A DNA stretch of 64,000 nucleotides from positions 69,175 to 133,174 of the forward strand of contig NW_023365742.1 in the NCBI RefSeq assembly GCF_000003815.2, given 5' to 3'. The notes under the pieces were generated by a model. That model did not search any database. It was not told the origin of the DNA and was given only the letters and a program-made list of their open reading frames with translations. Shown here one piece after another: positions 1 to 64,000 of the stretch. A program made the position numbers and the translations under genes. Source of the stretch: Branchiostoma floridae. Its lineage: Eukaryota; Chordata; Leptocardii; Amphioxiformes; Branchiostomatidae. The first letter of the stretch is position 1. The number at the start of each line of letters is the position of its first letter.

Positions 1-277
1 AAAATGCACAGCATGAAAGTACGCATTCACCATTCATACAGGTTGAAATATAAACGATATTATCAGTAACACTTTTTTTATTATAACACGCCTGCAATAA
101 CAGATTTCATTCTTGCTACCAAGATATACCGTTTCTGAATTCTTTTAGATTTTTTGTCAAATTCTCGTAGATATTTAGATAATAAGATAATTGCACTAAA
201 ATAAACGTTTTAGGCCAGTGCACACTCATCATTTATCACATTTTAAATCATTCATTATCTGTAAGTTAAATCCTCAC

Positions 278-3200
278 CTTGTGAGTCCGCGTCCCGAATA
301 CACAGAGTGGTAGTAGATGGAAGTTTCCTTGATGCCGATCCCATAGTAGTGGTACCTGGAAATGAAACATTATGGAGCGGGTTAATGACATTAAGGAGTG
401 ACTTCGCGGCTTCTGAGAGATAGGAATGTGTAACTATCATCATCTATATGCACACGCAGGCTTTTACTGGAACGTAGTGGCTGGCATATTGGCTGGAAGT
501 GCCTAAATGGTAATAACAAAAATCTTCTAAATTCTATCATTATGAGGGGATTTCTTTTACCACATCGCAACAGATTGTGATTCTAAAGACGTGAATTTAG
601 ACCTGACTTTTCCTCTAGTTTTAACGCCAACTGAACACAACGAAATAGATGTGAACATCAGGGGGAAATATTTCCATTGAAGATATATGAATGTCCGAAA
701 GAATCTGACACAGTAACAACTTGAGCGTCTGTGGCTCTTTCTTTCTTTCCAGAGTACGTGGCCAGGTGATCAGGGTCTGCACTTACGTAGAATCTAAAGG
801 TTCTGGCAATGGGTTCCAATCCCAAGCAGGCCCAATAACGTGCCCCTAAGACAGTCAATTATTCTTAACTCTACTCAGGCAAGTACCTAGCTTTCGGCAA
901 GGACGTTCTTGCGAAAGAGATGAAAAAGAAGAGGCCCGTGTTTAAAGATAGCCACACATCGAGCACGTAAAAACAAGTATTAAGTAAGAATTTAGGGGTC
1001 CTTCTCGGTGTGAGTGGATCAAACCCTTAATTCTGCTCTCATGCAGCTTGTACATAGTGTTACAGTAAAACGCTTGTGTGTTACGCATCGCTGTGGTATA
1101 CCGGCTAGCCATAACAAACAAACAAACAAACAAACAAGCAAAGAGCAGGCTTACTTTGATTGTCCTCTTGTTCCAAGCCGTCTTGTTGTCAATTTAGGGA
1201 ATTTTTGTCGAATAACCTTTGTCATGGAGCAGAAAAAGTAATTTCAATTGTTAGGAACTACAACGGGCAAGGAAACTGTAATAATCTAAAAGTATTTCAT
1301 TACGTTTGAAATTAACCGCTACCTGCAAAATATGCAACGAAGGATTTTTAAGGTGCATAATACAGCCTAGTGGAAACCTAAACATATCCGATAAACTCTT
1401 TTGATATCTGTATTAGAAGTAGTTCGGGGGGGGGGGGGGGCACAAATGCCTTACTGTCAAAAAATGTAAAACCGTGTACTCCAACATCGTTCCATTGCCA
1501 AAGGCGAAAAAAAGCATCAAAACATTCTACTGAAATATTATAATGTCATGCACAATATCTCTGAGCATTGAAATTTCATTTTATATTAAACCCGATAAGC
1601 GACAAAACACTTCTTTTGTCGCTACAGGTTTTCCAAAATGCACCAAACATTATCCTGAGATAAAATCGGGCCTTAATCAAAGTTTGTACATGTTTGCACC
1701 GATGTTTGTCATTAACCTCTATGATTCACCACTGCATTTTGGTTATTCAAAAAAGATTCAGCCAACATACATTACCCCACATGTTTTGTATAAATCTAGT
1801 AACGCACGATTTGTGCATTTGCCTCGTCATTTTAGGAGGCGATGACCCAATAATTTAAGAATTGTTAGATGACGCAAAGATTTAAAATTGTAAGAAGAAG
1901 CGTGCCTAAGCGGGTTTCCTCTGCTGTCCGTTATCCTTTAAGTTACAGATGACCTGCCATCCAGTCTGCCGTGGATTGGACGGCATCTCTTCGGGGCAGA
2001 AGAACCTTTCCACCGCTAGGGTAAACTTTGGCACCCGGTAGTAGTTTAATCAATGAACGGCACCATGTTGTAATCGCTATCGTTTGCCTTCTTTACTAAT
2101 AGTTGTGCAGTAACGTCGATGGTTTAAGCCTAACTTCTACATTACCAAGCAAGGCTCCCGACCACTAGCTGACTGAGGTCGGTGGATTAGTCTGAAAAGA
2201 GCCTATCATCATCAGTCGGCTGCGGAACAGTCAATTACAAGTTTCATCCACGGCTGACGGTCCGCGACCAGTGCAGCAATAGCGTCAGGGCACAAGTCAC
2301 CTTCCGCATCCCCCAGCAGGTTCTGTACGTAGGTCAGGTAGCTGGTCTTCGGGTAGCTGGTCTTCCTGGGCGACTTTTGCCGACGTTTGGAACCGGGTAA
2401 GGTACAGGCCATATGAGCAGTTCCTCTGTGGGCGTTTTATTTTGTTGATGGTGGGGCTGGGTGTTTGTTGCCTCGTATAACTGGGCGTTACTTACATGAT
2501 CGAGGCGTTTACTGTTCAGCTTAACTCTGTAGCACAACATGGGAAATGCATTTTTCTTGTTCACCATGTCGAGCGACAAAACCCAGGATTCACATCCGTA
2601 TGAGAGTACTTATATCATACACAAGTGACAATAAAAAAGCTTGATCTTGGTAGAGATGGGAATGATGGATTTCTCCTGATCTTTTGCTGTTTCTAAAAAG
2701 CAGTCCATGTAAGTGTCTTCCGTCCGATAAAGTCATTCTTACTGGGTACCATCATGGATCCGAGAGAAGAGGCCACGCCTATCTCTTAGCGCCGAACATG
2801 CGCCGAACATCTCTATAAGTTAATTACTCCCGACTGAGCCCCGAATGCTATATGACCTGCTCCCAACTACCCCGACCTCCAGCCGCAGACTGCCGAATCT
2901 CTCCTGACTGATCCCCAACCGATTTCTCACCCTCTGACGAACTGAAGTGGACGAATTGAATCGACTTTCAAAAGAGTGGTCATTTTCGCTTTCAATCAAA
3001 ATAATGGAATGTTAACATCGCCAAGAGATCAAATTCGGATAGTTAGCTTCAACACGACTTTTAAGGTTCTTTGTTTTTGGTCGGATGAAGGTGTAGACTG
3101 GGGTGATTCGCCCACGTTTTGGTAGTAGTCACTTCGAGAATGAGATCGCGTGGCATGATCGTCGACGTCAGTGCGTTGGGCTCAGGCCCAAGAGGTCCCG

Positions 3201-4760
3201 GTTTCGAACCCTGCCGTGTCACCGATCTTGGGAACGGCACTAAACACGACTTTCCCAACTTTACTCAGGTGAAAATGAGTACCTAGCTTCTAACGTCCCT
3301 CGGATAGGACGTTAGATAAAGACTGTGCCATAATAATCAACATAATGATCGTGGGCACTAAAGGAAGACAGTTTAGGCGTTGGTTGGTAACAAATTGGAA
3401 GTACGTCAGCAATGGTTATATTAGAATTTGACTGCTGACTCACTCAACACCAGCTGATCGCTAGTCCACTGAGCCGACCACCAGCCGACCTAGCTCCGAG
3501 CCGCCCCGACGTCGACCATGGTCGGGGGAAGGTCGGGAGCGATGTACATGTTCGGCTATGTGTAGGCTCTAATGTCTGTTTAACGGTCATGTATTATGAA
3601 CATGGCTGTAGCTTCTTATTTTTTTGTCCTCTCGGAAGTCGAACAAATATCCACAGATTGTTGCTGTCTGAAAACCGCATCACCGTCATACGGAGTACTT
3701 TTTCGTTTAAATCACTTACATTTTCAGAATCTTAACTAGTTTCTATTAAATATATAGAACTACTGTAAGAAACAATATGGCATATTTGAATGACAGATTA
3801 GTGCCATTTCTTCCGTTTGCCTCTGTTACTTCGGTTGCATCCAGAATTCAAGTTATATGATCAATTACTAAGGTACAAGGCGAGGCGTTTGTGACATATC
3901 TCTCAAAGAAAGAACATAAAAGAAAACAAAGCATCTCAAACATAACGTTAACATTCCAAGCACCAGACCTTTCCAAAACTTGCGGCTCCGGCTGGTGTGA
4001 ACTTCATTTTCTTGCAGAAGTCCAGGTAGTGCGTGTACAGGACACACCGCGGCAGACACACGCCCTCCGCCCGCTCGTAGTTCTCAGTCAGCCTGCGGAC
4101 AAACTAACGTTCAATATCTACCGAGAGAACAGATCGCCAACAAGAAATTTTGCCGGTAGATTCAACGTTTTTTTAGCTTTGAAATACATTTTTAAGGCGT
4201 TTCTCTGGTTTCATGCAACTACTTTCAGATAATATAAAACAGATCATAGACAACAGAGGGGGAGGGATGACGGAACAGAGATTCATGCAAGAAACAACGG
4301 GTTGGATTTTTATAAAACATAATCTTATCTCTGTATCTGTGACACTGATATAACGTTACATCGTTTATTTCATAACTTATTTTGCATGATGTAGTAGAGA
4401 GAGTTAGTGAAATATTCTATTCCAAAACTTCTTATTATGTCTAATACAACTAAAGCTGAATATACAAAAGGGACAAAACAAGAACGAACTAAGAGAAGAA
4501 AGAAAATTGTTAAACCATTAAAAGACGACAAAAAGAATCTACTTGCAAGCTTGTATTTATCCTTACATCATTGGGAAAGAAAACAGGTTGAAAGAAAGCT
4601 GTAGGAAAGCGACTGACCATCTGAGAGTAGCTGATATCTGGGACTGTTTGATCTCGGGCGCGGGCTCGGCTGGGTCGGTCTGCTCGCCGGGGGGAGTGAG
4701 GAATGTTTCCGGCATGTCTGAGGGAAACATCGGCTGGTAAAACAGCGGTCGCACATACAC
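278..4760 (-). CDS. RFX6: RFX6-like transcription factor, partial (4 internal exons)
   Basis: Four minus-strand exons, 5' to 3': 4760-4618, 4092-3969, 1216-1155 and 355-278 (143, 124, 62 and 78 nt). All junctions are GT-AG and the phases agree throughout (W split TG|G, K split AA|G). Exon 1 is an acidic, proline-rich stretch ending QISATLRW. Exon 2 encodes [16 protein letters not shown] and continues to AASFGK. Exon 3 runs from VIRQKFP to RRLGTRGQS. Exon 4 gives [10 protein letters not shown] and then [12 protein letters not shown]. Together they span the RFX winged-helix domain, which binds X-box DNA in the nucleus. YHSVYSG.GLTR with GIGIKE fits RFX6 better than RFX4, which I recall as YYDVMYSKKG. 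RFX6 in vertebrates directs endocrine pancreas and gut development; that role here is inference. The start codon, first exons and the dimerisation region are not seen; downstream exons lie before base 1. A four-copy-plus AAAC microsatellite (about 1112-1139) abuts the exon 3 donor. Confidence 0.92.
690..920 (+). repeat. SINE copy (tRNA-like head, shared 3' tail)
   Basis: A B-box-like GGTTCCAATCCC lies near 807. The copy ends with a tail of the form tactcaggcaagtacctagct. The same tail follows B-box-like sequences near 3207 and in the 43.7-43.9 kb copy, so these three look like one tRNA-derived SINE family. This copy sits in an intron of the RFX6-like gene. The outer boundary is approximate. 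Confidence 0.55.
1155..1216 (-). CDS. RFX6: RFX6-like exon: recognition helix and wing
   Basis: A 62 nt exon encoding [20 protein letters not shown] plus two bases of a lysine codon. [15 protein letters not shown], completed by the next exon, is the most conserved block of the RFX family. It is too short to stand out as an open reading frame and was found by reading the minus strand for the segment missing between the two flanking exons. Donor is GTAAGC; acceptor is AAAG. Confidence 0.93.
2205..2580 (-). pseudogene. LINE (non-LTR retrotransposon) ORF 3' fragment
   Basis: Two overlapping minus-strand frames resemble the C-terminal end of a LINE reverse transcriptase protein. One gives [17 protein letters not shown] and a GRPATRR basic motif. 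The shifted frame gives TYVQNLLGD, then [17 protein letters not shown] ending in SAAD and a stop. This order (RL..V.N..LY, RPGRP, then LADR..W) is typical of the tail of RTE-like and related LINEs. A small tandem duplication of ggtagctggtcttc near 2336-2363 accompanies the frame change. Dead fragment; clade uncertain. Confidence 0.6.
3130..3330 (+). repeat. SINE copy (tRNA-like head)
   Basis: An A-box-like segment (about 3151) and a good B box (ggtttcgaaccc, about 3203) lie on the plus strand. They are followed by ggaacggcac and a tail ending gagtacctagct. The same order occurs in the 43.7 kb copy, and the tail also occurs near 890. The 3' end runs into a short acgtccc/ggacgt inverted repeat. 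Boundaries approximate. Confidence 0.65.
3969..4092 (-). CDS. RFX6: RFX6-like exon: first half of the RFX DNA-binding domain
   Basis: The acceptor reads CCGCAG on the minus strand and the donor is AAG|GTCTGG, a non-optimal GT site. The 124 nt encode 41 codons plus one leading base, with the signature EGVCLPRC...LYTHYLDFC. It ends exactly at FGK, the point where the next exon resumes with VIRQKFP. Codon use is GC-rich compared with the AT-rich flanks, as expected of a conserved exon. Confidence 0.92.
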
Positions 4761-4879
4761 CTGAGGGTGCTACAGACAGCATAAACTACTAACAGGGATG
4801 CACGACAACCTTTGCCGATACAGGACAGCTGAATATCGTACAACAAATCCGAGACTGTCCCAACATGTTCACAACAAGG

Positions 4880-5290
4880 GCACAAGATCGGTAGCATGAC
4901 AGGAAAGAACCCAGGACCTTTGGCTTCTAAGTGAATTACCCCTCAGCAACAAATATTTTCTTTTGCTTTTACTTTTATACAAGTTTTATAATATTCTATA
5001 TACATAGATCACATGGGACCGGTGAGGAGAGGTGAGTGAGATCACATATACAGACTATAATGCAACTTGCGCTGTGAATACCTGACGCAAATATCTGACG
5101 TAAACATGATTGTTTTCTTCAGAGAAACCTACATATTTTCGGGGCTAAGATGCATTTCCTAAAGGCGCAAGATCGGTAGCATTACAGGATTAGAACCCAG
5201 GACCTTTGGGTTCTGCGTCAAATACCCGTCAGTAACACCACACGACCACTGTGTTGTAATTTCTATTGTTACATGTTCGTCATGTAATTT
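4880..5290 (-). repeat. Pair of related tRNA-like repeat pieces
   Basis: Two similar segments (about 4878-4950 and 5160-5260) share gcgcaagatcggtagcat and gaacccaggacctttgg. On the minus strand they contain GGTCCTGGGTTCTAATCC, close to a B box, and an upstream segment that could be an A box. They look like two copies of a tRNA-derived SINE head in direct orientation. Confidence 0.5.
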
Positions 5291-5662
5291 TATACACTTC
5301 CACAAGGAAACATCCATGCGCATAGAGCGCGTCATAGTACAATATTCATCCAATGTTTCAGATAACTACGTCAAAGTTTGCATTTGCTGCAGCTGCATAC
5401 AGGTAAACCAGTTACATCTTAATAACCGGGCTGAAAATATCACTAATCCAATACAACAAAAGTGGTTAATTGGAGATGACTGTAATAGAACAGTCACAAG
5501 GTAATTTTAGTCAGACCTAGAAAAAAAAATTTTATTTGCTTTTGGCACTGCACTCAAGTTTTGTAACTTATATGAACAGTGCCACATGCAATTACAAACA
5601 GAAGGTAAAGGTAGTATTTTACCTCCCCGATCGACGTACCCGTTTCTACACCTGGGCACAAC

Positions 5663-5740
5663 GTCGGGGGCACGGCGGGGATCGAACTCAGGACCTATAG
5701 ATTCTTAGCCGAACGCTCTACCAGTTACGCCACGCCCGAC
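5663..5740 (-). repeat. tRNA-like sequence, head of a SINE
   Basis: On the minus strand this 78-base stretch starts GTCGGGC and ends CCCCCGAC, so the ends can pair. It holds an A-box-like TGGCGTAACTGG and a consensus B box GAGTTCGATCCC. The anticodon arm does not form cleanly, so I call it a tRNA-derived repeat rather than a working tRNA gene. No CCA and no poly-T terminator directly after the 3' end. Confidence 0.6.
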
Positions 5741-5744
5741 AAAA

Positions 5745-8112
5745 GTGTTGTGTTCCGGTTGCCGACCAAAAGCCAGCCCGAGGCCTGTCTTGGTCAGCTA
5801 GAGCTGGTCTCAAAGGACATCAAATTTTCGATTTTCGACGCTATTCACGTGACGACATTCCAAACAGACGTCTTCTCTTTCACATCCAGTGGAACGCTTT
5901 GAGCAGTTGATGTCCGAATACAGTAGATATTGTTTCTTCTTCTGTTCATTCATACACTTACCCTTGTACCATGTATATCTGTATCATCACAATAAGATGT
6001 TGAAAAAAACAGTGCCTGATGCATTTCAGTTTTACATTACTGATGTGCATTTGTTGGATTACTAGTACTTCGGTCGAGTTTTTAAAGAATTGGGAATAAA
6101 TAGTATCCCTACTTACCGACCTTATTTTTTTCAAGGCTGTAACCGCAAACACAGCATTTTTGCTAGACCTGAAATTTAATGAGTTATTTGTATGGACTGA
6201 TGTCTCATGAAATGAGTCAATGCAAAAGCTAACGAAGTTAGACCATTTCACAACCATGCAAAACTTGCAAAGATTATGTTTTGTTGGGATTTGGAAGAGA
6301 ATGTCAATATACTTTTTGAGAGCGCCACTTTAGTTTTTTTGGCGACAAATACGTAATAGCAAAATCTATCATAGAAAAAGAAGTGAAAATGTGCTATTCC
6401 AACTGTTTAAAATTATACCCCTATAAAGCATTTTGTATGTCTATCTTTGATTACATGCATTTTTTAATATCACAAATGACTTCAAATCACCTGGCTCCAG
6501 TGGGCCACCTACAAGTTTTTTTAAAGATAGATATAAGAAAGATCTAATAACCATTTTCGTTATACTATATGCTATTAAATACACTAAACTAGCTATATGC
6601 CAGGAGCGTTCATCATCACCATGGCTTCCAGAATAATGTCAGCCAAAGCAAGTAAACAAAACATCTGGATCCAACTACATTTGTACATTTAACACGTGGA
6701 TTTTGTTCTAATTTATGGAATATCGAGCAGCCAAAAAAAGTAAGTTGAAACGGTTGCCCCGGTAGTATCCTAAATTGCCTTAAATATACGTTCGTTTGTT
6801 AGTTAAAGTCCTTCCCGGACCAGATGTCGTATAGGGCGACGCCCATTTCCCTTTCTGTAGCCAATGGGCCACACAGCTTTGTACAATCACTACAGCAGGG
6901 GGCTAGTTCGCTTATTCTTATAGCGGCGGGTGAGTTCAATCCACTTGATTAAATGCTGAGTGCTAAGCAGAGACGGCAGCATGCCCCAGTTCGGTATGAT
7001 TCGGCCGAACTCACGATACAAGGCGAACACCCAACTAACATGACCGGTGCACCGGTTCCACTGGCTCTTGATTTCTTTCAGTAAGTGAGCCAACCTGAAG
7101 ACTTTACAAGATACAGGTTCTAGCACGATAGGAATACTTGCTAATCGCTACATAAGGGGGTGGGGTGCCCTAACATTGACGCGCTCTAACAATTATCATA
7201 GTTTTAGTAGCACCGAATCATTGCGGTCACCGATCGCTGCGTATTGGCGGCTCGTGCCTCTAAATATATGAACTCTACATGTACCAAGCAGTCACAAAAT
7301 TATCATACACATAAGAAATAAAGCTTTACAAAACGTTACAACTATGGGTCTTCAATTGCCTGTTGAGTAGAAAACTGACCATAGAAAAACAACCTAAACA
7401 TCACCGCCGTTCTTTTCGTGCGGGAGTGTGGTCGTGATGGTGGCAGACGAGCGAACGCTCCAAAGAGTTGTTACAGTGCAACATATGATTCGTGCCGTCT
7501 ATAAAAATGAAACTTTATAGAGAGACGTCGAAGATACACCCTGACAAATAGACAGAGTTTTGTTGAAATTGGCAATGTTGTTTTGCTGTGATATCATTCG
7601 CTGGTTTTGATAGGCTGCCCATTTCCTATGAAAACATCAACTAGGTCGGCTAGATACAGCCCCCCGCCGTAAGACGAGAAATACACACAGTCACAATTTT
7701 ACAGCCAAAAGAAAGCTAAAATGTCATAGAATTACATTCTTATTTCTGTTTACTTAAATTCATCACCAACTTCTGAATATAGCAAAATAACAAAAGCGTG
7801 TTAACTTAGGCAAACTGTCTGGTGTAGCACAAAATCGGAAGGTACTTTAACAAAAACGTCTCACAGCGTTTGCTTGTAATGCGGAACAGTATAAATGCAT
7901 TCCTTGTCCAAAAATGTTCTTTAAAGTAATATTTTTACAGATTCATAAATGAAAGCCTGACCACTTGGCGACTAGCGACGGGGCGCCGTGAGTTCGAGCG
8001 CGTGGAAAAGGCGTCATCCAGCAAATGCTATTTCTGCAATAATGTTCGGCACGTAGAGTCCCTAGAAGAATATTCTTGTATCTTAATACAAATGATATTC
8101 TATATACATATA
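5745..8112. other. Non-coding stretch upstream of the RFX6-like exons
   Basis: No gene recognised. The 78-codon minus frame at 6890-7126 overlaps a mobile-looking segment (about 6780-7140) with a gtgtggcccattgg core, but I cannot name the family. First exons of the RFX6-like gene could lie here or in the gap that follows; I could not find them. Confidence 0.4.
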
Positions 8113-9099
8113 NNNNNNNNNNNNNNNNNNNNNNNNNNNNNNNNNNNNNNNNNNNNNNNNNNNNNNNNNNNNNNNNNNNNNNNNNNNNNNNNNNNNNNNN
8201 NNNNNNNNNNNNNNNNNNNNNNNNNNNNNNNNNNNNNNNNNNNNNNNNNNNNNNNNNNNNNNNNNNNNNNNNNNNNNNNNNNNNNNNNNNNNNNNNNNNN
8301 NNNNNNNNNNNNNNNNNNNNNNNNNNNNNNNNNNNNNNNNNNNNNNNNNNNNNNNNNNNNNNNNNNNNNNNNNNNNNNNNNNNNNNNNNNNNNNNNNNNN
8401 NNNNNNNNNNNNNNNNNNNNNNNNNNNNNNNNNNNNNNNNNNNNNNNNNNNNNNNNNNNNNNNNNNNNNNNNNNNNNNNNNNNNNNNNNNNNNNNNNNNN
8501 NNNNNNNNNNNNNNNNNNNNNNNNNNNNNNNNNNNNNNNNNNNNNNNNNNNNNNNNNNNNNNNNNNNNNNNNNNNNNNNNNNNNNNNNNNNNNNNNNNNN
8601 NNNNNNNNNNNNNNNNNNNNNNNNNNNNNNNNNNNNNNNNNNNNNNNNNNNNNNNNNNNNNNNNNNNNNNNNNNNNNNNNNNNNNNNNNNNNNNNNNNNN
8701 NNNNNNNNNNNNNNNNNNNNNNNNNNNNNNNNNNNNNNNNNNNNNNNNNNNNNNNNNNNNNNNNNNNNNNNNNNNNNNNNNNNNNNNNNNNNNNNNNNNN
8801 NNNNNNNNNNNNNNNNNNNNNNNNNNNNNNNNNNNNNNNNNNNNNNNNNNNNNNNNNNNNNNNNNNNNNNNNNNNNNNNNNNNNNNNNNNNNNNNNNNNN
8901 NNNNNNNNNNNNNNNNNNNNNNNNNNNNNNNNNNNNNNNNNNNNNNNNNNNNNNNNNNNNNNNNNNNNNNNNNNNNNNNNNNNNNNNNNNNNNNNNNNNN
9001 NNNNNNNNNNNNNNNNNNNNNNNNNNNNNNNNNNNNNNNNNNNNNNNNNNNNNNNNNNNNNNNNNNNNNNNNNNNNNNNNNNNNNNNNNNNNNNNNNNN
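8113..9099. other. Assembly gap (987 N)
   Basis: Unsequenced run. Long reading frames crossing it are artefacts of N translation. It may hide 5' exons of the RFX6-like gene. Confidence 0.99.
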
Positions 9100-10470
9100 G
9101 AAACCTGCATATTATGGGGACTATTCTAGTAATTATTTTACATCATTAGCAGACTTCTATGGTTAAATTGTAGTTTAACAGCACAACTGTTAGCTTAGCC
9201 TACTGGGGTGCAAGTATCGGGCAGCAATCACTTCTACCGTACTGCCGTATCAGCGTGGCACCACTTAGCCCAAATCTAGGGTTTGACAACCATTTCGAGA
9301 TAAGCCCAACCTAGCAGGCTCCACACACACACACACACACACACCGCTAACTACCAAAAATCAATCAAACTACAACGGTTTGATCCTATATATATATATA
9401 CTACTTGTATCAATACTGCAGAATAGCATTTTGGGGTAAGCGTTTTTATGGGGTGCGTATTTTGTTATTATTTTTTATGACACATGTGAATGTAAGAAGT
9501 GTCTCACCTGAATTATGTGGTCCTGGTGTTAGTCTGACGACTTCCTCTTTGTCTCACCTGTAAGCGATCATTCCGTACAGGTGTGAAGAGGAGAAAGGTG
9601 AGCGGAGGTGCGTGTGGGTGTGTGCCGCAGGTAATGCCGCGAACAATGGCCCGATAATCGCAGGATGACAAAATAAGCTTGACTCGCGCAATCCTGATGT
9701 CAACTGCTGTTAGCACAGCGAGGTGGACAGAGTGCCGAGCGAACACGGCAAAACAATTATTACCTGTCACACTGTTTATCATGGCCCCACGTGACGGAGA
9801 ATTGAAAACGCAATAGGTAATGGATTAGGCTGACCCTTTAAGTAAAGTACGATAACCGGTGAAAAGGTAATCTACAAATCGCCTGCCACGCCTCGACACT
9901 TGGTACACAACAGAAACATAGAAAAGAGGCGACCTCTCTAATGGTCGAGCTATGAGTTCCCAATATCACAACAGCACTCAGTATTGAAGAGGAAGGCAAA
10001 CAGCTGGGAATGGAAGTTAAACAGGAACAATCATGTGTTGATTTACTTCTCCATTTCAATAGTCCATCAAAAGCACATCAGAAAGAGATAGGTTTGTGGC
10101 CATGGCAGGTCTGGTCGTTCCAACAACAATAGGGGGAAATCACGACAGTAAGAACGTTAGAGGACGTTTGAACGGACACCGCTGATTCGCAAGTTTTCTG
10201 GTTCGATCAAGAATATGTAAACTCATGGCTCTCATCGTATATTAAGAAACAACGCTGTAGGACACTCATTATAAAGGGGATATTTTCATTCGTCGGTAGT
10301 CTTCAGCATCTGTTGAACGATGCGTCAAAGATACTTTAAAGTTCTTGTTTTTCATCAGTGAACAGCATTTGGTGTTATACTAGTACATCTTTCTACACAA
10401 TTGCCATCTAGCGGCTTTGGGTTACGTTGCATCTTCATGTTGATACGGGAAAACGTGGAAAAATGATACG
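9100..10470. other. Non-coding stretch after the gap
   Basis: Contains a CA microsatellite (about 9323-9344) and a short TA run (about 9388-9402). The 89-codon minus frame at 9513-9782 has no family signature that I recognise. Confidence 0.4.
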
Positions 10471-11330
10471 CAAACTAGAAAGGCCGACATTTGCTTGAGA
10501 GCAAATACAGCATATTTCAGCCATCTCCCTCCTCATGTAACAATAGACTGTTCCAAAATCACTCATGTGCAAAAATGGAACACTTCTGCTTAAAATGACT
10601 TCTAACTACTAATCACACTTATGAGCAAAAATGAATCTTACAAAAACCCCTTCAAGAATGGACTCAAAAAAATAGACGACTCCAAAAACACTTCCGCTAA
10701 GAAATGGAATTTGGAATCATCAGCCGTCCAAAACCATATTTGCAAAAAATCCCCCCTCTGTGCAAGAATCGACTCTTCCTGTTATACCCCTATGTAAAGT
10801 GGAGCGATCCAAAAATATATCAGCTAAAATAGTCAGCGAAGTCCACAAAATGAATTTTAAAAAAATACCCCCTTCGTCGAAGAATGGAATCTCCCAGCTC
10901 ACCCTGTTTGAAATTGCACAATAGACAAGTCCAGAAATACTCACAGTACATGGCCTTTGTATAAGAAGCAACCCAGTCCAAAACTGAATTTAAAAAAAGT
11001 CCCCCGTGCATGAATGGGCTCTTCCAGATAAAACAAGGCTTGCTGATTGGCTGCCGAATCCTCCTCATGTACAGTCTTCAGGTGGGGGTAAACTTCCATT
11101 TAACAAATGGAATTCGGAATCATCACCCATGTCCAAAACTGATTTTTTTTTAAATCCCCCCCTATGTGCAAAAATGGACTGTCCCAGTAGTAGTCTTATG
11201 TCAAGTGGATCAGTGCGAAAACACTTCCGCTAAAAAAAACATTGGCATTATCACCAAAGTCTAAAAGTAAATTTTAAAATACACCCCCTGTCCAACAATG
11301 GACTCTTCCAGCAAAATAAGCTCGCTCATT
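10470..11330. repeat. Degenerate tandem/dispersed repeat block
   Basis: Phrases such as aaatggactcttcca, ccaaaactgaattttaaaa and tccccccctatgtgcaaaaatgg recur about every 150-170 bases with many changes, so this looks like an old degenerate array. Its left end (about 10480-10520, gccgacatttgcttgagagcaaatacagcatat) recurs at about 23270-23310, showing that the family is dispersed. Confidence 0.55.
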
Positions 11331-11900
11331 GGCTGGCCATTAATTGGATTCACCTTGTCCACCAACCACCTGGATGTCTATGGACTAGGTAGGTAGGTAG
11401 ATAATTGGATCTACCTGGCACACCTGTGGCCCTGACACACCAGAATGACCTAGAGGTCGTTGACCTCGGCACTCCAACCTTACCTATCCTAAACTCTCCC
11501 ACAAAAACCTCCTTAAGGAGCCATTTTGAAGTGATTTATACTACATATTATACATGGATCCTTTGAATAAGTATCTAGGGCACCTCTGTGCCAAATTTCA
11601 GGTCATTTGGATGTAATACCATGGTACAGGGGGCCAAAATATACAGTCTTGGTCCAAAAGTTGCAATAAAACCTCAATAAAATCATTTAAGGAGCAGATA
11701 TGAAAAAAATAAAAAAAACACATTTGGGTATTGGCCCACTCTACCCTTGTGCCAAATTTCAAGTCATTTGGTCCAGAAACGGCGGAGATGAATCGCTTTG
11801 AAAATTTGACAGGAGAAAGAAAGAAAGAAAGAAAGAAACATTACGAATACAATATATTTCACCATACCTATGGTATGGCTGAAATATAATAAATAAATAA
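11330..11900. repeat. Dispersed repeat with AAAG microsatellite and terminal hairpin
   Basis: Two similar segments (ccaaatttcaggtcatttgg near 11591 and ccaaatttcaagtcatttgg near 11753) lie in direct orientation. They are followed by an AAAG run (about 11815-11838) and a hairpin ccatacctatggtatgg near 11862-11878. It looks like a transposable-element tail; family not identified. Confidence 0.45.
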
Positions 11901-12029
11901 ACTTATACCTAATGATAATAAGAAAATTGTCCGATACATGTATCACGGTCCATAGTCCGCAAATCTTTCAATCTACCGTATCCTTTTCCTGCAAGTCGTC
12001 AATGAAACAGCACATCGTGCATCCTCCAG

Positions 12030-12625
12030 ATGTACACAGACAGTGATCTCCAGTCTCAGGTCACTCTGGACATCATCAGTTTGTGGGAGGAAGCTTGTCT
12101 AGTGATCCTTTTTGCGCTATTTCAACAGGTTACAGAAATCTTTCATGTCTTAGCATCATGTTGTTTAGTAATCTGTTTACTACCAAGGGTTTGTGTCATC
12201 ATGACATGGGCATGAAAACCTCACAGTTTGAAACTGTCTTCTAACACTGAGGATCTGGATCAATAATGACCAATAATCACCAATGCACTTAACATTGATA
12301 TGCAAATTCAATCCTTCTTTCAAATCTGACTTCTTTTTGTTATGTTTCCTGTGTTATCTCACATTAAGGTTAAACTTTTGATTCACTCGTTTGGCAGTAT
12401 GATTGTTATTTTAAGTCTGTTTCGTACAATCTTTATGTTTTTTGTTACTTTTCACTTAAAAGTAATTTGGTTTTATAGAATTTTATGTACTATTATGTCA
12501 TTGAAGTTAACTTAGTTTTGTTGAACTTAATGTACGACTAATGTTTGGGGTTCTCCCCCAGGTGGCTTTGAAAAACGCCGCCAGGCGATATGCTTTCACC
12601 CTAAATAAAGAATAAATAATCACTT
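12030..12625 (+). repeat. Probable LINE 3' end
   Basis: A short stop-rich stretch ends with gccgccaggcgatatgctttcaccctaaataaagaataaat. The short AT-rich terminal repeat after a small palindrome is what many CR1/L2-like LINE 3' ends look like. No intact protein remains. Confidence 0.4.
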
Positions 12626-12639
12626 GCATGTAAAATCGC

Positions 12640-14929
12640 AAGCTACAAACACCTGACCTTATTGACATGCCATCTTGCGTAAACGTGACACCAACAATTG
12701 GTTTAATGTGCCATGAAGGACAGGAAGTTAATATTGCTCACCATTTCTGCCTTAAGTTATGTAACACTACTTGTATAATACACTAATGTACGTTTATGAC
12801 ACCATTGTAAACACCACATAAGTTATCTATGAATATAAGGACAATAAAAAAAAACCTTCCCACACCATGACTTCAGTTTTTAATATATCAAGTCAAACAC
12901 ATTTCACCAATCACAAACTGCACCTATATTTCAAAAGTTGAACACCTTTCACCACCAATAAAATGCGTCACTATGACAAATACATTTTTGAAGTTATACA
13001 TTATACAAGATTGTAGGTCATCTGTGTTGATAAATGACATTATACAGTAATTATACATAAACTTTATCTAACCAACACTGCAAAAACATGGGACTTTAAC
13101 CCAAATTTTTGGCGATGGATGGAATTGTCCGTTGCTATTTTTAAAGGGTCATAAGTGCAAGATTACCAGATGAACAGAGATCATGATGGGCGATGAAAGT
13201 TGTACCAAGGAGGACTTTGTAACCTCCTTGGTTATACCTACAGCACACTGCTGGAGTCACATGGCTTCAAAGTCACATCCCAGAAATAGTAGAAGACGGG
13301 TCCACTATCTTCCAAAATTTGGGTAAGTCCTCGTTATTGGCAGTGCTGTTTGGATAAAGTTTAGTCTGCTTCAATACATTTAAGAACATCTTTCTAGCCA
13401 GGAAAAATATGAGAAGTATACTTCTGGTAAGGAAGCATTTTACGTTTTTGAGACTAGCAAGGTACAATTACATTGCATTACATTTAATGCTACAATTACT
13501 AAATACATATGGACCATTGTTGATAATTCATCATCACTCTAATGATTCTGCACAGAAAATGTACAAGAATGTCTAGAGCAAAACTTTTGGAAGAAGAAAG
13601 TTTTCTTCCACATAAGTCTGACAAAGTAGCACAAGAGTCAAAGATACTTTAAATAAATGGCGGCATTACAAGTTGACAATGATTTGAGCTTTCTTTTGTA
13701 TTAATAATTTGCATGAGTTACCTTTTGCATGCATAAAATATCCATTACAATTTTGCATTTTGTGCATTTTTAAAACTATTAGTCTAGAGGAATGCTAGCA
13801 AGCATACAATTATCATACACGTGTACCACAAATTTTCTGCTCAATCAGAATTATTAAACTTTTAACTTAATTCTAACTTATACATATACACAATGTACAT
13901 GTAGAAAAGTGCACAATTTTCTGATTGGTCACATTAACATGCCAGACTGTTGTGTCCAATCTAGACTCCCTTGTTCATCATCAGTAAATTCAAGATATTG
14001 CATGTATCTAAAATAGTCTCAACTGAAGATCATGGAATATTATATATCTTTATCCTATCTATTATTGGGAAATTTCTTGCCTTCTGGCCCCTGGTTAGAT
14101 GTAGAAGAGTACATTTTGTAGAGGTTTTCTTGTACCCTATTATCTTGGCAAGGCTCAAACGGTTGTATCTTCAGTAACATTGGCATTGGGCTTGTTTTGG
14201 TCCAAAAAACTGCAAAAACATGTTTCTCTAAGCATGGAAGATCAAGAAAGAACATGAAAATCACTAGTAAGTGCTCCCCCAAACAATAAGTGACATTGTT
14301 TGTGAAGGGCCACCAGTGTCTTGATGCACGCAGACACTCAATGACATGTTCCTATGCCAGGATTGTTGTGTCTGCGCCCGATATGCTGAAGTCGTGAATC
14401 AGTGCTCCCCCTAACAATAATTGCCATTGATCGTGGAAGGCCATAAATGAGGCTACAAAAGTTAATTCATTCATGACTTCAAATCTAATAATTCTGGTGA
14501 GTTTCCTAAGACAGTCACAGAAAAAATGGTGTTATCTGGGCCTTCTCAAGGTAGCAGAACACAGTTTTCAGCCTGTGGGGGTTTCTATAGTTAAGGGCCT
14601 CAAGGTGACAGGTTTCGACACAGTACCAAAAACAGTTATGTTCGAGTACAGGGTACAAGCCACAAAATATTGAAAAACAGCAAAATGCTGTCAGCGTATC
14701 TACTTCTCATGCCCACCTTGAAACGCCGTTCTGCGGAGGTTACAGAACTGCAGCCGGCTCACACTAGAAGGGCAGTTGTGTAATGGGGCCCATTTATACA
14801 TGAAATAGAAAACTTTCACAATCCAAACCATACAGTCTCAGAGTCAAGCAGCACAGGTTACATCTGGCTGGCCCTCAAATAAGGCTTTTTACCTTTCTTT
14901 CAACAAGTTTATCCGTACTACTTTATGTA
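12640..14929. other. AT-rich non-coding stretch
   Basis: No gene recognised. A pair of similar segments (gtgctccccc.aacaataa...gaaggcca) occurs at about 14271-14312 and 14402-14447, so a small direct repeat is present. The rest shows no clear structure. Confidence 0.4.
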
Positions 14930-15029
14930 NNNNNNNNNNNNNNNNNNNNNNNNNNNNNNNNNNNNNNNNNNNNNNNNNNNNNNNNNNNNNNNNNNNNNNN
15001 NNNNNNNNNNNNNNNNNNNNNNNNNNNNN
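14930..15029. other. Assembly gap (100 N)
   Basis: A run of exactly 100 N, the usual placeholder for a gap of unknown size. Confidence 0.99.
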
Positions 15030-15442
15030 GTCGTGCATAGATACTGTTTCTGCTACTCAATGTCTTACAAACCTGGATATCTTAAGTGTGCAGATGGAGA
15101 TTATTACTGATCCTGCATTAATACATACTTTTAATGTAGAGGAATTAAAAGAGTTAAGAATCTGTTGGAAATCTACCATTTGGCAACATTTAACAGTCTA
15201 GTAGATGTATACAGAAGTATTGCTTTGGCAGAGAAATTACATTTACTCTATGGTTTTGACTTGAAGATAAACCAAATTTTAATCAATAATGATCAACATG
15301 TGATCAATAGCTTCATCCCTGATATTTGTGTTGTTTTGCCCATAACCACTTTCATATCAAATGTATGTGAGAACATGTCAGTCCATCACATCATCATGTT
15401 AGTTGTTTGAGTCCTGCCAGATGTCTACATGTGTGTTGGGGG
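15030..15442. other. PDXK 3' flank / possible 3' UTR
   Basis: AT-rich sequence immediately downstream of the PDXK stop, ending at a gap. I do not see a convincing polyadenylation signal on the minus strand. Confidence 0.35.
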
Positions 15443-15555
15443 TTAAAGAGACTTGGCCTTTAAGGTGACGGAGGGTTCCTCGATGTCCTTCTTGCTCTGG
15501 ACCAGACGAAGTTCTCGCTGAGCAGCGGTGGCCTTGTTACCAGGACCTGCTGCTT
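15443..15555 (-). CDS. PDXK: PDXK last coding exon
   Basis: Starts after the acceptor TTCTGTAG with AA GCA GCA GGT, completing the lysine codon begun by the previous exon. It ends with [13 protein letters not shown]...KSL and a stop; the human C-terminus has the same LRMVQSKRDIEDP block. The first 24 bases of the exon are the last copy of the 78-bp repeat, so this acceptor has twelve upstream look-alikes. Confidence 0.94.
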
Positions 15556-18500
15556 CTACAGAACACAACATATGCAACAGTCAATACTGAACATGGAGAA
15601 CTAGGCTGGCCTTGTTACCAGGACCTGCTGCTTCTACAGAACACAACACATGCAACAGTCAATACTGAACATGGAGAACTAGGCTGGCCTTGTTACCAGG
15701 ACCTGCTGCTTCTACAGAACACAACATACGCAACAGTCAATACTGAACATGGAGAACTAGGCTGGCCTTGTTACCAGGACCTGCTGCTTCTACAGAACAC
15801 AACATATGCAACAGTCAATACTGAACATGGAGAACTAGGCTGGCCTTGTTACCAGAACCTGATGCTTCTACAGAACACAACACATGCAACAGTCAATACT
15901 GAACATGGAGAACTAGGCTGGCCTTGTTACCAGAACCTGATGCTTCTACAGAACACAACACATGCAACAGTCAATACTGAACATGGAGAACTAGGCTGGC
16001 CTTGTTACCAGGACCTGCTGCTTCTACAGAACACAACATATGCAACAGTCAATACTGAACATGGAGAACTAGGCTGGCCTTGTTACCAGGACCTGATGCT
16101 TCTACAGAACACAACATATGCAACAGTCAATACTGAACATGGTGAACTAGGCTGGCCTTGTTACCAGGACCTGCTGCTTCTACAGAACACAACACATGCA
16201 ACAGTCAGTACTGAACATGGAGAACTAGGCTGGCCTTGTTACCAGGACCTGCTGCTTCTACAGAACACAACATATGCAACAGTCAATACTGAACATGGAG
16301 AACTAGGCTGGCCTTGTTACCAGGACCTGCTGCTTCTACAGAACACAACACATGCAACAGTCAATACTGAACATGGAGAACTAGGCTGGCCTTGTTACCA
16401 GGACCTGCTGCTTCTACAGAACACAACACATGCAACAGTCAGTACTGAACATGGAGAACTAGGCTGGCCTTGTTACCAGGACCTGCTGCTTCTACAGAAC
16501 ACAACACATGCAACAGTCAGTACTGAACATGGAGAACTAGGCTGGCAAGAAGAGGAAGCTTAAGAAGCCTTCAGATGGCATTCTCCATTTTTCGGAAAGG
16601 GGTCATCATGTGACTTGGAAGTCACAAAGTCATGACATGAGGGTGTTGAAGATGATGGTAACAGCCTTGGTTGCGTTATAACTATGGATGGGAAGCCGGA
16701 ATTCCAGGGTTTACAAAGCTCACCTTTCCTCTAAATGGTACATTGTATCTGGTTGGTCCTTCTAGCCAAGAATACCAGGCAAGCCAAGATAATCTAATGC
16801 CCAGTTGAGTATGGGAATGCTGGTTGGCTGCAAAAATGCAAGCTTATGAAAATTTGTAACTTTAGATTAATTCAAGACTTCAACACTTCCCTGTTACTCT
16901 GTGTGTTGGTGATCTGGTCCATGCTTTACTTAATATATATAATTGTGGTAAACATTATTCAAATACAATTCAATCTCTACAACTGGATAAAAAACTGATA
17001 GTTATTTCTGGACTTTTCAAGTGACATCCATCACTCTTTTTCAGTGTTACTAGAATGAACTGGCAGAACAATTCAATACAAGTACAGCTAACTAGAAAAA
17101 CTGGTTGAACTACTAACTTGTAAGCATCATATGCAGAAGTCATCTATGAGTGGAGGCCATCTACGAGCAAATCTACAAGTCCACCTTAAACCAGAAGGCC
17201 TGGCAACTCCACATAGAACTCTCAGTACTTGGGACCCCACTTTGCATCACAAAGGACAATCATTTTTCCTCTGGTGTTCTTTGTCCATATGGAACTATGC
17301 TAACATGATTTACATTTGAGTGACTTTTGCATGTACTTGTATGGCATTGTTCTGCCAGTTCATTCTAGTGATGCTGAAGAAGAGTGATGGATGTCACTCG
17401 AAATGTCCGGAAGTAGATATCCATTTTTTACCCAGTTGTAGAGATTGAATTGTATTTGAATATTGTTTACCTGGATGTCTAACCTTCATAAACGCACTGT
17501 GGTAAACATTCAATGCCTTGGCTTATGTGGCATGCTACCTAGCTTCTCAGCTACACTGATCATACAGGACAGCAAAGCTCAGACTAGTCAAGGCTGTCTC
17601 CTATTTGTTCGAGTACTGCAAAGCTGTTGAGATGGACAACAGTTAAATCATTATCATATAGAAAACAACCTACTTTGTGCATAATCCAATGTCCTCTGTA
17701 AAACAGCCTGCATTGTGGCAATGGTCTTCTCACAGGCAGTCTGGAGCAAAAACAACAAAAAATTAAGGAATAGGAACAATATTAATCCAGCTGTTCTTGA
17801 GTTATCTTGTTCACAGACAGACAGACACACACACACACAAACGCTAGTGAAAATACTACCTCCATGAGGCCACACCAATTTTACTTGTTGCTTCTAGGAT
17901 TAGCCTGTCCACTTTTTTTCATTTTCAAACTTAAAAATAATGCTGTGAGCTGTTTTCGTGGTTGACTATATTCAGCAACACAAGCCACTAGTATGCAGTG
18001 ACCCGTGATGGCAGCGATTCAGCACTACCAACATTATTGTTAAAATTGTATTTTTCCAAGTAAACAGAAAATGGATATGTAACAATATAAGTTGAATGCA
18101 AATGACATCTGTGCATGAACTTGATTTATTTACCTTTATAATCAGCATAGTCAGTGACGACAAAAACATTGTACTTATGCATGATAATCCATACTATCTT
18201 TGAGCGCATGCCATCTTAGGGCAGCCCCCGTTATGTGTCAATACATTTTATCACACTTGGCTCCTCTTCCCTTTTGGCATGGCTGCTTACTAAGTAATAA
18301 TAACATAAAGTTAACAATTTGCACCTAAAGGACAGATTCATATTTTCATTGGTTCAAGAACCAGTCCACTAAATGTTAATGATATCCGTTTTTTTCGGAC
18401 TGGTCCAGCAAAAAATACCAGACAGGTTTCGTATCCATCCTCCCCTTCCTAGTCTCAATAGCAATTGCAAGTGCAGATAATTTTCTACGGCATCTGCAAA

Positions 18501-21500
18501 AAATTACACCTGAATGAAAGCCAGAAATGTTGAGTTTCGGTGACATTAGTATTTTATANNNNNNNNNNNNNNNNNNNNNNNNNNNNNNNNNNNNNNNNNN
18601 NNNNNNNNNNNNNNNNNNNNNNNNNNNNNNNNNNNNNNNNNNNNNNNNNNNNNNNNNNATGAAGTGGTAGAACAACTCAATACAATACATATAACTGGAA
18701 AAACCAGTTGAACATATTTAGTATGCAAATGTAACTCATATGCAAATCAAGGTAAGACAGCACCTTAGGAATCATTAGCATTGTAGAGATGGATTTGTTT
18801 AAAAAAATAGTTTACCTGGATGTCTAACCAAATTTAGAAATAACAAATTTAGGCTTTTTTTTATTCAGTGTTATTTTCTTTTACCTTTCAATGACAGACA
18901 ATATTCTCGGTGTGTGTAAGCTTTTTCTAATGTCAGGTATTAGAGGACAAAAGTAACTTGCACTGGTGCAAGTTTGGTCTAAACATCAAAAAGCACCTCC
19001 CAGAGGGTGGTCTGTGACTTAGCTGGCTTCAATGTGACTTCCAGCATTCAGACAGAGCCATGTTCTTCTCCGCTTAGGCTCAGAATCCAATTTGCAACGC
19101 TTGGTATGAACAGGGCCTATGAATAATACTGTTTCTATGAACCCAGAAAAGCACCAACAGCTAAATTTATCTTTGATACAAATTCCTAACAAAGACATTA
19201 AAATCAACCAAAAATCATCCAAATCTCTTATATTTAGAGGTTGGTTTTCAAGACTTCCTGTACATGTTTTTGGCATGTAATAACCTGACCAGAAAATAAG
19301 TCATGTCTTGTGTATCTTACCATTGATCTGACTGCCTAGCAGGACCAGAGTACTGCTGGAGTCAAACTCACAGCTGGACAGGACGACTGACTTCACTCCC
19401 TTTTCATGGAACATGTCCATGGCCTGGATAGCATCTGCTTTGGTCTTAATACTCAACCCAGTCAACAACCTAATGGGAGGAAATTTGTTAAGTTTCATCA
19501 GGTTAGAACATACCTGGATACATGACTCACAAATGTTTTATTTAACTAACGTTTCTGTCCCAGAGGTCCCAAAATGGAAAATATTCTCCAGAACAAAACA
19601 TTTAAATGTGGATAACACGTAAAACCACTTTTCAACATGCATCATTATTCTGTATTGCTGCATGGTGTCCTGAAAAATGTGCCTTAACCACCCTGCAAAA
19701 GTTGCAAAGTGCTGACAAGAAGTAGAATGGCTTTATTGAGACAAACTCTCAGAGTCTAACACTAGCAGCCCAGGGGCTGAATTGTTGTTAGACTTTACAT
19801 ACATAATATTAGACTAGGCATACAAATACAAATCAACATACAATGGAGTAAAATATTATCATTAATTGAATTCGTAAAAGACAAGCTAGACAAAAACTGC
19901 TCTGGCGTGGTTTGTGGGAGACGTTCATACAAATAATGATTACATATAAGATTACAACAGTTGGCTAAGGTACAGTCATGATTCGTTTATCAATCGGGTC
20001 ATGTGGGGTATGGCACTGTTTCTGTAGCGCTCAGTTTTGCAACGTTGCAAGTTCAGTTTCGTAGATGAACGAGTTAAGCGACTGCTAATGTTCCCTCGCA
20101 AGTCCGGGAGGAAGTGGTGGTACAGTTCTGATGAAAGCAGAGACTTGGCAAAGTTCAGTGTCAAACTGGAACGATGTTCCTGGAGGAAGGGCAGCCGCAG
20201 GAGGGTGCACGCCTCAGAGTACGCGAAGTCTACTTCTTTGGAAACACTCGTGTCTTTGGCCATGAGGGCAGACTACAAGTATGAATATAGTCTACTCTGT
20301 AAAGCATATTTTTTCAACTAAATAATGAAAATACAGCAAAGACTCTGAACAAAGTTAGGTCTCCAAATAACAGTCATCAAAACATTGGTACAAATCATTG
20401 GTTGTGAATAAAGAACTTTTGTATTGTATCAAAACTGTAAATTAGGCTAAAATGGTTTGTTGAGTTTTCTAGTAGAACATGTCAGGTTGTACTTACTCAG
20501 CCTCGTACTGGTTTGGAGTGATGAGGTCGGCATGGGGGATGATCTTCTCCTGGTACACAGGCAGCAGCTCTTTGGGAACATAATGTGTGGGGAGAGGGGA
20601 TAGAGGGGGTGGGGAGGGTGGTAGAGAGGGTGTTATAGTTTAGTGTTAAACTTTAGACTAGAGTCACAACATTCAGACTAGAATACATTTGCTTACTATA
20701 CTGTTTACCATTGTTTGTCTGTCATTTTTTGTCACTTGCAATTAGCTAGCCCTTGGGCAAGAACTTGCAATAAACTGATTTATTTATCAAACATGATTGT
20801 GCCCTTGAAACTGTGAGATTACTTATTGCTTCAGTGACCTTCAGAAAGAGTAAACAGATTACTGCTTACAATCATGCATGTTGGAGGAGGAACTGAACAC
20901 CTACCATGAAGCCTCTGTCTCCCATCACAGGGTCACAAACTAGACAAGAAAAAACACTGGGTTTTAAGCAAAACAATCTCAATTACAAGAGTTATTTATC
21001 ACAGAAAAATAATGAAAGAACAATATCCAGAACACAAGATATCACCAGCGGAAATTCCACTGCAGTACCTTAGAAAGCTGCTAGAAGTCCCTTTATTGCA
21101 ATGAACCTTCGTTTTCCCAACCCCATTAGGATCCATCATGGCTACTCAATGTATGTTGTCCACTGACAGACGGATAAATGGCAGCAAAAATGTACTTGTA
21201 CTAATTGTTCTTGTCAAAGTGTAACAAAAAAGCATGTACATATGGACATGTAGGCAGACACAGCTATTTGGTTTGAAGAAACCAATGATATATAGTTCAA
21301 GCATTTTGGGACACCTAGAGATCTTCTGAAACAAAAGGCAGTAACAGACAAATAACTTACCATACAATAGGTCTGGCTTGACCTTCTTAAATTCCTTCAC
21401 CATTTCAAGAACCCCCTCTAAGAATGACACGGATCCAATGTACCCTGATGCAGTAGAAAAACATGGATCAATGTTCACTTATCTAATGTTAACTGTGTTG

Positions 21501-24500
21501 TAACTGTGCTGACTATTCCAAACTAAAGGTCATGTCATTGCATTGACAGGGTGTATTTTGTACAAATGCTTACTTCTACGTTTATTGAATGATACTATCT
21601 TGTGGATAGGCGGAAATGGAGAAGGCTTGCAGTCGCCTGCGCTGCAGCCGAACGATGATGATGATCTTGTGGAATATAAAAAGAAAATGCTGTACTTTGT
21701 ATTTAGTCTCATATGTTCCTTAAATGTAAGGCCAAAAAAAAGGTGTTTGGTGGTTACCTGAACAAATCTAGCATAAACCTGCTCATCCTATAGCCTTTCT
21801 AATGGCCCACAATCACTGACAAGGGACATAGAATTTTCAATCTGACATCTGAGTGATGAAATTTTAATACTTTTGGTAGTGATGTTCTGCTCATCTCTGT
21901 TGAAATAGAAAATTCAGTACAATAGATATCAGTACTGTAGTAGTACATGTAGTAGATTCATACATGGTGTATTACATTACCATGGGGTTATACCACTCCT
22001 TGTGGGGCATATCAGTATAAATATAACATGATCATGTCGAAAGTACCGGTTCTACATTGTTGAACAGTATTGGATCACTTCAAAATCTCAAAATCTCAAA
22101 AGAAAGAATCCCTGCTAGTTCCTGCCAACTCGAAATCGAAAACACAACACCTTAGTTTATTTTTCCTACTGGCCTAATAATGAGTTATAAATAATCAATC
22201 TTACTGGCCTAATGATTGATAAATAATCATCACAAAGAATAACTAAGATGTAATAATGACCTGTCACCAGGTAGCTGTAGTTGTTGATGTTGTTGGACTT
22301 CAGACCATCAAACAGTTCCTTCAGCTCATCAGCATTCAGAACCTGACCCTTAAAACACTTGTAGCCTACACAAGTTAGAAATACAAAAATGTTACCAAAG
22401 TAATACACTTCTACCTTGTTCCTTTTTTAATGTGAAAGGCATAGCTGCTTCAATTATTAGCATAAGACTTAAGTACAGAAAATACCAATGCAATTTGTAT
22501 TGAATAGCACTAGCATAGTTTATATCAATCATCATCATCATGAGGACATTATCACTTTACTGTATTTCCTTCAATATTCTCACTTTAACTCCACATCTAG
22601 ATCTGTATCCAATAGTAAAAATTATGTTTCAAATCTTCAATACTATTGAGTAATGTTTGGACACCAAAACTTACCTGTGTGGTTGGAAAATTGTACAGAG
22701 TTGATGTAATCCACCTCAAACCCAAGAACCTGCAAAATAAATTATACAGTTGCAAAACTAGTATTTGTACTGTATATTCTTCAATTCTGAGCAATTTTGT
22801 AACTTGCAGTTGGAGATTCACAAGTTTGTAGAGACATTATGCCGGGAACACTAGCATTTTTACAGCTTAATATGCAAAATTATAATACCTATGAAAAAGA
22901 GAAGAAATCATCATAAATTTTAATCTATCCGAGTTGAATATGTGTTCAAGATTAGTGGAGCTAAGGCATTTGTAACTTATTTGAGTTTATGTAAGTCTGC
23001 TGTAACTGTACTGCTGTTTACCGGCTATGCAATACAAGTGTCTGCCTGATGAATGACAGATCATACTGGAAAAGCTGTACTATGTTACCTCAACAGATGT
23101 ACTATGTATGCATGTATGCAATACAAACAAATACAATGTACAATACAAACAAACAAAAACATATCGCTATCAAAACTTATGATAATTCATTAACCCATTC
23201 TTGAGTCATTCTGTGATTGTCTTTTAAAGTCTGAAGCAATTCCAAAGGTCAAACCAACTAAAACAAGAGGCCAACATTTGCTCGGAAGCAAATACAGCAT
23301 ATCTCAATCCATCCTCTTCCCGATGCAAAAATGTAGTTCCATATCCACCTTTTGCAGAAATTGACCTACCTCAAAACATCAGCCCCAGAGCAAAATGATT
23401 TTTTTGGATTGGACTCTTCCAAAACACCACTGTCTATGCAAAATGAACTGTCTATGTTACCCATTTTCCATTCCTAGTGTTAAAGAAGAACCAAAGTCAC
23501 CCCAATACCAAATTCCACATCAGTTGGCTATTTCATCTCATGGGAACCCAAAATCTACATTTTTGGTCAAAAAGTGGTAAGAAAATATTTCCTGCATTTG
23601 AGGGGCATATTTTGCTTGTTAATTAAGCTAAGTTCGATAATCAAATTTCTATAAGTTAAAAAGGAATTTGGAGGCGACACTCCCACAACATAGTTTCACC
23701 ATGTCCAGTGCCAAACAAGCGAGCCATCACAAGGAGGGTCCGGCAAAATTTTGAAATCTGGACCCTTTGAAACGCAATTTCCTGCATTTTAAATGCATGG
23801 GTAAAGTTTGCCGGTAGACTAGTTAAGTAAGGCACCCAGAGCGATTTTTTTCACTTTTCAAATTCAATTTTCAAGTCATTTTTACACACGGTAAGGTTAA
23901 ATAACACTATCTCTTTGCATATCGACCTTCATTGAGCAAAGATGAGACGTGGTTGGGTGATGAGAATGAAAATCTGAGCGCTGCCCGCACCGCTGGGGCA
24001 GCCATTATTTCAAAATTTTAGGAATGCACGCGAACATGACCAATGAGTCCCAAATGCTTCCGGAGATATCATCACTTGTTCGAATCAGGTTCCGATTTGC
24101 GAACAGGCAAATCAGATTCAATTCTTTCAGTGACCTCGTGTGTTCAAACATTACCGACGGGAAACCGTCAGTGGCTCTATCCTGTGCTGATTCATTGAGG
24201 GACCCAATAAATCAAAGGATCAGTTTTCGACATGTTTGTGCGTCCTTTTAAACGCTGAAAGTACGAAATAATGATACAAATGTGCTAGTATGGTGAAGTA
24301 AATTTCAATATCGTACCTATTGTCTCATCGAGAATATTTCCAATTTTAATGCTCTAAAAATCGCTCTGGACCCCTTTTATTAAGAACAATTCTATGAATT
24401 ACCTTTTACTGCAAATTCCGGTTAGCTTCTACATCATACGTTAAATTAAAGAAACCAATAGCGCGCAACGCACGCTCTACGGAAAAGTGCATGGGGGGCC

Positions 24501-27500
24501 CCCATAGATTACCCTGCGAAAACGCAGACTCCTTCGAGGCGCGCAAGGCCTAGTTTACCGTTCCCCACCACACGCACGCACGCACGGAACACCCGCCGCC
24601 CAACACCCGCCGGCCCCACAAACCACGGCTGGCCTCAACTATCGCTTTGCCTCTCAGGAGCAAGCGATAGTTGGGGGCCAGCTGGTAGTACTAGTGGGGC
24701 GGGTGCATAGAGGCGGGAGGGCGCGCGTTAGGCAGGAGAATGGCAACAAAATGGAGGAAGAGGCACGAAACACATATTGGAATGAACAGCTCAAAGCCAT
24801 GAATCCAAACAACCCTCAGAAATTCTGGAGAGCAATTAAGAACCAGCTAGGACGAAATGCCAAGCCCACGATTCAACCTCTAAAGCAGCAGAATGGGGAG
24901 AGAGCCACAACAGATGAACAAATAGCACAGGTGGTGAGCAAAGAATATGCACCAGGAGGAGTGGACATGCCAGATGAATTAGAACACTGGAAACAGAGCA
25001 TCACACACGCAGTAAAAGCAGTGGTAACACATGAGATGCACAGACTCCAGGAAGCAGACACACTGGAAGAAACCTCCCATGAAGATAGCCTCAACATGGA
25101 CATAACACTACAAGAAGTTGAAGCAGCGGTGCATAAGATGGACTCACGATCTTCACCCAGTCCGCTAGAGGGAATTCTACCAATCATGCTCAAGAAAGGT
25201 GGAGAAGGGATGTTGATAGCACTACACCATATGTTGAACAGAGTGTGGATAACAGGTCATGTTCCCAAGCAAATGAAACAGGACTGCAAGATACTGATAA
25301 AGAAACCAGGGAAAGAAGACTACAACCAAGTACGTAGTTACAGACCCATCACTCTGTCAAGCGTCATAGGGAAGATACTGGAAAGAATAATAAACAACCG
25401 TCTCACATGGTGGACAGAAGTGAACAGCATCATATCTCCCTACCAAGAGGCCTATAGGAAGAACAGAACAGCCACACATGGGGTGCTAAGGATGATACAA
25501 CATATCAACGAAGGATGGAAGAGAAGGGAATCCACAGTTGCAGTGTTCGCAGACTATGAAGGCTGCTTTGATAGAATCTGGCAAGAAGGCCTCCTCTACA
25601 AGCTGATGAAACATGGGATTAAGGGAAGAATGCTATGCTATCTGAGTGGCTTTCTGAGAGATAGAGAGATCTCCTTCAGAGTAAACTCAGTAACAACAAA
25701 ACCAACCCTAAGCAAGGTGGGAGTGCCACAAGGTGCAGTATTGTCTACTACGTTATGCAACATATATACATCTGATGCGTACAGTGACATTGACCTCAGC
25801 AACTTTCAATACGCAGACGATGGGGCAGCTTGGAAGACAGGTCCAAACTTAAGAGATCTGATCACACATGTGGAGCTTCAAATTGCAAAACTCATAAGCC
25901 AGTGGTGCCCGAGATGGAATATGAAGGTGGAAGAATCAAAGACTAAGGCACTCATATTCCAAGCAAACCACCAAGCAGACACACGGGTCAACCATATCAG
26001 AGTCAATGGGAAAAGAATCGAAGTTCTCCCGGAAATAAAGCTAGTAGGCATCACACTAGATGATAGACTCACGTATACCAGTCACATCAACAACACAAAA
26101 AACAAGGCCTACAAGGCACTCAAAGTAGTCAGCAGAGTGACTAATGCGAAGAAGAACCCAAACCAGGAAGCGCACCTGTTGTTGTATCGAGCATTGATCA
26201 GACCGATATTAGAATATGGAGCGGAATGCACTATCATGGCGGGGAAGAAACAAGAAGATGCCTATGCACCCATCCAGAGAAGGGCCCTACTGGCAGCAAC
26301 AGGTTGCAAACAAAGAACTAGCACCGAAGCGCTAGAAGCACTAACTGGAACTATTCCTGTAGACATCCATCTCACATGTCGGCAAGCACAGGCATATTTA
26401 AGGCTCAGCACAAAACACACGGGCAACCCCATCTACGATACCATTACACATGAGTTGACAGAGGAAAGAAGAGGCACACCTGTACATCTACTTGCTACAA
26501 GATTCAAAGAGCTGAAAGGTGAGCTGGAAACTGAGACAGTCGATAAAGAATGCTACTTTGATGCTAGGTTACCACCCTTCTCCATTGGAAGAATAACAGG
26601 GTCATTCACACCCAAAATGAACAACCAATGCAGCAAAGAGCAAGCGAAAGAAGAAATAGCACAGTTACTGCAAAGTATCAAGCAGACAAAGACAACCGTC
26701 GTCTTTACGGACGGATCGTCTCTAGGGAACCCAGGTCCGACAGGATGCTCGGCAGTGATCTACGAACATTGGGGCAGAACAGAACCATACACTGTCAAGA
26801 AGCCCGTAGCAGCAAAGTCAAACAACTATGAGGGGGAATTGCAGGGACTTCACCTGGCACTCAGCACACTGAGCAAGAGGGAAAGAAGTGAAGAGAGAGT
26901 GCTCATCTTATGTGACTGCAAGGCGGCAATAGAAAATGTCATCACCACTCACCAAGTAGATGCCTATAACGATCTAGTTAACAACATAAGACAGAAACTG
27001 CACGAAATGAAGCAGAAGAGAGTCAACATTCAAATTGAATGGTGCCCAGGGCACATGGGAGTAGCAGGCAATGAGCTAGCCGACGAACAAGCCAAACTTG
27101 CAGCTGAAGAGGCCAGAAACAGCAACATGAATACAGTGTGGACAAGACAACAAGCCCTCAAACACATAGAAAAACAAGCAGAAGAAAGATGGAAAAGAAG
27201 ACGCGAGCTACATACTACCAGCAAACACATGCAGAAGATAAATGTACAAATGAAGAAAAAATGCAAAGTACTGGGACTGAGGACAACCCAAATTGCAATA
27301 AACCAGCTGGTGAGTGGGCACACCTCACTCAACGCCTACAGAAACTGGATAGACGACACAGAGTCACCCAACTGTGAAGCATGTGGGGAGAGAGAAAGCA
27401 CAGAGCACTTCCTGTACTACTGCCCAAGGTATGAGAGCAGCAGACACAGAATGTATAACGAGGTGGACAACATATACCAAGAACTCAGTACAGGGGAGAA

Positions 27501-28360
27501 AGAGAGAAGGCTGGACATAGTGACGCTAGCAGGGATGAGAGAAGATCTGGGAGAAGAAACAAACAAAAAGATGTACAAGGCATTCTCAAAGTATATAGAA
27601 GACACAGGGAGATTTGCCGGGGAGGACTAATAGGTCACCAACTTACTATACACGAATGTGCAAAGCACCAGTGTTCAAGCACCAAGGAGCAACAACCACA
27701 TGAGAAGCACCTAGATGGAAAAAGTACCTGGAGCTCACGTCTAGCGAAGAAATAGACGTTAAGCAGGGACAACAACAACAACAGGAGATCGGTAACTCTT
27801 CTTTGCGAAGCTTCTTCGCGCTGGTTTCCCAAGGTTTCCCAGGGTACCATAGATAGGAAAAAAAAATAGAGGTAGGAAGAGCCAGGACGGTGTTTATAGG
27901 AGACTGTATGCAGTTCATGTTAGACTTGTAGATTTGATTTATGATACTACTAGTACATGCACGATGAAGTGTTTGCTATTATCACTTCTGCTGCAGTACC
28001 ATAACAAGCCACTAAGAGGCCTTGAATTTAATCTTTTTTTTTTTTTAAATTTCGTCAAAATCTAGTAGCGTGACTGTGTTACGCAAACTCCGCCGGACAA
28101 AACTGGTCCCTCCTCGCCTTTATAATTATAGGGTGTGTCAAAACCTCATACCAAATATCGACACAATATCATCCACACAACTCTTCCAGATACATAACGT
28201 TACATACACTCAAACGCTATCGTTACCAAAAACTTAACCTTGTTGGCGAATATAATAAACTAAATCTCACCTGTAAGGGGAAAACGGCAGATTTGTTGCC
28301 CACATATCCTGACACCACGTGGCTTTGTACCAACAACACTCGGCAGTCCTCTTCGGCCAT
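15443..28360 (-). CDS. PDXK: Pyridoxal kinase (vitamin B6 salvage)
   Basis: Phosphorylates pyridoxal, pyridoxine and pyridoxamine with ATP in the cytosol; ribokinase-like fold. Exons seen on the minus strand: 28360-28271 ([23 protein letters not shown]), 22729-22675 ([19 protein letters not shown]), 22365-22261 ([17 protein letters not shown]), 21444-21361, 20939-20905 ([12 protein letters not shown], metal/phosphate site), 20582-20497 (VPKELLPVY...ITPNQYEAE), 19469-19321 (LLTGLSI...VLLGSQIN), 17740-17674 ([17 protein letters not shown]) and 15555-15443 ([16 protein letters not shown] to the stop). Phases agree except at two places: the 20582 acceptor lacks AG, and the exon with the catalytic GTGD motif is missing. 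That exon must lie between 19321 and 17740, where there is a 100-N gap at 18559-18658; its length must be 2 modulo 3. The order matches human PDXK throughout. The last exon starts inside a 78-bp minisatellite. PDXK is head to head with XPO4. Confidence 0.95.
15532..16545. repeat. Minisatellite, 13 x 78 bp, carrying the PDXK last-exon acceptor
   Basis: The span is 1014 bases, exactly 13 units of 78, with only a few substitutions (for example catatg/cacatg, caatac/cagtac, gaccagg/gaccaga). Read on the PDXK strand, each unit contains TTGTGTTCTGTAG followed by AAGCAGCAGGTCCTGG and AACAAGGCC, the acceptor and first codons of the last exon. From any decoy acceptor the frame reads [17 protein letters not shown] and then a stop. 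On the plus strand the unit is a multiple of three and stays open, producing an artefactual 233-codon frame. Confidence 0.97.
16949..17480. mobile_element. Foldback (long inverted repeat) element in a PDXK intron
   Basis: The left arm (about 16949-17074) and right arm (about 17344-17478) are reverse complements over about 125 bases with scattered mismatches. Shared cores include attcaaatacaattcaatctc, gtgacatccatcactctt and ctagaatgaactggcagaa. The loop is about 270 bases with no gene. A cctggatgtctaacc motif at the right end recurs at about 18811-18830, next to another remnant (18660-18720), and in inverse form at about 38826, so this is a dispersed family. Confidence 0.8.
18330..18558. repeat. 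Copy of a small dispersed repeat, cut by the gap
   Basis: The phrases ggactggtccagcaaaaaatacca and tatccatcc resemble the right half of the MITE at 43955-44411 (ctggaccggtccaacaataaaaacca, tatccacccc). Probably the same family, truncated. Confidence 0.5.
18559..18658. other. Assembly gap (100 N) inside PDXK
   Basis: Placeholder gap in the intron between the PDXK exons at 19321-19469 and 17674-17740. It is the likely location of the missing catalytic exon. Confidence 0.99.
19720..20263 (-). pseudogene. LINE 3' fragment in a PDXK intron
   Basis: The minus frame 20263-19976 encodes [21 protein letters not shown] and, further on, [20 protein letters not shown] with a stop. This is the standard C-terminus of many invertebrate LINE proteins (LNFAKS..., TERYRNS.IP..TRL.N). 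The 3' tail downstream ends ctcaataaagccattctact on the minus strand, near 19722. Same orientation as PDXK, 5' truncated. Confidence 0.75.
23260..23600. repeat. Dispersed repeat in PDXK intron 1
   Basis: Its left end (gccaacatttgctcggaagcaaatacagcatat) is near-identical to that at about 10480. It continues with cca.atcctctt, gcaaaaatg and similar phrases. No coding content. Confidence 0.5.
23836..24369. mobile_element. Possible MITE with ccagagcgattttt terminal inverted repeats
   Basis: ccagagcgattttt at 23836-23849 is mirrored by aaaaatcgctctgg ending at 24369. The span is about 534 bases. No clear target duplication was seen, and the internal sequence carries no recognised gene. Confidence 0.5.
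24627..24682. repeat. Hairpin at the 5' edge of the retrotransposon ORF
   Basis: ggctggcctcaactatcgctttgc and its near reverse complement gcaagcgatagttgggggccagc are separated by about 12 bases. The stem core is caactatcgctt. It lies just before the first ATG. Confidence 0.75.
24694..27630 (+). CDS. Non-LTR retrotransposon ORF: reverse transcriptase plus RNase H
   Basis: A 978-codon frame; the first in-frame ATG is at 24751 ([10 protein letters not shown]), and a GTG opens the frame at 24694. Reverse transcriptase: [12 protein letters not shown] (motif A, residue about 285), [13 protein letters not shown] (motif B) and QYADDGAAW (catalytic YADD, about 372). RNase H begins near residue 670 with [14 protein letters not shown]. 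It has [20 protein letters not shown] and [17 protein letters not shown], so the D-E-D-D/H set is present. A C-terminal [17 protein letters not shown] zinc knuckle follows (about 893). No apurinic endonuclease domain lies upstream, so the copy is probably 5' truncated. RT plus RNase H suggests the I/ingi-like LINE groups; exact clade not determined. It lies in PDXK intron 1, antisense to PDXK. The intact frame suggests a young insertion. The cgcacgcacgcacgg-rich stretch at about 24560-24600 may be its 5' part. Confidence 0.95.
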   Translation: MGRVHRGGRARVRQENGNKMEEEARNTYWNEQLKAMNPNNPQKFWRAIKNQLGRNAKPTIQPLKQQNGERATTDEQIAQVVSKEYAPGGVDMPDELEHWKQSITHAVKAVVTHEMHRLQEADTLEETSHEDSLNMDITLQEVEAAVHKMDSRSSPSPLEGILPIMLKKGGEGMLIALHHMLNRVWITGHVPKQMKQDCKILIKKPGKEDYNQVRSYRPITLSSVIGKILERIINNRLTWWTEVNSIISPYQEAYRKNRTATHGVLRMIQHINEGWKRRESTVAVFADYEGCFDRIWQEGLLYKLMKHGIKGRMLCYLSGFLRDREISFRVNSVTTKPTLSKVGVPQGAVLSTTLCNIYTSDAYSDIDLSNFQYADDGAAWKTGPNLRDLITHVELQIAKLISQWCPRWNMKVEESKTKALIFQANHQADTRVNHIRVNGKRIEVLPEIKLVGITLDDRLTYTSHINNTKNKAYKALKVVSRVTNAKKNPNQEAHLLLYRALIRPILEYGAECTIMAGKKQEDAYAPIQRRALLAATGCKQRTSTEALEALTGTIPVDIHLTCRQAQAYLRLSTKHTGNPIYDTITHELTEERRGTPVHLLATRFKELKGELETETVDKECYFDARLPPFSIGRITGSFTPKMNNQCSKEQAKEEIAQLLQSIKQTKTTVVFTDGSSLGNPGPTGCSAVIYEHWGRTEPYTVKKPVAAKSNNYEGELQGLHLALSTLSKRERSEERVLILCDCKAAIENVITTHQVDAYNDLVNNIRQKLHEMKQKRVNIQIEWCPGHMGVAGNELADEQAKLAAEEARNSNMNTVWTRQQALKHIEKQAEERWKRRRELHTTSKHMQKINVQMKKKCKVLGLRTTQIAINQLVSGHTSLNAYRNWIDDTESPNCEACGERESTEHFLYYCPRYESSRHRMYNEVDNIYQELSTGEKERRLDIVTLAGMREDLGEETNKKMYKAFSKYIEDTGRFAGED
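27631..27900 (+). repeat. 3' untranslated tail of the retrotransposon
   Basis: After the stop come aacaacaacaacagg (about 27769-27784), a short tttcccaaggtttccc repeat and an A-rich run (about 27859-27868). It probably belongs to the element; no target-site duplication was identified. Confidence 0.4.
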
Positions 28361-29777
28361 ACCTTCTACGGAAACACACAACGCGTTCCTAACAGCTTAC
28401 AACCCGAATGAAGACTTGAGGAAGCGTACTTTACGTGTGGAGCAGAAGTCCGTACGTTCTGATTGTGTCCTTTGGCTCACTGTGTGCGTAGGGATCTCTC
28501 AGGTGTGGGGATAGTACGATTAGAGGTCACTCAGTGAGGAAAGGTGAAAGGTCAATATGGGGTCAAACACCAAACTACAGTAACCCGGAGAAAACTATAC
28601 CATGTTTACACGCACACGTTAGGGTCCATACTAAAGCACGGTAGTACACGTTAGGGTCTTAAGTCTCCAAGCTTTCCCGTTTTAGGTCAAAATGTCTTCA
28701 GTTCAGCAGTTTAGATCGTACAAGGACATGTTTCAGTGTTTGGGTGCTAACGTTACGGGCCGGGTTGAATCAGCATGGAACTGGTGTTGAAGGTGAGGTT
28801 TCTTTCATAGAGCAAGCTTTTCTACACTAACGGTTAACGTTAGTTACTTTTCTCAAAGTTTGAGCCGAACAACCCCCTGTTTTTTTTTAATGATTATGAG
28901 ATACCCAAGTGACTGTCTGGTGGAGAAGCGTAGGACCGCTTAGGATTAAAACTTTATGGCTACTTTTTTTAGGTCTTCTTTCCGTGTAGTTTAATGCACA
29001 GCTCTTACTTGGATCAATGGATGTCTGATCCTATAACACATCCGAAGTTACAGCACCCCCCGTTAACGTTACTGACAACGTTAACGTTACAATATATCAC
29101 ACTGATGACTCTCACTCATGGTGTGTTTTTTTTAAATCTTTTTTAGAGTCAGTTCATTCATGTACAAAGAGTAACGAATGAATAACTTTTTCTTCTTCTT
29201 TGGGTTAACGCAAACGCCTTCAGCATGTTGAAGATAATGCTGCTTATATTCAAAGATAAGCCGTTCAAACCGTTCAAAACGTGTCAAACGTTGCATAGGT
29301 TTAATCATAGAATGGCAATTCAAACGTTAGAAAGAAGAAAGTATTAAACGTTAACGCATCTGTTCCTTCCTGGTCGCTTATACCAAGGAGCTTAATCACG
29401 GGCTTCGTTGAGAAACCAAAGACACTGGACGCCTGGACTATATCAAAAAGCATAGCGCGTCAGAAATTATGTCTCTATCGTATTCGACAAGCGGGTATAA
29501 AGAAGCAGTAAGGGGTAATCAGGTTTGATGACTCAGAGTCGCGTCCATTGCGATTGGGGGTTACCACCATAATTTATAAACTTGAAGAGAACATGAAAGA
29601 TTGGCACTTTGCATGCACAACAAATGTAAATTTTTCATCAAAAGTTACTTTACATTCATTTGTTATGTTATTTTTGCGTTTAAGATAGACAAAGTGCGGA
29701 AAATTGGCATTAGTACCCCTCCGTACGAGTGGTATCTTCGTTACTTTCACCACACGCCAGAATCCAAAATCGACAGT
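28361..29777. promoter_or_regulatory. Divergent PDXK / XPO4 intergenic region
   Basis: 1417 bases separate the two start codons, which face away from each other, so both promoters must lie here or in 5' UTR introns. Four copies of the octamer taacgtta occur at 28748-28755, 28837-28844, 29064-29071 and 29082-29089. No TATA box is placed with confidence. A regulatory role is inference. Confidence 0.5.
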
Positions 29778-32700
29778 ATGGCGGGTTTGAGTTCTGCCGC
29801 CGTTCAACTACAACCAACACAACTAGATGGACAGAGCGTCGACCCAAACCTACTTCAGAAGTTGGAGGAAGCATCCAATACCATTTTGGTAAGATTTTAT
29901 TTCTCGAAATCATGGTAGACTCGAGAAGGCTTCGCTCTGTCCGAGTCTGTCGCTTGGCTTGGGTATGAACTCGAAAATGCCCCCACCCCCCCCCCCTCCC
30001 CAAAGTACCGGGTTCCACACTGGTGTTCCAGTGCAGAATCAATGGTTGAATCGCCCAGTGCTGAAGAAAGTTCAGGTATTCACATGCGCTGGAATACCTA
30101 GGACTGTCTTCACTTTCTACCAGACGTGAACAAGTGTGCCTAAAGTTTGCCCAATCCCTCATGGACTCTGAGTTTAGGGACTGGCTACCCCCATCAAGGG
30201 TACAGATCACAGGAATGGCGACTCGCAAAATTACAACCACAAACTGTACTGCCAGAAAGCTAACGCTAGCGTTAACACCAATCGGTATTTAAAGTCCTAT
30301 ATTCCATATCTGACACGCCTTATTATTCAGCATGATCAGTGATTTGTTGTTTTTGTAAATTTGATTACAAGATACATATCGTTTCTAAGTAAATGTCATG
30401 TAAATTAAATCTTTAGGTTATACTGCTTATATTTGCTGACAATCAGAAATGTTCTTAACATGATTGTAAATTGGTTTTGATTCAGTGGCAACGCTGCAAT
30501 TTCCAGTAAAGTTAAATTGTATCTTATGGTACTATGCCTGGCCGGTGGGGATGGGGGCATAATGCGTTGTTTTTCCACTTCACAACAATGGAATCCCTTT
30601 AATATTTTATAGTAATATACTATACTACATTGTAGTAGTATATAATATACTAGTAGTTGTAGTATTTGACACCCTCTGTCATTGCAAAATTAACCCATTT
30701 TCATGGAAGCGCAGCTCGTTGGTTTGGGTTATTTTTGCCAGCCCCTCCATTATACTAAAAAATTCTGGGGAGAACCCTGAGTTTGTCTGAAGGGTAGTAT
30801 TGCTGATGTATCAATGTATGATGCAGCTGCTGCCACAATCAAACCTCAAAGTCAAAAGTTGCTAACACAATTACAATTGAGAAAAGTATTATCTGCAGAA
30901 TCCAAACACTTATCATTGAGTTTGACATTGACCTTATGTTTGTTGCTATCCAGGCTTCCCCATCAGCTGATCAGAGACATGCTGCTGAGCAGTTCCTTCT
31001 GGACTTCCGCAAGACCAAGACTCCGTACACAATCTGCTGTTGTTTGATGGGTAAGATACCAATATGCAAGCTCAGACAAGTATTACAAAATACACTAAGG
31101 CACATGTTACAATACACATGTCCTTTTAGTACTATATGTATGCTTCATGATGGCCAGCCTCAGCGAAGTCTGGTATGCGGCGTGGATGAGTGAGATTTTG
31201 TGGCAGTCTACAGTACTACAGCGTGCAGCTGTGGAACTGTGAAACAAGCTTCCTCAGGAAACACGTTTTTCACGAAGTTCAGGACATTTAGGCACCAATT
31301 ACACCTAATGGCTTAGTGATGCTATTTTTACAGCTATGTTGTTATTTATTGTTATTGTGCTGGTTCTATGTATGCGCATATATATGCCCAGGATTGCCTG
31401 AAAAACAGGTCTACGCTGACCTGAGATGTTTTGTTCCTGGTAAATTAAATAAAGTGAAGTGAAAGATGCATCATAAAAAGATGTCAGCTTACTAGTAAGC
31501 TGCCATATTCTTGACATCCATGTGTTCAAAAGATAATAAGATGTCTGTCATACTAATTTGTGTTTATCAATATTTTCAATGCTCCAAAACTGTGTTCGTG
31601 CCAAGCCAACATAACGTGCCGCGCACTAACTGACTTCCAGGTTCCACAGGTACATTGTAACTCTGGACATGGAAAGAAGTTGACTGTCATGTCATTGTGT
31701 TTGAGACATGACATCATTTGTTTCAGGAGTTTTTCAGTACTGTACTTCCTATGATAACTGCTGGGACGAGAACATATCAAATTGGGCAAAATTTTGTGTT
31801 ACAATTCCTGGATATCAGAAACAGCATGAAAATGCCAAAGCAAGAATCCCTGTTCCAATTTCTGAAGAGCTCCATTCAAATTACTAATGTAGTAGGTTGC
31901 AATTGTGTTATTCTGATATTCAACTTTATTTTAAGTGTAGCATCCCCAAAATTTTTTGGGTGCACCAGTGCACCTAATCCCAAAAATGAATTTTGATCCC
32001 TGCCAGTTGATATTGATAAAGAACCTGATGATAATGATTATGATTCATGTAATAGTACTAATACTGTAGGTCTCTTGTAAAATGTGTTGAGAAGCAATCA
32101 GCTTATGCTGTCATGTTTCCTCTTTTCAGAGCAAACCAGAAACGACTATGTGATATTCCAGTGTGCATGCACATTGAAAGAAGCCATCTTACGGGAATGG
32201 ACGCAACAGTCACCTCAAAACATCCACACTCTCAAAGACTTTCTCATGCAGTTTGTTCTGAACAGGCCAAGGTATGTATATAGTTCTAAAGCCATGTACG
32301 GTACTATTACAGTACATGTACTTTGTGTCATATTCTTGAAATGCTGACATGTTGTCATTTTGAATATATGAATGTCATCCTTGTGTATCAGTTCTGAGGT
32401 TCTGAGAGGATGTCATCCATATACATGGCCCGATACAAAAAGGACTTCGAGCACTGTGCAATAAGATAGGCGTCGCCTCTTTATTCAAGTTATCATATAC
32501 AAGTGCATTTTGACGATTTTTTTATTTCCCAAAGCCTGGCAGTGTATGTACGTGAGGAAATTGTCCTGACGGTAGCGGTCATCGTGAAGCGGGGAACGTT
32601 AGGCACGTCTGCTGACGACAGGAACCATTTCATCAGCCAGCTGACAAAACTCATCCATGCTGACAATGGAGCTGCAGTGAGTTTGTTTTGTTTGTTAACT

Positions 32701-35700
32701 TTGAACCTTTATTTATTCATGAAAGCTCAGATCGGCCTGCAGGCCGCTTTTCATTGAGGTCATGAGGGAAGAGGCAAGGTTCAGACAAAGTATATACCGT
32801 ATATTCTCGATTAAAGTACGCACCCCAATTAAAGTACGCACCCCCGATTTGGGGCAAGTCTCAGACAAATTTGCCTCACTGAAACGTAAAATAGAAAAAC
32901 CTGAATAAAGTACGCACCCCATTTCCTGCGATCTTGAACACCTTTTGCACCAGACAAATTCAAAATTCACTGTGTTTAATCTCTTTTCCGACGGTAATTT
33001 TGCCTAAATCAAGGACTTCTAAATATATGAAAACGCTGTTGTTGTCTCTTCCGGCAAATTATTCGTCTCTGCGAACTTGTGAATCGGCTACGGAAAGTTA
33101 CAAAGTTCTCAAATTTGGCACTGCAGCGCCTGATTTACAGTTCATTTGAACATGAAAATATCCTGAATAGTTTTCCATCCTTCCAAGAACTGATCTTGAT
33201 CTTCATCCACTTCAAAGAAAACAATGTTTGTGCTTTCCGACCGTCTTTTAATTTGTGAAGAAATTGCCGCCGAAATGCTTCTGGAGAGGTGGCCTGCTGC
33301 TTGTGATGTTCCATTAGTAGCATGGGTAACCATGCTGTTTGTTGACAAAAAAACAGAAATGCCTTATACTTTCAAAATTGATAAACTTACAATCAACTTC
33401 TTTTGAGTATCTATCACCTTTATTTAAATGACAAGAACAAAAAAAATTGACGATTTAAGGAAAAAAAATAATCACCGCTCAGAAAAGTTCTACCCATACA
33501 ATAGTAGTCTGTCCCAATGACCTCCATGACCCCAGCGCCATCTTGGATTAGTCACGCGATCACGCGCGGCACGTAAACAAGCCATTTTTTTCAAGATTTA
33601 TCATCCCAAATCGATGTCTCCACGGCTTCAAAATTACATGGTCATTTGGCAGGGATCCAGTACCATGTGGCATTGTAATTTGAGTTTGTTTCTGCAGACA
33701 CAAGCTGTTGTATGGAGGCAAGAAGGGTGCGTTTCCATACACGTTCCATGTGTGCTGTGTGTTACGCCAAGGAGGTGGTTAGGCTAATTTCAGCACCTTT
33801 TCCCGTTTTGTCCGGAAGCCAACCTCAAATAAAGTACGCACCCCGACTTTGGCAATGACTTGGGACACTTTTTGAATTTTGAAAAGTTTAAAAAGTGCGT
33901 ACTTTAATCGAGAATATACGGTAACAGAGATAAGAGTTTACATCGTTTAGAGTCCTTATAAGTCCTATAAGTCTATATACACAATTTACATATGTACAAA
34001 ATACATGATAGAAACTGCTACATGATTCAAGTCCGTTCATTTTGACATATGTCTGGTGGTAGACTGTTCCAGATGGTGGGTTGGCTCTTCTGAAGGTTTT
34101 TTGCTGGGGTTTGGGAACAGCAAGTTGATTGCTTGTGCTTTTCCTGGTTGTTCTTGTGCTTTGGTCTCGGCAATAGACAGACATCTGGTGCATGTAGGGT
34201 GGGAGTTTGCTGTTCAGAGCTTTGTAGACGAGTACGGCATCTTCGCTTACTTGACTGACCCTAGCTAAGAATTGCCAACCTAGCCATTTTTTAAACAAAT
34301 AATGAAATTGTCAGACAGAGTCTATGATTGCTGTTGTATTTGTATTGCAGCGAGTGGTGGGCCTTTCTACCCTGGCTGCTTTACTGACTGAGTACGGAGG
34401 GAATGGGAAAGGGACAGACTTTGGCCTCTCCTGGGAATTCCACTTGCGCTGTAAGAAAGTCTTTGAGGTGAGTATTATGTTCAGGTTCAGGGTCAGATTC
34501 AGGTCCAGAGGATTAAAATCATGTCTGGACTTTAGAGTCTGGAACTGAACCCTTGGCATATGTTGGCATAAATTTTACATGTTGTAGCAAAATCTACATT
34601 CAAAATAGAATAGAATAGTCTCAAAGTCTCATATAGATGTACTGTCAGTCAGTAGTAAACACAAAAGCTCAATGTTTTTGTCTTTTTCCAGGCTAAGTGC
34701 AAATTTCACAATCTATAGAAGGTTGCAAATGGTTTAACAGACACAAAGGAGAATGTAAACGAAGGTTTTACCTGTGACTGGTTCCTGATGTTAAGTGTTT
34801 GTTTGGAACTTTATGTTGTTCAGTTATTAACATGATCATAGATATTATATAAATATTTCCATACTTTATAAGAGGAGTGAAAAGGCTCTACACACATGTA
34901 TGGCACAAGATTGCACATTAGCCTTCCCTCAACCGAGACGAGGGCCGGTCACCTTTGACCCATTGCTTATGTCATACTACTGTTCAGACCACGTGACATA
35001 CACATTCATGTAGACGTCATTGCATCAGATGACTGATTAAAAGCTTGCCAGTAATCATACGTCTGTGCAGAAATGGCATATAAAATCTCTGCAATGTTTG
35101 TGTTTGTTTCCGTTCTCAGGACAAAGAGCTGCTGACTGTGTTTATGGTTCTACTGGAGGCCCTCCAGCAGCTGGCAGGTCTGGACAGTGTGCCTGCTGAC
35201 TGGGAGACTCTGGCTCTCATCGCCAAACTGCTGGCACTGGCTGAGCAGATCCTCACCTGGAGATTCTCACTACCACTGTATATCCTTATTGGCATGGCCT
35301 CAGGGGCGGAGTGGAACTTCATTCTTTGCTTTTAGACAGGATATGTCCATAGCAACATAACCAACATAAAAATTAATATAACAACAACAATGATAAAAGA
35401 AACAATATGAGAAACAATGATAAAACTACAATGACAGACAGAAACAATATGTGAAACAATAGATACACCTACAGACTACAGTAGTTTACACCTGACCTGA
35501 ACATGTACTTAATACGTAAAAAGAAGGCCGTTTTTTTGTCAGTTTATCATGTCTTTTTTAGTGGTATACTTAAATTGTTACAGTATGTAGGCACACAGCC
35601 CTAGGCGAAGGTATTAAGTAACTTTTTTTATATTTCCATACGAATAACATGATAACATCAATTCCTGTTTCCCAGACCTTATGATGAAAAGAGAAGACAT

Positions 35701-38700
35701 TTGTTTAATTTTTACTAGCAAGCAAAATGCTGAAGAAACCTTAACAAATGGATTACTGCAGAAGCGTTTCCTGAGTGACTTGTCTGAAGCCAGGTGGAAC
35801 AGTCCGTTCCGCCCACCCAATCAGTGGAGAGAGCTGGTCGTGGGGCGTGGCCTGGTCATCCACCTCTTCAAGGTCAGGGTTCACTCCTACTCTCATTCTA
35901 AAGTCATTGTTGCTGGGGATTGGGTTTCTTGATTGGGGAAAAGGAGATAGTTGCAGTAACTTATTAAATTCTCAGTTGGGAAAACTGCAGTGATGCAATG
36001 AAAGACCATACCCCCATGAATGGCTATACATATAGAATACAACACGGTGTATTCCGTATCACCCGAGGTGCCAGCCCAACCACGGGTCGTATCGCCCAAA
36101 GGTCGGAGGGGGATCCGACCCATGGGAGGGCTGGGGCCGAGGGTGATGCGGAATACATCATGTGGAATTTGTCTATGTCATACCCACCTGAAAAAAACAC
36201 ATATTTCGATGCGAAATGCACCAGAAGTTGTGAAAATGTTGTGTCCTCGAACAAAAGATTATTGCCGTATTCACTCCGTTCAAAATAGTTTGATTTACTC
36301 GAAGAAAGCCAGTGTGATACAACTTAGAACCCGTGTGATACGGAAAGTTATCACACGGTCCAGAACACCCGTATCGAACGTTCTCGCGTCACAGGTATGA
36401 CATAAAGTAGAATACCTCACAGTATCAGCCCTCAGATTCTTATTGTTGAGTTCGCTTCTAGAAATCAATGTGGTTGTCGTATCTAGGTCACTGAATTTCA
36501 AATATATGGTGGAAAAATAGCATATGGCACTGTTTGTTTTTGCAAGATTATAATACATGAAGGACTACCAAAAAATTCCTTTTCTTATTTGCCTTGTTTC
36601 TTCATATACACAGAAAACTTTCTGTTTTTGAGAAAACATTTTGTCCACGGGTTCGGAATTCCTTTTTTCAGCATTTTTTCTTGAAATAAGATAATTCTTA
36701 TTGGAGTAGTAGTAGAGAAAAATCCTAATATTTTCTTAAACATAAAAGAAATTATAAAAGCACAAGAAAAACAAAAATTTTGACTTAAATTTCTATAATT
36801 TCTTGAGAGTCAAAATCATTTTGAGAAATATTTTAAATCTCTTTACTCACAAAATCAAGATAGTGTTCCTTGTTCTGAGAATTTTCATGGGAAGAATCTT
36901 CAATTTATGGAGGCAGCAAGAGCAGTCATTATGCAGGTACTTTTTGTCTTGCTTTTGAACATCAATGAGTGCTCCTTATATGGCACAAGCTTTCCCTTTG
37001 GACTACATGAAGTGGGTGACGGTTAGTGGCCATACCCCTAGTACTAATACTGCATAAATATTCGTGGTGGTTTTATGTTCTCATTTTTTGTGGTAGACAC
37101 TTCACCGCAAACTTAAAACCACCGAGAACATTTTTCCATGGCAGTAATAGACTGCAGTGCATGGTGATACCGCGAAATTAAAACCACCGCGAACAGTCCT
37201 TTTCCCCCGCTACCGCAAAATTTAATCCCCGCAAAATGCATTTACAGTAGTAAGAATCTATCCCTGCAGCTATATGGACATGTACAGAACCATGCTGAGC
37301 TGGCCCACACGTGTCTGCAGTGTCTGTTGTCCTGATGTTGGTATTGTTGTCTATCCCTGCAGCTATATGGACATGTACAGAACCATGCTGAGCTGGCCCA
37401 CACGTGTCTGCAGTGTCTGTAGTCCTGATGTTGGTATTGTTGTCTATCCCTGCAGCTGTATGGACATGTACAGAGCCATGCTGAGCTGGCCCACACATGT
37501 CTGCAGTGTCTGTAGTCCTGATGTTGGTATTGTTGTCTATCCCTGCAGCTGTATGGACATGTACAGAACCATGCTGAGCTGGCCCACACATGTCTGCAGT
37601 GTCTGTAGTCCTGATGTTGGTATTGTTGTCTATCCCTGCAGCTATATGGACATGTACAGACCCATGCTGAGCTGGCCCACACGTGTCTGCAGTGTCTCCT
37701 GCAGCTCGTCTCCACCACTGGGGACATCTTCCCTGACCACAAGACTCGCGCTGACTTCCTCAGTCCCTTCATGGCAGGTTTCCTCCATTTAACTCAGAGG
37801 TAGGAAACAAACAATTTAGGGTTGGGTGAGTACTGAAAAATCCACTTGCCCTATAGGGTAGGAACAGAAGAAATCTACTGGCCGGAACTTAATTTTTGGT
37901 GGCCTGAATTCAAATGACGTACTTCATATACTATGATATACATGGGCATTTTCACTCGTAGCAAGGAAATTCTTTTATGAATACTATAGCATAACATGTA
38001 ACATTGCTCTAGTCTTTTTTACTTCAAAATGTCTGAGCAACCAAGGCAATTAATTGGTATGGCCTAGGCTATGATCTTTTGAGATGCAAATCAAGGACAC
38101 CAACATGGCATCAGCACCTGCCTACTTGATTCACAAGAAGGTGACTAAGAGAAACACCCTATATTGTACTGAATCACTTGTCCATATCTCAAGTATAACC
38201 TGTTTTTTCTATTGAATGTGTCTATAGAAACACACTAGCTGAGTACGAGGTGTTGGGTGTGGCTACCCTGGCCTGCCGCCTGCTCACAGTGTTTCCCAGC
38301 AAGCACCTGGGACAGGTTTCTTCTGAGCAGCTCCAGGCTTTCCTCACCAGGACATGCCAGCTCACATGCTCATTCTCTTACCTGGCCATGCACCAGAAGG
38401 TCAGCTTCTTTCTTTGTTTTTGTTTGTTTGTTTGTCACATGAAATAGATACATACCTTAGTCTTATGAAACAAAATGCTTATAGGTTATCAAAATGGAAT
38501 TAACTGTTAGATAATCTTTTTAGATGGTAAGATATTTTTCATCACATGTATTACAACATTAACGTAAATGAAAACCATACATGTGCTTGTCTTTACAGCA
38601 ACTTACTAGGTAAATGCTAGAAATGAAAATATAAAAAGACAAAGAAGTTGTAATTGTTCACTTATTTTAGTTTATTGAAGTTATTACATGCAATATAACA

Positions 38701-41700
38701 TGTAATATTATTGTTTTATTGTTATCAATAAGATTGTAAAACCATTACTGTCACAATGAGATTGTTTCAGATCTTCCTTCCATTCCATCATCCTTTCACC
38801 AATTCCTTCCTTCGTCGATGAAAATTAGACATCCAGGTAATAAGATATGCCAAAAAGCAGTTATTCAAGCAACTGGATATGATCTTGGAAACAGTCAGAC
38901 ATTTCAAATAGCATCCACCACCTTTTGTCAGTGACACTGCTATCTGAAATGTGCACACCCAGCACCTCATACTCAGCTAGTGTGTTTCTGCAGATACAAA
39001 AACATGTTACAGGTCACTAACGAAATATAGTGGATACTATCTGAAACGTCTGACTGTTTCCAAAATCATATCCAGTTGCTTGAGTAACTGCTTTTTGACA
39101 ATTCCTTTCTTCCTTTTATCAATTCCTTGTAGGCAGCAGAAGAGGAGAGTCTGTATGATGAAGGGTTGGAACAGCTGCTGCAGATGTGGACAGCACTGTG
39201 GGACAGCAGGGACAGCTTCCCACCTGCAGCACAGCTCTGCCAAACCTATACTCCAGAAATCTTCCAAACATACCTGCAGAGCCACCTGTCAGCGGCTGAT
39301 GGTACTGCAGGCCAGGTAAAGCACTCCTTTATATAGGACATTGAAGTTTACAGTATGTCACCTGATTACATCACGAACCACAGATTCTGAATGAACATGT
39401 TGCTGTACATACATATACATGTATACTGGTATACACAAAAAATTATTGAGTCTTTTTGAATCATTTGTTTAAAGTTTCATAGTTGGCCATTATAGAACTT
39501 TATATTGAAGCTTGAAGAGAATCGCAGCAAGGTTTATAATTAGATTTTGCTGGCATTTTACATGTAAATATTTTGTGCATCCAACAGTTTTCTGCTCACC
39601 TGAATTTTAGGTTTGGTAAAACATCGTTACTTATTAAATTTCCAAAACATCAGAGCCATGTGACACCTGGTCTAAAATTAGACAGAAAACTGACACGTCA
39701 TGTTTTGGTTTGGAAGGCGGGGTCCTCGGACGATATGGAGGAGATCCGAAGCGAAGACGAGGACGACCGCGAGCGCTACTCCGCCCAGCTGTGCTGTGTG
39801 GGGCTGCTGGGAAGGATGGTGCCGTCCCACGCCATGTCCCAGCTCACACGGTCAGTCAGTAACCACGTGCTGAGGGAGCCGGCAGGCAGCTCAGGTTTAC
39901 TGGTGTACATGTAGATGTTGTCAGGCAGCAAAGTAGGAAATGTAGCAACCACAATTTATGAGCCAGGAATTTTGTAAGAGGGAGAGAAGAAAGACCATTA
40001 GACCTGAGTGACAAAGATTTTTAATTAAAAACATTTGATCAGAGAAGCTCTATTTCCTTGATGTTAGAGCTTGATGGACATAATCTGGTGGTCTATTATT
40101 TCCAGTTTGATTTCATTGGAATTTTGTTTCAATTGGTTGACTGTTAATTAAGGGTAAATGTCCCACTTACACATTTTTAATTACAGATTCAAGTAAAAAT
40201 CCACCCACACCCCTTTTTTATCATGTGATGGCAGTTGACTCCTATGTTTGCTTCTGCTATCCGTCTGGAGACCAGCACATTCAAACCATTTGGTGGTGAC
40301 GCCAGTTAATGAGCGAATCAAGGAATAGGTTCTAGAGCAATTGTTTGATGACAAGAGGCCTTCTGCAATCGGATGGAGGGCTTGCCCGATGTTGGAAACC
40401 CCTGTTCGACGATCGCTTGAACCATTCCATAATTTGCTTGTGTGTAGGGACCAATCAGTGCCTGCGTCCAAAATTTGGACAATACCAGACGTTAACATGG
40501 TCAAGGTTCCCAAACGGAACAGCTGAGAAGCGATATTTACAGTGTATAATGAATGTAAGAGCTAGAAGTGACCAGGCTAAACAGCTATGGTTTGAAACAC
40601 AGTCTTATCCAATAATCCTTGAATGCGTATGATTGACTCCCTGAATGCAGCCTCCTGTGTGAGAGGACATCACAGCTGCAGTTGGAGCTGAAGAACTCTG
40701 CAGGTTCCCAGGAACAGATGAACAGGCTCTACAGACTGTACGATGATCTACACTGGCTGCTGCTCATAGCAGGTACGCAGGTTTAGCTATTAGCTTGAAA
40801 GTTTATCTGTATTGGTAGAAGTCATTCTAAGTAAAGTTGAACTGAGGAAGAAGAAAGGAGTATTTGCTGCCATTTACAACCCACCCAGCTGAACAAAATG
40901 ATGTGACTGCAGTGACATAACTAACATTCAAATGGTACCCCTGTATGATACTCTCTTCATTATTAACTTACCTGGTGTAACAAAGCAGGCCAGTTTATAA
41001 CTGTCCGTCCATTGTCTAACTACAAAAAGAATGCAGTAAAAAACTGTAAAATCCTTTATAATGCATAATGCACAAAGGAAAAATATGCTGACATTTTCCT
41101 ACATAGTATGCTGGGCTTGCCTGAAAAATAAGCTGATTCATTATCTGAAGCTAAGATTACTCGTGTGCACATTTCAATTAGAGACAAGTGATAATTATAA
41201 ACCAAGTTATTTTGTCCTGAATGTCTTCTGTGGTACACTTATGTTGATTGGTGTGCTGTGACTTTTATTCCATCAGGCCACTTTCTCGCTGACCAATCAG
41301 AAGGCGAGGTTCCAGTCATTCCTTCAGAACTGATGGAACATTCCATCGCCCAGTCTCAGATGGGGGTGTCTGAAGTAGGGGCCACTCAGACAGAAATGGT
41401 GTGCTCTCTACATATAGATAGGATGTCCCAAACTAGTAATGACAAGTGTGATGATATAGTCAGGTAAGAGTTCTTCATACTGACTAAATAAATGTAAATT
41501 TTTTATTGGCTTTTTACACGTACATGTCCCTGCAAACAATAACTCAATTTAAGTGGTAACCCAACCTGAGATTCTACCCTATCTACAGGGATATGGTTGC
41601 ATTTCATTTTTAGTTTTCAGTTTCCTACATGTACTTATTTTTCCTAGCATATTAGGATAGATGTGTAACCCAAATTGCACAATTATTTTTATGTTCAAAC

Positions 41701-44700
41701 AGTTCTAGCACAGTGCAGTTGATTAACATTTTCCCTTTGGTTTTGTTTCTAACTGTCGCGATGTGTTCCCATGTTTTCTCCAGACTGGTGAGTAAGGTGT
41801 TCAAGTTGAGTGAGTTGGAACGTTACGCAGTCCAGGCCCAGTTGGACCCTCTCCTGAGCCCAGAGTTGAGCAGGGATATTGTCTGGTTCTTCCAGCGCTG
41901 GGCCCGACCGTACCTACTTATGCAGGAGAAACACTACCCACAGGTACATGTGCATGTATGCACCAATAAAGCCTGCTTTGTAATCACACTGTAGTTAAAC
42001 TCAGTAAGTCAGATTGCTTTCATACATTTGTGTGATCGTACAGAAATCAAAGTCTGATTCAAGCAGCCATAGACTTCATAATTTGAATATGATGCACATC
42101 ATAAAAGTAATCAAAAGACAACAAAACACACAAAAGATAGCAAAAAATTTTCTTATTTTATGCAATGTGGAAAGAGGATGTTACAAAAAATCATATATTA
42201 CTATTAGTAAACCCATAAAACCACCTGAATTCAAGATTTTGCTTTTTTTGTGTCTGGCCAGGTTAGCCTTCCTTTGGCCTGCGCCTTTGGTCAAGGTTCC
42301 GACTCTGCCAGTCTGGCCGTCCAGACACTGGTCAACAAAGTGGTCAGCAACTTCCAGGTGTGGACATCAGAGGGAGAGGTGACAGAGGACACAGTCCAGT
42401 TGTTTCTCACACTGACTGAGAACAGAGACAGGTACGACTGTCACAATGTTTACAGACACTGCACAGTTCTTTTATATCTCTGTCCTATAGAATGTTGCCA
42501 GATCCAAGAGACCATAGCCTCGTCACACCTGATTAGCCTCCTTGTGTCTTTTTACTGATAGAAAAGAATCTGAACGCCTGTACTAAATCCTAATTCCTGC
42601 CACATTTTACAATCTTTTCCCCAGATGTCTAGAAGTGGTGAAATGTGAGAAGCTGTGGTTCCTAGCCATGCAGCAGTTTAGCGAGCCCTTTGTGCTGCTG
42701 GCCGCCAACTGTCGCAGACACCTGATGAAAGCCGTACTCTTTGCTGCCTCTGCCATGTCGGCTGAAGTCCGTGCACGGTACTGGACACAGGTTTGTATAA
42801 AATATTGACTCTGTAGGTCAGCGCTTGGATTTCTCTCAACAACGAGGCTGGTAATTTCCTATGAAGCCTTTTGGAATGTTAACTCTAGTGCTTATCATAT
42901 AATCAGATTGTTTGCACTCTTATTAAGTACAAATGGTCTCAATCGTGATGTTTATGACTAAGTGGGTAGATACGCAGCAAATTACTCCGCGTGACCTACC
43001 CCACGACCTACCTTGCTTGGCGACTTTAGTCATTTCTGGAGATAACTCAAGGTAAAAAAAGGCACTTGAATAGCGTAGAAAAACTTTTAGTCCATTCCTG
43101 AGTCCAGGCCGTTAAAGTCCACTTGTGCATGTATATTGGGCCAAAATCAAATTGAGTTCAAACAGATTCTATAATCTTTTGTTTGTTTTTCTCCTGTGGC
43201 AGACCATGCAGCCGTTGCATGACCGTTTCCAAGCCATGGCTCAGAGGAGAGTGTCGGGTGGGCATGACGGGCTCCTACAGGTCAGGAACTTGTTAGAACT
43301 CCTGTGCGGTGTGGCCGAGGCCTCACGCGTGGACAACACGTCGCTGGTGTTCTCAACCATATACCCTCGTCTCAGGGACAGTGTCCGTCTCCTGGACACC
43401 TTTCACAACTACCCCGAGATTGTTGTTCTAGTCTTAGATGCCTTCAAGGAAACCATTACAAGACAACTTTGCTACCTCAGTCAGGTAAAATCACTGTCTG
43501 GATTAGATTACTTTGTTGAAAAATCATTTTCTATTGATTTCCTGCTTGATTCTTTGTTTGTGATGTTTTAAAATAAAATCCCTGTGGTTTATGAGAACGA
43601 CAATTTTTGCCACATTTTCAGATGTTGCTCCCGAAACAGGACGCTTGATCTGAAACAATTGTGCTAATCCTGGCATTAGTGTCAGATTGGTCTATATGGC
43701 TTAGAGCCCAGAGTTCCTGGGTCCCCTGACGTGCTTTAATATTGTGCCCTCAGGAACGGCACTTAACAGGAATTTCTTCACTTCACTCTGATTGGGTGCA
43801 TAGCTAAAGCTATCAAGTACCTAGCTAAACACCCTGGGGAATAACACCCCAGATTTGTACTGAGGAGTACAGGCTGCGTATCTGGGCAGATGTATCCCTT
43901 GGATTAGACTTTAAATGGAAGTTTGAGGAGAGCCACACCTTAAACGGTACACACTAGGGGTGGGGACCGGCACAGAAAGATCAGGTACAGGACCTGGTAT
44001 GGTTCAGGTCCGGAAGATCAGGTCCGGACCTGAACCTGGACCTAATTATTTGTGGAAACTAGTGAATACTCAAAAGAATGGTCCATTTCTTTACAAAGGA
44101 TTCTGTTTGGTGGAGTATCCAACGTCCATTAACATTTTAAAATCATGTCTTCACTAAGTGCCTCTGTTTTAGACCAAGTTTGACCGTAGAAGTTTGATTA
44201 AAATGACTATCAACTCTCCTCTACTAAGCTCTTGTTCTTTACTCGGACCTGGAAGCCCCAAAACACGTGAATGCCTGCCATTATATAATCTGTTCATTTT
44301 CGAATTGGTCCAACATTCGGTCCATTTATTATTTCAGGTCCATTTTTTCTGGACCGGTCCAACAATAAAAACCAGTTTTGTACTGGTACACCATACCGGT
44401 ATCCACCCCTACCACATACCACACTTATCCAAGGAAAAATAGTGGGAATCATTTCAGGTGATGTCAAGGCAAATCTGCCCATATATGCAGCTTATACTGT
44501 TCAGTACAAATCTTGGCTGTTACCCCGCATTTTATCAGGCATGCAACACAAACAAACAAACAAACAAGTATAAATCTCATTGATGAATTAGCAGTGTGAA
44601 TATTAAATATAATTAGCAACTTTATTTAGGACCAGGCAAGAAGTGCATGTGTGACCTTTGACCTTATGATTTTGTGACAGCACTTTTAATCTGTACCCCT

Positions 44701-47700
44701 ATCCTTGAGCAGGCAGACTCCCTGAAGTTGTACGAGGTGACGATACAGCTCATCCAGAGCTACGCCCGACACCACGGCAGGCACAGGTTCACAGTTGATG
44801 CCAGCGCAGAGGAAGATGACTTCAATGACCTGATGTTACTGCTGGAGATGTTGACACAGCTGACCAACAAGGACTTTGTAGACTTTGGGGCCACAGGTAC
44901 GTAACTGCACATTGTATTTATTATGTCATACCTGGGCTGTGATGGTGTTCGATACTTGTATTCCAGACAGAGTAATACAGGTTTTCACAGAGACTTCCAT
45001 AGAATGTTTCAAACAGGCTTCCTGTGTGCAGTGCATGTATGTGCCAGTGTTGAAAATATCAGATTCAGATGCTAGAATTGATGTTGTTAGGATTTTTTGT
45101 TTGAAGACAACAGATTTTTCAAAATCAAGTGCATCTAGTCGTTTCACAGGACAGTTCACAGTGTCTTTAAATTTGTAATTGAAATAATAATATTGAAGAC
45201 ATGGTGTAATTTGTAAATGGACTCATCAGGTTTTATGAGTCAAGTTTATTTGTACACAACCATTTAGAGGTTTATTCAATCAATATTGTTGATGTCTATA
45301 ATACATGTATGTAAAATGTTATAAGTTTGGGACAGCATCTCTAAGCAGCAACACCATAGCTGTAGTATAATTTGAACCAGTTAGAATTGCCTTGAGGAAG
45401 GTGACAGACAGTCACCGGAAGGTCGGTTGCATAGAATACATGTACTTTGCTGTGTATAAAAAACTTAGAAGCGCTGGTATTTCTATTGTATAGCTTCATC
45501 GTTCTACAATAATGATTATAGTAGTAACATAACAGAAACACCAGTATTTGTTCATGGGTGTGGCACTGCAACCAGACAGTGAAAACTGCAAACTTAAAGA
45601 CATGCTGAATATTTAGATTTACAGAGACATGGCATAGTTAATGAGGAAATTCTATGTTTTCAGTAACAGCAAGTAATATCAGTATAGAGTGCTCTCCTGT
45701 ACTATTGTACATGTAGGTCTAACAGTCCATATCAGTAACATACAGTAATATCAGTATAGCATTCTCTCCTGTACTATTGTACATGTAGGTCTAACAGTCC
45801 ATATCAGTAACATACAGTAATATCAGTATAGCATTCTCTCCTGTACTATTGTACATGTAGGTCTAACAGTCCATATCAGTAACATACAGTAATATCAGTA
45901 TAGCATTCTCTCCTGTACTATTGTACATGTAGGTCTAACAGTCCATATCAGTAACATACAGTAATATCAGTATAGCATTCTCTCCTGTGCTATTGCACAT
46001 GCAGCCAGTCATTCAAGAATTTGTAAATTCATCCCTTTTTGGTAAGATGAGAAAGTAAAATTTTGAGATTTCATGAAAGAAGGATTCAAAAATAGAGAAT
46101 GCTCAGTATCATTTGCAGGCTAATGTAATCTGTATCCATTCAATGTAAACCCACTGTCAATGATAATACATGTTGACTACCTGCAGATGACCCTGGTGCA
46201 GGGGAGCCAGCAGTGGTTCCAGCTGATGTGGTATTCTGTGGACTGGACTTTGTTGTCCCACTCATGAATGCTGAACTGCTCAAGGTAGGCTGGGCTGGGC
46301 CCAACAACAGACTCTTGTTGTGGTGTGGTGTGGTGTGTGTGGTGTGGTGTGGTGTGGTGTGGTGTGTTGTGTGGTGTGGTGTGGTGTGTTGTGTTGCGTT
46401 GTGTGGGGCGGGTGTAAGTGGGTGGGTGTACATGTATGTGGTGTGTGGGCGTGTCTGGTTGTACATTTATTGTTTGTGTGTGTGTGTCTGTGTGAGCACA
46501 TCATCATCATGCATGCAAGTGTGTGTACAATTATGTGTTGATGTGTGTTACACCCCGTTCATACTAGGATTCGCATATCCGGATATTTCCGGATTCACAG
46601 TGAATACAGATGTATTACCAACATGTGTTATTTTCTCCCCTGTAGTTTCCCAGTCTGTGCCTGCAGTACTTTAAGCTGGTGTCCTTTCTGTGTGAGGTGT
46701 ACCCAGAGAGAGTTCCCCAGCTCCCACAACAACTCTTCTCCAACATCATGGCTTCCCTTCAGCTGGGGCTGTCCTCGTATCCTCTACAGATAGTAGTTAA
46801 TCCACAAAGTAAAGGAGCCGGTCTGTCAGAGGTTGAACCACTATCCAAAAGGTCAAACAGTGTCCAACTAGCCATTGAGATCTGCTTGCACTCAAACAGG
46901 GGGGAGAATTTCTTTTCAATAACAGTGTTGCGGCCGCTCCTCGTGATAATATTAACAGCAATATGAATATTTGAGGTGCTAAATGCTTTTAAAATGCTGA
47001 GCGACTTGTATCTTTATCTGGGACAATTCAGTGACGTCCCCGTGGGATGTTATCACCAAACAAAATGGAGGTCAATTAACACCTACATGGCAATGACAGT
47101 TTGATTAGTTACCATTTGGATGTTATAGCATAAAAGCAGCCTTTCTTCCGTAAATGATTTCTTTAGGTTGGCAATTATTCATATTGTAAGGTTCTTTAGG
47201 CACAATCAGGGAGTAATTACTTCAAATGTTTCATCAGGGTTAGAATGACTGGATCTGATTCTTGCTGCTACTTACGGCCAATGTAGGTGGCGCTGCAGCA
47301 GCAAGAATGCTGAAGTCATGAATAGAGATGAGGGGGGATACAATGCTTACATAACTTACACATGATTTCAGTACCTACTGATCTTTCTCACCAAGTAACA
47401 TTGTCTTAAGATTCAACTGAACCTGCCAAAGTCAAATTTACTGAAAATGATTGATATTGCCATGCGCAATGTTGGTGAATTAACGACAGATACTTGTGCT
47501 CTAATGTTCAAGGCATGAGTACAATCCACTTCAACCAAAATGACCCTGTCGTAAACTCCAAATCCTCGCAAACTATAATTTTAAAATTGGCACAGGGTGA
47601 CACACGGCCGCGGTTTGGTTGCAATAAGCAGTGTTTCTGTATCTAAGGGACCGGAAATCATGTGGCCGCTATGAACTATTTCTTATTGTTTAGGTCAATG

Positions 47701-49492
47701 GGAAAAAACCAAGGGACGGACAAAATGTGACCGCAATGGCCAGGTGGTCGCTATGCAAAGATGGCCGCTAATACAGGTTTGACTGTACAACATGATCACC
47801 CAACTTTTGTTAATTATGCAGAAGGTTTTGTGCTTAACTGAAATATTACCAGTGACTATGGAGAGGATGTACAGAAGTTATGTCTGGACACACTCGAGTG
47901 CCTGGCCATCCACTGTGTTAAATCTGAGTCTACAACAGGACAGGCATACATAGCCTTACAGCATTTTGTCCAGGTGAATAGTCTTATATCATTATAGGGT
48001 GTAGGTTTATGTCAGAAAATTAAGGACAGCTTAGAATGTAACCCTGTCTCTGGACCAAGAGCTGTAAGTTGTGCTGCTCAGCAGACATGTACACTACTGG
48101 AAAGGGTTGCATTGCTTAGGAAGGGATGTTAAGCCATGGTCCACTGTTCATTGTGTTTGTCAAAAGGGGGAATTCCCCCCGTACACTGAACCTGTAAATA
48201 CAGTAGATACTCTGTACATAGTATCCGTTTTCTCTGTCACAACTAGTGGAAAATCTTCATTGAGCTAAGCTGGATAGAGATTACTTTCACTTTGTATCCT
48301 TTTTACTCGTTGTTCCCGTCAAAGCTTACCTAAAAATCAAAAAAAGAAACATCAAACAAATAACAATTAACTTTTGTCTTACTGAACCCCTCCCACCCTG
48401 TAGGTGGTCCTAGACATGCTGGTGCTACAACCTTTGAACCCTGACCTTTTAGACGTTCTTGGTGAGACCTTCTATGCACTTATCTGCTGTCACCAGGTTT
48501 GTACCATAGATAAGGCCATGTGATTTGATGACTTTATTGATGACATATGCATATCAATCACTCTGCATGCATATCAATTTTCATCTGGTTCCAAACGAAG
48601 CAGCTGCAAAGTAAGTTGATACATGCCATCAATTGAAGAACAAAATTAGAAAATGGATTGATGTTGTAAAATGCCAAAGTTAATTCCAAAGTTAAAAAAG
48701 AAGATGTGAAAGAACGAAAATGTTCAACCTTCTTAACCAATTAAATTTCATTATGTAGGCAACTTTTTGTACAAATTTGCACGATTTGGGGGTTGGGTTG
48801 GGATGTCATCCATATACTTTGTCTATGTAATTGAATCAACAGTTTCATTGCTGTCAACAGTGTTTACTGTATGTGCTGGCAATCAATGTGCATGTAACAA
48901 AGAGTCAATCATGCTGCATATGAAACATTTTCTACATTCATAATGAAGGTAACTTTTTTGCTAAACTATTTTTTACATGGTCACATTAATTTTGGGGTTC
49001 CATAAGGATGTCAGCCATATAAGTTACATGTACATGTAATCAAATCAACATGGCCTAAAGCTTTGAAAATATAGGAACAGTTGGTATCAAAGAAAATTTG
49101 ATTCTTATCATCTTCAGTTATGCTTCTAAGAAGTCTTCTTTTCTTGTGAAGGATAATTTAGAGTGGAGCTTAACTATCACTCACATCACATATTTTTGAG
49201 TAAGTGCACTTTGATAATATAAACATATTGTACATGTAGTCCTTGAATCATCATGTCCTAAATACATGTTGTATGTTGCTGTGTTCTGTTTCAGGCGCAG
49301 TACACACAACTTGTACATCAGCTGGTACGATCACAGACAGACACGTCCACGGCTGAACGCCTGGCCGCGGCGTTCCAGCGCCTCACACCGCCCGACATTC
49401 CACTAAACATGGAGAAAACACACAGGAGCAGGTTCGAAGAACGACTACAGACTTTCGTGATGGACGTTCGCAGCATTCTGACTGTCAGATGA
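29778..49492 (+). CDS. XPO4: Exportin-4
   Basis: Importin-beta family receptor that carries cargo (in mammals eIF5A and SMAD3) through nuclear pores with RanGTP. Coding exons: 29778-29888, 30954-31050, 32130-32271, 32535-32676, 34351-34467, 35120-35277, 35676-35872, 37642-37799, 38228-38399, 39133-39315, 39717-39850, 40651-40772, 41277-41463, 41784-41943, 42262-42431, 42625-42790, 43203-43484, 44713-44896, 46187-46284, 46646-46776, 47853-47973, 48404-48496, 49295-49492. All junctions are GT-AG with consistent phases. The total is 3523 nt, about 1173 residues plus stop and one base too many, that base being in exon 7. Human XPO4 is about 1151. Conserved blocks: VREEIVLTVAVIVKRGTLG, DIVWFFQRWARPYLL, LCGVAEASRVDN, YDDLHWLLLIAG, CEVYPERVPQLP. 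The start is the first ATG before a conserved frame (MAGLSSAAVQLQ). HEAT repeats fill the protein; I did not delimit each. Exon 8 sits on a minisatellite. Confidence 0.97.
31196..31462 (+). pseudogene. LINE 3' end in XPO4 intron 2
   Basis: Contains a decayed SLQYYSVQLWN...ETSFLRK-like stretch, comparable to the (S)GA.LWN.LP.E motif at the end of CR1/L2-type LINE proteins. It terminates at ttaaataaagtgaagtgaaa, a typical short 3' tail. Confidence 0.6.
32797..33921. mobile_element. TIR DNA transposon (non-autonomous) in XPO4 intron 4
   Basis: The left end ccgtatattctcgattaaag at 32797 is the reverse complement of the right end ctttaatcgagaatatacgg at 33902-33921, flanked by TA on both sides. 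The element is 1125 bases. Subterminal copies of aaagtacgcacccc repeat at both ends. No transposase found; the TA target suggests the Tc1/mariner/pogo superfamily. Confidence 0.88.
33950..34298 (-). pseudogene. LINE ORF 3' fragment in XPO4 intron 4
   Basis: The minus frame encodes LVYKALNSKLPPYMHQM, later LAVPKPQQKTFRRANPPSG. This is the usual end of a CR1/L2-type LINE protein (KALN...PPYL, then R......LRVP). 5' truncated. Directly adjoins the DNA transposon at 32797-33921. Confidence 0.75.
35676..35872 (+). CDS. XPO4: XPO4 exon 7, with apparent +1 base
   Basis: With the strong acceptor tttcccag (35675) the exon enters as PYDEKRRHLFNFY and then stops. One T fewer in the five-T run at 35709-35713 would give HLFNFTSKQN, which aligns with the human block RHYIAMFESSQN, and the frame then stays open to WRELVVGRGLVIHLFK. 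The exon is 197 nt where 196 would keep phase. Alternatively an AAAAG acceptor 16 bases downstream (exon from 35692) restores the frame without any base change but loses the RRH block. Confidence 0.8.
36020..36416 (+). repeat. Dispersed hairpin repeat in XPO4 intron 7 (copy 1)
   Basis: Shares about 310-390 bases with 62029-62350 in direct orientation (gaatacaacacggtg...attccgtatcacccgagg to cgtcacaggtatgacataa). Internally, gtattccgtatcaccc and gggtgatgcggaatac form a stem, with a second pair gccagccc/gggctggg. Mobile-element-like, without a gene. Confidence 0.8.
37045..37247 (-). mobile_element. MITE with ctgtaaatgc ends (copy C, inverted)
   Basis: The right end gcatttacag is followed by TA; the body has ccgcgaacagtcc, gctaccgcaaaatttaa and accaccg. 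It is the reverse orientation of the copies at 59793 and 61112. Its left end is degraded. It ends 11 bases before the XPO4 exon 8 minisatellite. Confidence 0.75.
37258..37799 (+). repeat. Minisatellite, 5 x 93 bp, carrying the XPO4 exon 8 acceptor
   Basis: Acceptor-plus-exon starts occur at 37270, 37363, 37456, 37549 and 37642, exactly 93 bases apart. Each unit has tatccctgcag followed by about 60 bases of exon 8 coding sequence (LYGHVQ.HAELAHTCLQC). Decoy units then read ctgtagtcctgatg, giving a stop. Only the fifth copy continues as real exon (CLLQLVSTTGDIFPDH to 37799). Confidence 0.97.
38800..39130. mobile_element. Foldback structure in XPO4 intron 9 with inverted exon fragment
   Basis: Arms at about 38848-38923 and 39025-39104 are reverse complements (aagcagttattcaagcaactggatatgat against atcatatccagttgcttgagtaactgctt). 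The left arm is preceded by ttagacatccaggtaa, the motif of the foldback at 16949-17480. The loop holds an inverted copy of the exon 9 acceptor and first 34 coding bases (38954-38993). The exon 10 acceptor (ccttgtag, 39132) lies immediately after the right arm. Confidence 0.8.
40225..40560 (+). repeat. Copy of the hAT-like MITE family (partial)
   Basis: Shares long stretches with the element at 51202-51597: gcttctgct.tccgtctggaga, accatttggtggt, cgatcgcttgaacc, gcgtccaaaatttgga, cagacgttaac, aaggttccca.acgga. It lacks the right terminal repeat. In XPO4 intron 11. Confidence 0.8.
43690..43900 (+). repeat. SINE copy in XPO4 intron 17
   Basis: A tRNA-like head (ctatatggcttagagcccagagttcctgggtcccctg) is followed by ggaacggcacttaacagg and a tail with caagtacctagct. 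It shares ggaacggcac with the copy at 3130 and the tail with both 690 and 3130. Confidence 0.55.
43955..44411. mobile_element. MITE with taggggtgg...ccaccccta ends
   Basis: taggggtggggaccgg at 43955 is mirrored by ccggtatccacccсta-type sequence ending at 44411 (one mismatch in the terminal 16). The interior is rich in aggtccggacctg palindromic phrases. In XPO4 intron 17; a truncated relative is at 18330-18558. Confidence 0.72.
45671..46005 (+). repeat. Minisatellite, about 4.5 x 72 bp, XPO4 intron 18
   Basis: actattgtac recurs at 45701, 45773, 45845 and 45917, exactly 72 bases apart, then once more in altered form near 45989. Units are almost identical. Unlike the exon 8 array it contains no exon boundary. 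Confidence 0.95.
46315..46500 (+). repeat. TGTGG/TG microsatellite, XPO4 intron 19
   Basis: Irregular ggtgtggtgtgtgtgg repeats begin 30 bases after the exon 19 donor and continue as a gtgtgtg-rich stretch. This creates long artefactual frames on both strands. Confidence 0.95.
47620..47787 (+). repeat. Partial copy of the cagtcaa/ttgactg TIR element
   Basis: Contains ggaccgga, ggccaggtggtcgct and the right terminal acaggtttgactg before TA at 47786. Related to the complete element at 62782-63606. In XPO4 intron 20. Confidence 0.65.
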
Positions 49493-51200
49493 CATCTTGT
49501 AAACAAACAAACAATGCAGGAAATGTTTTTATGCTTCATTGTGTTTTGCTGATATTCAGCAAGCCTGCTATGTGCACCGCTGCTACCAAAGAACCACACA
49601 TAGTAGTAGTAGTATCCAGCATTTGATTATACTGCTACTGTGCTCCGTGACAAAGGGGTAAGCGGCAGTCTTCCTACCACGCTTCCATGCTGCTCTGTCC
49701 AGATGGTTCACCCTAGTACACCCATGTGACTTCAACAATGGACATATCTGCAAGTTTTGTCCTATGTCCTTTGGATGGACCTACACTTGCATTTTACAAT
49801 TCCTTCAAACGGAACCTGCTTTTCTCTTGATAAATCATTTTATCAAACCATGGAACAGAGATCTACACAAATGCCACACTTGTGGATTGCCCAGCTTTTG
49901 ATTTGTTTTATTATTTGGAAAGGTCTCATTTTAATCTGTTAGTTCATTAGGCAAAGTTGTTATCTGGACTACATGATCTTGTATGTGTAGTTGAAAGTGA
50001 AATTTCTGTATGTAATGTAAAATTTCTATTACAAATGGAAAGCATAACAAGAACACGCAGAGATGAACGTACACATTGGAAAGTAGTAGAGCTCTGGATA
50101 TGCTTTAATATACTTTTTGTACATGACTGTATGTGCCTTGTCATTAATAATGCTCTTTTAGTCAGAATCTTCCCATGCATGCTGCAGTGCATACAGGCTG
50201 ACGTCACAGCTGAGCCTTCCTAACATAAGAAGCACTGAAATAAGACCTTGTTTAAGTACTTACTCAAATTGCCTTCCCAATGTTCTCTCCACCAGAAAGT
50301 CACAAAACTCTACCCTCTAACCATGTAAAGAAAACAAAGTCAATCAGCTCAAACTCCGAGAAAATCTTCTATTACGGAAACCATACCTTTGACCCCAGTT
50401 TTCTCCCGTATCCGTCTTCACACCTGTCCTTACAACTATACTGGTGGCTAGTGTCACTTCTTTGCCGGCTGCACTCCTCGGCCAGCTTTGATACTGGATT
50501 TAGGAGAATTCTTGTACACAACTAGGTTAAACTTGCTTGCTTACGTTTCAGTGTCTATCAGACACCTTCCTCAGAGCTTCTGACTGAAGTTCTGCTTCGC
50601 ACCGCTATATGTAGCTGACGTAGGTGGCATTTTTGCGGCGAGAACACTATCCCAAACGTGGCCAAGTTTGTATTGAAACATAAGCAAGTAAGTTTAACCT
50701 GGTTGTGTACAAGAATTCTCCTATATTCTACCAACCTGATGAAATTATTTTTGGAAGCTTTGATACTATCTAATTAAACTGCATAAGAAAGCTTGCAACC
50801 AAAAGAGGAAAACTTGCAACCCTATCTGTTCATTCTATCTCAAAAGTCTCCAGAGAGCATTTTCAAAGAAATGAGGGATTTTCAAGGATTTTGAGTTGGT
50901 TTTGAGCACTCCACTGTACAAAACGACTCTGACGTCTGCCCTGTACCCACTTGCTTGACATCTGTCTGTACTGTGTACAGGTACAAAATAAATGGCATTC
51001 CACAAGACTACATTTTCCTGAATTGTTATCAAGTGTAAAGGACATGTTTTGTAGGAAAAGTTGTGGGAAGGGCACTGAGACAGGCCCCCTTTTGTGGCAG
51101 TGGAAAAATCACCCAGGGTTCCTTTCAGTGATATGAGACACAAGGCCTAATGATTATGGTCTAGGGAAATTTGTTTTGGGTTTTTTCAACAAAATCTCAT
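49493..51200. other. XPO4 3' flank
   Basis: No gene recognised. The 3' UTR must begin at 49493; I do not see a clear polyadenylation site. The segment includes the foldback repeat at 50503-50727. Confidence 0.45.
50503..50727. mobile_element. Foldback repeat, about 50-bp arms
   Basis: The left arm (about 50503-50552, ggagaattcttgtacacaac...gcttgcttacgtttca) and right arm (about 50677-50727, tgaaacataagcaagtaag...gttgtgtacaagaattctcc) are near-perfect reverse complements. The loop is about 125 bases. Confidence 0.85.
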
Positions 51201-51201
51201 A

Positions 51202-51597
51202 CTAGCCTGGGTACCATTCGGACAGTAGTTTGCTCCTATGTTCGCTTCTGCTCTCCGTCTGGAGAACTGTACATTCAAACCATTTGGTGGTAACGTCGGT
51301 TAATGAGCGAAGTAAGGAATTGGTTCTAGAGCATCCATTCAGTGATGACAGGCCTCCCACAAGCGGACGGAACGCCTGTTCAAACGATCGCTTGAACCCA
51401 TTCCATAATTAGGGACCAATCAGCACCTGCGTCCAAAATTTGGACGATTCCAGACGTTAACGTGGTCAAGGTTCCCAGACGGAACAGCAGAGAAGCGACT
51501 GTATATAGTGTATCATGAACATCAGAGCTAGAAGCGACTGTATATAGTATATAATGAATGCCAGAGCAAACTACTGTCTGGATGGTACAGTATGGCT
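51202..51597. mobile_element. hAT-like MITE with 8-9 bp target duplication
   Basis: aatctcata flanks both sides (51193-51201 and 51598-51606). The ends are inverted: gtaccattcggacagtagtttgctc on the left, gagcaaactactgtctggatggtac on the right. The 396-base interior has no gene. An 8-9 bp duplication points to the hAT superfamily. A partial relative is at 40225-40560. Confidence 0.88.
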
Positions 51598-51606
51598 AAT
51601 CTCATA

Positions 51607-54280
51607 CCCTATTGTTTGCCTTGCATGTAAGTGTACGTGCACTTCAATATTTTACTTCTTCTTGGAGACAACATGAAATAAGCGTCTGGACATGATTTTG
51701 CAGATAAAACATGTTTTGTTTTTTTCCCATAAACAAGTATAACATGTGGGATATTGTTGTTGGAGCATGATAGATGAATTGTCCAATGACATAATACAAT
51801 ACAATGATTGATAGTTATATTTAAATGATATTTTCTCATTAATCATGCTGTACCTACCTACCTAGTCCCTTGACCTCCAGGTCGTTGGGGGGACAAGGTA
51901 GCCACAAAGATAGAGAGTTCTATTATGAAATGCAGCTGATTTATGAACTTTCTTATCAATTATGTAAATAAGCTCATGATTTGCATAGTTAGCATCTGAT
52001 TATTTAAAGCAGCACCAAAGCTATCTACATACCGAGAATCATTTAAATCATACATGTCCAAATCTCAAAAATGAAAATGCTCACTGCAGTTCCACACATG
52101 CCGGTCGGGGCCCAAACTTTCTGCAAGGAGCATTCATCAGGTCATGGAAGCCCCTTGCTCCCTGCCCCAAGACCAATCCACTTTCAGAAAATTTGACCTC
52201 CAACTATGAAATGCTGTAACTCGCCAATAGGTCGCCCATTATCAAACTTGATCTTCCTCTTCACAAACACTGTACACCCACCAAATATCATGCAAAACCA
52301 TCCATAGGTTTTTCAGTTATTTTGTCCTCTATTAAAGAAACACCAGGCATAGACAGCCCACTGCAGTACCGACGGAAAATGTCAGGAGAATCATTTTTGA
52401 AATGGACCACAACTGTTACTCAAATATCATGAGGATCCATACAGTCACAGCTTCTACCAACATACACAGCTACTCCACTATGGCACAAAACATGACCTTG
52501 GTGAAGGTTATGAATGCCGTGAAGCAACTGTAAAATCAGTCCTTGGAGCAATGAAATGAAACTTTAACAACATAATCGACTGTATGCACATTTTGAAAAA
52601 CTTTAAGATATTCATGTTGGTGAATTCACCAATGATCCGGACCGACTGGAATTATATTGTAGTCAGAGTATGGCGCCGTCCAACGAAGGACTGAGCAACT
52701 ATTTTCCCGATATAAGCGGTCGGAAAATGCTTTCAAAGTATTAGATTTAATCAACTACGGAATAGGACGTGATAAAATAAAAGTTGCCTTTTGGGGGTTA
52801 AACACTAACATGACGAGGACGAAAGAACCAGGACGAGGACGAAACATCCAAAACGGGGACGAAAGGACTAGGGGACGAAAGATCTAGGGGACGAAAAGAC
52901 CTGATACCAAGCCAGCCTAGGAGTGTGTTTGGCAAATATACACCTCTTGGCTGACTACACTCCCTCGTCAGTTTGGTACTATCTTATGCCACCGTAGGAT
53001 CTTCTTGGAGATTACTTTAGATCATCAAGATTTGTCTGATTTTGTCCCTAACAGCGATCGGTCAAAACTATCATTTCAATGCTGCGCATAAACTTGCACA
53101 CAAAAATGTCACAAAACGATGTCGGATTTTTTTCAAACCAACTTTGCTGGGTGCAGAATAATCAAACCAACTTAATTGGGTGCGGAATTCTGCAAAAAAA
53201 ATGCTTTTTTTGCCATAGAAGAGCAAGCCGAGTTTTTTTTACCAAAAAGTTGCATATTTGATGTCAAAAAAATATTCTGCACCCATGAAGGCCACACCAA
53301 TTTGATTTGTTGGTTCTCGGATTTTTTTTTTTCAGAAAAAAGTTGAAGCGACAGGGCGAAAAAAAAAAACTTGCAACAAATCTGAGTTCAGGTCCAGAGG
53401 TCCAGGATGATAAGTCCAGTCCTCAGATTCGGGACATTTCGGTCCCAGGTCCGCCTGGCTCTGTTTACAGACATCTAACACGATATATCTTACCACTAAG
53501 AAATCCTTCTCAAAACCCATGGAGAAACATGGTTAACAGTTTCCCATCAACCGTCAGGCCGTGAAAAGGTATATATGCGGTTCCAAGTCTTCCAATAGGC
53601 CCAGAATCGTCCATGCTGAACATAGCGGTTAGAACGCGGGTTCTGCGATCCGGACGTGAACGTTTAGAACTTCACTATATATCTCTCATGACACTGTTAT
53701 GAGAATCGGATTTCTTTCAAATTTGGCTGAAATATTCATAAATGCTTGCAAAGTCGCTATGCCAATTGCTATGCTAAAATCATCGATCGTTATCGAGTTG
53801 CTTGTTACTGGGTAACTTTGTAATCAGTGGTCTCAAACCAAGCAGCTTTTATATCTGATATAAAAGCTCCTTGCTCAAACACATTGGGCATTCAACTCAT
53901 CTCCACTGGTTTCCAAAACAGAGTGCCTACTATGCTCTATACTTATTTTGGGTACCAAATTAGCACAAACATAATCCACACACATATGTAGACGAGTATA
54001 CTTTATTCATATACCTCCACATTATGCTGGATACTACTACTACACTTGAGGTTGATATTGCGTCGTTAAATCAGGTCCAATCTAAGGGCACATCCCCCGT
54101 ATGTGCAACTGCGTGCATCCTCCTACGCACGGTCCCAACGGCTAGCTGACTGCTCAGCCTATTGGGCCCTGCTATCCCAGGCCCTACCCCCAGGTATTAT
54201 GATTGTCGCCACAAACTCGCCGCCCTGCTTATAAATATTAATGAGCTTACCCTTGTATGGGCAGTCAGCCGTTGGGATAT
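51607..54280. other. Intergenic sequence
   Basis: No gene recognised. Contains a short decayed tandem stretch (gacgaggacgaaagaacc and similar, about 52808-52900) and A-rich/T-rich runs near 53320-53370. Nothing else could be supported. Confidence 0.4.
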
Positions 54281-54282
54281 TA

Positions 54283-56590
54283 ATTGAATGAATGAATGAC
54301 CTTTATTGTACATTTGTGCTCAAACAAGCTAAGTACAGGTCGTAGCGCTAGTGATAAGGTACAATTTTGACAAAAAAGGTATCTTATCATCTCTGCATAT
54401 GCTAATACATTCAAGTATGTACAAGTTCAACTTCTTCTCGCTTCTTAAAACAGTTATAAACATAAGGACAAATGGAATCAATAATATATGGCTTATCTAA
54501 TTGCATGAGAAATATAAATTTTTCCGTGGTATTCAAGTATCGGAAATTTGGGAACATAAGTTGTATATTTTCAAAAAGGACGTTTCTTTCGTTGTTGTAT
54601 AAAGTACATTCAACAATAAAGTGGCACTCATCCTCTATCTTATTCAAGTTACAGTATTGGCAGATTCTTTCTTCCAGAGGAATGTGGTTATGTCGGCCTT
54701 TTTCAATGTGGAGTCTATGTGAACTAATGCGGAGCTTTGTGATGGCTGTTCTGTGCCGAATGTTTGCAATCTTTAAGTATTTCTCGTCGTTGTAAGTAGT
54801 TTTAAGTAATCTGTATGTTAGTAATTTGTTGTTGCTGCGCATTGCTGTTACGAAAGATTGGAGGTACATATCTTTTAAACGTTGGTCGATGGATGGAATT
54901 ATTTGTGATGGATTTAGGGCAGATGATATGGGAGAGTGCCAGACATAGCCAAAACCACATTCCTCTAGCGTCTTGCGGACTCCAGAAGCCCAGCATTTAG
55001 CGCCTAATGTGTCTAGCTCCAGTTGGCACAAAAGGGCGTCTGCAGACAGACTATCAGCTGGCACGTTCTGGCGTACTCTAATATACTGTTTGATGGCGTT
55101 AAGGGATGCTTCTAGTTTAAGAGGGTGTCTTCCCAGTTCTGCCATTACGGCCAGGTTACAGGCGGATCTGGGGACATTCAATGATTGTTTACAAAATTTT
55201 AAATGGATAGTTTCAATTGGGGATGATTTTGGAGTTTTGAATGAACCCCATATTTCCGAACCATACAACAAAATAGGTTTCACGCATGTGTCAAATAGTT
55301 TGCTTCTTATGGATATAGAAGCGTCGGCTTTGCCAAGGGACTGGTTGATTCCAAAGAGGGCTCTCAGGCCTTTGCTGTGTAGATATTTGTTATTTGCCTT
55401 GAACGTGCCAGCTGAATTTACAACAATGCCCAGATAGCAATAATTTGTAACAATTTCTACTACATGTCTATTATATAGAAAAAGGCAGTCTTTCGGTAGG
55501 CGGCCACCTTTCGTAAATACAATGACTTTAGTTTTCTTTAGATTAACATTTAACTTCCATGATTCACAATAATTTTCTAATCTACTTAGAGAAGTTTGCA
55601 GACCCTGTTGAGATTCAGACAAAAGTACCAGGTCATCTGCATATAATAAACATGACACTTTCTTATTGTGCAATATAGGAGGGTTACAGGAAAAATCCGA
55701 ATGGTCATTAAACACATCTGGTAAATCACTTATGAATAAATTAAACAAAGTTGGACTAAGATTACAGCCTTGTCGAACCCCACAGTTAGTTACAAAAGTA
55801 TCGGTAAGACCGTGGCTAGTTTTAACACAATTTGTTGTTTTGGAATACATGTCTTTTATAGTGAGTAGAAATTTCCCCCCTAATCCAAGTTTATTTAATT
55901 TCAGTAAAAGGCCTTCTCTCCAAACCGAGTCAAACGCCTTGCTAAAATCTACGAAACAGGCATAAAGTCGTGCGTTTTTGCTCAGATATTTACTGACTAA
56001 GGTGGATAATACGAAAAGGTTGTCAGTTGTTCTAAAGTTCTTTCTAAAACCGGCCTGTTGTGGTTTGAAAAGGCTGTAATGTTCTGCATAATTAACAAGA
56101 CGAGTATTCAAAATAGATGAGAATAGTTTTCCCAGACAACTAATTATTGAGATTCCCCGATAGTTGTCTGGGACAGAAGTGTCCCCGGATTTATGAATGG
56201 GTACAATATGACTTAGGGACCATTCTTTAGGGAAGTAACTATTTTGTAGACAGGAATTGAAAAGATGTAGAAGTGGTTTCTTTAGAATATGTCTTCCACA
56301 TTTTAACATTTCATTATTGATCATGTCGCCACTGCTAGATTTTTTGTTTTTTAAATTTGATAAAGCGGTGTCCAATTCTTTCTCAGTTATAAGGGAGTCT
56401 AATATGGAGCTCTCCATTGGGATTGTATTTGAAAGGGATGAAGTGTCTACGGTTTCGGTGGTTGAAGCGTCTATGTTACAGAAACCATGTCAAGGTTTGT
56501 TAAGTGTTTGTCAAGGTTACTAAAGTGCTGTAACCAGTCCTCCTCTGATATTTGGCTACTCCCAGACACTTTCTCTGGTTTCAACTTATA
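54283..56590 (-). pseudogene. Non-LTR retrotransposon, reverse transcriptase, 5' truncated and frameshifted
   Basis: The open frame 56417-54411 gives 668 codons: LSHIVPIHKSGD, NYRGISIISCLGKLFSSIL, CFVDFSKAFDSVW (motif A), GVRQGCNLSPTLFNLFISDL (motif B) and LLYADDLVLL (catalytic YADD). A C-terminal CQYCNLNKIEDECHFIVEC zinc knuckle follows. Upstream, minus-strand codons for QISEEDWLQHFSNLDKHL (about 56560-56510) sit in another frame, so one frameshift lies near 56490-56510. Homology ends near 56590. There is no endonuclease domain and no RNase H. The 3' end at about 54283 carries aataaaggtcattcattcattc, a short-repeat LINE tail. Jockey/CR1-like group; clade not fixed. Intergenic between XPO4 and MRPS9. 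Confidence 0.93.
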
Positions 56591-56604
56591 GAGTTATAGA
56601 GCAT

Positions 56605-56632
56605 ATAGAGTCAATAGTACTATTGACTCTAT
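56605..56632. repeat. 28-bp perfect palindrome
   Basis: Centred on agtact: atagagtcaatagt followed by its exact reverse complement actattgactctat. It sits 15 bases beyond the 5' truncation point of the retrotransposon. Confidence 0.95.
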
Positions 56633-57151
56633 TGGTCCAATTGCTACAATTAGACCACCGAACCAGAGCCTGGTAGAGGCTATCTACGTACAAAACGTGG
56701 TACCGCCTCCGTACGAAATCCTACGGTATCCAACGGATTTACGTTCGTGCAGAACTTTCTCTGCGTTCGAGTTGCGGTTTCACCTCCGTACGAGCCAGTA
56801 CGGGCGACTCGCGTGCCCTGTACACCCAGTGCTAGTGAGGAAACTGTACGTAAGCAGCACGTGTAAGTACGGCCTGTATACGGTAACATGAAATCGCGCA
56901 GAGATCGTACGTACAACCCAACACTTGTACCACGAACGACGCATGCAACCGCTCACGGCCAGGCGTGGCATGCAGACCACATACTTACACTTTGCGTAAC
57001 CGTGCGAGTGCCACGTGCGTTGAGACGTGCTCCCTCTCTGCTCTTTTCATTCATTTCTTAGAAATCTTTCTTACGTTTTCAGAAAAAAAAGTGGCGGACA
57101 TGGCCTCCCCAAAACAACCGACGGGCTAGGTACAGGTCACTGATAACAGAC

Positions 57152-58048
57152 ATAACAGACATAGCCTGAGTATCATCCTCCGTAGTAACCGCTGGTCTTT
57201 CGCTTGCCACCGTGGTTAGCAAGCGAAAGTCGTGCGCCAGCGGTTACTACGGAGGATGATACTCAGGCTATAGGCTCGTTCTCATTTTTAATGTCGAAAT
57301 GCTGTCGCCTGACTTTACGCATGGATATGCAGCAAATTATAGACAACATCGCCGGTTCCTTCATTTTTCCACAACCCCTGAGGCTGTAATATTTTACAAA
57401 AGATTCACAACAACATTATCATTCATATTGGTTCATGGCTTTGAAGGTTATTATAGCCTCGGGTGGGATTTCAACCCCTAAAAAATGGCTGTCGCCTGAG
57501 AAGAAACGAAGAATTCAAATGGCAGAAATGTAACAATTCAGTACCCAGAATGATTTCTGACGATGTACAGTTTTCTGGCTTTTTAAAGAAACAAGAAAGG
57601 GTTGTTGACTGTCATTTGTATCCCACCTTGCTTAACAAAATGTTGCACAGAAATGACTGTAACAAACGTTACCATTGTTCGATGCTGTCTAAGCTTTCTA
57701 TTTGACCTGGTGTAAAAAATCTGCCCCCTTTTTAAATGTTCCTAGGGACGTCCACTTATACCTAAATGATGTAGTCAATAAGGTGAGTCCTTTCGAAGAA
57801 AACAGGGCAAAGTCTACTGTTGTAACAAACGTTACCGGTAACGTTTGTTACCTGCCTTGTATTGACTTACCAATGGGACCGAAAATGATAAGTTGCAATT
57901 TTTTGCTATGGTTAAAAGAGGAATTTTCCTAAACAACCAAGTATAAGAAGGTAGTTTTCACTGAAAATAAAGCCGACTTATTTTTCGACCAAAACTTTGC
58001 CATTTTAGACATTTCAATGAGAACGAGTGTATAAGTATAACAGACATA
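57152..58048. mobile_element. Foldback insertion with internal hairpin and 12-bp flanking repeat
   Basis: ataacagacata occurs at 57152-57163 and 58037-58048. Just inside on the left is a perfect inverted repeat with 35-bp arms (57161-57195 and 57237-57271) and a second nested stem, ctttcgcttgc/gcaagcgaaag. From 57273 ctcgttctcatt is mirrored by aatgagaacgag ending near 58026. Three plus-strand frames (57204-57389, 57463-57705, 57702-57932) have no recognised motif. Confidence 0.75.
57822..57851. repeat. 30-bp perfect palindrome inside the insertion
   Basis: gtaacaaacgttacc followed by its exact reverse complement ggtaacgtttgttac. A related half (gtaacaaacgttacc) is present near 57659-57673. 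Confidence 0.95.
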
Positions 58049-58438
58049 TGCAGAGACAACAAGATACAATTTAACTAATTGTAGGTACTAAGCTAACAGG
58101 ATGGTCGACATATTCTCGCTTCTTTGTACAGATGTAGATATAGGAACAGATAATGTTTGATATACAGAATTTGTTTGATTTATCTAGGCGCATCAAAAAT
58201 ATGGGAACTCTTTTCTGATATATTCATAAGCAGATCCTACAATCATCAGATAGTATGAAACTGGCCAAGGAGTGTAGTCAGCAAAGAGGTGTCCATTTGC
58301 CATGTAGCGAAATACACTGCCAGCTTTTGATACAATCTTATGCTACCGTAGGATCTGCTTGGAGATTACCTATTACCCCGGAGCGTATCGATATGTGAAA
58401 TTTGTGGTAACTGCGCCTGCGTATTATCTGTAACCAAG

Positions 58439-61400
58439 ATGGCGGCGCCCATGGTCCATGGAACGGTCACGGCTTGTGGTCGTTTGTTACTGCGATTTTC
58501 TTCTCCACTTCTAAGAGACATTTATGGGAACGGGCAGAATGCCATGCTGAAGACTAAGGTAATGCGTACATGTAACTGTAATTGTGTTATGAGAAGGAAT
58601 TTTGTTTCAATTATGATTGTCAGTAGGGGCGAGAGATAAAACCGGAAAACGCAGGAATCACACGAAGGAGGATGAAATCTGCTGAAAGTATTTTTTTTCT
58701 ACAAGTAAACATTGAAGGTTGCTATATTTTGGCAAAGAATAATCTACGTATGGCCCTAGAATTAAGAAATCGTCAGAAAAAAAAAGGAGACGACCGGCGA
58801 CCCTGCCGCACCGGTCCCCGATATCATATCGCGAATCAGTGCTCTCCTCCCTCAACATGTATATTATAACGTTACATATGTTCTGAACTATGTAACGCTA
58901 TATCGTTCTTTAGCAAAACTGCGTAAGCTTCACCCTCCTTTTTCAGCACTCGGTTCCAGTGCTGAATGTTTCAGCACTGGGCTTCCAGTGCTTAGGCGCT
59001 CTGAGCTTTGCACTTAGGAAACTCCAGGACGTTCCAGTGCTGAATAGACATCAGCACTCGTTTTCCAGTGCTACAGATTTCTTAGCACTGGTAAATCCAG
59101 TGCGGAAGGCACAGCTTTTGTAATTCAGCACAACAATTACAACATTCTAGAAAAACTTATTGTATTTTGGAAGTAATGTTAAGAACTAAAAACAGAACAC
59201 GATACTACTCTTGGTTCAGATCCGTAAACTTTCATTCATTCTCTACGTGGCCTTTTCGGCAAAGCTGTATCCTCAATGACGTTGATTTAGTGGTCTTCCC
59301 TTCCCTGACAGTTTGTGCACAAACATGGACTGGATGAGATTGGGAACATAGAATGTGCTTCAGACGTTCCCGAATAACCCTTTAAAAGTATAGACCTTTC
59401 CCCCTACCACCAACATTAATGGTATTAAAAGAGCATCTTATATTGTTATGATTATCCTAAGAAAATACAGGTTGTAGTGCATGCATACTAATTTCCTACT
59501 ATTGTTGAATTTTCAGCAGACCCAGAGATGCCTGTCAATCTCGGCTGCCAGGCATCGACAGCAGACCAAATCCACCAGCAGTCTGTCGGACAAGCCTTAC
59601 ACAGAGGAGTTCCTACAGGAGATGGACCAGGAATACCAGCTGGGGAAGAGACACCTGGCTAACATGATGGGGGAGGATCCAGAAACATTCACACAGGAGG
59701 ATGTAGATGTGGGTTATGAGAAACATTCACACAGGAGGATGTAGATGTGGGTTATGAGAAACATTCACACAGGAGGATGTAGATATGGGTTACTGTAAAT
59801 GCGCTTAAGTTCGCGGGGATTTAATTTCGCGGTAGTGGGTAAGTGGACTTTTCGCGGTGGATTTAAGTTCGCGGTAACACCATGGACTGCAGTCTAAACT
59901 CTAATACAATAACAGAAAAATGTTCGCGGTGGTTTTAAATTCACGGTGAAGTGGTCACCGCAAAAACCACGAACATTAATCCACCGCAAACATTTCTGCA
60001 TTTACAGTATCAGAAACATTCACACAGGAGGATGTAGATGTGGGTTATCAAAATCATTTAGACAAACAACGTCATACACCAACCTCCAGCGTCCTACTTA
60101 TTTAGTCGAAACCTTTGTCACTGCACTCAAATGTGCACGGTATCAATCGGACCCAGACTTCATACAGCCACATGGTTTTTCAAGCTAATAACTGCATTCC
60201 ATTCTGTGTCACTATGACTTCATAGCATATAACAGTTAACACCCCCCAAAGAAAGGTGATACAAAAACATTTAATCCTGAGCTGTTTTGAAAGCTGTTTT
60301 GTTTTTGCTCCCATTCTGTTTCAACAGAGAGCCATCCGTTACCTTCTTCCATCAGGATTACATGAGAAGCTGGCCAGACCCATGCTGAAGGTAAGGAGAA
60401 GTTTTGCACAGTGTAGACCATTATTCAGGCATGTTCTGTTCAGGGGGTATGTGTTCTACAGTGTAAACTACAGTGTGCTCAGGGATGATGCCTTACTCCA
60501 GTGTTCTACTAGTGTAGACCACTATGTTCAGGGGGTATGTGTTCTACAGTGTAAACTACAGTGTGCTCAGGGATGATGCCTTACTCCAGTGTTCTACAGT
60601 GTAGACCACTATGTTCAGGGGGTATGTGTTCTACAGTGTAAACTACAGTGTGCTCAGGGATGATCCCTTTAATACTCCAGTCTTGTACAGTGTATCCTGA
60701 ATTGATCCTAATGAACGTGTTTCAATGTCTGTTTGTCCTACATGTACTCTGAAAAGCCCTGTTCATGATGCAAAAATCCAGTTTTATCCGTTTGAACTGA
60801 AAATACAACAGCAAACGGTTTGCATTTTGTGTTCACGATACAAACTTGCACCCACAGGCAAACCGTTTTGAATCCTTGAAAATGGTAATGTGACTTCTGA
60901 CCCGCTGATGTTGTTTTGATTCTGTACAATCTTGTACTTCTGCCTCAGATTATCTGTCTGTATCTAATAAAGCCGGTATAATTGCCCTTTGGCGCAACAC
61001 ACCAGCTAATTGGTCTTCGATCGGAACTAATCATGAAACAATGTCTTTCTGAAGCTGAGTTCCTTTTTGTGGCCTAGGAAATGTCTGTGAAAACATTCTG
61101 GTTCCGATATGCTGTAAATGCATTTAAGTTCGCAGGGATTTAATTTTGCGGTAGCGGGAAAAGGGACTTTTTGCAGTGGATTTAAGTTCGCGGTAACACC
61201 ATAGAATACAGTCTAATACCATAATAAAAAGATGTTCGCGGTGGCTTTAAGTTCGCGGTGAAGTGGTCACCGCGAAAACATTAATCCACCGCAAACATTT
61301 CTGCATTTACAGTATGCCATGTTTCCTGACACATCTTCCCTCTGATATCAGGACAGTTGATTCCCCAGCTGACCAGCAGGAGGCCCAATAAAAAAAAATT

Positions 61401-62505
61401 ACTTTTACGATTAAAACGTGGCCTCAATACCTTATTGACAGGTTAAAAGCTCAACTTTTCCAAATATGAACGCATGTGCCCGGATGTAATTTGATGACAT
61501 TTCGCAATTCTGGATAACTAGAGACCGCTTCAGGTCCACCTTGTGAGGAGGTTCCAAAAAATCTGTATTGTATCCGAAACAGAGCGTTCATGATGACAAA
61601 TTTATCCGTTACAGCTTGCCAAATGGATAGAATCATTGTATGTTTTGCATCATGAACTGAAGACTGAAGGACAGAGTTTGACTTTATTCCTTTTTTTTTC
61701 AGCCTCCAGATCAAATATTTCCGAAGCAGAAAGGTCTGTTTTCTATTCCATCAAATAATCTTTGTTGAATACTAAAATTTTTCGAGCAACATACAATAGT
61801 GAATCTGCCTTGATTATTGCTTTACGCTCCCATCGTATTGATGGGAGAACAGAGAGAGTTTCCATATAACAATACAGTTGAATATATATATATCCTGTTT
61901 TGTAGCTCTTCAGTGGGGAAAGGAGAGGAGACCATTCAGCTTTCTATTCTACACTGGCAAGGCCAACTACTACAGTCTCATGCACGTGAGTTTGACTTCA
62001 TACTCAGTGTTTGACCCATCAATTACGTATAAATATAGAATACAACACGGTGCATTCCGTATCACCCGAGGTTCCAGCCCGACCGTAGGTCAGATCGCCC
62101 GAAGGCCGGAGGGTGATCCGACCCGCGGGAGGGCCGGGACACACCGGAATACACCATGTTGTATTTCATTTATGTCATACCCCTATTTTGATGCGAAATG
62201 CGCCAGAAGTTGAACAAACTTGGTGCCCTCGAACAAAAAGTGTTGCAACAGTAATGTTCTGCACTCGGCCCGCTCGAAACAGATCGATTTACAGCCCGGT
62301 CCGGAACACCCGTATCGAACTTATTGCGTCACAGGTATGACATAATATAGACTATAACATGCCGTATTTGGTACCAGCCTGACCGTGGGTAAGTTCACCA
62401 TTCTCCCGTGTTCCCCCAGGAAGCTGCACAGATCCTGACTCAGCTCAACAGACATGAAGACAAGATGTTAGCCAAAGGTGTTCTTCTACCTGATCCTGAA
62501 CCTTG
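58439..62505 (+). CDS. MRPS9: Mitochondrial ribosomal protein S9 (uS9m), 5' part
   Basis: Small-subunit mitoribosome protein. Exons: 58439-58558 ([23 protein letters not shown], an Arg-rich, acid-free presequence that fits mitochondrial import), 59517-59708, 60328-60390, 61703-61733, 61906-61985 and 62420-62505, the last ending in an open codon. Phases agree throughout. [48 protein letters not shown] and [15 protein letters not shown] match human MRPS9 closely and in order. Only about 190 residues, the animal-specific N-terminal extension, are in the window; the conserved C-terminal uS9 domain must lie past 64000. The gene is divergent from the 54 kb retrotransposon. Its exon 2 donor lies in a 38-bp minisatellite. 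Exon 2 could instead start at 59520, because the acceptor is CAGCAG. Confidence 0.96.
58946..59104 (+). repeat. Cluster of cagcact / agtgctg inverted motifs, MRPS9 intron 1
   Basis: At least eight copies of cagcact or ccagtgc in alternating orientation within about 160 bases (ttcagcactcggttccagtgctgaa and variants). Each pair can form a small hairpin. A smaller, similar cluster (ttccacactggtgttccagtgc...cccagtgctgaa) is in XPO4 intron 1 at about 30012-30066. Confidence 0.85.
59682..60050 (+). repeat. Minisatellite, 4 x 38 bp, carrying the MRPS9 exon 2 donor, split by a MITE
   Basis: Units begin at 59682 (the real exon end), 59720 and 59758, 38 bases apart, and at 60013 after an insertion. 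Each holds acattcacacaggaggatgtagat followed by the donor gtgggttatg; the third has atgggt in place of gtgggt. Using the second donor would add [11 protein letters not shown] and then a stop. Confidence 0.96.
59793..60007 (+). mobile_element. MITE with ctgtaaatgc ends (copy A), inserted in the minisatellite
   Basis: ctgtaaatgc at 59793 and gcatttacag ending at 60007 are inverted, flanked by TA. Body: cttaagttcgcggggatttaa, gcggtagtgg, ttcgcggtaacaccat, accgcaaacattt. The insertion interrupts the fourth unit of the 38-bp array exactly at a TA. Confidence 0.93.
60390..60680 (+). repeat. Minisatellite, about 2.7 x 110 bp, MRPS9 intron 3
   Basis: The phrase ttcagggggtatgtgttctacagtgtaaactacagtgtgctcaggga occurs three times (about 60440, 60530 and 60614) with unequal spacing. 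It starts right after the exon 3 donor but does not include the boundary. Confidence 0.9.
61112..61312 (+). mobile_element. MITE with ctgtaaatgc ends (copy B)
   Basis: Ends ctgtaaatgc and gcatttacag are inverted and flanked by tatg on each side. The body is more than 85 percent like copy A by eye. In MRPS9 intron 3. Confidence 0.92.
62029..62350 (+). repeat. Dispersed hairpin repeat in MRPS9 intron 5 (copy 2)
   Basis: Direct-orientation relative of 36020-36416, shorter by internal deletions. The stem-forming parts acacggtgcattccg and cggaatacaccatgt are kept. Confidence 0.8.
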
Positions 62506-62781
62506 GTAACAGCTACAGATTGTATCCCATCTGTTTGACTTGTGTAGGGTTGGACAAGTCCATTGGTCTGGTTACCCTGAGCAAGTGAAAGTGCCGATCA
62601 GGCCAGGGCATATACTACCTTACTTGCCCAATCAGGCCAGTGTGATTTTTCCATACTTACACTTTTTTCCCTGGGTAGATGTGTGTTTGACCGTGGGTAG
62701 ATAGTGGTCTGACTAAATCTTGCACCCAGAATGTCAACTTACCAGCTCAAGAAGCTTGTAGCTATTAGATCTTTATATGTA

Positions 62782-63606
62782 CAGTCAAGCCTGCCCAAGA
62801 CGACCACCCGGGGGACCGGACAAAAACGGTCGATTTGGACAGGTGGTCGCTGAGAAGAGTATCGACTCAAAACATGTCCTATGCAAAGTATAACGGTGTC
62901 CGTTGTGTTTAATGGCAAATAGCAAGCACACTGCACGCACGCAAAGAAGCGAGGTATTTAATGTCAAATACAACACGCACACTGTAAACTGTGATACAGT
63001 ATAATATTTGTACACTAACGTTTTAGACAGTAAGGGAACTTTGATGCTGTCAGTTACCACACAAGCCTTTATGCGTCGCTGTGTTCTTGATCGCCGTATC
63101 TGAAATAACTACGATGCACCTTTCGAATTCTATGCCCGGTACGTCCCAATAGCGTACATGTACTTACCCAAGGGTGAATGTACAGTACAGTTGGACAAAA
63201 GCACTCACACAGATCTTTCTTTAAAAGGTATGAGCTACACAGATCTTTCTTAGAAATTTCCTCCCATATGGCAGTAGATTGCCCCATTGACCCACCCATT
63301 GACCGCTGCAATCTTTATTCTAAACATAACATCGTAATGGCAGTCAAAATCCGACGCAAACTGGTCGATTTCGGCACAAAATCGCGCTAGTTATCATCAA
63401 AAATCGATAAAAACCTCAATTTTGAAAATGATGCGGTCGTTGGGGGGCCCAATTTGGGCCGGTCGCGGTGGCGTTGGCCAGGTGGTCGTTGAGAAAAGGT
63501 CGCTTAATGCTTACGTCAATAGGAAAAAAAATCGGGACCGAGAAAAAGCAGTCGAAATGGCCAGGTGGTCGCTGAGAAGAGGTGGTCGCTCGGGCAGGTT
63601 TGACTG
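62782..63606. mobile_element. TIR DNA transposon (non-autonomous)
   Basis: cagtcaagcctgccc at 62782 is mirrored by gggcaggtttgactg ending at 63606, with TA on both sides. Subterminal aggtggtcgctgagaa occurs at both ends. The 825 bases contain no transposase. A partial relative is in XPO4 intron 20. Confidence 0.9.
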
Positions 63607-64000
63607 TACTTGTAAGATCTTGATTCTTATCATTTCCTATAAATACATGCCATCCTTCTGATCGGCCCATGCCATACTGTGCTAGCGAGATATTGTTCCC
63701 CGCAGATTCGTTGGTGTTGCCAAAGGCCATGTAAGCATGTATGGCATACGTATCAGGCAACCACAAATGTGCTGCTTGGTTTATGCATGTCTTCTCAGCA
63801 GAAATGATTGGGCATGTAATGTGTCCTGCACAACGTGTTTGTAGAGGCCTATTCAACTTGTACTGTACCTGCAAAAATTAAAGTAGACGGAAAACATCTA
63901 AAATATTTTTGCTTATGTTCAATGGATATCACTCGCACTTTGTCCCTCTTAGTAAATACAGCATGTAAGAAAGGTTCCATTCAACCATAGGCCATAGCAG
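63607..64000. other. Rest of the MRPS9 intron to the window end
   Basis: No further MRPS9 exon seen; the next should resume in the equivalent of human residue 185 or so. The 152-codon minus frame at 63416-63874 overlaps the transposon end and has no recognised motif. Confidence 0.45.

What the first reader, a model, noticed from the sequence alone, without database searches (positions are those of the whole stretch)
15532..60050. Three unrelated genes each carry a minisatellite whose unit is an exon-intron boundary
PDXK (13 x 78 bp, acceptor of the last exon), XPO4 (5 x 93 bp, acceptor of exon 8) and MRPS9 (4 x 38 bp, donor of exon 2) all have tandem arrays in which every unit contains the real splice site plus adjacent coding sequence. 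Two arrays extend into the intron from an acceptor and one from a donor. Three of four genes in 64 kb is far more than chance. I recall arrays of this kind being described at the amphioxus Adh locus as mirage minisatellites; if so, this window suggests that they are genome-wide rather than a curiosity of one gene. A mechanism that starts at, or is tolerated at, splice boundaries is implied.
Basis: partly seen in the sequence, partly recalled or inferred. Interest (0 to 1): 0.93.

Follow-up and report, generated by a model that had tools for sequence, protein, structure and literature searches.

The report
Minisatellites copying exon-intron boundaries in amphioxus
Three neighbouring amphioxus genes each carry a stack of repeated copies of one of their own exon-intron boundaries, a known oddity of this animal, and a genome search suggests that stacks holding splice-donor sequences are unusually common, which raises the question of how such genes are still spliced correctly.

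Summary
Tandem arrays cover the last-exon acceptor of PDXK (13 x 78 bp), an internal acceptor of XPO4 (5 x 93 bp) and a donor of MRPS9 (4 x 38 bp, the fourth copy split off by a MITE-like insert). Each copy carries coding sequence and, with one exception, an intact splice dinucleotide. They are new members of a kind in print: the 'mirages' of amphioxus Adh3, globins and PGBD5. In the same assembly Adh3 has arrays on 4 of 4 boundaries of its two mapped exons. Within the window, 3 of 5 larger arrays at junctions is modestly unusual (P 0.002-0.015, after the fact); the other 52 of 55 tested junctions show no decayed copies. Genome-wide, short-unit triples of the donor octamers CAGGTAAG and CAGGTGAG number 1553 and 2179, against 9 and 10 read backwards and 104 for a donor broken by one base. 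One weak acceptor octamer showed little excess (77 against 60). Most likely: local tandem duplication across a boundary, biased towards donors, tolerated because the exon-proximal copy stays intact. The bias towards real donors and the splicing choice are inferred.

The parts
15529..16546 (-). PDXK mirage array, 13 units of 78 bp (51 intron + 27 exon bases), over the last-exon acceptor; 13 of 13 units keep CTGTAG|AA
15443..15555 (-). real last coding exon of PDXK; its first base 15555 follows the exon-proximal acceptor copy
37257..37697 (+). XPO4 mirage array, 5 units of 93 bp (13 intron + 56 exon bases of the boundary plus 24 bp seen only between units), 5 of 5 keep CCCTGCAG|CT
37642..37799 (+). 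real XPO4 exon; acceptor is the last copy in the array
59681..59792 (+). MRPS9 mirage array, first three 38-bp units over the donor after 59708; the third has lost GT
60012..60049 (+). fourth MRPS9 unit, behind the insert, donor dinucleotide kept
59519..59708 (+). MRPS9 exon (homology from 59568; start of exon approximate) whose donor is the first copy in the array
59793..60009 (.). MITE-like element with inverted ends CTGTAAATGC, flanked by TA, inserted between MRPS9 units 3 and 4, so younger than the array
37045..37249 (.). relative of the same MITE, ending 7 bp before the XPO4 array (left end approximate)

Best explanation
These are mirage minisatellites. A short segment spanning a splice boundary was tandemly duplicated and then multiplied and turned over by unequal exchange or slippage. 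Selection allows this because the copy next to the exon body stays intact: the last copy at an acceptor, the first at a donor. Splicing must mostly use that exon-proximal copy, since the extra copies carry the same local signal but lead to an in-frame stop in the unit read in each of the three genes. The genome-wide excess of donor octamers in short-unit arrays suggests that donors at least are preferred places of array birth or survival, not merely places where arrays are tolerated. Shown: anatomy, junction positions, copy identity, stops, the octamer excess. Inferred: duplication as origin, exon-proximal choice (through exon context), and that the octamer excess reflects real donors. I put identity as mirages at about 0.95 and the donor bias as a property of real exon ends at about 0.6; the figure below is for the whole statement.
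For: Arrays and junctions. Unit divergence 2.4% (PDXK, 6 distinct of 13 units) and 2.8% (69 shared XPO4 bases) fits turnover within an array. 52 of 55 tested junctions have no copy at all, mean score 10.12 against a null of 10.04, so arrays look young or quickly lost. Adh3 in the same assembly has arrays on 4 of 4 boundaries of its two mapped exons. One of 11 larger arrays in 27 other preset stretches is a donor array at a predicted exon, L003 6075-7455. Donor octamer triples: 1553 vs 9 backwards, 2179 vs 10, broken donor 104; by locus density about 15-fold over the broken donor. Published RT-PCR on globins is said not to show disturbed splicing (PMC3087553, passage).
Against: Over 39 arrays of all kinds in 324,691 bases, strong splice signals in units are not in excess (donor 1 seen, 1.5 expected; acceptor 5 seen, 4.5 expected), though this test is insensitive: the XPO4 and MRPS9 arrays did not reach its thresholds. 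The acceptor octamer shows little excess (77 vs 60). Most octamer arrays were not mapped to exons. Matches are overlapping triples, so long arrays count many times; 42 of the first 100 come from one array. Single-copy GAGTGGAC, the backwards control of CAGGTGAG, is itself rarer (2 vs 11). A further control octamer (GTGACAAG) did not complete. No transcripts were seen.
Confidence: 0.65

Rival explanations
1. Pure tolerance: tandem arrays arise anywhere at random, amphioxus has many, and some fall on junctions and survive because one copy stays intact. Splice sites play no part.
For: In-window excess is modest and after the fact; 39 arrays show no excess of strong splice signals; the acceptor octamer shows little excess.
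Against: Donor octamer triples exceed the backwards pattern about 170- and 220-fold by matches and the broken donor about 15-fold by loci; 4 of 4 Adh3 boundaries carry arrays (a locus chosen because known).
Confidence: 0.25
2. The octamer excess is a composition effect: G-rich minisatellite units or a few dispersed repeat families happen to contain CAGGTRAG-like words, and the mirages in genes are a separate, rarer matter.
For: Five of the 14 first CAGGTAAG loci fall in one or two dispersed unit families (by eye); loci crowd in parts of C1; only a few control octamers were run.
Against: Nine of the 14 loci have units unlike one another (by eye); one base change (CAGGAAAG) cuts 1553 to 104, and some of those listed look like acceptors.
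Confidence: 0.25
3. Assembly artefact: the arrays are collapsed, expanded or invented by the assembler.
For: The window lies on a 153,499-base contig, outside the 19 large contigs, and has three N runs; the draft of one published mirage was misassembled (PMC3087553).
Against: Units differ by scattered substitutions and one array carries a clean TA-flanked insert; the Adh3 mirages known from earlier work are in the same assembly. Copy numbers may still be off.
Confidence: 0.05
4. The arrays do a job, for example as a store of alternative splice sites or of truncated, decay-prone transcripts.
For: 13 of 13 PDXK and 5 of 5 XPO4 copies keep the acceptor.
Against: Units are too alike for retention to mean much: PDXK varies at 4 of 51 intron and 2 of 27 exon positions; one of four MRPS9 donors is lost; no decayed or conserved arrays at 52 other junctions.
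Confidence: 0.05

Closest known systems
Mirage minisatellites of amphioxus Adh3 (Canestro et al. 2002; paper not held; seen only as cited in PMC3087553 and PMC3902484)
   Same: Tandem units spanning an exon-intron boundary, at acceptors and donors; seen here in the same assembly
   Different: Adh3 units here are 26-59 bp and sit on 4 of 4 mapped boundaries; the window has one per gene with 38-93 bp units
Mirages of globin genes BflGb6 and BflGb9 (PMC3087553, passages)
   Same: Acceptor (BflGb6) and exon-end (BflGb9) duplications; concerted evolution inside the cluster; 6 and 3 units on two haplotypes
   Different: Longer units (150-160 and 157 bp); haplotype and RT-PCR data exist there, not here
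PGBD5 tandem repeats of lancelet (PMC3902484, passages)
   Same: Repeats of 60 and 108 bp over splice sites of exons 3 and 4
   Different: Described as imperfect; window arrays are 97-98% alike
Intron gain by tandem duplication of AG/GT sites (model cited in PMC3087553; abstract listings)
   Same: Tandem duplication carrying splice signals
   Different: There the duplication makes a new intron; here an existing boundary gains decoys and no new intron is seen
Introners (PMC9860276, abstract listing only)
   Same: Sequence with splice signals spread through genes
   Different: Introners are one element copied into many genes; here each array is a copy of its own gene's boundary

Membership tests
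Mirage minisatellite (amphioxus) | Tandem repeat whose unit spans an exon-intron boundary | tested here: met
   three of three arrays
Mirage minisatellite (amphioxus) | One intact boundary next to the exon body, coding frame preserved | tested here: met
   the XPO4 phase rests on homology of the downstream exon only
Mirage minisatellite (amphioxus) | Same kind found at the type locus Adh3 in this genome | tested here: met
Mirage minisatellite (amphioxus) | Length differences between haplotypes, somatic instability | not testable with these tools
   XPO4 array found at one place only in the assembly; no reads or second haplotype
Mirage minisatellite (amphioxus) | Regular mRNA splicing in spite of the repeats | not testable with these tools
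   no transcripts held
Mirage minisatellite (amphioxus) | Turnover inside the array (neighbouring units alike) | tested here: inconclusive
   6 distinct of 13 PDXK units, but mean differences by distance show no clear trend (1.67, 2.09, 1.70, 2.11, 2.50, 1.86)
Introner | Copies of one element in many genes | tested here: not met
   XPO4 array: 1 place in the genome (PDXK and MRPS9 arrays not searched); the three boundaries do not resemble one another's introns (null maximum 18)

The most novel reading that the evidence does not exclude
5' splice sites themselves seed tandem duplication in the amphioxus germ line (for example through stalling linked to transcription or to U1 binding), so that some hundreds of loci carry stacks of decoy donors, and splicing in this animal picks the exon-proximal site by exon context rather than by local sequence.
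Probability: 0.3. Interest if true: 0.85.

Novelty: new member of a known kind. Interest (0 to 1): 0.55.

Why it matters
The three arrays extend a known list. The genome-wide excess of donor octamers in short-unit arrays is what may be new: I did not see it in the listings of nine searches of the held papers, which lack most subscription journals. If it holds, it makes two questions directly testable: whether splice sites provoke tandem duplication, and how splicing ignores up to a dozen near-identical decoys. It also bears on the published proposal that such repeats give rise to new introns.

Tried and rejected
Decayed mirages at other junctions: none; 3 of 55 tested positive, the other 52 (mean 10.12, maximum 15) equal the null. 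One search is an earlier version with a null contaminated by neighbouring exons. 7 of 62 junction calls were dropped as unreliable before both counts. The 24-bp XPO4 filler as a templated insert: longest match 8 bp, no better than shuffles. A MITE as cause: one sits inside the MRPS9 array and one ends 7 bp before the XPO4 array, but the inside one is younger than its array, and no end motif of this MITE was found near PDXK. A myosin survey: 142 exon matches, loci not cut; the one myosin stretch fetched (L023) held no array with unit 15 or more. L022 4800-4899 and L010 1307-1985 were looked at as candidates and left open.

Hand work: array labels, C1 positions and first-place lists were typed from tables; unit families, loci and the 11 larger arrays were counted by eye; the human labels, the species and the term introner's meaning are recalled.
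Full report
What is there. TRF on the window gives five larger arrays (unit at least 30 bp, at least 2.5 copies, overlapping rows merged): 15529-16546, 37257-37697, 45660-46001, 59681-59792 and 60437-60694. Exons of PDXK (-), XPO4 (+) and MRPS9 (+) were placed by tblastn with recalled human proteins and refined to 31 introns by a script, 7 of whose 62 boundaries I judged unreliable. One exon each of XPO4 and MRPS9 was checked against PDB sequences. Three of the five arrays contain a junction: the PDXK last-exon acceptor, an XPO4 acceptor and an MRPS9 donor. The other two contain none of the mapped junctions.

Anatomy. The PDXK unit is 51 intron plus 27 exon bases, and 13 of 13 copies keep CTGTAG|AA. 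The XPO4 unit of 93 bp holds 13 intron and 56 exon bases of the real boundary plus 24 bp found only between units; 5 of 5 keep CCCTGCAG|CT. MRPS9 has four copies with identical 28-bp exon parts; the third has lost GT. Reading on from a decoy meets an in-frame stop in the PDXK consensus unit, the second XPO4 unit and the first MRPS9 unit (other units not translated). The real site is the copy that touches the exon body. That the arrays 'extend into the intron' follows from this and is no evidence of mechanism.

Age. Mean divergence is 2.4% between PDXK units and 2.8% over the 69 shared XPO4 bases. The MRPS9 array already existed when a TA-flanked MITE-like element jumped into it. At the other 52 of 55 tested junctions there is no sign of worn copies: scores match the null. 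Arrays here are thus young or quickly lost; this rests on one window.

Chance in the window. If arrays fall at random on non-coding or boundary positions, 0.32-0.61 of the five would span a junction; three or more has P 0.002-0.015, and with 2-copy arrays added 0.006-0.027. Suggestive, but the window was picked for this feature. In 27 other stretches at preset places (251,878 bases; L023, chosen for a gene, left out) I count 11 larger arrays. One, L003 6075-7455, is a donor array: a predicted 191-bp exon ends at 7448 in CAG|GTAAGG, followed by copies of that donor (23 CCCA[GT]GTAAGG sites including the first, 14 CAG and 9 CAT). A Pfam RPEL repeat lies on the same strand (E 1.1e-6). The exon is predicted, not proven, and the other ten arrays were not annotated. 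Across 39 arrays of any size strong splice signals were not in excess; that test misses the XPO4 and MRPS9 arrays, whose signals are below its thresholds.

Positive control. Print names Adh3 as the type locus (passages of PMC3087553 and PMC3902484; the 2002 paper is not held). In this assembly the Adh3 match on C6 (L030) has arrays at 128-375 (acceptor side of the first mapped exon), 471-559 (its donor), 564-968 (next acceptor) and 1154-1477 (next donor): 4 of 4 boundaries of the two exons mapped. Further exons were not found in the 8 kb fetched. The locus was chosen because it is known, so it shows kind, not rate.

Genome-wide test. Three copies of an octamer with 15-45 bases between them mark short-unit arrays. 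Overlapping triples are all counted, so long arrays count often. CAGGTAAG: 1553, and 9 for the pattern read backwards. CAGGTGAG: 2179 and 10. CAGGAAAG, a donor broken by one base: 104, and 28 backwards; some of its listed units look like acceptors followed by GAAAG. TTTTACAG, an acceptor form: 77 and 60. Single copies in the preset stretches, L003 left out, number 13, 9 and 8 for CAGGTAAG, GAATGGAC and CAGGAAAG, 11 and 2 for CAGGTGAG and GAGTGGAC, 18 and 24 for TTTTACAG and GACATTTT, so single-copy frequency does not explain the CAGGTAAG result and explains about a fifth-fold part of the CAGGTGAG one (2 against 11). By loci, the first 100 of 1553 CAGGTAAG matches make 14 loci on C1 up to 32.4 Mb, one array giving 42 of them; 100 of 104 CAGGAAAG matches make 15 loci in the genome and all 77 TTTTACAG matches 22. 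The density of loci is about 15 times that of CAGGAAAG, comparing part of C1 with the whole genome. Nine of the 14 loci have units unlike one another; five fall in one or two dispersed families (by eye). At 7 matches a locus some 200 and 300 loci would carry the two donor forms, a rough extrapolation. The acceptor test is weak: in the window 0 of 7 TTTTACAG are mapped acceptors, while 2 of 4 CAGGTAAG and 1 of 5 CAGGTGAG are mapped donors. A further control octamer, GTGACAAG, was asked and never answered.

Reading. The three arrays are mirages, a kind in print; the globin paper already says the kind is possibly more general in cephalochordates. What is added here is that donor-bearing arrays are strongly over-represented in this genome. 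Plain tolerance does not predict that, since it gives no octamer an advantage. Whether real donors seed arrays, help them survive, or merely resemble a common repeat unit is not settled: outside the window only the L003 and Adh3 arrays were looked at next to an exon, and the MRPS9 donor is of another form.

Species. The assembly is unnamed (513,431,437 bases in 431 contigs). An Adh3 gene with mirages fits amphioxus; B. floridae is my recollection from genome size and the 19 large contigs.

Noticed in passing
window 20560-20640 (- strand): The PDXK exon that begins near 20582 has no AG at its expected start; the sequence reads CCCCACACAT before TATGTT, beside a short pyrimidine repeat (20587-20632). 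Either a sequence error, a damaged acceptor or a mismapped exon.
   Followed up: no
window 18559-18658: An N run lies where PDXK residues of about 206-251 of the human protein should be encoded; no exon for them was found around it.
   Followed up: partly
window 37045-37249, 59793-60009, 61112-61314: Three copies of one MITE-like family (about 76-84% alike in the two pairs compared, ends CTGTAAATGC/GCATTTACAG); two of three touch or nearly touch mirage arrays.
   Followed up: partly
window 45660-46001 and 60437-60694: Two further minisatellites (72 bp x 4.8, 88 bp x 2.9) in introns of XPO4 and MRPS9, not over a mapped junction; the second begins 46 bp after a donor.
   Followed up: partly
G000 C1, 0.05-1.84 Mb and 5.70-5.87 Mb: Donor-octamer arrays look crowded in parts of the contig; the first 100 CAGGTGAG matches all lie within the first 5.87 Mb of C1.
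   Followed up: no
G000 C1 near 9.48, 20.22 and 29.24 Mb: A dispersed unit of about 51 bp repeats both an acceptor-like (TTTATAACAG) and a donor-like (CCAGGTAAG) signal a few bases apart, like a row of tiny exons (read).
   Followed up: no
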